In this document: positions 1-64,000 of the stretch, one piece after another
Layout: each line of letters opens with the position of its first letter
How positions within the stretch are numbered: position 1 is the stretch's first letter
DNA from: Lumbricus rubellus
Lineage: Eukaryota; Annelida; Clitellata; Crassiclitellata; Lumbricidae
DNA: 64,000 nt
Reading direction: 5' to 3'
Assembly (NCBI GenBank): GCA_945859605.1
Contig: OX243827.1
Span: forward strand, 29,707,141 to 29,771,140
Notes under the pieces: model-generated
Seen by the model: the letters and a program-made list of their open reading frames with translations, nothing else
What the model was told of the DNA's origin: nothing
Databases searched by the model: none
Translations under genes and position numbers: made by a program

Positions 1-44
1 ATGACACTTTCTTGTGGGGGCTACTTTTTAACCGGACACAGTGT

Positions 45-1055
45 ATATACACCGTGAGGCATAAAAAAGGAAACCCCTAGAAAAATCGGTGTCATTTTAA
101 CAAATTTCAAACAATGTCAATAGAATTCAGGAAAATTATAGCCAGGTAGCAAGCAATGTAAATACATTCATAGTTTTTACTCTAACTGTCTGCCTTTAGC
201 TTCTACGCATGCGCGAAGTCGCTTGCGCCATTCACGCACCGCCGAGTCAACAATTCGCTGGTCAAGATCGTTCAAAGCTTGCATGATTCGCTTCCGAAGA
301 TCTTCAACATCACGGACCTTTGTTCTGTAAACCATTTTCTGCACGAATCCCTATATTTTATAATCAACTGGTTTAGGATCTGGGCTGTTAGGGGGCCATA
401 GAGTAGGAATTATGAAGCCAGGAGTTTCATGCGTCAGAAGTGCAATCGTTTCTCGAGCTCTGTGCGTTGGAGCACCATCTTGCTGAAGAATGTAAAATTC
501 AGTGAGTTCTCGAATTTTAGATAGAAGGCCTTCCATGAGTAAAACATCTCGGTAGTATTGGCCGTTGATTTTTACCCCCGGTTCAATTAAATGAATTGAC
601 GTGCGCCCCAGAGAAGAAACACCGACGGACAATATCAGGGATTTGCTAAACGCCGGACGTGTGCGTATAAGGCGGTCGGCTGCAACATCTCTCTTTCGAG
701 TTCCAACCGCTACATAGAGACGATCATTTTGAGTAATGCTATATAGGAGAAGCAGGAAATGGTGTACAGAACAAATACAAAGGTCCGTGATGTTGAAGAT
801 CTTCGGAAGTGAATCATGCAAGCTTGGAACGATCTTGACCAGCAAATTATTGACTCGGCGGTGCGTGAATGGCGCAAGCGACTTCGCGCAAGCGTAGAAG
901 CTAAAGGCGGACAGTTAGAGTAAAAACTATGAATGTATTTACATTGCTTGCTACTTAGCTATAATTTTCCTGAATTTCATTGACATTGTTTGAAAATTGT
1001 TAAAATGACACCGATTTTTCTAGGGGTTTTCTTTTTTATGCCTCACGGTGTATAT
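45..1055 (-). mobile_element. Tc1/mariner element rearranged into a fold-back
   Basis: Ends are inverted copies (TATACACCGTGAGGCATAAA), extending inward about 280 bp on each side (about 45-325 and 778-1055). Between them, 351-845 on the minus strand encodes mariner-type transposase fragments: LQQDGAPTHRA and WPPNSPDPKPVDY, the second and third catalytic regions. The right arm carries an inverted copy of the transposase C-terminus in place of the N-terminus, so the element is dead. Confidence 0.75.
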
Positions 1056-1079
1056 TTCCAAGTCACTTTGGTATGGCGG

Positions 1080-1475
1080 TCCTTATTTCGTCTTGATCAG
1101 GCAAATCTTCGCGACATTTGCTGCCCTGTCCTGAGTGCACCGGGTAGTCGCAGTCTTGGTTCTATTAGTTACAGAGTAACGACATTGTGTTATAACAAAG
1201 ATCATTAGCGACGCCCTGCTCCTTTATTCAGGCTTCAAAGTGCAGGGTGTGCTCACTGTCCATTTTGCCCGTATACAGCCACCAAGCAGAATTATTGTCC
1301 CATCTCGGTGGTTGGCACCTGGCTTTGGAACGGACTCCCTTTAGCCCTGCGCTTGTCTCTGACTCTTTCCTCTTTCCATGCGAATCTAAAAACTGTCTTT
1401 TTAGCCGTGTTGGGGTCTAGAATGCTTTTGAGTGGTCGCTTTAATGGGCGCCATATAAATCCTCCTAATGAACAC
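1080..1475 (+). mobile_element. CR1-like LINE 3' fragment
   Basis: Translated segment around 1308-1450 reads WNGLPLALR then LKTVFLAVLGS, the usual C-terminal end of CR1 reverse transcriptase ORFs, followed by GGCGCCATATAAAT near the 3' end. Confidence 0.55.
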
Positions 1476-2119
1476 CGCAATTGTCCATCTGTGCTCAGGA
1501 ACAGATGTTTTATCATTTTCTATTCATTTGCGCCTCTTAGAATCACTACAATGAGTCTCTGAACTTGTACCTTGCAACTCCAGTAAGACCCTATGTGTGT
1601 CTACTACATGTATAATAGGTTGAAACTCTGCCCTACGGACTTGACTTTTGCTTGCTGAATTGAATATGCCTTGACTCTGGCCATTATTAGACATCGGTAC
1701 TTTTATAATAGCCACTAATTGCAATACGACATGCGGATGGTTGGCGCTTGAGTAGGCGTAACTTTACTGCCAATCAGCTGACTAAGCTCTGTAGTTAAAT
1801 ACTTGTTTTGAGCAGGATGTTCATCGTGGTGTACATGCAGATGGCTCTGTTTAATTGTCCATCTGCCAGCTAATTCATTTAATCGTTTCTAATACAAAAT
1901 TTAATTACTTCGCTGTAATTATTCATCCCTGTTTCATCCGTGCATCACGTATGGGCATACGGTATCCTAAACATTCAATCGATCAATCAACCAATCAATC
2001 TGTCAGTCTGTCTACGTTTTTGGTTAAGCTTATCTATTAATAATCTCTTCACAATACCTCTCCAGCTAAACATTATATCCAGAACCAGACAGCAATCTTT
2101 TAGATCTTTCCCACACCAC

Positions 2120-2290
2120 TCTTAGAAGGCGTCTATCCATTCTTTACGTGGTATTCCCCTTCTGTTAGTGCCCTTCATCCCAAACGCCAGTGCCTTGGTG
2201 CTGAAGTCTTCTCCCATTCTGCAGATAATTATATCGGATTGGTTAAAGTTTTCGCTGCATGACTTTGTGCATAAGGCACTCAGTCATTTT
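2120..2290 (-). mobile_element. LINE ORF2 C-terminal fragment
   Basis: Minus-strand reading gives RRMGEDFSTKALAFGMKG then NRRGIPRKEWIDAF, similar to the RGRPxxEWxDDI tail of RTE-like LINEs. Short and flanked by unrelated intron sequence. Confidence 0.45.
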
Positions 2291-2622
2291 CCACTCTTCT
2301 GTAATTTACCTCAGTGTTATTAATCTTCTGAGTCCTCCCTATCTTTAGGAGGTTTCTATAGTATTATATCTCGCATTTTAGGCATACCATGTATCCTAGG
2401 CTTGTTTCAACTAGTCTACCACCTCAGTGATCAAAATCCTTCGACCCACAATCTCTTGTACAATTGCACTATAAAATACTCACGCCAGCGGTGAAATTAA
2501 TTTCACTTTATCGGGTTCAGTTAAAATTGTTTAACTAACTGTTGAAAATTTTATATTGACTATTTCTAAATATTTATTGTCTACATTTAAAATGAGGTTA
2601 CCAGTGATATAATAATTTGCAG

Positions 2623-3914
2623 GTATGAATGGAAGAAGAATGGCGTCACGTTAGGCCAAACTGTTCGGAATATCCAGAGAAGTGTCGTGGATGGAACACT
2701 AACAATCCGACCTGCTACATTGGTAGACGAAGGCTTCTACCAGTGTTTTGCCATGAATCAATACGGCACAGCTCTCTCAAACATCGTACATGTGCAGAGA
2801 GCATTTCTTGGCTCCACTACTGTAACAAGAAATTCCACGGACATTCTTAATATAACCGTTCAAGAGGGAAAGCCATTTCACATTCAGGCTGAGCCTCGCC
2901 AAAGTTTTCCAAAGGGCATCTGTAGTTGGGAGACCACGAATAACACCGCGGATATAAATCCTATCCCACTTCGACCATCAAGAAGGATACAGATCGCAGA
3001 GAATGGTAAGATCGAATTAAATACGTAGCCAATAAAAGGCCTATTCTATGCTGCCAGTGATAAATTTAATTGTTAAACATGTGATAGAGTCTGTTTTTCT
3101 AACAATAGGGCCTACAGCGTTTAGACCGATTTCCCTGGCTGTTCTTTGAAAGTTCATTTGATGTTTATATTTATGTTGCTCTCTTTTCTGCTTAGGAGAT
3201 CTTTACTTCTCGTACGCAGTTCCAATGGATGACGTTGTTGGGAGATTTTACAGATGCTCAACTTACAATCCCTACCTGGATGTCAAAGCGGCAGGAAGCT
3301 ACACTCAACTGATTGTCATTAGAAGTGAGTGATTATACACGAAACAGTCAAATCAATATAATTATCATACGCAGGATAATTAGTTTAAACTCGTCCATTA
3401 TCGATTTAAAAAAAATAAAAAATACAAAGTACATGTAGGCCTATTACTGTCTTGTGCATAACGGTTGAAATGAAGGCAATAATTGAGCGCAATTAGTGGA
3501 AGAACGTAGGCCTAGTTAGTCTTATAATTGTCATAGAGATTTGTTTAATTCGTGTCTCGTTTTAATATTATAATGTAGTCGAAAAACTATCCTTGTTATC
3601 TTGTAAGCAGACATAATTATCTCTCTGTAGTGGTGCAATAAGTGCTGTATTCGAGATTAACGTATTGAGGTTTATTGAGTTTTTTCATAGCTTTATCTTC
3701 TTTCAGATTCATCATCTATTCGTCCGTTTTCTCCCACTCTACTATTTTCATCCGATTCACAAACCGTTGCACTTATTGGAGAAAGTGTAACACTAAGATG
3801 CTTCTTCTCTGGATAGTAAGTCTGTGATACTCTGATTAATCAGTAGGCTACAACGTATAGTTCTTTTAGGACGGCTATCCAATGGACTCTTTTCTTCCGA
3901 GCAGTTTTTTACAG

Positions 3915-3983
<69 letters not shown>

Positions 3984-5921
3984 GTAAAAATAATAGGATA
4001 AACTCTTATAGGTCTATGCATACAAAATTTAAGAACGATTATTTAGTAAGAACGATGATTGAATTAATAAAAGTATTGATGAAATTCTTGTCATAGTGAT
4101 ACAGCAGAAGATTAGATCCTTTAGTTTAGGATTACAATCATGATATATTAACCAATGCACAGCATACAACGCATGGTCGGAATTCTTTAGTTTAAGACCG
4201 CTGCTAATTATTTTTGTTGTGCGTCTAAAATCTACCATGCTTAATTGCTTATAGTGCACCATCCAAATTTTTCGCAATTTTATTTTTTTGTTTATTCAGT
4301 CCGGAGCCAACAATAACCTGGTCAGGGCCAAAGAACACTCTTCCAATTGGAAGATACACGCTGAATAATTTTAATTCGGAACTTGTCATCAATAACGTAA
4401 CGGCTACTGACCAGGGAGACTACACCTGCACTGGTTCAAATACCCAAGCACGTACCACACATACTCTTCAGATACGTGTGGAAGGTATGTATCATCTGAT
4501 GGTAAGCGTGATTTTAAAATAATTATGCATGAATGGAAGGGTGTTATGATATCAACAGACTTAAGTCTGGTTTGTAGGAGGAACGTCAATTTACTACGAC
4601 CGATTGCAGACATATCAGATGCCACTATAATACTTCAGATTCCTCTGAGTGGGGGTTTGTGCTTTCCAGTAATTCTTCTAGGCCTAAACGACCTGCCATT
4701 ATTCTAGTTCTTCACTTAGAATGTTCCCTTGTCTGGTTGAGGTTTCCACAGGTGTCTTTGTTGTATGTTTCAGCTGTTCCAGCTTTTATCAAAGCAAGAG
4801 GCGGCCCATATGATGTCAATGTGACTGAGGGGAATTCGGTTAAGTTCAGCTGCAATCCTAGCGCCAAACCAGAGGCGAAGATCGTTTGGTTTCAAGATGG
4901 AAAAGAATTGAATCGTACGTGATTTTTCAAAACAAAGTCTGTGTGTATGCATCTGTTAAACATAATATTATTATGCGACTTCACAGAAACTTGAGAATAA
5001 TTTCCGATGCGGTCTCTAATGATGACGTTCTCATTTTCATTAGCCTAAATGAAAATGTGTATACAATCATAATGACCTACCAATCCATTTATATATGCGG
5101 CAAATTCGTGGATCTACTATTTTGGCTAGGCTTCTCTATTAATAATTTGTTGGCCAAGCTTCTCTAATAATATTTTTATGGAAGAGAGAATGCATTGCGT
5201 TCGTATGAGCGTTCTTTTAGACGCTTTATAAGCTTATTTCAAATATTCACGTCTACAACTGTTACTGTTAAGCTTGTGTTTGATTGATCATTATTGTCTA
5301 ATATTATTTATTGATTATATTGTAAGCTTACAATCCTCCAAAGAGATTTACGTTCAGCAGCGACAACAAAAGTCTGACAATCATAGACGTTTGTCGAGAC
5401 TGCGTCGACCGAGAGAGTAAAACGGATCTGATGGTTATTCAATGTAACGCAAGCAACATTCATGAATACGCATTTGCTCAAGGATACCTGAACGTTCTCA
5501 GTAAGTTTATTGATAAGATGATGCTATGTTGCAAAGCCCGATGTTAACAGATGCGATGCGAAGTCGAGACTGAAGTTGAGTTAAATCACTTATCCAAACT
5601 CTTTAAAGCCGAAGTTTGAAACTCGTTTAGGCAATGTTTTATAGGGACAATAATTATTTTAACGAATAATTATTACCCGAAGCACTGTAGTGTCGGATAG
5701 AGTTGCTGCATTTAGTGAAAACTTATGTAGAATACTAGCTATTGTTGTTCGTTGATTTGACATTCTGGAAATAAATTATTATTAAATGGCACGAAATATA
5801 AATTTTATCATCAACGATTACTAATGGCGACATTATTGGTGATGGTAGTCATCGCTGTGATGATTTGATGACGATGCTATTGACGATGACGATGTTGATA
5901 ATGAAACTGATGGTGATGAGG

Positions 5922-5953
<32 letters not shown>

Positions 5954-8900
5954 GATGATGATGATGATGGTGGTGGAGGTGGTGGTGGTGGTGATGATGA
6001 TGATGATCATGATGATGATCATGATGATGATGATGAGGATGGTTATGAGGATGACGACGTCTATGATGTAATGATGCTGATTAGGGTGTGTCAATTTGAG
6101 GGGTGAAATTTAAAAAAATTGAATTTCAAAAACGCCTAGTGATGAAAATGTGCAGTTTTTCATGCTGAACCCAAATATAACTTCAGAAACAGTTTTTATG
6201 CAGTGCTAGCTACTTCAATTCACAGTTGAAATGAGCTATAAATTGCATACAATTGATTTTAACATACAATAGAACTGGAAAAAACTTTAGCTACTCAATG
6301 TCCTATAAAATGCCATTTGTGAAGTCAAGTTAACGGAATTGTGCAAAATCAACCAAAGACATCATGTCCTGCTTGCTTCTGTTACGGCCCATGAGCTCTC
6401 TACTGATCATTTGACCTCTGATGTAGTGGGTCCTCCTCTCATGACTGTATACATGACTAGCAGCCTCGGTTGTCATTTTCACACACCTTTCCACAGACTG
6501 TGTGTGTGACGGCCAGTTGGGAACTACCATTGGGTTGTCTACAAGTGCCTTGATCTCTGCTGTTGTTAAGGTGCAGGTGAGAGGGGGTTCAGAGACTCCA
6601 GAGCTCCAGTCAATCAGTTGCGAGATTGTAGTCGCTTCAGTGTTGATGTTCGGTGTTCTCCTAGGTCTCACTCGGTTATCTCCAAGCTGTGTTGTCTCAT
6701 CTCCTTCACCTCTGATCTTCATTATCTTCTCTGCTGCATCTCTTCTTTCCCCTTCCTTGTCACTGCACAACATTGCTTGCAGCACACACTCACTAAAACT
6801 GTACCAAGCAGACCTCTTCACTGTAGGCATTACAATCGTTTTCACCTCATCTTTTTGTTCCTTGATCAGTTGAAGCTGGAAAACAAGATGGCTGGGTCCT
6901 TGTGTCCAGTTGCTATTTATCTTTATGTTGAACCAGTTAACAATGTATACTCCAACACAGAACTCCACAATCATCCTCAAGTTGTTCAGATTCTTTCCTT
7001 GTAGATTGTGCTTGGATATCCAGATTCTCATGAACCTCAAAGCTGTTGTGAGCCACCTGCTGTGGGAGACAGGTCCTATCTCCAACAGAGCCAGATCCTT
7101 TGGCAAATGTCCTGTTCTAATTGCAGTAGCAATCCTGTAGCCATAGCTCTGATCTGTACTCAAGTCTTTCACTACTTCATCGCTGAGCTGAGGGAGACCA
7201 GGACCAACAGAGACTTTTGTGAAATCAGGATTGATTTCCAGGTCAGTAGCGGAATCCAACATTTTTCCTAAGGGACCTGACCACTTGTTATTGCTTAGTG
7301 TCTTGCCATCTAGAGCAGTAATTAGGTGCCTCAGTGGCAGCTCTCCAGTGTGTAGATCACAAACAATCCACACAAGCTTCCTTTGTAGCTTCTCCTCGAC
7401 ATAATGCATTACTCCTCCCTCCCAACCAGTGTTTACATTACAAGAATCACCTCCAATAGCTTGAAGAGTTTTGTCTGCTCCTCTTTCTTTCAACCACTCA
7501 ACCAGATTGTCAGCAATTATTCCAGCATGTGATTTCTGTTTAGTTGCCTTAGCAGGGACAAAATGCCACAGATATCTGCTTTCTGGTTCCATGCAAACTG
7601 TAATGTGCTCTTCTTTTACCAAACCTGGATACATTTTGCCATTCTCTTCTGCTTGCAACATGACCTTGGTTTCATCACGGCGCCCATCAAAGAAAATACA
7701 ACTTATGCCTTTCTGCTGAATTTCGTCTTCAAACTTTGCATCGAGTTCCTTCATGACTTTCTCCTGAGCTCTCTTTACCTTGTTGTGATCAATAACCAAA
7801 GTAGTGTCAAAGTGAGTAACGAGTCCGGCATCAATCCAGGCAGCAGTGGCAATCTCCGCTGTCTCCCTTAACCCAGTGTGGTGTCTTAGGCTAGCCAAGG
7901 CTATGTTGGTTATGTCCGTAGTATTGTATCTGGCTCTTTTCCCAATTTTCATTAAACCACCAGAAGCCTCGCCTTCATCAGGCAAGTAAGGGTTGTATTC
8001 ATCACTGCAATTGTCCATCTCTGATTCATCCATCATATCTTCACACTCATCAAACTCTCTCTGCTGCAATTCATGCATAGATCTCTCTGTCATCTTCTCC
8101 TCTTGTCTGCTTTGTTTATCTCTCTCCATTCTCCTTTTTTTCTCGTCATCCAACCTTTTTGCTTGCCTTTCCTGTTGCAACAATTGCTTTCTAGTCTCTG
8201 GGAGGTCAACTGGTCCGATCTGATGAGGTCCAATGCTTCCAACTTTTTCTCTTTGACCTTTGATGAAAGCTAGCTCAATGACTGGAATCTTTTTCTCTTT
8301 ACTGCAGTCACAAAATATATGCACTCCACCAACACAGGGAGAACTGCAACCCACATCAGTGCAACTCTTGATGTCACACTTACAGGTTAGAATGTCCATG
8401 AGTCTGTCAAGCTTTTCCATAAACCTATCTTTCTCCTCCAACTTCGCTCTGCCAGAGGACACCTTGTTTCCTTGCTCCCATATGGATTTCAACTTTGCTC
8501 TGATTCTTGTATGACCGTTTATGACTGGCTCAGTGAATTTAGGATTTGCTTTGCACCACTGAGCAAGAACTCCAGTCATTAATTCGGTGACAAGTTGGTC
8601 ATTGCTGTAATTCCGTCTGTCTTGGTCACTCATCTCTCTCAGGTACAACCCATATCTAATGACGTCCCTGACAGTTGGTAATTCAGCTGTAGGAAGCTGT
8701 CTGCCTGAACCGACTAAGTGGTGTAAGTGAGTCCAAGCTAGCAATCTTGTTTTCATATTGGACATTTTGACTATCTAAAAGGAACACACAAAGAGTGACT
8801 GTGAAAAATCTAACATGCAATAGTTGCAAGACTATTATTTTGTTGCACACATTGTACAACAGATTAATAATTAATTAATGGGTGCAAGACACTAACATAC

Positions 8901-10449
8901 AATGTTAAACATCAAACAATAATTTTATACATAAAATTCTAATAGGCGAAAACTTAAATTAGAGCATTTTTAAATATTTCTGATAACTTCATATTAAAGC
9001 AGCTAATTTGTGTATTTTCCACGATAATTCAAGTGCAAATTGAAGTAGCTAAATCTAATTGCAGACAAATTTTATACTTATATTTCGACTTTTCACATGA
9101 AAATGCACCATTTTATCCCTAAGACCTTTTAAAATATTGACCTTCAAAAAATTGACACACCCTAATGCTGATGATGTTGATGATGCCGAGGGTAATGCTG
9201 ATGTCGTCGTTGATAATAAAGACGTTGCTGATGATTTTCGTCTATAGGCAAGACAAGAGTCACAATAATCGAAGGCGAAAGAGATGTAGTAGTCTCAGGA
9301 AATGATGAAAAGAAAATCCAGTTTACGTGCAGAGCAACCTCAGATCCAAGCACTCCTCCCAGCGTACGATGGTACAAAGTGGTAAACAATAAGGAAGAAC
9401 AAGTCAACGATAATCCACCATATGTCGTTTTAAAGAATGCAACACTAATCATCAATTTCAACCAGAATAATACTCGACACTGGTCGCTGTATCTCGGAAA
9501 TTACAGATGCGTCGGTGATAATGGATACAGCAGAGATATGGTGAATGTGAATATTGTGGAACCTGAAAATTTTACACCAGGTGAGAAAATACTATATAAA
9601 GGAGGTAAGAACTTGCGTGTCAGAAGATATAAGCTTATTCTGCGTCTTGCATGGGGGAAAAAAGAAGAAGAATGAGAAGAGGAAGAGGAATAGGAAGAGG
9701 AAAAGGAAGAGGAAGAAAAGAAGGAGGACGAGGAGGACGGGGAGCCGAGGAAAATGCTGATGAAGAAGATGATGACGAAGAAAAAGATGAAAAAGAAGAA
9801 GAGGAGGGTTAGGACCAGGAGGAAGAGGAGGAAGAGAAAGAGGAGAAGATAAAGAGAAAGTAGAAGGAGAAGGTGAATCAGAACAAGAACATGAAAAACG
9901 AGAAGAGGAGGTAGAAGAAGAAGTGCAGGTCCTTAGGCTAGTGTTAGCTATTTGACTTTTGGTAGTCTCATAATAAGCCGGTTAGGACAGACCAGTGGAG
10001 AGAGTCGGGGGAGAGCATGGGACACATACGGGCATTGACCCACGTTGTCCTTCATGCCTCTTTCTCACGATTCTCTTCAATCAGACAAGGTGGTCTAGCT
10101 GCTCCAAGATGTTTATGGTATGGAGCAGCCCTGCTGACCGGACCAGTTGAAGCTGGGCAGCATGACGCGAGACAGACTCATACAGAGGGTGGCCTCGGAC
10201 TCTTACGGGCATTGAGCCCTATGATATTGATGATGAGTCTCATAATATGTACGAGCGAGTGGCCAGTACTCTTCCTTTCCGTCGCACCTTCACTACAATT
10301 GAATACGTTCAGTATACCTTGAATAGCTGATTTTATTTAGGGCCTATCTAGTTGGAACAGATAATTATCTGGAGCGAAATTCTGACCTTGTCAGATTTGA
10401 ACCCATTAAACAATATAATAGGCCTACAATTAAGTGTCCTGTATTGTGT

Positions 10450-10481
<32 letters not shown>

Positions 10482-11457
10482 TTTTATTGAAACCTTTGCC
10501 AAAACAACAACAGGATATCACAGCAAAAGCATTATCGCAAAAAAACAAATTGGCACATAGGAGACAAGGAACCCCAAAAGGGATAATAATCCCGCTAAGG
10601 AGAAATGCGTTTGACGGGTTTGGCAGCGCTGGAATGATTAGACATGATAATGCTTTGTTTCAACTACAGTTGTACCGGTCAAACCGAAAAGTTGGTGGTG
10701 GATCTACGTCGTACTCGGTGTTTCTTGTGGCGTCGCTCTACTTCTCGTTATTGTCACAGGAGTCATATGTAAGCATTTAGTTTGACAAATAAAAAATAAT
10801 TAATTAAGGAAAATATTATGCTCCTTTTTTTCCCTCTTCAGCAATAATTGCATCGTAGTCGTTATCTCCAAACTTCTAAAGCGCCACTTGAAAGCCATGC
10901 GCATTGCGCATGCAATTCGGGCTTTAATAAATTTCTTCCCACTAAAGCACTGATGATCTTAAAGTAAAACCGAGAAATCTGCAGTTATAAGTCTCCATTA
11001 AAAATACCCTTGTTCTCGTCATCATCAAGAACCGAGGGACCAGTGCCCGTAGGTGCCCGCTGCCATCCTCATTATTCATCGCCATTTTTGTCTTTCCATT
11101 GCCGCATGTGCCAGGTCTTGTATTGGCGCTCCGCACCAGTCGGTTATGTTCGTATTGTGCACTTCTCAAGTTGTTTCTAAGAAATTTCACTGTGACCATT
11201 GTGTTTTGCACTTCTTACAAAACGTCTGCTAACCCCTAAGCAACGACTGGATTGTCTAAGAAAATTTAATGATGTTGATGGTAATGTTTTCAGGTGTACG
11301 ACGAGGGAGCGGAGGAACACGTTCTGGCCGCAGGGGAGCGCACGAGATGGGAGCCAGGCGGTGTGACTACGTGCGAACGAGTGACATCGGACCATTCAGA
11401 AGAAACTATCCAACGGATGAAACGACTTTAACCTCTAGTCTAAGATCAGAAAACTAG
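2623..11457 (+). CDS. Gene A: L1CAM-type Ig receptor, short tail (5' partial)
   Basis: Exons joined by GT-AG splice sites with matching phase: 2623-3005, 3196-3324, 3707-3815, 4300-4484, 4774-4914, 5327-5500, 9248-9580, 10670-10768, 11294-11457. They encode the rest of Ig1 (YEWKKNG; FYQCFAMNQYGTA), Ig2 (ending GDLYFSYAV and RCSTYNPYL), Ig3 ([15 protein letters not shown]), Ig4 ([16 protein letters not shown]), a membrane-proximal Ig (FTCRATSDPS; YRCVGDNGY), one membrane span and a 54-residue tail. The pattern matches Ig1-4 of L1CAM/neurofascin/neuroglian, and the last Ig resembles L1-family Ig6. The signal peptide and first half of Ig1 are not found between 1 and 2622 and probably lie upstream of the window. 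All listed exons are open. Intron 5501-9247 holds a complete transposon. The tail has YVRT and YPTD tyrosines but no YxxL pair, unlike B, C and D. Adhesion or recognition receptor at the plasma membrane is inferred from the domains only. Confidence 0.82.
3915..3983. repeat. (AAT)n microsatellite
   Basis: About 69 bp of near-perfect AAT/TAA repeat in a gene A intron. Confidence 0.95.
5841..6063. repeat. (GAT)n microsatellite
   Basis: GATGAT repeats with GGT variants, next to the left end of the intact transposon. The transposon's target duplication ATGCTGAT lies at its edge. Confidence 0.9.
6084..9164 (-). mobile_element. Complete DNA transposon, 8-bp target duplication
   Basis: Terminal inverted repeats TAGGGTGTGTCAATTT (left) and AAATTGACACACCCTA (right) bound about 3.08 kb. 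The octamer ATGCTGAT flanks both sides. The element lies in gene A intron 6 of those visible and encodes one long minus-strand ORF. TAGGG ends with an 8-bp duplication are typical of hAT-type elements, but P-like or KDZ-like families are not excluded. Confidence 0.85.
6330..8765 (-). CDS. Putative transposase, 811 aa
   Basis: Single uninterrupted ORF. Residues about 140-165 hold a Cys/His-rich stretch (CKCDIKSC...CSSPC...HIFCDC), a possible DNA-binding zinc region. Residues about 200-260 are a charged coiled-coil segment (KKRRMERDKQSRQEEK). A likely RNase-H-like core follows: IFFDGRRDET, GGDSCNVNTGWEGG and VCDLHTGELPLRHL supply candidate acidic residues; a later SRWLTTALR block and a C-terminal HTQSVERCVK block complete it. 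I recall similar proteins as uncharacterised transposon products in cnidarians and arthropods, but cannot name the family. Lack of stops and the exact target duplication suggest recent activity. Confidence 0.75.
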   Translation of the reverse strand: MSNMKTRLLAWTHLHHLVGSGRQLPTAELPTVRDVIRYGLYLREMSDQDRRNYSNDQLVTELMTGVLAQWCKANPKFTEPVINGHTRIRAKLKSIWEQGNKVSSGRAKLEEKDRFMEKLDRLMDILTCKCDIKSCTDVGCSSPCVGGVHIFCDCSKEKKIPVIELAFIKGQREKVGSIGPHQIGPVDLPETRKQLLQQERQAKRLDDEKKRRMERDKQSRQEEKMTERSMHELQQREFDECEDMMDESEMDNCSDEYNPYLPDEGEASGGLMKIGKRARYNTTDITNIALASLRHHTGLRETAEIATAAWIDAGLVTHFDTTLVIDHNKVKRAQEKVMKELDAKFEDEIQQKGISCIFFDGRRDETKVMLQAEENGKMYPGLVKEEHITVCMEPESRYLWHFVPAKATKQKSHAGIIADNLVEWLKERGADKTLQAIGGDSCNVNTGWEGGVMHYVEEKLQRKLVWIVCDLHTGELPLRHLITALDGKTLSNNKWSGPLGKMLDSATDLEINPDFTKVSVGPGLPQLSDEVVKDLSTDQSYGYRIATAIRTGHLPKDLALLEIGPVSHSRWLTTALRFMRIWISKHNLQGKNLNNLRMIVEFCVGVYIVNWFNIKINSNWTQGPSHLVFQLQLIKEQKDEVKTIVMPTVKRSAWYSFSECVLQAMLCSDKEGERRDAAEKIMKIRGEGDETTQLGDNRVRPRRTPNINTEATTISQLIDWSSGVSEPPLTCTLTTAEIKALVDNPMVVPNWPSHTQSVERCVKMTTEAASHVYSHERRTHYIRGQMISRELMGRNRSKQDMMSLVDFAQFR
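9655..9925. repeat. Purine-rich GAA/GAG tract
   Basis: About 270 bp of almost pure A/G on the plus strand in a gene A intron, starting shortly after the 9580 exon end. Could form triplex DNA. Confidence 0.85.
10451..10482. repeat. (ATCA)n microsatellite
   Basis: Eight ATCA units in a gene A intron; may be the tail of an old retroelement. Confidence 0.85.
10670..10768 (+). CDS. Gene A transmembrane exon
   Basis: Exon between acceptor ..ctacag and donor gtaagc; 2 nt + 32 codons + 1 nt. It encodes a short basic lead (VPVKPK), three tryptophans and about 22 hydrophobic residues (IYVVLGVSCGVALLLVIV). The span has no charged residue. There is no Ser/Thr-rich stalk like that of gene B. The phase fits the exons on both sides. 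Confidence 0.75.
11294..11457 (+). CDS. Gene A cytoplasmic tail exon
   Basis: Acceptor ttttcag at 11287-11293; the exon reads to a TAG stop at 11455-11457. The tail is rich in Arg and Gly and carries CDYVRTSDI and NYPTDETTL tyrosine contexts. It shows no similarity to the tails of B, C or D. Confidence 0.7.
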
Positions 11458-11694
11458 TAGACTATTCAATTTGATTATGATGTGCAATGATAAACACGCG
11501 CTGAACCCAAGCTACTCCAAGCTACTCCTCCCTTACTCCAATGTCAGAAAGATTTCGATGTTGCCTGTTTTATGACAGTTTTCTTCAACTGTTTGCTACT
11601 AGTAGGCTATGCTCAACGCTAACACTAAGCTTAATGTTTCGGTTTTATCATAAACATTAACATGTTTATCGGTTGCTAATCGTAACTGTAATGA

Positions 11695-11790
11695 TTAATA
11701 ATAATGATGATAATAATAATTCTAATAATAAAAAGAAAAAAATAACATAAAATAATAATTATAATAATAATAATAATTGTAATATAATGA
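11695..11790. repeat. Imperfect (AAT)n repeat
   Basis: A/T-rich AATAAT repeat just downstream of gene A. Confidence 0.7.
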
Positions 11791-11802
11791 TAATTACAGC
11801 GC

Positions 11803-11985
11803 CCTCCTTGATGCTCATGTTTTCATCCCGGTTGCTTTGGAAGCCCTAGGTCCAATCTACAACAATGGTCTAGGCTTTATCTCAGATTTGGGTCGTCGTC
11901 TTACAGAAGCTACCGGAGAACCTCGGGAATCAAGCATTTTATTCCAACGCATTTCCATTAGGGCCTACTATACAACGATTTAACG
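11803..11985 (+). mobile_element. Degenerate retroelement ORF end
   Basis: Plus-strand frame reads HVFIPVALEALGPIYNNGL then ISDLGRRLTEATGEPRES and LFQRISI before a stop. This resembles the C-terminal block found after reverse transcriptase in some invertebrate retroelements. No other part of the element is recognisable. Confidence 0.4.
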
Positions 11986-12109
11986 CTGTGGCTTTTTCAG
12001 GTTCTTTTACTGAGCCCCTAATGGACATGGATGAGGGCGGTTGAAATTGATGTGTTCTGTTTGTAATGTTTGTTTAAGTGAATAAAATGTGTGTGTTTTA
12101 TAAAAAAAT

Positions 12110-12245
12110 AATAATAATGAAAATAATAATAGGCCTAATGAAAATAATAATAATAATAATGATCAACATCATCATCGTCGTCATCATCACCATAATCATC
12201 ATCATCACCGTCACTGTCATCAACATTATTAGCATCATCATGCGA
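12110..12245. repeat. Trinucleotide-rich (AAT/ATC) tract
   Basis: AAT units pass into ATC/TCA units; no gene. Confidence 0.8.
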
Positions 12246-12940
12246 TGTCTTTCCTTTTCAGTGGTCGACTAAGGTGACCCACCTGAGCTTAATGGTAATA
12301 TGGTTTTTACTAGGGACGTCGCCAGGACGCCTCTTCTGTTCTGAATTACTAATGAATTAGTAGTTTATTCAGTGTCAGTCATTTTAGCTGGTGGTCAGCA
12401 ACTGATCACTGTTCTCTGGTTTATTGTGGCGTTCTATAGACAGAAGGATTAAACTGTCTCCACGTGATCGTTGTTTTATGATAGCGTTTACCTTTGGGCT
12501 TCATCCGTGTTTGTCGACGTTTAGAGAATCCTGCATGTAACGATGTAATATATAATTAACTGTCCTCTGGAGCATCGTAGCACGAACCACAGTGACAGTT
12601 ATCGTAGCAGTGTGTTCACCGATTCACCACAGAATCACGGTTGATAGGACTTCGGAAAGAAAATTTTCTGATAGAAAGTTATTCTAGTCGCTCAGTAAGT
12701 TGCTAAGGTAGGCCACTACAATTTTCATCTCAATCATTCATTATTACATGAGTTGCTTTAGTATCCTCAATTCTGCAATTTGACACACCACGAGAAGCAA
12801 CAGCCAAGTTCATTTCGCGATAGAATTATAGGCTACAATACGCCAGTAAGTTCATAAAATAATAATTATGCATATGAAAATTTAGCTTAAAATGTGAAAA
12901 TAAAGTTGATTGTTTGATTGACTCATTTAAATTTTTTGTT
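12246..12940. other. Spacer with nothing recognised
   Basis: AT-rich unique-looking sequence between the trinucleotide tract and a SINE; no ORF or repeat that I can support. Confidence 0.5.
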
Positions 12941-12944
12941 TGTT

Positions 12945-13135
12945 TATGTGTATGCTTGTATGCGCACTTGTTACTGCGCCCCTCAAGCTCTCTACTCAGA
13001 GGCGCCCTCGACTTATGCGCGCACAATGCATTGGAGTTTTACGCCGAAGCGCTGAGCAATTGTGAGTGAAGGACTTGCCCAAGGTCCCCAAGCACCGACT
13101 TGGGGTGGATTCGAACCTGCAACCCTCCGGCTCAG
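12945..13135 (-). mobile_element. tRNA-derived SINE (minus)
   Basis: Reverse strand carries a GGTTGCAGGTTCGAATCC box-B region, then a CCAAGTCGGTGCTTGGGGACC segment and a GCGCCTCTGAG end like the CR1 3' ends in this window. The box-B segment matches the SINEs at 56515 and 62003. Confidence 0.6.
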
Positions 13136-13859
13136 TTAATAAATCAATGTAGAAATAAAAATCTAAAACGAGTAGGCTTTATAGGCTAGGCTATTAGGCC
13201 CACGAAAAAAGAAAGGTCTCCAAGCAGCGAAAATACTCTGGTAAATTCCCTACCAGAATTTTTGCTAAAAATTGCATGGAAAGGTGATTCCACATTGATG
13301 GTCCTATGATGGACCCACACTCCAAAACCCCATTGATGGGTTAATGAGGTTCGTGACCGATGTAGAAATAGATCAAGGCGGCCAGCAAGGTTGTACTGTA
13401 ACAGCCATCGGCTTTCACATTTAGTCACGGTACATAATTATTCAGTGGTCGCTTTCCCTACACCAACGTTTGAAACTTTAAACAAACAAAATTTCCCACA
13501 AGTTGTGGATGAAAATTAGAGATAAAATGACAGTAAACGTTTAGTTGCTGCTACTTTTTCGTGCATACCGGCAAACCGACACTAAAAATTATATTGACTT
13601 TGTAAAGTGAAAGTAGACCTACAACGATGTTTGTAGGCTACAGCATTAGGTAGCCTACTTGCGCGGGCGAAAGGAAAAGATTGCAAAATTGCGGTAAAAC
13701 AGATCATAGAATATGCCGTGGTAGGTCTTGCTAATTTATTGACAATAGGGCCTAATGTTCAGGCTTAATTAGTGACATCTCCGTTGCCTAAGTATCAACT
13801 ATCAACAGATGCCGCTCCGAAACCAACCCGCTATTGGACAGCCCATTGCACCCAATTTC

Positions 13860-14520
13860 CAATAATGTAAGCTTAGGTAGAAGTCAAAACTAGAAGTTGG
13901 ATAAGCGATGAATGGTGTTTACACTCAAATTAATTATTGCAGAAAGTCTAGTAGCTGGGTGAATGATAAAAATCCTTTTTAGTACAAGTAGAATTTTGAT
14001 GAGAAGTGGAACTATGTCGTAGTAGATATAGGCCTAGATAATAATTAGGCCTATAGAAGGTGAATGAGTGATAAAATAATTTTGGCTTTAAAAGTCTAAA
14101 ATAATTTACACTTTCAATCGGCTAAGTTTACGACACTGTACGTGTTGGAGTTTGGGTGAATGCAGACCCCGGAGGAATAGAAATATTTAGACAAAATTAA
14201 AGTCGAGAACAATATAGGCTATTTGTTTCATATTGCTTACGGTACCTATTGTCCGTCTCTATGTTTCCACGTCTCTCCGTGTCATAGCCTACGATTAGCA
14301 CAATAATTGACCTATTAACTCTGTTTCTGTCACGAGACTTTATGCTTTTGGGCCATGGATAGAGAAAATGAGATTATCCTGCATAATAATTTATGGTGAG
14401 TTTGCGTTTCGTGTAAAAGGCTCAACCTTTATACCCCGATTGTCATTTGCATGGAAAGTCATTTAGACACGATAAGACGCAAATTTTACCAGGTATGGTC
14501 AACTGTATACTGTATAGGCC
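13860..14520. repeat. Upstream block duplicated before gene C
   Basis: Phrases such as AGAAGTTGGATAAGCGATGAA, GATTAGCACAATAAT and GAGTTTGCGTTT recur in the same order at about 32985-33480, upstream of gene C. The segmental duplication therefore included several kb of 5' flank. Confidence 0.55.
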
Positions 14521-14944
14521 TATAGTAGTTAACGGCATACTTCGCAGTGTGCTTTGCAAAATGGTCTGTATGCTATTATACTCGACTGTGTAGATTGCAG
14601 TAGCCTATTCTGCCGTCATAAGGAAGAACCACGTAGCCTATCTCAAAAAACCTAGTTTTGAGATAAACGCGAAAGACTAAATTCTTTTCTGCCAAGTGGA
14701 AAAAATTATTCTATTCTTTTCCGCTATAAACTAATAAATGTAGAAAAAATCAACCATTTTTATGGAAAAAAGAAATTTAAATATTTTTGCTCGTAAATGT
14801 GAAAAATATCAGTTAATGTGTTCTTGCTTAGCATTACAGACCGGCGATTGTGACCCATACATGGCAAAAACAACGTATCTGCGTAAAATCGTGTAAAATT
14901 GTGGAACAATTCAGAAATTTACTCAACATAAATCCGGTATTATT

Positions 14945-16185
14945 CTAATAGAGTCTACACCAGTTTTTGCAACTGTAAGACCAGTTTGTACAGTTGTGAA
15001 ACCAGTTTGTACAGCTTTCAGGCACTATTTTAAATATACAAAAACCAGTCTGTACAACGGTGTTAACCAGTTTGTACAGTCACCGAACATAAAATTAAAA
15101 GATAAGAAACCAGATTTTGTAGATGTGAAACCAGTTTGTTCAGTTATGCAAGCATTTTAAATTATATGAAACCAGTTTGTGCATCCGTGGGACCAGTTTG
15201 AACAATGGTGAAATCAGTTTCACCGCTATTAGAGATAGATTTAAAAGACCAAACCAATTTGTACAGCTGCAAAAATCGAATTGCACAGCTATCATGCATC
15301 ATTTTGAAAGATACGAAACCAGTTTGTACAGTATGAAACCAGTTTGTGCAGCGATGCGATCAGGCATTACTCTAAATAAAAGAAACCAGTTGTATTTCTG
15401 TAAAACCAGTGTGAACATCTCTCATACAACATTTTCGAAGATATGAAACCAGTTTGCACAACTATAAAACCAGTTTTACAGCAGCGAAACCAGTTTATGC
15501 AACTGTCAGGCATTATTTTTAGAGATGCGAAACCAGTTTGTGAAACCAGTTTGTACAGATATAAGACATTATTTTAAAAGATATATATGGAGTCCAGTTT
15601 GCACTTTGTATGAAACAAGTTTGAACGGTTGTAAAACCAGTTTGTACAGGTATCAGGCATTATTCTAAGGATAAGAAACCATTATACTAAAGATAATAAA
15701 CCAGTTTGTACTGCTGTGAAACCAGTTTGCACAGCTCTCATGCAACCTTTTAAAAATTACAAAACCAGTTTAGACAACTGTAAACCAGTTTGTACACTGC
15801 GAAATCAGTTTGTACAGCCATCATACACTATGTTAAAAGATACAAAAACTTTTGTATAGCTGGAAACCAGCTTGTACAGCTGACAGATACATTTAAAGAT
15901 ACTAAACCAGCTTGCAAACATGTGAAACCAGTTTGTATAACTGTAAAACCAGGTTTACAGCTATCAGGCATCATTCTAAAGATCTGAAACCAGTTTGAAC
16001 AGCTGTGAAGCCAGTCTATCTAGTTATCAAACATTACTACAAACGATATGAAACCAGTTTGTACAGTTGTAAAACCAATTTATACGGTGCTGAGGTAACA
16101 TTTTAAGATATACGAAACAAGTTTACAAAGTGAGAGACCAGTTTTCACAGCAGCGAAACCAGTTTGTACATCTATCAGGCGTTAT
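14945..16185. repeat. CCAGTTTGTACAG satellite-like array
   Basis: Dozens of copies of AAACCAGTTTGTACAG, mostly in units of roughly 20 to 80 bp with linkers such as ATCAGGCATTATTTTAAAAG. Copies are degenerate and spacing irregular. Confidence 0.85.
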
Positions 16186-16300
16186 TATTTCAAACACATG
16201 ATATTTGCTGAGGTGTCTTTTCAACACCTCTTTTAACGTGATCAATCCAATATGAATAAAAGATTATTCAAAAACAACGCAAATTGCAGATACGTGGTTT

Positions 16301-18200
16301 TTGCTTAGCACGTATAGAAATGAAGAAGGCAGGAGAGCGTATGCAGAAGCAAAAAGTGAAGTACAAAGAAATATCAGGGTGGATAGAAAAGAATGGTTGA
16401 AGAAGCAATGCGAGGACATTGAAGATGGCATGAATAGAGGAAACACAAAAGTGGCTTTTGATGTGATAAAGAAACTCCGGCAAAACGTGATGCTTAAACA
16501 AAGGAATATTGCAGATGAAGAAGGAAGGTTACTGTCGGACATGGAGAGCATAAAAACGAGATGGAGACAGTATACAGAAGAGCTATACAGGGACAGGGAG
16601 GAAGATGAAGAAGAGAGGGAACAAATGGAGGAGGATGAAGTGGGGAGCGGAGAGAGGACAGCGCCGATACTGGTGGATGAAGTCAGAGATGCAATCAGGA
16701 GGCTGCCAAAAGGGAAGGCAACGGGAATCGACGAACTGCCGGCGGAATTATGGAAGGTGGATAGCGAGGAGATTGCTGCGGTTTTCTGCAAGCTATGCAA
16801 CAAGATACTGGAAACGGAGGAATGGCCTGAGGACTGGATTAAGTCAATCTTCGTTGCGATTCCGAAAGTTAAGGGAACAACAAAATGTGAGGAGCACAGA
16901 ACTATTGCCCTGATCAGCCATGCCAGCAAAATAATGCTCAGAGTTCTGCTTGGCAGGATGCAGAAGGTGGCGGATGAGGAGCTATCAGACGTACAGATGG
17001 GATTCAGGAAGGGAGTGGGCAGAAGAGATCAGATTTTCAATCTACGAATCATCTTTGAGAAAGCAAGAGAACATCAAACGCCTCTGTATATAGCCTTCAT
17101 AGACTATAAGAAAGCTTTTGACTCGGTGAAGCATGGGAAACTTTGGATAGTGCTAAAAGAAATGGGAGTGGACAGCCAAGTAGTGAAGGTGTTCAAAAGC
17201 CTGTACGACAACCAGCAGGCAGCGGTCCGCATAGACAAGGAAACCACAGAATGGTTTAGGATTGGGAAGGGGGTGAGGCAGGGCTGCCTGATATCACCAT
17301 TGTCATTCAACGGGTACTCAGAGAAGGTGATGAGAGAGTCTGCGGATTTGCTTAGCTGGATCGGAGTAACGGTAAGCGGACGGACAATAAACAACTTGAG
17401 ATACGCGGACGATATCGTACTCGTTGCTACATCAAAGGAAGCGCTCTAGCAACTAATGGACAGAGTGAATGAAACATCTAAGAAATATGGGCTGGAAATG
17501 AATATCAAGAAAACAAAAGTCATGGTAGTGAGCAGAAATCGAGAGAAGATAGTGATCACTTGTAATGGAGGAACCTTGGAGCAGGTGGAGTCGTTCCGAT
17601 ACCTAGGAGCCATAGTGGAGGAGAGTGGAGATGGAGGTAGGGAAATAAGAGCAAGACTGGGGATGGCGCGAACAGCCATGGGGTCTTTGACTGCGCTGTG
17701 GAAGGATAGAGCAATTGGAAGAGGGTTGAAGCTAAGACTTATGGGGTCATTGGTGTGGCCAGTGGCGCTGTATGGCTGTGAAACTTGGACGCTAAGGATG
17801 GAAGACAAAAAGAGAATATCAGCATTTGAGATGACAACATATAGAAAGATGCTGAGAGTCAGCTGGAGAGAATTTAGAACAAATGAATCTATACTGGAAG
17901 AGATACAGCCGGAACGGCGCCTGCTGGAGGTGGTGAAAGCAAGGAAGCTGAACTACTTCGGACATATGATCCGAGCAGACAAGCTGCCGGCATTCATATG
18001 TCAGGGCTATGTGGATGGAAAAAGGGCCCGAGGAAGGCCGAGAAGAAGATGGATGGATGACGTGGAGGAGTGGACGGGGATGGCGATGGTGGACTGCGTG
18101 AGGACCGCGAGGAACAGAGAGCAATGGAGGAGGATGACGTCGTCGACTCTGATCCCCGATCCGCAGCAATGAGGATGGGCACGACGACGACGACGACGTA
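16301..18200 (+). mobile_element. RTE-like LINE, 5' truncated, one stop in the ORF
   Basis: Reading frame 16301-18172 encodes a reverse transcriptase: KATGIDELPAELWK, FIDYKKAFDSV, KGVRQGCLISP, LRYADDIVLVA (catalytic YADD), then KTKVMVVSR, YLGAIVEE, ALYGCETWTL and RGRPRRRWMDDVEEW. A single TAG at 17447-17449 interrupts an otherwise open frame. The endonuclease is missing. The 3' end is a short (ACG)n run at about 18180-18199, as in RTE-type elements. Confidence 0.8.
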
Positions 18201-18649
18201 TCTGGGAATAACGCACTGTCATACTAAGGAAAAACAACGTAACTCAAGATACGTGGTTCTTCCTTATGATGCCATGCGGTTTCTGGAGATACGTGTTTTT
18301 TACACACGCTGGTTCCCTGTGATGGAATTGAGATAGGAGTTTCTCAATTTTTTCCAAGGTGTAGGACCATTAATAGATGCAGAATCTGCATCTAACTCAA
18401 AACGGCCAAATTTTGAGTTACGTGGTTCTTCCTTATGACGGCAGTATTGTTTGCAGTAGGCTTACGGTATGGTTTACGGTAGCTTACAATGCCTAAATTT
18501 TAAAGTATGGTTTACGGTAGAGCCTATCGCACAGTATATGCTCTATTCATTAGAAACAGAGCAGGGTCGATGTTATAATACGGTTGCTATATAAAGGCAT
18601 CTACATCTTCATCACGTTAAAGATAGAGAAAACAATTATAGTAATGAAC

Positions 18650-18795
18650 TTGAAATCTTTTGCGGTTTGTGCTTCTTTATTGCTCTGCCAACATCAAGAT
18701 CGGTGTTAAAGTTTTACGTTCTATGATGTCTAACAAGCTGAAATGACATTATGAACATCCTTCAACAGACAGCAAAATCGATCTTAGATATCAGA
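18650..18795 (+). promoter_or_regulatory. Conserved proximal upstream region of gene B
   Basis: About 145 bp before the ATG aligns with the sequence before the gene C ATG, sharing AACATCAAGATC, GTTCTATG and ACAGACAG.AAAATCGAT. No clear TATA box could be assigned. Likely 5' UTR and core promoter. Confidence 0.4.
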
Positions 18796-18868
18796 ATGGA
18801 ACCTTGGGATCAACGTATCGTGCTTTTAATCGTTTACTTCCTTGGTTCAGGACGGGGAAATGAAAACA
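18796..18868 (+). CDS. Gene B signal peptide exon
   Basis: ATG at 18796; 24 codons + 1 nt, donor gtgagt at 18869. Hydrophobic core IVLLIVYFLG after a polar start. The next exon adds two nucleotides to complete an Ile codon, then RKPPSITKHPS of Ig1. The same exon, near-identical, opens gene C. Confidence 0.82.
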
Positions 18869-21800
18869 GTGAGTCTCTCTCATACAATAGATTTTTTTAA
18901 AGCAGGTGAACTTCAGTGGCATCAATTATACTTATAGTCCAATTTAACTGCCTTGTTAAATTAATGTGAATAGTTAATTTTACGCTCTAGATCATAGCTC
19001 GAGGGTACGCGTACCCTAAAATAGAATACGTTAAAATACGTACGTACCTTTCAAAAAATAGAATACGCGTATGGTACGTACGGTACCATACACGAAAATT
19101 TTATTCATGGTTTACTCGGCGACCCATAGTCTACATGCAGCCTACGTATAATCTGACGTCAGCTGTAGGCCTAATGGCCTATGCGTCATTGAGACCGGTA
19201 CTTCCAGTAGCGTAGCAGTAAATTTAATTCGATAAATTCTTCGGTCATAATTAATTTAATGCAAATTGCACTGTCTTTCTGACGAGAGCTAAGTATAGGC
19301 CTACGTCACTGGTTTACAAATTGCGTAATTCGAAAGTTGCAGTAGGCCTACGTCTATATAACCTACGCATCAGTCAGCCATTCAGCGATGCCCAGAGAAC
19401 ATGGGAAGGAATGGACGCACATGAAAGTTTTGAAAAATGCGAAAAACAATTATTTGATTGAATGCAATTTTTTCGACAAACAGTTCTGGTTTGGATAAGG
19501 CAATCGTATAAGAACACACCTTTGAAGTGCTGCAGCAGAACTGAGCCGACTGACTGACATTAGTGCATTAAGTGCAATGTATGCTGGATAAACATAGACC
19601 TACAATTCATTCATTCATTCATTCATTCATTCATTCATTCATTCAGAGCATTTATATAGCGCCCCTTCAAGAAACTACTCAGAGGCGCTCCCAGCCCAAC
19701 CACGAACAAAGAAAAAAGACTTGAGGGACTTGTAGAACGCAGCCGGATGGACCACAAGTAGTGAACGAAGTGAGAGCGGGAGGTCGTTCCAGACAGTAGG
19801 CCCCACGACCGAGAAAGCACGGCGCTGCTTAATAGCCAAGCGAGCCCGCGGGACCAGAAGCTCACCTTTAGACGAAGAGTGAAGTACACGACGCGCTGCA
19901 ACGTCAGAGACTGGACAGCACAGATCACGTAAGTATGACGGAGCACAGCGAAGAACACAGCGAGAGACTACAGCAGCAATGCGGTATGAGATCCGCTGAG
20001 ACACCGGCAGCCAGTGCAGCACATCACGCATATAGGCAGAGACAGGCGCAAATTTAGGAAGCCGCCCAATAAGGCGAGCAGCTGAGCGCAAGACGCGATC
20101 AAGTCGCCCCAGAACTCCTTATAGCATTGCAGCAATTTACTACGCCCTATACTGGGTTGGGATTGTTTGCTTAAATTAAATTGCACATTCCTATAATAAG
20201 CAATGACGATGTTAAAGTATTTTATTTAATGGTACGTACCCTAAAATAGGGTACGTTAAAATACGTACGTACCTTTCAAAAAATAGAATACGTATGGTAC
20301 GTACCCTCGAGCTTTGCTCTAGATCACTGAGAAAGGTATGCGTTCTATGATATCTAAGCTTAATTTAGACTAATTATTTAAATCAACGCCATTCAATGGA
20401 CTGCACAATCAATTTCAATCCGCGGGAATTTAAACAGCGAGTCTTTAACATACAATTGGGGTCTACTTCGTCAGTGTGCAAAAAAACTGTGTGGCTCCTT
20501 GAAGGCTTTACAGAAGTTATCAATCGCAGAGTTTGAACGGTGTTGTGGTCCCAGCTAGAGGTCCAATAGCCGGACGTTTTTTAATCCTAAACGTATAAGC
20601 TGCTGAATAGGTAATTAACTTAGGTCTATGAAGCTGGCTGATGCGCGGATACATCTTCTTCTGCATGCTTTCAGTTCGAAAGCCTCCAGCCATCACCAAA
20701 CATCCAAGTGCGAATGTCATCTATCGAAGTGATACTGCAGTTACACTGGAATGCAAAGCTGAAGGAATACCAGCTGTGTCGTAAGTCCACCTTCGATTTC
20801 ACTTTGAACAAGTATTTCTGTCTGTATCTCTGTCTCCGTTAATCCCATAATTAACTATTTACATAATTATTCAAACGCAGCTACAATGAGTATTAACTGT
20901 CTATGGGAAAAATTAGATCGCGTGAAACATGACGCACTACGTGCCCTCACATGCTGATGATACGAACATGAATTTTGTTCAGTAACATGTCATTTCAATC
21001 AAGGGTTAGGCCTATTCAAATTTGGACATAATCAGGTCTATCCTCCAAAGGTCGCTTAGAGTCAAAGCGGACAGCGCTTGCTTTGCGAGAATCCGAGACC
21101 AGGTCCGAGCGGAGTAATTGCGTAGGACTACAATTTTCATTTATGTAGTGTATTTGCGCAGTTTATTATTATAAAACACATAGCTATAATAGGCAGCACT
21201 GTAGGCTTATATTACGAAGACTGTCCTCGTGATTTTCCAGATACGAATGGAAAAAGAATGGTTTCGATTTGAACCCAAATCAACCAAACATTGAAAAAGG
21301 TGTGGATGGTTCAATAACAATAAACAATGCCGCAGCATCGGACGAAGGCTACTACCAATGTTTTGCTAGGAATCAGTATGGCACGGCTCTCTCAAATACG
21401 GCACACATTCAGAGAGCGCTGCTGGACTTCGCACCGGCAACTTCCACACCTCTTCAGAAAACCGTTGTAGAAGGCATGCCATTCCATATTCAGGCATATC
21501 CACGTAGAAGCTTTCCAAAGCCTACATATGGCTGGGAGATGGCGATTGACGCTGTGGACAAGAATCCAGTTTCAATATCGCCTACGAGACGGATACAAGT
21601 CGCTGAGAACGGTAAGACCTATGGCTAAACTTTTTTGAAAATTTCTTCGTACTCAGTGTTCCGAATTTAACCTGGTCACAGAAGCCAGCGAGTTTCTGGT
21701 TTTCTTCCTAACTTCTTTAGCCTATGGTTTATCTGACGTCTTTATCCATTAATATCAGTTTTCTAAGGATACTCGAGAGAAAGTGCTAGGCTAGGCTATC

Positions 21801-24800
21801 GGAAGACACTGAGAACAGGATGGACACAGAAAGTCAAAACACGGTACTAAACATGTATAATAGACGCTTACATCTAAAACGTGGAGACATTGGACGTTTG
21901 GACCTGCCGCATGGCAGAGAACGTAAAGAAGAAGACATCTAAAACAGAACCTGAAGCAGAAAGTAATCCAAAGGAAGATGGGATTGTTTGGTCATGTATG
22001 CAGAATGAAAGACGGCAGAAAAATCAAGACATTAATGTTTGGAAAGATGGATGGATCAAATAAAAAAGGAAGACCTAATCAGGAATGGTTAGACGATATT
22101 ATCAGATGGACTGGACTACAACTTCACGAGCGGAGTCATGCCGCAATGGACAGACTGAGACAACAGTGGAAGACAGTGAAAATGGCATCGGACACCTAAG
22201 GGCGTTGAAGTATTTGTTCTATTGCAATTGCATTTTTAGTCATCAACTATTATGATGCATTTCGTTTAGAAACAAAACCTTTTTGACATTAAACCATTTT
22301 CTAATTGGCAGTGTTGTACAGTAACGAAGTAAAAGTAACGCGTTACTTTACTTAAGTAAAAGTTTGAGTACTTTCACATGTAACGAAGTATCGAAAAAAT
22401 AAAATACTTTTACTTTCAACGAAGTAACATTTTACCCATATTTCAGTACTTTTACTTCGTTACAATTTATGCGACACTCGTTACAACGTTCGTTACTTCA
22501 AAGCGCTAATTAACATTTCGTTTCGCTAAGCTAAGACAGCCTATTCAAATTTGCATGCCTAAAAATAGATTTTCGATGGGTGATGCACTGCCATTTCTGC
22601 AGCAGAACGACTCTTCATGTGTGCATTGTGCTAACAATGAATCGGAAGCGTGCGTACTAGACTCAATGATAAGTGCAATTTCAAAAAGTTAGTATTTTTG
22701 AAGGTTAATAATCGTTTGAGTTAAGCTTATAGAAAGACTCGGTACTTTTACTTTTTACTTAAAAAGTATTATTTGAAGGGGCTACTTTTTACTTTTACTT
22801 AAGTAAAATTTGTGATGAGTACTTTTACTTTTACTTAAGTAATTAAAATCCATTTTACTTTTACTTTTACTTAAGTACATTTGCCCGATACTTTCAACAA
22901 CACTGCTAATTGCAGGTTGGTAGACAATATTGTACAGTATCACTTCTTTCATACATGTATGTTTTGTATTCTTGTCTGCTGCATTATCTAAATAGCTATT
23001 CGTCTGTTAATTATATTAGGTGACCTATATTTCGCCTATGCCCTTTCCGAGGATGATCTTGGAGGAAAAATATACAAGTGCACGACTTACAACCATCACC
23101 TTGACGTCAAAGCAGGAGGAAGCTACACAAGAGTAACGGTGACAAGAGGTAAGCGAATTAAAATTTTGACTAGCAGCTGAAAAATGCAGATCACTCTCTG
23201 GGTAGGTGGTTCTAGGCAAGGCCGGATTAAGCAATGTGGGGCCCTGTTCGGGAAATTTTTGCGGATATTCTTTTTTTAGTCATCTGGCGAGATTTTGGGG
23301 GGAAATTTTTTCGGGAAAATCATACCTTTTCATCCGCCAAAATGTTTATGACGTTTTTTAGTCATCTGGCCAAATTTTTGGGAAAATAGTCGTTTGGTCG
23401 AGATTTGCTCCTCAAATAAATTTTTTTCCCGCATTTGTGGGACCCCCTAAAGTGTGGGGCCCCTGTTCGGCCGAACATGTTGAACATGCCTTAATCCGGC
23501 CCTGGTTCTAAGACTGCGATTGTTCATGCTTGCCTATTTTGATAATTCCAAATGCTTTACTCTTTTTGAAAACCTCAATCTATTGTTATGTTTCAGATCC
23601 ATCGGGTGTGAAACCATTTCAGCCAACGTTGCAATTTTCTTCGGATACGCAAACTGTTGCTACCATCGGAGGAAGCGTCACGTTGAGATGTTTATACTCG
23701 GGACTGTAGGCTAAGTCTACCGATAAATAAATCTACCATACTGGACAGTGTACAATATGAAATGCAATTGCATATTACAATGCGGCTGTGGGTTCGAATC
23801 CGGGTAACGACCTTGGGCATGTTGTTCACGCACACGTGTCTCTGTCACCAAGCAGTATAATTTGGTACCGGCGTAAGCTGGGAAGTAAACAGCAAGTCCT
23901 GCGATACACTGGCCCCGTGTCCAGGACCTTGGGATTCGTCCACTGCTGGCTCAGGGCTATGGAAAAGGAGATGAGCGCCTCCCTATGTTCCTCATGGAAC
24001 GGGATGGGACTTTACTTACTTACTTACTACTTTATGATTATACATGTAATTGGAAGCTTGTATGACGTCTCAAACCGAATAATAACACATAATCAGTGTT
24101 TCTGCATTTGCTATGACCTCAACCAGTCGGATGGAAAGTATCCCAGCCAAGAAGCAGTGCTAAATAATAAGCTTGTTAGTAAGCAATGTCGGTTTGTGAC
24201 GCTGCATAAATTTCAACGAATAAGCCTACAGCATTTGCCTTAGGCTGGTTCTCGCATACATAGTGGGAATCAGTCCAGATAATTAATCATAGTCTACAGT
24301 AACGGACTGCATCACACGAAACTTGTTGCTTTAATCTTTCTACATATTTCAGCCTTTGAAAGCTGTCACTCTTGCTTCACTTGAAACTTTTCCTCCTGAT
24401 GCGTTTACTTTCAGTCCGGATCCGACTATATCCTGGTCAGGGCCAAGGAATACTCTTCCCATTGGGAGATACACATTGAAATCTTCTAACACGGAATTCA
24501 CCATCAGTAACGCAACTGCATCTGACGAGGGAGATTACATCTGCGCTGCTTCAAATATGCAGGGAAGAACCACACATACTCTTCAGATACGAGTTGAAGG
24601 TCTGTCTTATGTAGCGCCATCGATGGCATTGATAGAATTAAACCCTACCAGTGTGGGAATTAACTGAAGGGGTTGAAAAATTAGTTGAAGGGCTGAAACC
24701 TCTCAAAATCCAATCTCGACAAGACAATCCATGCTATGCCTTATCCTATTTAGATAACTATCTGCCTATAGCCTAATTATTATAATCGTGCGCATAATAC

Positions 24801-27800
24801 AGGCCTACAAGCTTTTTGTTAACACTCTTCGAACTAGTCTACAATGTTTGTAATCTTTAGCCTTCAATAACCTAACTGCAGTTTCTTACTCTTATCAACT
24901 CTGTCGTAAATAAGTATTTTCTTAAGGAGCGATGACCTTAACTTGATTCACTGTAAATATTTCAGCTGTGCCTAGATTTATCACCGCAAGGGATGGTCCA
25001 CACAATGTCAACGTCACAGAGGAAGAATCTGTCACCTTCAGTTGCAACGCGTCTGCTAAACCAGAAGCAACGGTTGTCTGGTTTCAAGATGGAAAGAAAC
25101 TGGATCGTAGGAAATGTTTAAACAGTTTTATATCACGCTAACGTTTGTGCCCGGCTTCGCAAAAGTTATTTTAGGCGCGACTTTCACCAATCTATAATAT
25201 ATAAAAATGTAACCGCGTTTGGCTCCTTGCAAGTTATCTCCGAACTTTCTGCGCCGATTCCTTTCAGAACTTCACCAAAACGTTTAGTTCCAACACGGCC
25301 GGGTTTGCAGAATGATTTTTCGCAAAAAGCGCAATCTTTTCAACAAAAAAAGCAACTTTGAAAATTCCACCGTTTTCAACACATAGCCTACGCCCGTCAA
25401 TACGCCTTGCATACCAATTCGGGCATTTTTGTTCCGTAAATTTCTTTAGCGCATTTCATTACGGCCTTCGCTTTTCATTACGGCCTTCTTGCTAAAGCGT
25501 TTTATGGAGGCGAGGGAGCGGGACGAACAGGGAGGAGAGAGATGGGGGATGCAGGGAGGCGGAGGCGGAGGCCCAGAGGGAGGGGGAGGGGAGGGTAGGG
25601 GGAGGGGGAGGGGAGGAAGAGGGGAGGGGGAGGGGGAGAGGGGAGGGGGAGGGGGAGGGGAAGGGGGAGGGGGAGGGGGAGGGGGAGGGGGAGGGGAGGG
25701 GGAAGGGGGAGGGGGAGGGGGAAGGAGGAGGGGGAGGGGGAAGGGGAGGGGGAGGGGGAGGGGGAGGGGGATTCAGAATGCTGCAGGAGATTCAGCTGTT
25801 CTCAGGGAGTTTAATTGAACTAGTTATTCTAGTTATTGAGTAGGCCTATTAGGCCTACTTTGATACGCTTTGTCTTCCATTAAGCATATTTTGCGATGAA
25901 ATTCATTAACAAGCAACTGACCGACGCGATCAGTTCTTTAGGTGTTTTAATTCTTAAACTAATCTTGCAATGTAATAAAACTGCCAATACCCAATTCCAT
26001 TGTTTGTCTAGAGTTATTTCCTTGCAGCCAACATTCCTCCCGTGAGATTTGCGTTCAGCAACGACCTGAAAAGTCTGACGATCAGAGACGTTTGTCGAGA
26101 CTGCGTCGACCGAGAGAGTAAAACGGATCTGATGGTTATTCAATGCAACGCAAGCAACGTTCATGGATTCGCTTTTCGTTCAGGGTATCTGAACGTTCTC
26201 AGTAAGTCTAGATTTTCCTTGCTGAACAAGCCTAAGTCAATGTCAATATTAAACTGTAATTCTAGTGCAATACAGAGTTACAGACCGCCGTATTTGGATA
26301 GAAATACTCACCAGAAGATTAGTCCAATCTAGATTGTCGTTGGTTGCATTGCATGGTCAACGTTGCCTTGCAATGTGAGTTTAGCAAGCACTTCATTTCA
26401 GTAGGCCTGCATCTGATCCCAGCCTGTCACGTCCTATCTATTAGGCCACGTCTATCTTAAATTGTGCTACAGCAACTAGCTCGTACTGTCCTGCCCTAGC
26501 CACTCCTTGCTCATCAGGAGCTATAAGCTTACTATTCCATCATACCCTGCTCTACCAACCCAGATGTTATTGTCCCTTCCTACCCATTCTACTCTGTCCT
26601 GTATTATCCATCCATAATTCAGATGTTTTCAAAAATTGTAGGCTAATTTATTGTAAATGCTGATTAGCAGCATTCAATTTTATCTCTCCATTTATCTGTC
26701 TTTTGCAAAACTTTTATCCTTTTTTAGGCAAAACCACAGTGATTATCGACGGTAACTCAAGCGTTGTGGTGAACGTCCAAGAGGAACAGCAAGTCCAGTT
26801 CAACTGTAGTGTCACGTCAGACCCGAGCACACTAACAAGCGTTCGTTGGTTTAAAGTGGAACAATCTGTTGACCAATTAGTTTGTGATGATCCACCATTC
26901 CTACAAATCTCTGATGGAACATTGATTATTTTTGTCGATCCGAATAACGCTGATGGAGGGAAGAAGTACTTGGGAGAATACAAGTGTGTAGGAGACAACG
27001 GATATAGCAGCGACTTTAAGACTGTGAGACTTGTTGGCATTTCGCATACTACCCAAGGTTAGGCTAATCGATCATTTGCCTGTCACGGGGCTTTTTTATC
27101 GTGCAGTTGTAGGCCTACAAAAAATGTGCAGTTCTAAATGGATTTGTGCAGTTGTAGAAGCCCTTCAGAGCTGTTAAAACTAGTTTAGAAGGGTAATTTT
27201 CCTCCGTTTTGGAGCAATTTACCAACGAGGATGGGAAAAGAAAAAATGGTTTGTGCAGTTCTACAAATTCCATAAAAACAACCCTAGCCTTTCATCTAAA
27301 CAACGTTATGTAGGCCTAAACGTGACGCGAATGCAATGCAAACTCAATGAAACTGTAATGTAACTCTAACTGCACTGTAAATACAAGGTACATAATAATT
27401 ATGTGCATTATATTATCATCACATTATAATTTATTATAATGTGAATGTAATGTAAATTCATTGTACATGCAGTAAATGCAACGAAAATTCAGTTTCAATG
27501 TAATGTAAATCCAGATTGTTTGCAATATTAATTTTGAATTATAATTCGATTGGAAAGTCAAACTAAACATTATTTTGTTGAATAATATTTGCCAGGCTTT
27601 TTGCCTGTCCTGTGAATTTGTGTCCCGACATATGAAAATGTACCATAAGTCGGCGTACGGTTTCACGAGAAATCGCGCATAATGACGTGGGGGGAAAAAA
27701 ATTTTATTATCAAATTTGAGTTCTTGGTATTTTTAGCAGCAGGTGAAAAGGACGTTTTAAGTTAATAACACTGATAATTACATAGTAGACAACACTGAGA

Positions 27801-29554
27801 ATTTGTTATGAACCTCTTGTAGGATAAATCGCTCAGAAGCGCTCCCAGTGTGCAAGACCCCACGATACTCATCGATGGAAATAAAGTGGCAATTTTTCAT
27901 GATCATCATTATAAGTCGGTCATTTATCATCCAATTTTTATCTGGTTTTCAGCAAAATGTTCAGCTCACTTAGCTGATTTGTGAAGGCATAATAACTCCA
28001 AACCCGACTTATGGTACCTTTTCATATGTCGGGTCACATTTAGTGATATTGTGAATTCTGCAATACCATGATGCAATGCATGACGTAGAGCTGCAGCTTA
28101 TCATGAACTCTTGTTGTTTTTTAAATGGTGATCTTCTATGTGCAGCAGAAACAACGGTGACTTCAAGTGGAATTTCAACACTAGATGCAATCATCACAGA
28201 AGGCACAACTTCAGTTTCAGTGGCAACCGAAACACACGCTACCACTGTAGGCCTATCACTAGTTATCACGCAGAGTGGCTTTGTGATTCAAGGTTTCTGG
28301 GTTTGGATCATTATAGCCACAGCAGGACTTGTTTTGCTACTTCTGGTCTTTTCTGTGTGTACAACCATCATCTTGTGCAAACAAAAGGATCGAAGCAAAT
28401 GTAAGTTACATGGATGAATGAGTATCGTGCCTTGTAATATTCAGGAATTCCACTTTTGTCCATTTAATAATAATCATAGATAGAGCAGACATGCTGGGCA
28501 AACTATTACAAGCTTATAATTGAGTAGTGCCTCTCTTGTTCTATCCAACTATCTAGTTCCTGTCAAAAAGTTTTCAAGCTTCATGCAGCTAATAATTATA
28601 TAGTATATATATATAATATATATATATACTGTGGCACACATCCGGTTCCATCCATCTAAAATCTTCTTAATTATAAAGATTTAGAGGAATACATAGCTGG
28701 GAAATGTGCATTTAGAAACCTCTGTGAAAAATATCCATGTTCTTAATTATCCGCTTTGCATTTTAAAGCTCTTGTTAAAACATTTGATCGTGACTATTGT
28801 TTTGCCCCTCTTGCAAAATATTTGCGGGGGCCCATTGCTGTTTACAAGTTGTTAATTGCTCAAAGAAGTTACCTATTCGTGTCTATTCAGCAATTCCTAT
28901 AGTCTCATATATAAAAGGTGTAAATGAATAAATTAATGAGCGAATGCATTGATGAGTAAATTTAATCGTAGGCCTAAGCTTATACAAGAATTTCTTAAAT
29001 TAAAACTGGCTTTGCTAATTCTTCTGATCATTTTCAAATATACATCAAGATGATAAATATTTTGGTGACGTTCATTTCTAGATGCAATAAACAAAGCACC
29101 GAATGAAGGAAGTTTACCACCGGAGCCTATTGAACCAGACTACGCGACTATCGACGATGATTGCATGATGGCAGCTCAAACCAAGCGGTCATCTCTATCA
29201 TCAGATTCATTATCGACAAACACACATCATGACTTTGGCGATCATTGGTACATGTCTGATATGCATGATGCAGTTCACGATGTTGCCAGTTTTGTCCGAC
29301 CAGCTGCGAAAACTCCCATGCGCCGCAATGCTCGCAATGAAAGTATTGTGACGGGAAAACGTCGTCATGATTTGAAGAACATTATTGAGGATGGTGAACC
29401 CTTTGAAGAATACGTGGCACTGGCGGAGAGGGAACCGCCGATTCCGTCTGTTTACGCTGTACTGGAAGAGAAGAAGGAAGAACTCAGTCCTGTTCGCTAT
29501 ACCAATTTTAAGAGTACTGAACGGGTCAAAAGAATTAAGAGCTGGTTTATCTAG
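18796..29554 (+). CDS. Gene B: complete L1CAM-type Ig receptor with ITAM-like tail
   Basis: Eleven exons: 18796-18868, 20675-20780, 21241-21611, 23020-23148, 23597-23705, 24415-24599, 24966-25106, 26028-26201, 26728-27057, 28146-28400, 29082-29554. They sum to 2346 nt, that is 781 codons plus stop, all in frame with consistent phases. Order: signal peptide (MEPWDQRIVLLIVYFLG), Ig1 ([30 protein letters not shown]), Ig2 ([35 protein letters not shown]), Ig3 (TLRCLYSG; YICAASN), Ig4 ([20 protein letters not shown]), membrane-proximal Ig (FNCSVTSDPS; YKCVGDNGY), Ser/Thr stalk, membrane span, 150-residue tail. L1-family hallmarks are the RIQxAENGxLYFAxxL block of Ig2 and the QCNASNxHGxA block of Ig4. 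FNIII domains and an ankyrin-binding motif are absent. The tail ends with YVAL-x10-YAVL. Introns hold a hAT-like element with a CR1 inside it, two MITEs and a SINE. Donors at exon 5 (gtaggc) and exon 9 (gttagg) are weak but are used in frame. Confidence 0.88.
18993..20316. mobile_element. hAT-like non-autonomous element, copy 1
   Basis: Ends CATAGCTCGAGGG and CCCTCGAGCTTTG, flanked by the octamer CTCTAGAT on both sides (18985-18992, 20317-20324). Subterminal repeats carry TACCTTTCAAAAAATAGAAT. A CR1 fragment was inserted at about 19605-20115. A short transposase-like remnant (KVLKNAKNNYLIECNFFDK) sits near 19420-19490. Lies in gene B intron 1. Confidence 0.8.
19605..20115 (-). mobile_element. 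CR1-like LINE 3' end
   Basis: Minus ORF 20091-19675 encodes [37 protein letters not shown] and FFFVRGWAGSASE, the C-terminal end of CR1-type ORF2. It ends in an (ATTC)n tail at 19605-19645 and is truncated at the 5' side. Confidence 0.82.
21850..22200 (+). mobile_element. LINE ORF2 C-terminal fragment
   Basis: Frames around 21978-22199 read GLFGHVCRMKDGRKIKTL, KKGRPNQEWLDDIIRWTG and AAMDRLRQQWKTV, the end of an RTE/jockey-type ORF2. 5' truncated with a frameshift near 21980. Confidence 0.65.
22309..22905. mobile_element. hAT-like MITE
   Basis: Ends CAGTGTTG and CAACACTG, flanked by CTAATTGG and CTAATTGC (one mismatch in 8). The interior is made of ACTTTTACTTAAGTAAAA palindromes on both sides. 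No coding capacity. Confidence 0.75.
23217..23504. mobile_element. Short hAT-like MITE
   Basis: Ends CAAGGCCGGATTAAG and CTTAATCCGGCCCTG, flanked by GTTCTAGG and GTTCTAAG. About 290 bp, non-coding, in a gene B intron. Confidence 0.7.
23775..24015 (+). mobile_element. tRNA-derived SINE
   Basis: GTGGGTTCGAATCCGGGT gives a box-B-like promoter, followed by GAGCGCCTCCCTATGTTCC and a (TTAC)n tail at about 24010-24028. Confidence 0.5.
25550..25773. repeat. (GGGGGA)n G-rich array
   Basis: About 220 bp of GGGGGA/GGGGA repeats on the plus strand in a gene B intron; strong G-quadruplex potential. Confidence 0.92.
28146..28400 (+). CDS. Gene B stalk and transmembrane exon
   Basis: Codes for about 48 residues rich in Thr and Ser (likely O-glycosylated stalk, inference), then a hydrophobic span of about 23 residues (WIIIATAGLVLLLLVFSV) and a basic stop-transfer stretch KQKDRSK. 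Acceptor tgcag at 28141-28145, donor gtaagt at 28401. Confidence 0.82.
28595..28632. repeat. (TA)n tract
   Basis: Imperfect TATATA run in the last intron of gene B. Confidence 0.8.
29082..29554 (+). CDS. Gene B cytoplasmic tail with ITAM-like motif
   Basis: Acceptor ttctag at 29076-29081; TAG stop 29552-29554. Tyrosines: PDYATID near the membrane, then YVAL (29411) and YAVL (29453) exactly 14 residues apart, giving YxxL-x10-YxxL, and a last RYTNF. SVYAVL alone also fits the ITIM consensus (S/I/V/L-x-Y-x-x-L). The spacing falls inside the x6-12 range quoted for ITAMs. Whether it recruits Syk-type or SHP-type SH2 proteins cannot be told from sequence. Confidence 0.8.
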
Positions 29555-30424
29555 ATCACCCAACAACATAGGCCTACCTAGAAGCAGGCCTAGGTATATA
29601 CGTGCTAAGTCTAAAATCAAGCTAAACTCAAACACACCATTTGCACTATTCAATTTAGTGCGGGATCTTTTTCTAAAATCTCACTAATGTCAATATTATA
29701 ATTAATACAGAGAAATTACAACTGGTTTCTCTGATTCCATTACATAATTTATTTTATATCTTTATTCTGATTGTTTTGAAAGGTTTTCATCACTAAAGCA
29801 ATTTACTACAGTGGCCTATTTTGAAAATGGGCTTTGCTTTGTCATTATTTAGAATCTGATTATCTTTTACTGTAGGCCTATATGAAATACGGTGCCACTG
29901 TAGCAGAATTTTTTCTAATGTTGATTCTATTTTTGGTCGTAAAATGCAGAAACACATTAGCCTATGTAGATCGTTAGTTATTCATTTTTAAAGAAGGCCT
30001 AGATCTAAATCTAGCATCTAGCGGTTAGCTTAAATGAGCAGTGTTTCAATATTATTGTGTATGTTATACGAAACTGTTCAATACGCTAAATGCAGAAATG
30101 CAATGGGCCTGAGCCAAAGCAATTGAAATAATACGAAGTAGGGCCTATGCGTTCTATTAATTTAACCTTCCGGGTCTTTAGAAAAATGATTACATTAATA
30201 TACATGAAGGAAATGTGTTGCAATTAATTTCCAGTTAACTGCGATTAAAAAAATTTATCGTGCGATTAATTTCGATTAAAGGTTTAACCGAACAACAGCC
30301 CTGAAAAATCATTTGCGACTTTGTCAAGTGAAAATTGACATGCAAAGATGTTTTGCTCAGTAGCCTATTAGCCTTTTGCGCGAGCGATTTGAAAATCTAT
30401 TTAGCCTTCAACATGTGGTAAAAC

Positions 30425-32400
30425 CAGGCCCGCCGACAGAAGTTCCTGGCCCCTGGGCAGAACAGTCACGGGCCCTAAACTCTTTTAGACTTTTTGACTA
30501 ATAATTTAAATTTAAAAATAGAAACAACAAAAGTGTTAAGTCCCTGAGGGATCCTAAATACCTCGGGCGCTAAAAAAAGGTGTGAATAAAAATGTACGAT
30601 AATAATGCAAACATTTATGATTTTAATCAGTTCATAAAGATAAGAATTTGATTTTCAATTATATGGTAAATAGTTGATCAACAAGTAGGCTACCATTTCT
30701 GGATTTAACTGCAGCAAAATCGTTTATGACAATTATTCTGGTAGTTCTCCATTTTGTATACGAACCTTAAAAGATGAACTTCGGAAATGCTCTTTCTTTA
30801 TCGCCTGGAAATTGTCCGGTTGTTTTGTTGAACCGTTTCTTGCATATATAGCCTACAGTAGCTTATACGGTCTCAATCAAGCCATTTTGCAGTTTAACAG
30901 TTCTATGTAATTTCAGAATTTGCTTAAGTCTTGTTAATAATGTCATCTTTTGGAATTACAATGCTGACACCACAAACTTCATTTTCATACATTCAGTTAT
31001 GATCATCATGTGCGTTTACTTTAATAGAATCAACCGATGTAGGATTGAATACAAGCTCTAATTTTGTCTTTTTCTGAGAGTTCTAATTAAAATACGGGTC
31101 GTGTGCGACTACAAACTTGTGCCTTTTCAATATTAAACCTATTGGTTTTTTATTTTCGTTTTTGTACTCCAGATTTGTGCTTATAATATAAGAAATATTA
31201 TTTCATCACTGAGAAACATAGCTCGAGGGTACGCGTACCCTAAAATAGAATACGTTAAAATACGTACGTACCTTTCAAAAAATAGAATACGCGTATGGTA
31301 CGTACGGTACCATACACGAAAATTTTATTCATGGTTTACTCGGCGACCCATAGCCTACGTATAATCTGACGTCAACTGTAGGCCTATGCGTCAGTGAAAC
31401 CGGTACTTCCGGTAGCGTTGGGGCCTAGCAGTAAATTTAATTCGATAAATTCTTCGGTTATAAATAATTTAGTGCAAATTGTAAGCTTACTGTCTGTCTG
31501 ATGAAAGCTAAGTACACGTCACTGGTTTGCAAATTGCTGTACGGCAGCTCGAAAGTTGCAGTACGCCCCTATAGCCTACACATCAGTCAGCGATTCAGCG
31601 ATGCCCAGAGAACAGGAGAAGGAATCAACGCACGTGAAAGTTTTGAAAAATGCGAAAAATAATTATTTTATTGAATGCAATTTTTTCGACAAACAGTTCT
31701 GGTTTTATATAGGCAATCGCATAAGAACACACCTTTGAAGGGCTGCAGCAGAACTGAGCCGACTGACTGACATTAGTGCATTAAGTGCAATGTATGCTGG
31801 ATAAACATAGACCTGCAATATAGCATTGCAGCAATTTACTACGCCGTATACTGGGTTGTGATTGTTTGCTTAAATGAAATTGTACATTCTTATAAAAATA
31901 ATAATGAACAATGACGTGGTTAACGTATTTTATTTATTGTTTACGTACCCTAAAATAGGGTACGTTAAAATACGCACGTACCTTTCAAAAAATAGAATAC
32001 GTATGGTACGAGCTTTGCTGAGAAAGGCATTTAGATTTGTTTAGCATTTATGATTGAAATCTGACAACTTATAATAATGTAGCAGCAGAACGTTCTGAGA
32101 TGGGTGTGTTCTTTGGCAAATAGCTCATAAGCCTAATTAATGTAATGGACAGTTGCTTGAAACTTAAACAGCTGTTGTAGTTATGACTTATTATGTGACA
32201 GTAATAATCTGTATTTAAAAAGACATTAATCATAAACTTTGTATACATAGGCTAAATCACATAAGTGATTACAGGCTGGGCCCGCAGCTTGCATTCAGCA
32301 TATGAAAATATTATCATCAGCGTGGCCCGGGCCCTTTCCGGACCCTAAAACTCGTCTGGCCTCTGGGCATTCCACCTTCCCCCCCCTCTCGGCGGGCCTG
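30425..32400. mobile_element. hAT-like element with nested insertion
   Basis: Ends CAGGCCCGCCGA and TCGGCGGGCCTG, flanked by GGTAAAAC on both sides (30417-30424, 32401-32408). No long ORF. Contains copy 2 of the CTCGAGGG element. Confidence 0.78.
31217..32017. mobile_element. hAT-like non-autonomous element, copy 2
   Basis: 801 bp; same ends and interior as the 18993 copy but without the CR1. Flanked by CTGAGAAA on both sides (31209-31216, 32018-32025). The interior keeps a short ORF fragment, VKVLKNAKNNYFIECNFF. Confidence 0.8.
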
Positions 32401-32408
32401 GGTAAAAC

Positions 32409-33960
32409 AGAAAATGAAATTGGTCAAAATCGCATTTTGACATGATAGGTCTAAGGTCTTGCTACTAGATAATAATGTTCATGATTAAATTAGTTACATT
32501 TCTCATGTCTAATGCATAGCCTAAGTATAAGCCGATGTCGCAGCAATACCAGCACGTTATTAAACAGCCCGTGGGCATTTCACAAAATCCCAATACGCAG
32601 ACCTAAAGCACTTTAAATCCTAATAAGTCAAACTAGAAGTTTAGTGAGCGTTTAAAAAATGCCATTAGGCTATTGCTGAATTATGGTATTGAATTGTATT
32701 TAAACATTTTACAAAGCACCTCTAGTATAATGGTGAACCGTTTAGAGACGCTCCCAGCGCCCAATGCCCCACGAGAAAATCAGGTTTTGGGAAAAGACAA
32801 AGCAGTGTTATAGTAAATAGCGAACAGAAGGAGAAAGCGCATTCTAAAGAGAAGAACCAATTGAGACATATTGATCGAGACTGAGCCATAGCAGTTCAAG
32901 AGCGAAGAACCAAGACGTCAAGTCTGTCGGATGAACGAATTATCGCAGTAGCATTTAGTTGGTTGATGATCATGGATACGGCAGAAGTGGAAGTTAGATA
33001 AGCGATGAAACCATGGTGTTTATGCTAAATTTTTTCAATCAAACTAGAAGCTGGACGAACGATCAAAAATAGGTCTACTTTTTAGTAGAAGTAGAAGTTG
33101 GATGATGGGTGGACCTACATGTAGGCCTATGTCACAGTAGAAGAGGAAGTTGGATGCGCGATGAAAAATTGCTAAAATATGCTTCAACTGCTGGCCTACG
33201 TGATGTGACTATTTTGAGTAAATGCAACCCTGGTAGATAAGGAATTACTGTAATTGAATTCGAGAACACAATGAAAAATAATTATAGGCTACTTGTTTAT
33301 ATTGCTAACTCATTGTCTGTCCGTGTCTCTGTCTCTTCGTCTCTCTGTACTCCATGATTAGAACAATAATCACATGTAGGCTGTGATAACCGATTTACTG
33401 CTTATTTCATGAAAAAGATTTTACTGTGACGCAGATGGAGAAAGTTAGATAATATTTGGCCAGTTTGCGTTTTGGGTGAGAGACTCATCTATTGGCTTAT
33501 CCATGCTCGGTCATAATATTGTCATTTGGGATATCATTCGGACGGGGTAAGAGACAATTTTTACCCAGTCAAGTTAACGGTATAGGCTACTAGTTTAACG
33601 GTATACATGTAGTTGACTGCATGGTTAAATGTAGGCATAGAAGTAACCATGTAATTCACCGTAATCAAAGTTATCATACAGTTAGTTTTGACATAATGGT
33701 TTATGTTGCACTTTGTTTTAAGGATTACGGTAGGCCTATAGTTTATAGCACGGACGGTGTAACTTAGGCTACCATATTCTTTACGGCATAGTTTAAAGTA
33801 GGCTATATGGTTTACGGTTGGTCTTAAGACACCGTTTTCGCTGATTTCATTTTTAAAAAGCAGGGTCGAGCTGAGCGGTCGATATCTATTTTAGGCATAG
33901 ATCTAATCGATGAAGACGTCTAAATTTTCAGCAGCTTTTATGACAGAGAAATAGTTCTAG
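32409..33960. other. Upstream region of gene C
   Basis: No ORF. 32985-33480 is the counterpart of the block upstream of gene B. A CR1-tail-like remnant (AGAGACGCTCCCAGCGCCC) sits at about 32735-32770. Confidence 0.5.
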
Positions 33961-33964
33961 AACT

Positions 33965-34113
33965 TATAATCTCTTGAGTGCGCACTTTGTTACTTCTCTT
34001 TAACATCAAGATCAGTGTGATAGGTTTATGTTCTATGCTGTTTACTTGTAAAAAGCTGAAGCGATTAAGACGACATCGTTAAACAGACAGTAAAATCGAT
34101 TTTAGATATTAGA
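33965..34113 (+). promoter_or_regulatory. Conserved proximal upstream region of gene C
   Basis: Counterpart of the region before gene B, with the same order of shared words up to the ATG. Transcription start not identifiable. Confidence 0.4.
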
Positions 34114-34186
34114 ATGGAACCTTGGGATCAGCGCATGGTGCTTCTTATCATTTACTTCTTTGCTTCAATTTGCGGCGAAGGAAACA
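34114..34186 (+). CDS. Gene C signal peptide exon
   Basis: ATG at 34114 in the same context as gene B (..tattagaATGGAACC). Hydrophobic core MVLLIIYFFASI, donor gtgagt at 34187, 73 nt as in gene B. Open. Confidence 0.78.
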
Positions 34187-34374
34187 GTGAGTTTTTTTTT
34201 TATCTTACAATATTTCGACAGAGTAGAAGTATAAGTTGGATGCGGGATGAAAAATTGCTAAACGGTTAGTGGAACTTAGGCTACTTCAATTGAATTAACT
34301 ACTTTTTGTTCAATCTAGCTGTCATACAGTCCACTGATGTGGATACAAAAGTTGGTCTATTATCTTTCATTCAT

Positions 34375-34475
34375 TCTTTCAATCCGGCATTCCATGGACT
34401 TATATAACGACCCTTCAAGAAACCTTCTCAGCCCAGTCATTGCAAAAAACAGAAAAAGATTTACCTAGAGCAATC
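34375..34475 (-). mobile_element. CR1-like 3' remnant
   Basis: CATTCATTC tail followed by TTATATAACGACCCTTCAAG, the complement of the CR1 3' end seen elsewhere. In gene C intron 1. Confidence 0.5.
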
Positions 34476-36161
34476 AAATGACAGTTATGAGGCTGGTAGA
34501 TTTGCGGATGCAGCTTCTTGTGCCATGTTTTCAGTTCGAAAGCCTCCATCCATCACCAAACATCCAAGTGCGAATATCATCTATCGAAATGGCACTGCCG
34601 TTACACTGGAATGCGAAGCTGAAGGAATACCCTCTGTTTCGTAAGTTAACCTTCGGTTTCACTTTCTCTGATCTTTTCTGTAGCTTGTCGGATATGTCTC
34701 TACATGTACGCCTATCTCAATCAATCGCACCTCTATTTATGTAAAGTTAGATAGAAATCTTGTAGGCTACTGGCTACCTATCTCAGCAGGTATCGACTAC
34801 AAGATCCTCTGCTATTAGCCTACCAGTCTGTGGGAAGATGGGAGGGAAAGTGTAATAACCTACATGTACATAATTATCCATGACTGCCCAAAGGCTGGCG
34901 TAATTTCGCATCTAGTGGGCAAAAAATCATACTTCGACAGTTGCTTGCAGTCAATGTAGACTGTGCATCTTTGGGGAAATCGTAGACCAATGATGGATCA
35001 TGGGTGGGCAATAATTATTGTTATAGAAGAACCACAGAGTCGTTTCTTCAATCGATTGCACAGTTTAAGATTCAGAAAATAAATGGTCATTGGTACATGT
35101 AGACATGATTTTGATTTTGCAGATATAAATGGATGAAGAATGGCTTTCAATTAGACCAAAATCTGCACAATGTCCACAGAAATGCGAGCGGTACAATAAC
35201 AATAGCACCTGCCGAGGCGATGGACGAAGGCTTCTACCAGTGTTTTGCTAGGAATAAGTACGGAACAGCTATTTCAACAACGGCACACATTCAGAGAGCG
35301 ATGCTGGAACCCGCATCAGGAGATGCACGTTTTCAGAAAACCGTTGTAGAGGGCATGCCATTTCATATTCGGGCAAATCCGAGCAAAAGTTTTCCAAAAC
35401 CATCGTATGGCTGGGAGATTTTGATTGACTCATCAGGCAAAAATCGCATTCCACTACGGCCTTCAGAAAGGATACAAATCGCTGAGAATGGTATGACCAA
35501 CTTTATTTAGAACTTTCTACTTTCACATTGTTCTGAATTTAAGCTGGTTCAAGAAGCCTTCGATTGTTTTAAGTTAGGGGTACTCAGGTACTGGCATTAT
35601 TTTGTTTATTAGCACTAGTATTATCAACCTTTAAAACTCACGTCGGATATAATTGTTTGCGGTGTTTTTCATGTGAGAAAAAGTTTCTCAGCTGAACAAA
35701 TGCAAAACAATTAGCCTATAGTGCATATTCTAGGCTAATAAAATTACTATAAGTAATTTCAATAAACACTGAAAACATTCAAATTAAATTAAAGCGAGTT
35801 AATATTTTTGGGGGAATATTCTCCGGGGGGCCACGTCTGATTAGAACTCTGATTTTTTTAAAGATTAGCCTAATTAACAATCGAGCAGCTTCTTTAAAAC
35901 TACCTCTTTAGGAGGGCCTAGGTATTAAAAAATGTCTGTCTTGTTCTCTTGTTAAATAATATAAGCTGCTTATTTTCAGGTGACCTGTACTTTGCTTATG
36001 TTCTTTTGGAGGATGGAATTGGAGGAAAAATATATAGCTGCACGACTTATAACTCTTACCTAGAGGTCAAATTTCGAGGAAGTTATTCAGAACTAATAGT
36101 GACGAGAAGTAAGCGAATTGATATTTTGACTATTATTAAAGCCTAAGCATAAGTATAATTA

Positions 36162-37163
36162 TACACGGTGATTCATAAAAAAACATTACCCTACATAAGT
36201 CAGCATAACTCTTGTCGATGATCATCAAATTTAATGAGATTTCACAATAACGAAGCTTGATGATCTAGCCAAGTGCTATATAAATTATTTCACATTCAAA
36301 GCTATAATGACGTAACGCGGATGACGAAACTAATGACGTCCCGATAATCTCGAGAAACAAGCAAGATTCCAACGTTCCTGTCAGTCACTGTGGTTGTATC
36401 ATGCAAACTTGGTCAATTTCATCTGGTATAGCCTCCTGATGAGAAATTGTTTACTGTGGCTTCACCCAGTAACAATGAGAATGTTCGCAATCACGTATCT
36501 GCCGGTACACGGAAGAGGGACGTTCCAGCAAATCGTCTTTTGCGGAATCGAACAATTTTCAGCAAAACCCTTATGGCACCTGGTCGTACGAACATATTCA
36601 TTTAACCGAACCAGGTGTTGAGGTCAATGGACAATTAGGCTATATTACAGAGATGCTCCACTAATATAAGGTCCTTTGCCAGACATAAGTGACATTGCGG
36701 AGTGAGCTTATTTCATCGTACATCATAATAGCGCTCGTGCGCACATGCAGAGCTCGATAGACCGTTGCGTAATGGAAACTGAAACTCCTGATTTCATTCC
36801 GCCTACGTTGTGGCCACCAAAGAGTCTTGATTTAAATCCAGTAGACTATTATGATATGTAGTGTCATGCAAGAAAATGTCTACAGAATGCGAATATGTGA
36901 TGTCAACGAGTTGTGTCGTCGAATTGTGGATGCATCGAACGCAATGAATCAGCGCATCATGGATGAATCGGCCAAGACATGGCGTGCACGTATTCGCGCA
37001 TGCGTATTTGCCAAAAGAGATAATTTTGAAAATAAATTTTAATTTCCAAAATGTTCAGAAATTAATCCTCTATCTTCACCTAAATTTCGTCGACATAACC
37101 CGATGTTAAGCGGAGTTACAATGAAATATGTAGGGTAAGGTTTTTTTTATGAATCACCGTGTA
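36162..37163 (+). mobile_element. Fossil mariner element
   Basis: Inverted ends TACACGGTGATTCATAAAAA and complement, with TA at each edge. Broken frames around 36540-37040 read HNSARAHMQS and PPTLWPPKSLDLNPVDY, the mariner transposase core. Many stops. In gene C intron 4. Confidence 0.78.
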
Positions 37164-38363
37164 GCATTGCCTATACATGTAGACACTTGACTTTTAACCC
37201 AAGGGGTGGTATCCTTCTGGTTTTTACGTCTTATACGTTCTCCATATCGATGGAAAAATTGACATTTTAGGTAGGCCTATCTGGAGAGGTTCATTGACTC
37301 AAATTTAGAGCCAATGGGTCTGATGATTTTCTCACACCGATCAAACGTTATGCCCGATTTGCCCGCCGTAGAGGATTAAAAAATATATTATAATTCACGT
37401 TTGTCAAATTTAATTAGTTCATGTTGTTTTACTCTGCTTCATAGTCCTCGATTTACTACAATGTTTCAGATCAAACACGTGTGTTTCAGCCAAAATTGTT
37501 ATTTTCTTCCGGTGCACAAACCGTTGCCATTATCGGAGGAAGCGTCACGTTGAGATGTTTCTTTTCGGGATTGTAAGTCTACCAAAAACTCACAATAGCC
37601 TACCTTGCAATATGCAATGCATCTGTATAATATTGCAATGCTCCATTTCAAATAGTTTAGGCCTACTACCCTATGATTGTTATTAGACACTTTTAAGGCG
37701 CCGCTAAGGAGGAAATCCGAAATCGCCACAACATAAAGCAGTCAAATGACATCTAAGCTTTTCAGTTCGGATGCAGTGTAAAATTCCCAGCCAACAGGAT
37801 TCAGTTCAAGCTTGATGACTGCACTGCACATGTTTCCACTAAAGTTGAGATCTCTCGATCCTGTGTCACTGCAAACTTGACATTGTATGTCTACTTTCAG
37901 TCCGGTGCCAAATATTTCCTGGTCAGGACCGAAGAATACTCTTTCAGTTGGAAGAAACACGTTGAAATCGTTTGATACGGAATTCACCATCAGCAACGTA
38001 ACTGCATCTGACAAAGGAAACTACATCTGCACTGGTTCAAATACGCAAGGAAGCAGCACACATGCTCTTCAGATACGAGTTGAAGGTCTGTGTTATGTAG
38101 TGCCATCGATTGATGCTCAAAGAATTAACCCTAGCAATATTGGAAATTGAAATAAATTGGAAGGGTCGAAAAATTAACTGAGTGGCTGAAGTCTCCCAAA
38201 GTCCAACCTCGACAGTCCATGTTTGCCCCAAATCAATGATTTCCTGCACAAATCGTGTGCATAGGTTTTTATTTGCACTCTGCGAACCAGATTACAATGT
38301 TTGTAGGCCTAATTGTTAGCTTGCAATTATCCAACTGCAGTTTAGTACTCTTATCAGTGTTGC

Positions 38364-38659
38364 CATGGGCGCTCGCAGAAATTTGTGCAGGAGAGGGCAA
38401 AATTCGATGATTAGTGATCACGATTGAAGTTTTTTGTAGCGTGAAGTTGACAGTGCAAATCAGGAAATTTATAACATGCACGGGTATTTTTCATATAGGT
38501 TTCTTAATATAAATGTCTCAGTTTCACTTTCTTATAATTTTTATGAATATAGTTTCTTTAGTGCAAAGAAATTGTTAACAACCAAAAAGTAGCAGTTATA
38601 AAAATAGGTTTCAACTTTCCAGGGGGGGGGGCAAGTGCCACTATGTGAGGGCGCCCATG
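38364..38659. mobile_element. Short hAT-like MITE
   Basis: Ends CATGGGCGC and GCGCCCATG; flanks AGTGTTGC and AGTGTCGA match only partly. Contains a (G)9 run. In gene C intron 6. Confidence 0.5.
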
Positions 38660-40189
38660 AGTGTCGACATAAATAAGTATTTCTTTACGAGGTGAAAACC
38701 TGAACTTGTTTCACTCCAAATATTTCAGCTGTGCCTAGATTTCTCACCGTAAAGGATGGTCCACGCGATGTCAACGTCACTGAGGGAGAGTATTTTACCT
38801 TCAACTGCAACGCCACGGCTACACCCGAGGCAACGATTGCCTGGTTTTAAAATGAACAGAAATTAGATCGTAAGTCATGCTTTGAAATGCTGGTAGAAAA
38901 GCAACTGATCTCAGAGAGTCTAACTAGCTCTTAAGTATTGTTTGACGCTTTGTCTTTCATTAAGTGTTGAAATGCATGCCATTCATTCAGGATTACAAAG
39001 ATAAAAGATAGTCACGCTAAGTTTAACTGTCTTCATTACTAGCACACAACACGGAAGGCAGAAAGAAGGAAGTGACGTAAACATAGGGTAAACTATTTAG
39101 AGTCATCTACGCTAGCGTCATCTAGAATGTGTATAATTAGTTATTCCAACATTAAGCCTATCGCCGCTTCTATTGCGGTTTTAATTATAAAAATACTTTG
39201 TAGTTTAATTAGATAATCAATTAGCCTGCCTTACAATTTTTTTTATCTATAGCTGTTTCCTTCTAGCTAACAATCCTCCCGTAAGATTTGTGTTCAGTAG
39301 CAACAATAGATCTACAAGTCTGACGATCCGAGACGTTTGTCGAGACTGCGTCGACCGAGAGAGTAAAACGGATCTGATGGTTATTCAATGCAATGCCAGC
39401 AACATTCCCGGATACGCATTTGCTCAAGGATACCTGAACGTTCTAAGTAAGTCTAGAACTTTTTGGTGAGTAGATTTGTTTATTCTTCGTTGCAGTCAAA
39501 CGGTGATTCCACCATTATAGTCCTACAGACCATTGGTATAGGGTTAGGGTCTACTGAAACCCAAGAAAACCATTGTTGGTTGCCGGAACAAATGCCAACC
39601 ACAAAAGCGGGAATTCAAGGATGTAGGCCCTAGGAGTAGGAAGTTGCTGCTAAAAACACACCGAATCCATGTCAGTGTGTAAAAACACCATAGTGCCTAA
39701 CATAATTTATTCAGGTTTTTAACATGTGAATTTAAAATTATTGATTTGCATTAGGCCCTATTTAATATCTTCTTTCCATTTTTTCTCTATCTTATGCGAG
39801 ACTCTTAACTCTCTAGGCAAAACCAATGTGACGCTTTACGGTAACGCTAACATTAAGCTTATCATGAACCTACATGAGGAACATCAGGCCCAGTTTAACT
39901 GCAGTGTCTCGTCAGACAACAGCACACCTCCACGCGTTCAATGGTTCAAAGTTTAACAATCTGTTGACCAATTAGTTCGTGGCGATCCACGTTCCTACAA
40001 ATCTCTGTTGGAACATTGATTAATTTTGTCAATCCGGATAACGGTGAAGAGAGGAGGGAATACTTAGGAGAAATTATACAAGTGTGTTGGAGACAACAAA
40101 TACAGCAGTGACTTTAAGACAGTGAGGCTTGCTTGCATACCAGGCTACTCAAGGTTAGGCTAATCATTTGCCTGCCATCTAAACAATAT

Positions 40190-40620
40190 AATTCAATGTA
40201 AATGTAAAACGGATGTAATGTTATTCTAATGCGAATGCAACAATAAATGTAAATGTGACGTGAGTGTGATGTGAGTGTATTGTATACGTGATGTAAATGT
40301 CATGTAGATCTAATGTAGGCCTAAATGTAACTGCAATGTGACCGCAATGTAAATTTTGTGCAAACGTGATATAGACGTAATGTAACTGCAATGTAAATGA
40401 ACTATAGATGCAATGTCAACACAATTAAATTTTAACGTAACGTATATATGCATTTTAAATTTGAATTTAATGCGTGGCAACGTAATATAATGTAAATGTA
40501 ATACCACTCCACTAACTCTAGTGTGTATGCAATGCGGAGTTAATGTAAATGCAATGAAAATACAAAGAAAATGCAAGAAAAATACAATACACGTTTTATG
40601 CGAATGCAATGTACATGTGA
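40190..40620. repeat. Degenerate AATGTAA repeat
   Basis: Overlapping words AATGTAAATG, GCAATGTAA and GTGATGTAA fill the intron between gene C exons 9 and 10. The same intron of gene B (27305-27520) holds a shorter version. Confidence 0.65.
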
Positions 40621-40631
40621 GTGAAATTCAG

Positions 40632-40844
40632 CACTAGATGCAATCATCACAAAAGACACAAATTCAGTTTCAGTCGCAAACGAAACACAAGCTACAACTG
40701 CATCACCATTTCGGACGCAAAGTGGCTTGATTCAAGATTACTGGATTTTGATCGTCATAGCCACAGCAGGTCTTGTTTTACTACTTCTGGTTTTCGCAGT
40801 CTGTAGAACCATCATCTTGTGCAAACGAAAGGCTCGACAGAACG
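40632..40844 (+). CDS. Gene C transmembrane exon (shortened stalk)
   Basis: Uses an acceptor attcag just upstream, giving the same phase as gene B but about 14 fewer stalk residues. Membrane span WILIVIATAGLVLLLLVFAV, then CKRKARQN and donor gtgagc. Exon itself is open. Confidence 0.68.
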
Positions 40845-41049
40845 GTGAGCCACAGAATTAAACTCCATTGAGTACTTTTGCATACAGCAATAATAATTCT
40901 TTCTTTTGTCCTCACTCGTTTGCAATCTATTAGGACTTCAGTTTTAGTCAATGGTCTCAATAGACTGAGTGAGCAGTATGAACCTGTAGTACCCCTATCT
41001 TTACATCCAACTATCAAATCCCTTTGAAAGTTCCCAAGCTTGATACAGA

Positions 41050-41230
41050 TACGGTGAGTGGCCCCTCGCTTTGGAACGGGCTCCCTTTGTGACTGCACTT
41101 GTTCCCCAGAGTCCACTCTGATTTTTTCTGCACATCTCAAAACGTTTCGCTTTTAGCCGAACTGGGGTCGGGAGCGCTTCTGAGCAGTCGCTTGGAAAGG
41201 CGCTATTTAAATCGTCGTAACAAATAAATG
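41050..41230 (+). mobile_element. CR1-like 3' end
   Basis: CTTTGGAACGGGCTCCC, GTCGGGAGCGCTTCTGAG and AGGCGCTATTTAAAT mark a CR1 C-terminus and 3' end, in a gene C intron. Confidence 0.6.
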
Positions 41231-41509
41231 AAGACACTATCATCCGGTGATAATTCAGGTTCAGTCATCCACAACCCTATAGCGAAACAAATATTTTCTA
41301 ACTTTTAATAATACAGTAGCCTATCTGGTTGGCCATCCCTTCCATTTACAGACTTGTGAAAGATTTGTCTTGTGTATATTTTTTCGATTTCTATCGAATT
41401 TGCAGACCTCGATAAGGTTAACGCTGCATGGTATAATTTCAGATCTTTACCGTTTAACTTTAGTCCAATATTTACGGTGGTTCTGGAAATCAGGTGTTAT
41501 GTAAAAGAT

Positions 41510-41600
41510 CTAAATAAATGAATAAATAAATAAATAAATGAATTAACGAATGAACGAACAAACGAAAGAATGTATGAATGAATAACTTAATGAATAAATT
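41510..41600. repeat. (AAAT/AATG)n repeat
   Basis: Imperfect AAATAAATAAATG repeats in the last intron of gene C. Confidence 0.75.
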
Positions 41601-41726
41601 AAAGAATACAAGTGTAGGCTAAGCTTACACAGGTGCCTCTTAAAATATAAGACATTTTGCTATTTCTCTCAAAGGTTGAAAATAACACTTCGAGATAACA
41701 TATTATTGGGTGACGTTCATTTCTAG

Positions 41727-42157
41727 ATGCAACAAGCAACGCACAGAACGAAGAAGGTTTCCCAACGGACTCCATTGAACCAGACTACGAGATTATTATA
41801 ATAGACGACGATTGCATGAAACCAACTCAAACTAAGCAGCCATCTCTATCGTCCGGTCGAGTTTCTAAAAGCACACAGCGTGATGTTGATCTTACTTCTA
41901 GGTCTGATGTGCATCCTGCAGTCGGAGGTCTTGCCAGTTTAGGCCTAGCAGCTGTGAAAAGTGCCATTTGCCACACTGCACGCAACGAAAGCACTGTGAC
42001 GGGAAAACGTGGTCAGGAATTGAAGGAAATTGCTGAAGTCAGTGAATCATCTGGATTGACATCCGAGTACATGGAACTGATGGAGAGAGGACAGGCGAAT
42101 CCAGCCATCTACGCCGAACTGGAACATATTAAGGAAGAACTCAGCCCTGTTCGCTAG
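41727..42157 (+). CDS. Gene C cytoplasmic tail exon with ITAM-like motif
   Basis: Acceptor ttctag at 41721-41726; stop TAG 42155-42157. Homologous to the gene B tail throughout (EPDYEI, ARNESTVTGKRG, EELSPVR). YMEL at 42068 and YAEL at 42110 are 14 residues apart; SEYMEL also fits the ITIM consensus. It stops before the RYTNF end seen in gene B. Confidence 0.75.
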
Positions 42158-42929
42158 GCCTATATCCATTTCTAAAAGTAGGCTACTGAACAGATAAAAC
42201 GAATTAAGAGCTGGTTTTTCTAAATCACGCAACAACATAGGTCTACTTAGAAGTAGGTCCTGGTCAATAGGCCTACATGTACGTGCTAAGTCTAATAAAA
42301 AGTCACCCTACCATTTGCACTATTCAGTTTAATGCGGGAACTATTTTCTGAAATCTCATTTATGTCAAATTATTCAGAGAAAATACAATTGCTTTCAATC
42401 ATTCTATTGCATCCCTTTATTCATATCTGGTTATTTAAGTAAACCCTCATCATTAAAGCAGTTTATTGCAGTATTTTGATTGGTCTTTGCTCTGTTATTA
42501 GTTAAAATATTTGCTACGACATAAAATGGCTAATTAATTTTTCATTTACTGATTCTATTTGTGGTCTCAAAATACAGAATAGCCTTTCTAGGTCGATGGT
42601 CGTTCATTAACGTCTTTAATAAAACAATTAGGGTTAGGTATACATTTTATTTTTACGACGTACTCTAAGACTAGCATGCTTCCAAATACAGTATAGGCAT
42701 TATCATGAATCATATAAAGCGAAGAGCAGCATATTTCAGAAGCCTTAGTTGTCTTAAAAGCAAAGCATCATCTACTGGACTCGTGTTCCATCTGTGTAAA
42801 CTAATTAGGTCTAAGTGTATTTGCAGCGACTATAATTATGTTCCGATATTTATCCCTATTCATATTATCGAGTAACAACTAATCGAATTATTGAATAAAA
42901 TTTATGTCCATAGATCTTCTTAGGAACGT
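42158..42929. other. Convergent spacer between genes C and D
   Basis: The two stop codons face each other across 772 bp. The spacer is AT-rich with no ORF or recognisable repeat; it must hold both 3' UTRs. AATAAA-like words occur on both strands. Confidence 0.6.
42294..42299 (+). promoter_or_regulatory. Possible poly(A) signal of gene C
   Basis: AATAAA 137 nt after the gene C stop codon. The aligned site in gene B has lost the hexamer. Weak evidence, position only. Confidence 0.35.
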
Positions 42930-43357
42930 CTAGGACAACTGCAGCTCTACGTAAGTCGAAGCTGTAGCCTGGTCTCTGTCGGTCAGCGCCATGTAGTCGC
43001 ATCCTGATTGTTGTCCAATTGGAGCAATCCCTGATTGTCCACAATAGCATTTCGTTCCAGTGCTCTCCGTTTGTGTAGCCGCATCTACAGTTACTGTAGT
43101 TGAGCGACTATCTCCACTTCCCACGCCACCAAGGATGGATGATTGAATCATTGGTTGCTGATCTTGTAACAAACTTGAATTCCCAACACCACATTCGACA
43201 GCTGACGTATAAAGGAGGTCATTATGCACAGAAGTTGTTTGTGTATTCGGAGCCGATTCCAAATTAACGTACTGATCATCAGCAATTGTATCGTACAGAG
43301 CATAAGACAACTCGGTACCGGGTGCCTCATGTCTTCCTTTGGTCTCTCTCACGGTAT
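42930..43357 (-). CDS. Gene D cytoplasmic tail with ITAM-like motif
   Basis: Acceptor gattatag just above 43357; stop at 42930-42932. The 141-residue tail is rich in Ser, Thr and Gln. A membrane-proximal tyrosine cluster reads [16 protein letters not shown] (YVN is also a Grb2-type motif). A C-terminal pair, YMAL and YVEL, at 42995-42942 has the same YxxL-x10-YxxL spacing as B and C although the rest of the tail does not align. Confidence 0.78.
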
Positions 43358-45350
43358 CTATAATCATAGTAAACAATGGCTTTCGTATTGACATAATTAT
43401 TACATTGTATTCTACATGGGAATTATATAAAGCAGGTGCATTGATGCTGAGATATGTGACGGGAGCGTTCAAAAGCCGTCATTTATCGTTTTTTACTTTT
43501 TATTCAGTTATATTCTACAGTTATTCTGCTTCAAAATACTTTTTACAGAATGAAAATATCTTGTTTCTAACTGAAAATAACTGAAATTATATTCGTTCGA
43601 TTCTGTAACTTGTAGAATCACAACAATGGAGAAAATCGAGCTCAAAGTTTCAGCACATTTGCGTCATAAAAGTCCTTAGTAACCATTGATTTAATATTCT
43701 GCAATTTTGCTGGTCAATAAATGGGTATATTTTGTATCGAATACAGCAAACGGCATCGAATTCGAGCAATCACTTTCCACATTGTGACTGAATTACAGGC
43801 AACTTCTGAATTGTAGAAGGCGAATGAATGAGTCTGTAAAATAGCATAGGATCAAACGCTTCCAAGAGTAAGCTTACTCGGCCAAGCGCGGCATAATATC
43901 GGACCCTATGAGTGTAATATTTCAAACACACAATCAACCAGGCACTACAGAATGTGGACCTTTGTCCATTTATAATCTAATTAGGAAATGTAAACATTTG
44001 CATCCGATGCAGCGTCTTACGAGTAGGCCTATTACCCTATCGGCTCCCTCAAAGAAATGTTTACCTAACAGCTTAGTCTACAGAGAAACATGAATACAAC
44101 GATCGAGACAATTGCGTCCGATAACAACTTGAACGTAGTCTGACAACTCATGCAAGTCTTTTCAATTCTTATAAGGAATTTTAATTAGGCCTGTATAGCC
44201 TACACACATAGACAATAATATTGTTCCTATTTATTATCTCGTACACACATCGCTCGAACGCGCAAACACTGCATGTAGGTAGGATAGATCAGAGCCTATT
44301 CAATCTGCATCAAGTTACCAAGAGTCAGTATTAATCAAACTTCCTAAAGATTTATATTTATGATGGGTGGCCACTGATGGGTGGGCTGTGGGTGGGTGGA
44401 TTGCCAGTTTAGTCATGTTTACCAAAGTAATTGACCGCGCCGTTGATCTCAATCTCGGTACCTCTCATTCTCCAAGCCAGCGTGAACTAGCCTACCCCCT
44501 AACGAACAATCAACCAGGCTGCCCTTATCACAATTTGAGCAGTTTACAAGACTTTCGCTATTTCCTATTTAACGATGTAAAATAATATTTTTACGAATTC
44601 TTTCCAAAGCTAACGCTAGCCGTAGGCATGAGTAAGAAAATGAGCAACAGAACATTTACGGGTAGGCGCGCATGCGCAGTATCGAAGGTCAGTCTCGTAA
44701 GCCAATTAGACTCTAAGAAAACTGGGTCGGAGGCGTGGCTTGAATAATAATCATCATCGTTGTCAAGCAAGCATTAATAATGAATGCTTAAAACTTTGAC
44801 CAAAACCTGCTTATTTAAACTGGTGAAACAGATTTTATGGACCATTCAGTACCATATTGGAGGTAAAATTTATTATGTGGTAGACACGACTACAAGAAAT
44901 AGTCCATTTGGCGTATAATAGCTCTGTCGTTCGTAGCGAATTTTAACTTTGAAAATAGCTCATTGAGCGATTAATTCAAAGCAAATTTTGACACCACATG
45001 CGGTAAAAGTCATTTTTTCAAACCTTAGCATTTGAAATCAAAATTTTTAATTGCAGATATTGAAAGTAGACATATTTTAAAATAATAATACGCCATAAAA
45101 CCATTTTTCGAATTTTTGGCATATCTTGCCTTTCCTCGCCTATATCTCTGTATCTGTGTTGACATCCGACGGGTTTCGATACCGCTTGACACATATACTA
45201 AAAATGCATTAAATCATGAAATGACATGATACATACACACACATGAACACACACATACCTACATACACACAAACATATATGCGCCTGTATAAGCCTTCAC
45301 ATACATGTACATGTATACATACACAGTACACACACACAGTACACACACAC

Positions 45351-45392
<42 letters not shown>

Positions 45393-48300
45393 ACATACAC
45401 ACATAGATGCATGCATGTGAATAATAGTTAATTATATTATAAATTAAGCGATCCCAAAATTAGCTCCAGTGTCTAACGAAATCTCATGGGTACACCAGGG
45501 CAGTAGCCATCCTCCTCCTTCCGTTTCCAAGCTTGGGACTGGCACTGCTTGTCACTATTGGTGCAACTGATAGTGACGTATAATAGCCAACACCTTTGAT
45601 TTGATTTGATGCGAATAAGCGTCGATGAAATACAATATGATAAGTTTAGTCATTGAAGACCTAAACCACTTAAATAAAAACACAAACTTGATTCTTCAGC
45701 GGACAATATGGACTGTAACAGCGTCAATGTGACTGCTGGTCACCGATAAAAGTATGGTACATAATTATGTGTTACATTAGTTTCTTCCTCGTTTTTTTTC
45801 AACATTTGATTTGTCATACGTACTGCTGTGTTTAGCTCCTTTATGGCACGTTTGTCCGAAAAATGCATAGAAGATGCCAGCCAGTACAAGAAGAATACAC
45901 GTGACTCCAACGATGACCCAAATCCACGCGTACCCGTATCCTACGTTGAATAAACATTCTAGACATCATAAACATTTACGCAAGAAAAAAGTCTCGCCAA
46001 ATTGTACCAAAGTGACCAAAGTCGTGATTACGTCCATCATAATTTGAAATAGCCTAAAGAATCATATCGACCAATTATAAATTATCAGAATATTTTCTGT
46101 CTGAAGCACTCGGCTGTTTGCATTTGGTGATATTTACAGACTATTTTACTACTTAACCGGAACTTTACTGGTTCTATGTAGCTGTTTATTACCTGGTACC
46201 ACTGGTGGTTCGTATTTTTCAACAATGAGGTTCACCGAGGCTGTAGCCTTGCTGTAGCCATTGTCTCCGGTGCACCTATATTCTCCGTGATATTTTGTCC
46301 ACTTCTGAGTACCATTCGGACTGACAGTGATGGTCAGAGCACCGTCCTTTAGAGTGACGGTTGGTGGATCGTTTTGGACTGGTTGTTCCTCACCGTTTTC
46401 CACTTTGTACCACCGGACAGTTGGATGAGTGCTTGGATCTGAAGTTGCACTGCATTCAAACTTGACTTCCTTTTCTTCATACATCTCAACATGGACATCT
46501 TGGTCGTTGACAAGAATCACCTTTGTCTTGGCTAAAAGGCATGACAAATATTACCATGTACAACAGGAGCCTAAATATCTTTAGAAACAGCAATAAGTCC
46601 CACTGCATAACATCATCTAAGCTTAATGATTGAACTCTGTGCTGGAGTTGACCAAGCCTAGAAGCATCTTAGAGCCTTACTGAAGTCTGTAAGTATTTAA
46701 TGTAAACATAATTATTCATTGTTTTCTCATGAGAAAACTAGCAGACTCAACAATCAAAAGTTATCTTGATTTTGCTATGTCAAAGGTTTTCTGTTGTCAT
46801 CTCTTAAACTTCAAGTGATGATCACTACTCACACAGCACATTTACGTATCCCGAAGAAAATGCGTATCCGTGAATGTTGCTTGCATTGCATTGAATAACC
46901 GTCAGATCCGTTTGTTTCTCTCGGTCACCGCAGTTTCGACAAACTTCTTTGATCGTCAGACTTTTCCTGTTGCCGGTGAATGCAAATCGCCTGGGAGGAT
47001 AGTTTACTAAAAAGAAGCACAAGTTCCACTTCAGGATAAAACTACAAGGAAGTTATTGTTTAACTCTGCCAAGGGGAACCTACACAGATACGTGAGTCCA
47101 CTCTGGCTCTGCATTAAAAAACCGTTTACGACTTTCCTTTTTACTGGGCTTGGGGTGGGATCACGTCCTGAATGGTGCTACATAAGTTTGATAGATAGAT
47201 AGATAGATTATATACTGCATAATTCATTACAAGAAATATTAGTACCATTTAGATTAGGCCTATAGGCCTAATAAAAATTGGCGAAATATTTACCCAGTAA
47301 TTAAATAGTCAAAGGAGTCCGCCTAACTAATAATAATAATAATAACAGTCGAAATAATAATAATATAGAAAAACCTTTTTGAAATAAATAAATAAATAAT
47401 AATATTAAATATGACAATTAATATTGCGTCGTTATACGGCCACCGTTACATGGGCGCCTAACAAAACTGAAATAAACTTAATTATTTTGTACAGGATTCC
47501 ATTGAAATTCACAAAATAATAAGACATTTCATGAGCTTCATCTGAAGTGACAAGGGATTGCCTACATTTATAAGTATATGTATATTATCGAAATAAAATA
47601 ATTAGGTAAATATGACATGAATATCTGCCCGAAAGCTGACCTCAAACTTTAACAATTCAAATGCCTAAACAGAAGCATAGATCTCCTAAACTGTGGTCAT
47701 ATAATGACCTATAAGTTTTCAACTTGTTTAAAGAGAATTTACACGTAGGCCTATTATTTTTTAAAGGTTTTCATGTCCCGATTATTTTGCTTGAAAAGAT
47801 TATGGTAGCTTACGATCTAATACTATTCCATCTTGAAGCCAGACAATCGTAGCATCTGGATTGGAATTGACGATGCAGTTGAATGTAAGCGACTCTCCTT
47901 CAGTCACGTTGGCATCATAAGGACCATCCTTTACCGTGGCAAATACAGGTATCGCTGAAAACACATCTTACTATAAATTAGTTGAACGTCAATTAAAACC
48001 AGATACATAGTATAAAAGTGCTACACGATTTGTATGGTTTGTTACACATAATAGAACAACCGTTATAATGAAATGATAAAACATTATTTTATTTATTTAG
48101 CTTTTGCAGAACGCGTCCAGCCACTGAACAGCAGCCTCATCAGCCACATGTAATGCGGTTAAACCACCCGGAAAGCGAGTTGTTTTGCAGTCATCTACGA
48201 TGTGTGACATTGTCTGGATTTCACCACAGCTACACAGTGGGTCCGAAGCCTGTCTCCATTGAACCATGTTCACAGCATCCTTGCCCAATGCCCAGTTCTA

Positions 48301-51037
48301 AAACGATTTAACGTTGACCAATGCCCACGTGGCAGATCATGGCCAGAGGGCCAGACAGATGGCACGACCACGAGATAATGGTTCACAACATCAGCTGCAA
48401 ACAATTCAGCACACCAGGCCGCAATTATAGCTGTCATGTCTTCCGCCGGTGGATTTAGACATATGGGTCGTCTCGAAGGAAGGCGAACATTCGGGTGAAA
48501 CACAATGTCCGTATGATAAAACATTGAAGTAATAATATAACGTGTAAATACTTGTATGTATTGATGTGTCACTAAAAACTGTACAAAAACTTCGTGAAAA
48601 ATCCTCCCTAGTCAGGGCTCAGAGTGCAGACTATTATGGTTGTGCAAAATATAGAGCATATCCAGTTTCATGGATGGGAATGAGAAGTTTATGACCCGAC
48701 AATAGGCTACCACGGGAAGCAGAGCTTCGTATTCTTTGGCAAACAACTCTTCAATGTTAGAGAGTCCTTGGGTAGAGGTACATGTAGGTAAACATCACAC
48801 GCGTGTTAGTTTTTTAATCTAGGATTTAAAAAAATCAAATTCATTGACACCATCCCCTTCCTAAGTACCGGTACGTAATATATGGATAGCCTCTTATTTG
48901 TGTCTATAGGCCTACATGTACATGTATGTGGTTGGCTGGAAGAGCTCTGAATAGACTTTTTCAAGAACGATACATATCATTGAAACAAATGAAACGAGCT
49001 CACTGTTCAAGCAACCTGACTTGATAGTTGAATTTGTATGCTGAACTGGTAAATCATATACAATAAATAGCTAAACTATTAAAATCAGACAGTTTCCAAT
49101 CACTTTGCTGTGGACCCTAATTCGTTGTATTTATTGACAAAGACAAACCTTCAACTCGTATCTGAAGAACATGCGTGGCACGTCCTTGGGTATTTGAACC
49201 AGTGCAGGTGTAGTCTCCCTGGTCACCAGCCGTTATGTTATTGATGACGAGCTCTGAATTGAAATTATTCAGGGCATATCTGCCAATTGGAAGAGTATTC
49301 TTTGGCCCTGTCCACTGTATTGTTGGCTCCGGACTGAACAAAGATCAAAAAACCATATAAAAGAACACGTCCAGCATATATCTTATCAACTTATTTACAG
49401 TCAGATAGAATTTTATGTAATCTGTCAAGCACAACTGAACTGTTAAGAGCACGGGCCGCCACTCACTGCACTTCCATGGCAACTTAATGGTCCCTTTCAC
49501 TTTCTCTGCAGCAATGCAGAGCCGTTCTTTCTCTGTGGTTGGTCGAACAACCTGGAAGGAATGGGCCTTCATTGACTGCAGCACCTCCCAAACTGTTCTC
49601 AGGTCTACCAACTGTTGAAGGCTGCCTTTTTATGGAGTAGGTATCTTGAAAAGAAGTGCTATATAAATTATGATCGATTGTGATGTTGCTATGAAGTCGA
49701 TGATCGTGTAAATCAGCTTTAACATATTTAGGCCTACTCAGTTTTTATAATTCAAGAATTATTCTGCATAAATTCAACCTACATTGCTACTCCATTCAGA
49801 AAGTAAATTCTAATAATAATTGAATTTACTTTCTGAATGGAGTAGCAATGTAGGTTGAATTTATGCAGAATAATTCTAATTGGAGGAGTATTCAGATATT
49901 ATCTGAGACAAACTGAATTGATAAGAGCCATTGTTCAAAGAAAAGTTGAAAAGCAATATATATTGCCCCGTTATTTATTCAGAATAACAGGAGAACTTGA
50001 GAGTAAGTTTAACCAAACAGTAAGCTATAGAGCCATGTTAAAGGTCACTTTAGGTAATGTAATTCAGGTAATCTTACTATCCAGAGAAGAAGCATCGGAG
50101 TGTTGCACTTCCTCCAATGACAGCAACAGTCTGCTCTAGAGAAGCAAATCCTAATGTTGGATTAAATGGAGCAAGGCCTCCTGGATCTGTAACGGCATAA
50201 ATAACATCAAAAACATTAAGAGAAAAAGTAATCAAAGAGTATCATACATGTAGCTTTGTAGTACTGTAATACCTGTAAATAACTAGAGAACGATTTTCTC
50301 TAACCCTCTTAAAACTCAGTTCATAGTGATGTTATGGTCACCAAAACATTCTTACTTCTTGTCACAGTTATTTGTCTATAACTTCCTCCCGCTTTGATAT
50401 CTAGGTAAGGATTGTACGTTATGCATTTGTAAAGCTTTCCATCAAGAGAATCCTCAGGCAGAGCATAAGCAAAGTACAGGTCACCTGAAAATAAAACAAA
50501 GACAATAATATAGATGTCTTCTGTTGTTGGGATCAATTTCTCAATATTACCGTACATTGGATTTTTCTACATATCTAAAGGTGGACGAACTATCAAATTA
50601 ACAGTAATGGGCAGGCTACATCCTTTTTATTCGCAAAATTCTGGATGCGGCAAATGAACTAAAAGGAATGGTGTCGAGTGAGACACTACAGCCAATCTCG
50701 AAGTGGTTCCACGTGTCTTCAACTACTGCACGCAGGTTCGGGAATCAATAATAATTTAGCAGAATATCTCCTGATCAGTCTACGAACCCACACTGAGCAT
50801 CTTGAGTTCGCATCTGCTCGGATATATCGGAACACTGAGTTAATTTCATTGACAAAAAATGTGCATGGTAATTGTGCGGTGTGGACGTTATTTTCAGCTA
50901 TCATCGTTCTTCATCTACCAAATAATGTATGTATGTACATGTATGTATGTATGTATGTATGTATGTATGTATGTATGTATGTATGTATGTATGTATGTAT
51001 GTATGTATGTATGTATGTATGTATGTATGTATGTATG

Positions 51038-51071
<34 letters not shown>

Positions 51072-54000
51072 TGTATGTATGTATGTATGTATGTATGTAT
51101 GTATGTATGTATGTATGTATGTTAGGGTGCATCACCAATGCATTGCAAAAATTTGAAGTATATAAAAAGAGCTGCCTGGGTTTGGATTGTGTTCCATTGT
51201 GATCTAGATTAAATTGGGCACAAAGATTTTTGAAATCAGCATACATTTAGAGGTCCCCCCACCCCTGTTTTCAAACATTGATTTGAGCAACCTCGAACAT
51301 GCACATTTGAGCAAATTCGTTTTGTGAAATTAAACATAATTGCTTCATTCCAATAATTCTATGACTAGAGCAATGTTAAACATCAAATTCAATGTTGTTA
51401 CAATGTTTTTAATTAATATTTAGAAATGACATTGCCAAAAAAACTAATTTTTGCTGGAATTTCGAATGACCTCATATAACATTTGTATGTCAAATGTACA
51501 AAAACAGACCATTGAAATAAAAATATTGATATATAATATGTATGGAGCCACTAGCCATGTTAGTTTTTTAATAGTTTGCTCTGATACATGGTTAACTGTT
51601 ACAGAAATACAATAGTTGCTTCATGTTTTGCAATTTGGTTTTATTATTATCACAGATCGAGTGACTTCGACAAAGTCCTACGTTACTTCCGCCCCATCAT
51701 TCACAACATTCACGCCCTCAACATTTTAGCACTTGAAACGTAAGCAGCTGACGTGCAACACTCATTGACAGGGCGGTTAAGAAGATGGTACATTGCGAAC
51801 CACGAATTCACTTGAACAAGGTTGCACACACAGATGATGTGCCCCAGTCATTGCCAGATCGATTGATTGGGCTTGCAGATAAGTAACTGGTTTGAGCTTG
51901 ATTAAGGCATCTGCTAGAGTGTCTCGTGCCAAAAGGAACACACTCACTGTATAGTGCCACAGGAACCATTTCAGTATTTCAGAACCAATTTCGCAAGTGC
52001 AAGTGAGATCCCAAAGATGTTGATTTACATGTAGTGCTCGAGTTGCAAATTGAGAAATAACCTTGTCAACAGCCTGATACTCCCGGAACGGCTTGTACAG
52101 GTGTACACCATTTCAAGGTGCACACAGGGTTTCTTACATGTAAGATACTATGTGACATATATTACACATAGGGTTGGCAAATGCATGTATTCTGGGTTTT
52201 TGAGAGTTTTTGGTTATAGTGCATCGCACAGTTTGCGACATGCGACTCACAAAGAGCAATGCTAAGGCCAACACAGCCATCATGCATTATTGTATTATGC
52301 ATTGCGTAGAGCACCAGATCTTCTGAAGGTCACTTCACTTTTCAAAGCAGACAAGTAAACAAGTGATATCTCAGCAAACTCATGATGATCGTCACATAGA
52401 AATTCAACTTGTCCATTGGCTAAGGTGATCACTTGCTTAGGTAGGCCTACTTTCTTGGCTGCTGAAAGCTTGGTGCTGCTAGATTGCAATGGTACACATT
52501 GCATCTTAAAACTGAGTACATCTGATTGTTGCATCATAAACACAGATTGCAGGAAGTGCTCTACCCTGTCAGGCAATGCACGTGGTATAAGCTTAAAGAT
52601 CAAAATCAGGCAAATAGTAAATTAATTACCTTAGCCAATAATGTTATACTCTGATAAATTATGTTGTAATAATTATGTAAATCAGTGAAAAGTCCCTTCC
52701 TTGTCGTATTTGCAATGCATGAAAATGTATAAATTGGTCAACAATCACAGCAACATAGATGATGTGATCATGCTGTCACGAGTCTCTCAGCTGCCGCTAC
52801 CGTTTCTTCAAAAACCTCGGACTCTGCATCGGGGCCCGGTCCAAAAAGAAAACACAGATTCATCTGAGATTCTGAGTATGGAGTTATTCGAACTGGGTTT
52901 TAATGGTAGGCAATTCAATGCATGTGAAATGGCTCTGATAATTATGTACAAATAATAAACCGAATCTATATATATTCAAGCAATAGATTATAGGCCTATT
53001 GATTTCTAGCCCTAAATCAAATTTTCTAATCGATTAATTAAATATTAAATATTTAGCAATTTCAGTTTTCTGATAGGTTAAGTGAAATAAGATGAATTTT
53101 ATTTCAGCTTAAAAATATTTGATATGTTTAATTTAGTAATGCAAATTAGAAATGGCTACCGACTGAAAAAATTGTCATGACTGTCTTCCACAGTACAAGC
53201 AATGGAACTAAGCAAAACTTCAATGGGCCGGGGGGACCTCTAAATATTTGTGAATAAAATTTTCTTTTTTACCACAATGTTTCTCTAAGGTAATGTAACA
53301 TAACTGAATACCATGCAACTCAAATTTCCCAAAAAATTTTTTTTGATGCACCCTAATGTATGTATGTATGTATGTATGTATGTATGTATGTATGTATGTA
53401 TGTATGTATGTATGTATGTATGTATGTATGTATGTATGTATGTATGTATGTATGTATGTATGTATGTATGTATGTAGGTATGTATGTATGTATGTATGTA
53501 TGCATGCATGTATGTGTGTGTGTGTATGTATGTATGTATGTATGTATGTATGTTAGTGTGGTCCTTAGCTCCATGTAAAAATATTTTTGGGGAATTTTAA
53601 ACGAGGCACCCTCCTAACTTATTCCTTTAGGTTAAAAAATATTAACACTGAAAATTTTGAAGGACTTTTTTGAGTTTTAGGGGTTGCAACCGGACATAAC
53701 ATATATCAATGTAAAGACACAAGCGAAGCATGGAATATCGTATATTGTATACTATTACCAGTGTGTGGTTGAATACACAAATTAAAATAAATTCTGGTGG
53801 GCAGTGGACCGTGTTGGAAGTGGACTAGTGGGCTGCGGACTGGTTTGCTATTTGGGTCAAAACACATACAAACGGGCATAAAAATGTGGGCACTCCTCCG
53901 AAGTCCGGTCCCAAATTGTTTCACAGCATTTGTCTCACCATCACTTTACAAACCGTTCACATAATTGAAGAAAACTTGGTAGGCCTACTTGTCGGTTAAA

Positions 54001-56398
54001 TAACCGCCACATAGCCTACAGAAACTCATTATACAAAATTTTGATGCAAAAATTAATTCACCTCCGGTTACATCTGAAATTTAATCGGAATTAGCGCTTG
54101 AGAAATGGAAGCTGGAACCTTAATGAAAGTTTTTTACAGTTGAAATGGGGGTTGGATTGATGAAAAAACGCAGGAGAAATGGAATCTGGATGGTTCTTTT
54201 ACAGTGAAATAGAAGTTGGATTGACGAAGATAACGCATGAGAAATAAAAGTTGAATGAAGATATTTCTAGAGCTGAAATAGAAGCCGGATTGATGAAGAA
54301 ACGCTTAAGTAATAAAAGCTGGATGAGGGTATTTTATATATGAATTAGAAGCTGGATTGACGAAAATAACGAGCGGGAAATAGAAGCTGGACGAAGGTAT
54401 TTTTAGATCTGAAGTAGAAGCTGGATGCATATTGAAACTTTCGAAATCTGACAAGAAATATCACTGGTAAACAAAATGGCCTCAATAATGACGACATTCT
54501 ATATAAGGGTGGGTAAGTAAGCCTTGGAGAAGCTTATCTATGTGATAAGCCATGCGAAATAATTTGGGACCAGACTTCGGAGGAGTGCCAAAATGTGTTT
54601 CCAGTTAATATTTCCATTATTGCATCAGAGCCTTTTTCCGACGATAGGTTTATTTCTTCACAACCAATAGCAGACTCTGCTTCTGATTCTCATTATTTGT
54701 TTGAAGCTTGTTAGGCTGTACTTGTTCATGAGTGCGCACTGCCAGTCCACACTCTGTTATGTCATTCACAACTCTCACTGAGCTCGCAGTGGCCTAACCT
54801 AACTTGAAGTTCTCATCGTTTGACCATGTATCAACGCGTTGTTGGAGAAAACCTGCTGCAATGCTGAAAAATCTCGTGTTTTCCGTGACAAAATATTTCA
54901 GTTGCATTGAGCTTTTTTCTAGTGGATGTTCAAGCCAAGTTTGTCCAGAGTAGTAACATTTTGGCATTTGGTATAAATTGAAGCCCCATAAACTCCTTCT
55001 GTAGTTCTTTGCCGTCAGGCAGGTTCATGTGTCCAATGACGCCATGCATATCTGTTCTGTGCATCTCTCTTTAGCTCTCTGTAACCGTCCGTTGTCATCA
55101 TCCAGTCCAGACTGTCCAGTAGCATTGTTCTTGGTGTTTCTCTTGTCTTTTTTCCCTTCATTCTTCCTTCAATGATGTCTCTTACTTTGGTGTCACTCCT
55201 CATGATGTGGCCAATCCTGTTTCCCCATAATCAAAGCTGGTCGACTGCACAGTGTAAGAATTGTGAAAAAATAACTTTGGGGAGGAGTTGGACCATTATC
55301 CACTTGGAATTGGGGTGTGAAAAACAGACTTTACTATGGAGCTCTAATAAAGACTGGAGGGTTGAAACCCCCCCAAACCTCCAGGCAATTTTCACCCTGG
55401 GTCGACACCCACTCCAGAAATGAGGACAGGAAGACGGTCTACCATTTCTTTACTGCAGATGTCTTCCAACAACTTCCCATCCCAGTGAACTGTTAGAGGA
55501 ACTCCTGGTTGAGATTCCGCTTTCAAGTTCTCAGCAATTTTCTGCCGACTCTTTATACGCTGCTTACGAATTGAAAAGCAATTGAGATTGAACTCTGTGG
55601 GATTATTGCCAAGGCATAGCAGTGTGAAAGAGATTAGGCCTACAAGTGTTGATTTTCTATTACTCACTTTCCCCATTGCATTGTCAAAACTTAGAGTCTT
55701 AGACTTATTGCCAACTTTGTGTTACTTTTGAAAATAGAGAGATTTGGCAAAATATACTGATATACATGTACATGACAAATCAAAATGAAGCGAAATTGCC
55801 GCCAAAAGATGCAATGGCTGTTATTGGAACTTAATGCGTTATAGAATTTTTTTTAATTAAATAAGTAAGTAAGTGACAATTATGATGTTGGGGGATGTTA
55901 ATAAAATATGCAAGCAGTCGTCTTTCAAATTCTATCATAGCCATTTACATGGTTGGAAAGCATATTAATGAAAATTAACACAAAGCCTAAATTAATTCTA
56001 AGCTTGAACTTTAACCTCTGGTAGCGACCCCTAGATGTCCTTGGATTATCTCCAAAAAATTTCTCAAATTTTTTCTCATAAATAGAAACCAACTTTGAGG
56101 GTGCCCCGTTATGAAATCAGACTTTTAAAAATAAGGACCACACTAATGTATGTATGTATGTATGTATGTATGTATGTATGTATGTATGTATGTATGTATG
56201 TATGTATGTATGTATGTATGTATGTATGTATGTATGTATGTATGTATGTATGTATGTATGTATGTATGTATGTATGTATGTATGTATGTATGTATGTATG
56301 TATGTATGTATGTATGTATGTATGTATGTATGTATGTATGTATGTATGTATGTATGTATGTATGTATGTATGTATGTATGTATGTATGTATGTATGTC

Positions 56399-56431
<33 letters not shown>

Positions 56432-59400
56432 ATGTATGTATGTATGTATGTATGTATGTATGTATGTACGTGTATACAATGTATGTGTGTATGTGTGTAT
56501 GTATGTGCACTTATTACCTGCAACCCTCCGGCTGCAAGGCGACGAACATACCCACTACTGGAACACCACCGCGCCTCACAGTGCAGTACTTGGCCCTACA
56601 CATAATATTATTGTCATTTTTTTGAAGAAAATGTTAAATGGGTTGCACGCACGTCGCCCAGGTTCTATATTAAATTTGATCACTGTTTGCTATTATAGGC
56701 CTACGATAAATTTATTCTTCTAAATGAAACCTAACAGGATCTAGAGTGTGATGTAGGCTATTTTCTGCAATGCGGGCGTTAAAACATTATTAGGCTTTTA
56801 TTGTAATTTGACATTTCTAAAGGGCCCCTGCTAGTTAAAAGCTCATAGGTGGCGTTTCGCACCCAAGCCAGTGATAACCTGTTACAGTAATACAGACTTT
56901 AGTCGATTGTGTGAAGCTATAATCTACACAAACTGAGGACGTCATCCGCATCTTTCAACAATGGCAAATAAATCTGGACTGAGATGTATGCATCTGAGGA
57001 ACGGACCAATTATTCATGGGAATCTGAGAATAGTGATACACAAAGGCACACCGTTAAGTGTTCTATAACTAATCTTTTTCTTTTAATGTTTCTTTTATTT
57101 CTAAATTAATTGAGAAGATTGTTGCTTCTCAACTAACTGCATATCTTGATGTGAAAAATTTACTTCCGATTTTTCAATCTGGGTTTCGTAAGGGTCACTC
57201 CACGGAAACCCTCTTAGTTCGCCTCCTTTCTGATATCTATGGGGCAATCGATAGATCCCAGGTCACACTTTTAGCATTATTTGATGTCAGTGCGGCTTTC
57301 GACACTGTCGATCATAATATCCTCCTCAAGCGCCTATCAACCTCGTTCGGTCTTTCTGGGAACTTCCTCGACTGGCTTGGTTCCTTCCTCCACGACCGTT
57401 CCTTCTCTGTGGTCTACGGGTCTGCCAGAACTCCATGGGTTCCTGCCCCATTTGGCCTGCCCCAGGGTTCTGTCCTGGGCCCACTTTTGTATATTATTTA
57501 TACAGCTGATCTTGGTTCTCTCCTTGCTGCTTCTTCTGTCCTTAGCCAATCCTACGCGGATGACCTGCAAGCATATCTGCACTGTTCTGCGCCGGCAGCC
57601 ATTTCCACTGTTCGAGTCATGAGCCGGGCAATGGAGGCTCTGGAAGCCTGGATGTCATCCAATCGCCTGCGGCTCAACTCTTCTAAAACCCAATTTATCT
57701 GGCTTGGCACACGCCAACAGCTCGCCAAAATTGACCTGGATGCTATTGCCCGGGAATTCCCTCAGTTTACTTTCTCTTCCTCTGTCCGGGACCTTGGTGT
57801 CACTTTGGACCAAGAGCTTACTTTCACGCGGCATATCAACTTGCTATGCCGCAGCTGCTACTACCAATTGCGTCAGCTTAGAGTGGTGCTTCGCTCCTTA
57901 ACCTTCAACGCTGCCTTAACGCTTATCCACTCTTTCGTTGTCTCACGTTTAGACTATTGCAGCGCCCTCTATGTGGGTCTTCCGGTGACTCGGGTTGGGT
58001 GCTTGGACAGGGTCTTGCGCTCTGCGGCACGCCTTGTCGGTCGCATCCCAAAATTCGGCCATGTCACTGACTATATGCGGGATGTCTTGCACTGGCTCCC
58101 TTTCTCACAAAGGGTCACTTACCGAATATCTTCCTTGGTTTGGCGCTGTCTTTCGGGTGTGGCCCCTGTCTATTTTCAGGAGCTCTGTTGCTCCACCCTG
58201 AGAGTCCAGCGCCGCGGCTCTCTCCGCTCTTCTAAGCAGGCTGAGCTTTTTGACCCCGGTCGCGCACTTCTATTGTGCAGCGCCGTGCCTTTTCTGTTGT
58301 TGGCCCTGCAACCTGGAATGGGCTCCCTGTGGAACTACGTCTAATGCCTCGAGCCTTTGAGACTACGTTCTACTCTGCTCTTAAGACTGTTCTCTTTAGC
58401 CGTGGTTGGGTCGGGAGCGCTTCTGAGTAGATTTTCTTGAAGAGGCGCTATATAAATGCCTGAAATGAATGAATGAATGAATCTATATGCATTTGACAAT
58501 TTGACTCGATGGTAAAACACTAATGGAAATTGGAAAATTGAGGACTTGAAAGGTAAAGATACACAGATAAAGCTATCATTGTGCATAGATTACAGTTAGA
58601 TTTCTATTACCGTTCTCGGCAATCTGTATCCTTCTCGAAGGTCGTAATGGAACTGTATTTTTGTCCACGGTGTTAGAAGCCATCTCCCAGCCATATGTTG
58701 GCTTTGGGAAACTTTTACGTGGATCTGATTGAATATGAAAAGGGAGACCTTCTACAACGGTTTTCGGAAGAGTTTGAGGAGTTCCCGATGCAGAATCCAG
58801 CACCGCTCTCTGGATATGTGCCGTATTTGAGAGAGCCGTACCATACTGATTCCTAGCAAAACACTGGTAGTAGCCTTCATCAGATGCTGCAGCATTGTTT
58901 ATTGTTATTGAACCATCCACACCTTTTTCAATGTTTGGTTGATTTGGGTTCAAATCGAAGGTATTCTTTTTCCATTCGTATCTGTAAATAACATGTATAA
59001 AAATTTATTAATAACTTTCTAAAAACAGTGTGTCTTAGGCCTGTTTGAAAATTCAGTAGGCTACTCTCTTTTTACAATCTAAGGTAGGTTCACTGTTAGA
59101 GATGATTGTGAAATGCGCTTTATACAGATTTAGGCTATTATTTATTAATACAAACTGTAGCCTGTGTTTATAAGTAAAAGAACAATTTTAATTAGTAATA
59201 GTAGGCCTATCATCTTTTTCTCATTGTTTTCATTATTATTATTACTTAGTGTTAGGCCTATTATTGTCATTATTATCATTATGACTAATAACTTAACATA
59301 AAAACAATGTCTCGAAACCAGACTGGCTAAGACCAGGACGACCCTACCGGGAATCGCGTATGCCGTATGGCTATGACTGACAACCGTTCCGGATTCGCCT

Positions 59401-61527
59401 CGACTGTCGCAAAATTATTGGCTTTGTGCTTCCCGTGTTCCGGACTGATCACAAATCGTACTTTATCAACTGTTCTGTTTTCACACACTTAACTGAAAAA
59501 GTTGTGCCATGAACTTTGCATTTTGCTCACCCCGGAAACCGAGTTCACAATTCATGGATTTTTAACGTGCAGTTCTACACAAAATGTGCAGTTGTAAATG
59601 AATTTGCGCACTTGTAAAAACAATCTTGTGCAGTTCAACTGTTCTGTTTTCACACACTTAACTGAAAAAGTTGTGCCATGAACTTTGCATTTTGCTCACC
59701 CCGGAAACCGAGTTCACAATTCATGGATTTTTAACGTGCAGTTCTACACAAAATGTGCAGTTGTAAATGAATTTGCGCACTTGTAAAAACAATCTTGTGC
59801 AGTGACATTTATTAGAAAAAAACTACACAGTAGGCTCATCTAAAAAAATGCCGTCTGTCCGACATTTTGGCATTGACATCGGTTGTAGACGTGAGCAATG
59901 CATGGGGACAGAATGATCAGCGAAAATCTTTGTGGAGAAAATTCGTCACAACGACTTTATAATAAATAGCCTATAATACAAGTTGTATTATTGCTCTACA
60001 ACAACCAATGCTATTGCGATTACGTGTAGCCTACGTGGCTTTGAATTAGCACGAATTAGCACAAAAATGCAAAACTGCGTCGAGGTTAGACTAAACTCAC
60101 ACACAACTGCACAATTTTCCGATTTAATCTTGGGTAGGCAGGACGATGGCTTACTACCGTAATTATGATATAAGGCGACTTGAATAATTGTTAGACTGTT
60201 CAGATAATTTGAAATAGTCTACAGACTGAGGTCACTATATTCTTGGCGGGAAATTATGACAGATTATTATCTTCATTCATTTACACATTACAGATATTTG
60301 TATAGGCCTACCTGTCTCTTCTCAGAGTCGCTCCTGACTCAACCTCCGGCTAAAGAGCACGGTTTTAAGAGTAGAGTAGAACGTGATTTCAAGAGCTCTG
60401 GGCATTAGACGTAGTTTCACAGACAGCCAATTCCATATTTCAAGGCCAGCGACAGAAACTACACGGCGAAGTATTATAGTTCGCGACTTAGAAGAGAAGA
60501 GAGCCACTACACGGTGCTGGACGCTTAGAGTGGAGGAGCAAAGCTCCTGTAAATAGACAGGAGCCAAACCTGCGAAGAAGCGACAAATCAAGGAAGATAT
60601 CCAGAAAGTGATCCTCGGTGAAAAAAGAAGCCGATGCAATACATCCCGCAAATATTCAGTGTCATGGCCGAATCTTGGGGTGCGATCAATTAGGCGAGCG
60701 CTGCGCGATAAACCCGATACAAACACCCAATCCGATTCACCGGAAGACCCACATCTTAATCGATTTCTGCCCACAATGAAACAATATGAAAAAAAGACGT
60801 AAGCTTACCAATTATATAGACATGACAAAATATGTAGAATCTGCTTACCTTACATCTGGCACTCCCTTCCCTTTGCAGTCCAGTGAAACTCTGTCATCAC
60901 TTCGGAAGATGACGTGTTGCGGTAACGGACCTTTCGTAATCGATGGCGGCATTCGAACTGAAAAGACAAAGACAAATGTCGTAGAAATTTGCAAGCAGCA
61001 GGCAGGTAGTCACATGGCAAGGTACATAAATTATAGCCTACAATGCATAAGTAAGGATAGGCTGACATTATATTATTTGTTGTCCCGAGGTAGGCTACAT
61101 GTAATCCCTCAGTAGTCTAAAAAATTAGGGTTGTGGGTGTTGCTAAATGACTGGAACTTCAGACTTCGTCAGTAACTGTTATTATTGTTTTATGTTATGG
61201 GTGGCGACGTTGGACATGTGAACCAGCACGAGGACAGAGAACGAAATAATAATAACAATAAGCTTACTTATTATTTATGATTTTAAAATTAAAAATAATA
61301 ATTAATATTATTATTATTTTATTAGACCTCGCTGAGTTAGTTGGACATTCGTATTCGGGTATCTTCTAAGCTGTAGTGAAATTATGCTTATTGTTAGGAC
61401 TGCATATGAAGGACTTACTGTCTTCTTGGCCACAAGCCGGATCAAGGAAAGAAACAGCCATACATGCAATACACAGATTCCAGAGTTTTCGCATCTGCAG
61501 CTTTGGCAAATTCCTGACCTTCATCAT
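42930..61527 (-). CDS. Gene D: complete L1CAM-type Ig receptor with ITAM-like tail
   Basis: Eleven exons on the minus strand, 5' to 3': 61527-61419, 60957-60849, 58981-58611, 50484-50356, 50186-50078, 49333-49149, 47954-47814, 47006-46833, 46531-46193, 45940-45824, 43357-42930. They sum to 2211 nt, 736 codons plus stop, with the same phase series as gene B. Order: signal peptide ([18 protein letters not shown]), Ig1 ([29 protein letters not shown]), Ig2 ([32 protein letters not shown]), Ig3 ([15 protein letters not shown]), Ig4 ([25 protein letters not shown]), membrane-proximal Ig ([19 protein letters not shown]), membrane span, tail. No stop or frameshift seen. Ig1-Ig2 exon 3 is closest to gene B; Ig3 is closest to gene A. 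Signal exon and tail are unrelated in sequence to B and C. The 8.1-kb intron 3 holds split (ATGT)n arrays, two TIR elements and a CR1. Confidence 0.85.
43358..45823. other. Gene D intron 10
   Basis: No ORF of note. Contains a CA-rich repeat at 45225-45396 and TAGGCCTA words; otherwise nothing recognised. Confidence 0.55.
45225..45396. repeat. (CA)n-rich microsatellite
   Basis: ACATACAC units then (AC)n, densest at 45340-45390. Confidence 0.92.
45824..45940 (-). CDS. Gene D transmembrane exon
   Basis: Encodes [21 protein letters not shown] then [10 protein letters not shown], a typical single span with a basic cytosolic flank. Acceptor ..cgtag, donor gtacgt; phase fits both neighbours. Confidence 0.72.
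48097..48575 (-). mobile_element. Non-LTR retrotransposon C-terminal remnant
   Basis: Minus strand reads [13 protein letters not shown] then, in another frame, [19 protein letters not shown], a Cys/His motif typical of the end of jockey/I-type LINE ORFs. Frameshifted. In gene D intron 6. Confidence 0.6.
49755..49877. repeat. Perfect 56-bp inverted repeat
   Basis: Arms 49755-49810 and 49822-49877 are exact reverse complements with an 11-nt AT loop (TAATAATAATT). In gene D intron 5. Confidence 0.95.
50924..51122. repeat. (ATGT)n array, part 1
   Basis: Nearly perfect tetranucleotide repeat ending at the left TIR of the next element. Confidence 0.95.
51123..53355. mobile_element. TIR element inserted in the (ATGT)n array
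   Basis: Ends TAGGGTGCATCA and TGATGCACCCTA, with ATGTATGT on both sides (inside the repeat, so not proof of a target duplication). 2.2 kb, only short ORFs. The TAGGGTG end matches the intact transposon at 6084, suggesting a related family. Confidence 0.75.
53356..53553. repeat. (ATGT)n array, part 2
   Basis: Continuation of the same tetranucleotide repeat between two inserted elements, with some ATGC and TGTG variants near 53500-53526. Confidence 0.95.
54100..54430. repeat. Minisatellite with AGAAGCTGGATTGA units
   Basis: Degenerate units of about 60-75 bp sharing GAAATAGAAGCTGGATTGA and GAAGAAACGC. Similar words occur upstream of genes B and C. Confidence 0.7.
55015..55220 (-). mobile_element. 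LINE ORF2 end fragment
   Basis: Minus frame reads [30 protein letters not shown] and WRHWTHEPA with a stop, a common RTE-like ORF2 C-terminus. Nested in the TIR element. Confidence 0.65.
56146..56487. repeat. (ATGT)n array, part 3
   Basis: About 340 bp of ATGT repeats with a short (TG)n interruption at 56398-56415. Confidence 0.95.
56515..56605 (-). mobile_element. SINE 5' part (minus)
   Basis: Complement of GGTTGCAGG and the CAGCCGGAGGG region of the 62003 SINE, including TGTTCGTCGCCTTGCAG. Truncated by, or abutting, the ATGT array. Confidence 0.55.
57100..58486 (+). mobile_element. CR1-like LINE, 5' truncated
   Basis: ORF 57151-58344 encodes CR1-type reverse transcriptase: [50 protein letters not shown] (YADD), then [13 protein letters not shown] and [11 protein letters not shown] frameshift near 58290 moves the last 40 residues ([18 protein letters not shown]) to another frame. 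The 3' end is AGGCGCTATATAAAT followed by an (ATGA)n tail. It lies in gene D intron 3 in opposite orientation to the gene. Confidence 0.85.
59467..59804. repeat. Perfect 169-bp tandem duplication
   Basis: 59467-59635 and 59636-59804 appear identical on reading. Non-coding, in gene D intron 2. Confidence 0.88.
60310..60780 (-). mobile_element. CR1-like LINE 3' end
   Basis: Minus ORF 60774-60322 includes [32 protein letters not shown] and LKTVLFSRR, the CR1 C-terminus. In gene D intron 2. Confidence 0.75.
61419..61527 (-). CDS. Gene D signal peptide exon
   Basis: Found by looking upstream of the Ig1 exon for a hydrophobic leader with a phase-1 donor. ATG at 61527 (a second at 61524; Met12 also possible), hydrophobic stretch [12 protein letters not shown], donor gtaagt at 61418. 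The final nucleotide joins the next exon to give Ile, as in B and C. Confidence 0.62.
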
Positions 61528-61686
61528 TATCTGCCACTCAGTTCACTCCTGCAAGATGGACGCAGAGGTGATAAAAAGTACTCCGATAAAAATAAGAGAC
61601 GTTTAAAAAAGTAAAACAACTAATGCTTCGCGTTTAAAACACACATCAGAAAGCTGCCACTATTTTTTAAATATCTAGATTAGATT

Positions 61687-61774
61687 ACAGAATTCGTTTA
61701 TCGCAACAAGTTCTTCTGCGCTTAGTTCCGGAACTAAGCGCAGAAGAAGTCTTGTTGCGATAAACGAATTCTGT
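61687..61774. repeat. Near-perfect palindrome
   Basis: Arms of 43 and 45 nt centred at 61729/61730 with no loop and one 2-nt bulge. Lies about 160 bp upstream of the gene D start codon (minus strand), so it may be in the promoter. Confidence 0.9.
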
Positions 61775-62002
61775 CGCTACACTAATAATGGATGTCGAAT
61801 GAATGTGACGAAATGAAACATAATTGGTGAATTTATTAGTACTGTCAGAAGCAGGTTGTAGCCGAGGCCTAATCATCTCTGACGCAAAACTAAATGGCCA
61901 ATTAGGGTAGCCTATACGAGAGGGTAGAGAGAAGCCGGAACAAAGTCATGTGATACCGCGTAATTGTAATAATAAATTATAACTGTCATGTCGTGCGGTG
62001 CG

Positions 62003-62235
62003 GGGCTGTGGTGTAGTGGGTTCCAGGGTATGTTCGTTGCCTTGCAGCCGGATGGTTGCAGGTTCGAATACACCTTAAGCCGTCGCGTAGGGACCTTAGG
62101 AAATTCCTTCTCTTTCAATTTCTCGGGCGCTTCGGTGTGAAGCTCCGATGCAGTGTCCGGGCTGTAGCCTGGAGCGCCTCTGAGGAGAGAGCTTGAAGGT
62201 GCGTCATAGAAATGGAGAAATGAAATGACATGAAA
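62003..62235 (+). mobile_element. tRNA-derived SINE
   Basis: GGGGCTGTGGTGTAGTGGGT resembles a tRNA box A region and GGTTGCAGGTTCGAATAC box B. The tail GGAGCGCCTCTGAGGAG matches CR1 3' ends, suggesting CR1-driven mobilisation. Confidence 0.65.
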
Positions 62236-62375
62236 TACTCTGCAAATTGGTCAAAAGTGGGCACGGAACAAAGAGTGGCAGACTGGTATAATAGTCGAAA
62301 ACGAACCCGGTACTGTAGGCCTACGTTCGTATCGATACTCTACGTTAATATTGTGCTATACAGTTACTGTGTGCA

Positions 62376-62995
62376 TACGTTACGTAATGTTTTCTGTTAA
62401 TGGCACGAGGGGTTACTCATGCTAATGCTGATGTCTTTGATTGTTTTGTCTACTGATTGTTTGTCTTTTTCTTATTGTGTTCTTTCTCTGAATGTTTTCT
62501 GTAGTGTTTACAACATTTGTTTTGATAATATTTTTTTCTTAGTTAAGTAATATCTTTGCATTCCAATAATTTTCATACATCTCTTACGTGTACATACTTT
62601 ACGTAATGTTTTTCTGTTAATGGCATGAGGGGTTACTCGTGATTTCTTTGATTGTTTGTCTATTGATTGTTTTTGTTTTTTGGTGCTCTTTCTCTGAATT
62701 TTTTATGTAGTGTTTACTACATTTGCTTTGATAATATTGTTTCTTACTTAAGTAATATCTTTGCATTCCAATTCTCCCTTCAGCTTTTACTTTTACACTT
62801 CACTTTGTCAATTAGGCCCCTACTTAGCGGGACGTGTCCCTTCTGGAGTGCCTATTTGTTCTCTCACTCTTACCCTACTTATTCACTTTGAGTATTTGCT
62901 TATTGCTGATTATGTTTATAATTTGTTAAGCCTAGGCTACATGTACAATTATTGAGTTGTTGGGATCAATAAAAAATATGTCTATGTCTATGTAA
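62376..62995. repeat. Imperfect ~220-bp tandem duplication
   Basis: ACGTAATGTTTT.CTGTTAATGGCA through TTGCATTCCAAT occurs at about 62380-62575 and again at 62598-62775. The second ends near AATAAAAAATATGTCTATGTC at 62970, a likely LINE 3' tail. Confidence 0.6.
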
Positions 62996-63049
62996 ACATT
63001 GGTGTTGGCTATGTGCGCACTGCGCAGGCTTTAGTAGGGTACTGTTCAG

Positions 63050-63290
63050 TGTTCATGGGTATTGACACTGCAAATCGGTATTGATACAGCACACCGATAT
63101 TAGTACCGTGCGCTGGTATTGGAACTGCACACATTGGTAGTGATACAGTACTCTGGTGCTGTACTGTAAATTGTTTTTTACTCCGCATTGGTACTGGTAC
63201 TTATACTGGAATTGTACTGTACAGAACATTAGTATTGGTAGCTACGTACATTGGTGCTGGTTGCGTGCATTGTACTTTTACTGTTATTTT
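63050..63290. repeat. Degenerate TATTGGTACTGCACA minisatellite
   Basis: Short units of about 30 bp with GGTATTG, GGTACTG and ACTGCACA variants. Confidence 0.55.
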
Positions 63291-64000
63291 TTTTAGAATG
63301 ACTGTAGAGTGAAGAGCAATGTGTAGCAGTGGATTTGCCCTGGACAGTTGAGCGTCTGTACTGGCTAATTGATACGAACTTCAAATGAAGCAATAGTCAA
63401 AGCCACGGTTCATTAGAACAGACATGTCAAATATGATAAGTCAGAGAAGCCAGAAATAATGACATAATGAACGATAAGTCAACACTCTTGAAACTAGACT
63501 TTTCTTTGCACATCAAGACCGAAGGCGAATTTGTCTCAACAGGACCCAACTGCACTCTGCAGCATAAGATCCTGATATGAAGCATCAATTGACCAACGAT
63601 ATAATTTAGCTTATGCAAAACCTGTTGGCTCTGTCCTTGAGCGCTGTGCTATACTAGGAAGTAGATCACTTAGAGGCGCTTATTCATAATTGCCTCGAAT
63701 TTATTGCAGCACAAACAACATTCCCTTTGCGTATGATTATTGTATGCATTGGGTTATAATTGATGACCTACTATTATACAGACATTACAGGGCATGCATA
63801 GGCGGAGACTTGATCTTGAATTTTGGGGGGCGATCGAGCCGTTGTAGGACGATCGCCGAGGCGCGAAGGGCCAAGCAGGGGCAGGGATTTTTCCTCCCCC
63901 AATATCGAACTTTTTAAATTTTATAGGCCTACTGTAATCGTAACTTCTTAAACTGCCATGGTAGCATGAGACCAGATCACGAACTTGCAAAATCATTAAG
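63291..64000. other. Window end, nothing recognised
   Basis: No exon of the receptor family or long ORF found. A GGCGGAGACTTGATCTTG segment at about 63800 looks like the end of a MITE but its partner is outside the window. Confidence 0.4.

Follow-up and report, generated by a model that had tools for sequence, protein, structure and literature searches.

Four copies of one exon plan

The window analysed here, a stretch of 64,000 nucleotides from the annelid Lumbricus rubellus (contig OX243827.1), contains four copies of one exon plan: A, B and C on the forward strand and D on the reverse strand. The plan runs from a signal peptide through Ig1–Ig4 and a further, Ig6-like Ig domain to a membrane span and a tail. 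The original prediction had seen four neighbouring genes. Four copies are indeed present, but C is a pseudogene and A has no tail that we could find.

The 11 exons of B (+) join to 781 aa with zero internal stops, and its Ig domains score about 1e-46 in Pfam. A hydrophobic start exon for the signal peptide (18796..18868), conserved in C, precedes the first half of Ig1 (20675..20780), the second half of Ig1 with the first half of Ig2 (21241..21611), the second half of Ig2 (23020..23148), the two halves of Ig3 (23597..23705 and 24415..24599) and those of Ig4 (24966..25106 and 26028..26201). The fifth Ig, Ig6-like, occupies a single exon (26728..27057) and is followed by a stalk and membrane span (28146..28400) and a cytoplasmic tail with YVAL-x10-YAVL (29082..29554).

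The 11 exons of D (−) likewise join without internal stops, to 725 aa, with Ig domains at about 1e-44 in Pfam. They encode the signal peptide (61419..61494), the first half of Ig1 (60849..60957), the second half of Ig1 with the first half of Ig2 (58611..58981), the second half of Ig2 (50356..50484), the halves of Ig3 (50078..50186 and 49149..49333) and of Ig4 (47814..47954 and 46833..47006), the Ig6-like fifth Ig (46193..46531), the membrane span (45824..45940) and a cytoplasmic tail with YMAL-x10-YVEL (42930..43357).

In pseudogene C (+) the joined exons contain 15 stops. The copy still comprises a signal peptide (34114..34186), the first half of Ig1 (34535..34640), the second half of Ig1 with the first half of Ig2 (35123..35490), the second half of Ig2 (35980..36108), both halves of Ig3 (37470..37572 and 37901..38085), a first Ig4 half with an in-frame stop (38729..38869), the second Ig4 half (39267..39446), a frame-shifted and stopped Ig6-like exon (39817..40153), a membrane-span exon (40632..40844) and a tail exon with YMEL-x10-YAEL (41727..42157).

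Gene A (+) begins left of the window. Its first Ig1 exon lies about 1.7 kb beyond the edge (about -1687..-1589), and the signal-peptide exon is likewise to the left. Eight joined exons give a stop-free 517 aa: the second half of Ig1 with the first half of Ig2 (2623..3005, 2623 being the start given originally), the second half of Ig2 (3196..3324), the halves of Ig3 (3707..3815 and 4300..4484) and of Ig4 (4774..4914 and 5327..5500), the Ig6-like fifth Ig (9248..9580) and the membrane-span exon (10670..10768). No tail exon was found downstream of the latter in the window or in 304 kb of the source genome.

Exon length modulo 3 is the same in every copy, save the frame-shifted Ig6 exon of C; the identical phase plan proposed earlier thus holds across the copies with that one exception. 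Exon placement demanded AG and GT edges, so that the evidence lies in the common phases and open frames only. The plan shared by A–D is far beyond chance expectation: corresponding exons are 44–91% identical in DNA, and the Ig domains of B and D have the Pfam scores given above.

Extent of the tandem array

A search for further tandem copies was positive, with 14 copies or fragments counted in the 304 kb, an array with two assembly gaps. The local duplication predicted is therefore real and much more extensive than the four copies first noted. Copies F, G and H, together with several pieces, are fragments, and E is disrupted, with an insertion in its Ig6 exon. A tRNA scan found no genes, Rfam gave no matches and NCBIfam assigned no family to model B. 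Pattern searches of prokaryote and viral contigs for related loci gave 6 and 14 matches, respectively, none of them confirmed. One further element that was searched has relatives in Hydra, a crab and fishes, and so is diagnostic of no taxon.

An L1-type ectodomain with Ig6 and no FNIII domains

L1 proteins are described as having six Ig domains and four or five FNIII domains (PMC5045292). The ectodomain of the array genes was recognized from the outset as L1CAM/neurofascin-like over Ig1–Ig4, and this was borne out: by sequence, the best relative of solved structure is neurofascin, and the model of Ig1–Ig4 adopts the horseshoe fold. Contactins fit this model as well as neurofascin does, and therefore the fold alone cannot point to L1. 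In B and D, I-set and Ig_3 scores far exceed that of V-set.

B and D have five Ig domains, versus the six of the L1CAM family. The one further Ig of the original description is present in the copies and can now be specified: its tblastn match is Ig6 of a neuroglian (P0016), which led us to reject its assignment as Ig5, and no Ig5 match was found in the window. The predicted lack of FNIII domains was confirmed. None was detected in the B and D models at E<=0.1; the best match across the window reached only E 0.066 over 15 residues, and the best across the 304 kb, with a crude FNIII profile, E 2.1. We accordingly rejected the possibility that the exon model had overlooked such domains.

Hemolin, an immune protein with an L1-similar horseshoe by the account in PMC12387071, ranks fourth among the sequence matches of solved structure, and the array could be imagined as a source of secreted or soluble hemolin-like immune binders, with the membrane forms as their precursors. 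This we consider highly improbable, since A, B, C and D all carry exons for a single hydrophobic membrane span, and the copies a fifth Ig, while hemolin has neither.

Relatives and phylogeny

Fifteen relatives (P0001–P0015) group with the array genes in one clade, from which all seven full-length L1CAMs tested are excluded. FNIII domains occur in none of the 15, and an L1 ankyrin-type tail match in 13 of them. The absence of FNIII is therefore true of this cluster but does not set it apart, as all 15 relatives lack it too. These data point to FNIII-less L1-type molecules as a clade; our searches of the open-licence literature brought up no description of such L1CAMs.

In the main tree, the array genes were sister to the seven L1CAMs versus Robo, the union having support of 100/100. 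This tree thus places them beside the L1CAMs and not with another Ig family, the outcome that would have counted against the original prediction, but a tree that also held contactin and hemolin gave no firm branching order for L1 and these two.

Two kinds of cytoplasmic tail

The tails of B, C, D, E and F carry an ITAM-like Y..L-x8 or 10-Y..L motif, the spacing being 8 in the disrupted E and 10 in the other four. Classical ITAM spacing is narrower than the latter, at 6–8. Under a loose definition (two Yxx(L/I) at 6–12 residues) the tails qualify, and under the strict one (6–8) E alone does. The paired Y..L units and the acidic residues near the first are kept in all five tyrosine tails, while the remainder of the tail diverges. 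A chance origin of the motif was rejected, as a looser pattern had 37 matches among open frames totalling 447,053 aa, and these tails account for 5 of them. A peptide profile, made from the same five peptides that it recovered, revealed no sixth motif tail (best E of the reversed control, 0.36).

Array genes J and K instead have the ankyrin-type tail (PF13882, FIGQY). This tail is absent from B and D, and local scores of their tails against that of P0001 (z 1.8 and -0.7) gave no L1-tail trace. Hence, the signalling tail ascribed to all four genes is found as a tyrosine-motif tail in B, C and D but was not recovered for A, and the ankyrin-binding tail has been replaced in B, C and D but persists elsewhere in the array.

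The distribution of tail types is not congruent with the ectodomain tree. Compared with shuffled labels, the tyrosine-tail label showed no clustering and no unusual scatter (110 of 500 shuffles were as low) in a tree that held 12 of the 15 relatives, omitted F and G, and scored P0004 and P0005, which have a degenerate motif, as ankyrin-type. Mosaic exons make any single tree a rough tool for this question.

Motifs of the Y..L kind double as endocytic signals. The array might then be an ordinary adhesion or neural-wiring family, whose copies set which cells stick and in which Y..L serves endocytosis and sorting instead of immune-type signalling. The entire clade is L1-derived, the ankyrin-type tail is kept in most of the relatives and in two array members (J and K), and L1-family horseshoes are described as mediating homophilic adhesion (PMC5045292). 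We nevertheless regard this reading as rather unlikely, given that paired Y..L units with acidic residues in five of five tyrosine tails exceed what one sorting signal needs and that B and D have no ankyrin-type tail.

Apparent exon homogenisation and nucleotide divergence

Synonymous divergence between copies is exon-specific. In the second Ig4 exon, B looks homogenised with A and K, with low synonymous divergence; the initial 150 bases of the B exon for Ig1 and Ig2 are 92–100% identical to D, and the second Ig3 exon of A shares 88% DNA identity with D. The pattern looks like that which gene conversion would leave, with single exons homogenised between copies. The low value for the second Ig4 exon could alternatively reflect constraint on synonymous sites, and the J–K comparison shows no such excess (P 0.13).

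The broken state of C, the interrupted Ig6 exon of E and the fragmentary F, G, H and other pieces would suit a neutral birth-and-death array, made up mostly of decaying duplicates with no new role, whose differing tails would be remnants of exons captured at random. Such an array seems improbable to us: B and D are open across 11 exons, tails of both types have kept the motif, and dN is lower than dS in most comparisons (0.10 versus 0.42 for B–D over the second half of Ig1 and the first half of Ig2).

Proposed origin of the array and comparison with known receptors

Taken together, the data probably describe an FNIII-less L1 derivative that was duplicated in tandem and, through conversion of single exons and exchange of tails, diverged into receptors of an adhesion type and of a signalling type. 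The ancestor would have been an L1CAM-type adhesion molecule after loss of Ig5 and of all FNIII domains. Its Ig1–Ig4 horseshoe may bind a like or allied horseshoe on an adjoining cell. Copies with the ankyrin-type tail would tie such contacts to the membrane skeleton, whereas ITAM-like tails, phosphorylated by Src-type kinases, would recruit tandem-SH2 (Syk-type) proteins and so turn contact into a signal. Together with conversion and the swapping of tails, duplication could in this way yield paired adhesive and activating receptors with common recognition surfaces.

Whereas the domains, the paralogy and the motif are established from the sequence, a recognition or immune function is an inference. 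The most likely use would be cell recognition, either allorecognition or haemocyte recognition, neural wiring being the chief alternative. More specifically, and as a tentative suggestion, the array might be a recognition locus built on the L1CAM scaffold. Gene conversion would here shuffle one common stock of L1 horseshoe exons, which would be attached to an ankyrin-type anchoring tail in some copies and to an ITAM-like activating tail in others, and a given recognition surface could then either stick or signal. L1 adhesion molecules would then have yielded paired, membrane-bound immune-type receptors.

A nervous-system adhesion molecule has apparently become the basis of a whole family of receptor genes, and one array holds both the ankyrin tail of ancestral type and a new tyrosine-motif tail. 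As both tail types are found together, the origin of immune-type receptors from adhesion molecules is testable at one locus.

With the L1CAM family (L1, neurofascin, NrCAM, CHL1 and neuroglian), the array genes share the Ig1–Ig4 sequence and horseshoe, an Ig6-like last Ig and a single span, as well as, in J, K and 13 of the 15 relatives, the PF13882 tail. They differ in lacking Ig5 and FNIII, in the absence of the ankyrin-type tail from B and D, and in their tandem arrangement. The secreted, four-Ig hemolin of Lepidoptera is set apart by the fifth Ig, membrane span, signalling or ankyrin-type tails and tandem arrangement of the array.

The fester co-receptors (FcoR) of Botryllus, as presented in PMC12065747, are type I receptors encoded in clusters and comparable in size to those of the array, with Y-x-x-I/L/V cores, ITIM or hemITAM motifs and gene-content variation. 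Unlike the array genes, they combine one V-type and two C2-type Ig domains with a sushi domain; neither B nor D showed a sushi match at E<=0.1. The Alr of Hydractinia are also clustered Ig receptors, with ITAM/ITIM motifs (PMC12065747), but their description gives V-set- and I-set-like domains (PMC11999971) and no L1 horseshoe, and it is by description that we separate them. Compared by domain description only, CgIgIT2 of the oyster Crassostrea gigas resembles the array receptors in having five Ig domains, one span and an ITAM (PMC11999971).

Gene copies and the surrounding array

Self-comparison of the window revealed one gene in four diverged copies, three on the plus strand (A, B and C) and one on the minus strand (D). 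A shared exon-phase plan had been predicted for these neighbours, and with exons placed by homology the order and phases were indeed the same in every copy: Ig1 and Ig2 occupy three exons, the middle one carrying the second half of Ig1 and the first half of Ig2; Ig3 and Ig4 take two exons each; the fifth, L1 Ig6-like domain (Ig6) takes one; and one exon each for the membrane span and the tail follows. A signal-peptide exon was located ahead of the Ig1 exons in B, C and D. Read from Met to stop, B encodes 781 aa and D 725 aa. The expectation that all four genes encode Ig1 to Ig4, a further Ig, a span and a tail thus held for B and D but not for the others: C is a pseudogene, given that a stop interrupts its Ig4, its Ig6 is broken and its join has 15 stops, and no tail exon was found within 8 kb past the span of A, whose stop-free join (517 aa) lacks the first exons because they lie outside the window.

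The original prediction had looked to the source genome (787,420,884 bases, 368 contigs; window at C20:29707141-29771140) for further tandem copies. Exon profiles run over 304 kb around the window, with copies grouped by order and strand, detected 14 copies or fragments. In window coordinates (negative values lie to the left), the leftmost of these is a fragment at -84.7 kb, followed by Z (-17.7 to -6.0 kb), A (starting at -1.7 kb), and B, C and D inside the window. To their right come E at 78.6-69.8 kb (minus strand), F on the minus strand (Ig6 at 88.2 kb, tail at 84.2 kb), G at 88.7-89.6 kb, H at 111.3-115.1 kb, I at 115.6-125.5 kb, J at 137.0-150.4 kb, K at 157.1-181.7 kb and the beginning of L (200.1 kb). 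Apart from these 14, a lone Ig1/2 piece lies at 169.7 kb. Nine of the copies carry Ig1 to Ig4: Z, A, B, C, D, E, I, J and K. Gaps of 200 N (88507-88706) and 5,000 N (106207-111206), at which the assembly is unsure, may have left F, G and H incomplete. In E, visual inspection shows an insertion with short inverted ends (69987-70474) interrupting the Ig6 exon.

Dense I-set clusters also occur elsewhere in the genome, among at least 150 matches (C3 46.18-46.37 Mb, C8 24.6-24.75 Mb, C17 12.57-12.61 Mb, C7 2.77-2.79 Mb and C1 0.48-0.50 Mb), some frames exceeding 2,000 aa.

Relatives and phylogeny

Of 7,991 candidates scored in a protein search with the joined B protein (model B), 61 were listed; the first 15 of these (P0001-P0015; 592-685 aa) are 30-66% identical to the query. 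None of these 15 carries an fn3 annotation, and 13 match PF13882, the L1 intracellular region. Their sequences most likely derive from spliced RNA, since long frames run unbroken across stretches that equal many exons in the window.

In a 30-row tree, P0001-P0015 and A-D formed one clade of 19 rows (support 100/99), which adjoined seven full-length L1CAMs (81/83), the union being separated from four Robo rows with 100/100. The predicted L1CAM kinship is upheld to this extent; however, when mouse contactin-2 and hemolin were added, the clade was kept (100/100) but the tree gave no firm branching order among L1, contactin and hemolin. For that reason we call the family a putative L1 derivative, and not a member of the L1CAMs as usually defined. 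No description of FNIII-less L1CAMs was found in the literature searched, which is not proof of absence.

Two types of tail

The tails of J and K are of the L1 ankyrin type, with SFVEKY and SFVGKY, respectively, where FIGQY is expected, and PF13882 scores of 45.0 and 33.3 bits, both above the cut-off of 23.8; in both genes the intron between the two tail exons is best read as GC-AG. FIGQY is also altered in the nearest relatives: SFVGAY (P0001, P0003), SFIGDT (P0002), SFHSVP (P0004) and SYLGLS (P0005).

For the tails of B and D, Pfam gave no match with an E-value of 1 or below. Two Y..L units are found in the tails of B (YVAL-x10-YAVL), C (YMEL-x10-YAEL), D (YMAL-x10-YVEL), E (YMVL-x8-YSVL) and F (YMTL-x10-YASL), a pairing seen in none of P0001-P0015. 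The motif arose in shuffled tails at frequencies of 0.0074 (B), 0.0045 (C) and 0.017 (D), with 20,000 shuffles each. Against shuffles, relatedness was evident for the C and D tails (z 5.5), scarcely so for B and D (z 2.2), and absent between the P0001 tail and those of B (z 1.8) or D (z -0.7). What the tyrosine tails have in common is the motif region.

There is good support for the copies being type I surface proteins with L1-type horseshoes. Motif and conservation suggest that the tyrosine tails may signal like ITAMs. Spacing is 6-8 in classical ITAMs and 6-12 under a loose definition; four of the five tails, with units 10 apart, exceed the former and fit the latter.

Precedents are Botryllus FcoR, with ITIM and hemITAM motifs and the core Y-x-x-I/L/V (PMC12065747); Hydractinia Alr and oyster CgIgIT2 (both PMC11999971), the latter combining five Ig domains with a span and an ITAM; and hemolin, an L1-like horseshoe serving insect immunity (PMC12387071).

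Mosaic genes and exon histories

D and P0001 are 81% identical in the ectodomain but only 26% in span plus tail, so that a boundary between differing modules falls between Ig6 and the span. A 25-row tree with 10 array copies, 12 of the 15 relatives and three L1CAMs required at least three label changes for the tyrosine tail and five for the ankyrin tail; 110 and 47 of 500 label shuffles, respectively, gave values as low, and neither type is strikingly clustered.

With Z, J and K set aside, Ig6 diverges more than any other domain (mean identity 44%), and nearest neighbours among the array copies differ exon by exon. Exon Ig1b/2a is 92-100% identical between B and D over its first 150 bases and 72-85% over the remainder; synonymous divergence between the two genes is 0.42 in this exon versus saturation in Ig6. 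Across 140 sites where D matches only B or only P0001, a run of eight favoured B (permutation P 0.0001), and 16 of 48 three-way scans of this kind gave P below 0.01. Synonymous differences in the second Ig4 exon were 10/37 sites versus 202/288 elsewhere for B-K (P 5e-7) and 6/35 versus 208/304 for A-B (P 5e-9); the second Ig3 exon gave P 5e-5 for A-D. J-K showed no such exon-specific effect (P 0.13). Constraint on synonymous sites is the alternative for the low divergence of the second Ig4 exon; the exon-specific histories as a whole are best explained by gene conversion.

Mobile elements and repeats

An 814-aa open frame (6330-8774, minus strand) lies inside the gene A intron before Ig6. It matches no Pfam family and has at least 92 relatives, some from Hydra, crustaceans and fishes; it is probably a mobile element. 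Reverse-transcriptase matches (PF00078) lie on the plus strand at 16256-17449 (frame 16256-18172) and 57073-58344, the latter near the Ig1-Ig2 exon of gene D, on the opposite strand. In one intron of gene D, (ATGT)n arrays lie at three places, 50925-51122 and 53356-53553 (about 50 units each) and 56146-56506 (about 90 units), and the intron between its two Ig1 exons contains a perfect 169-base tandem duplication (59466-59803). An inverted repeat with 279-base arms, 96% complementary, occupies 45-323 and 777-1055.
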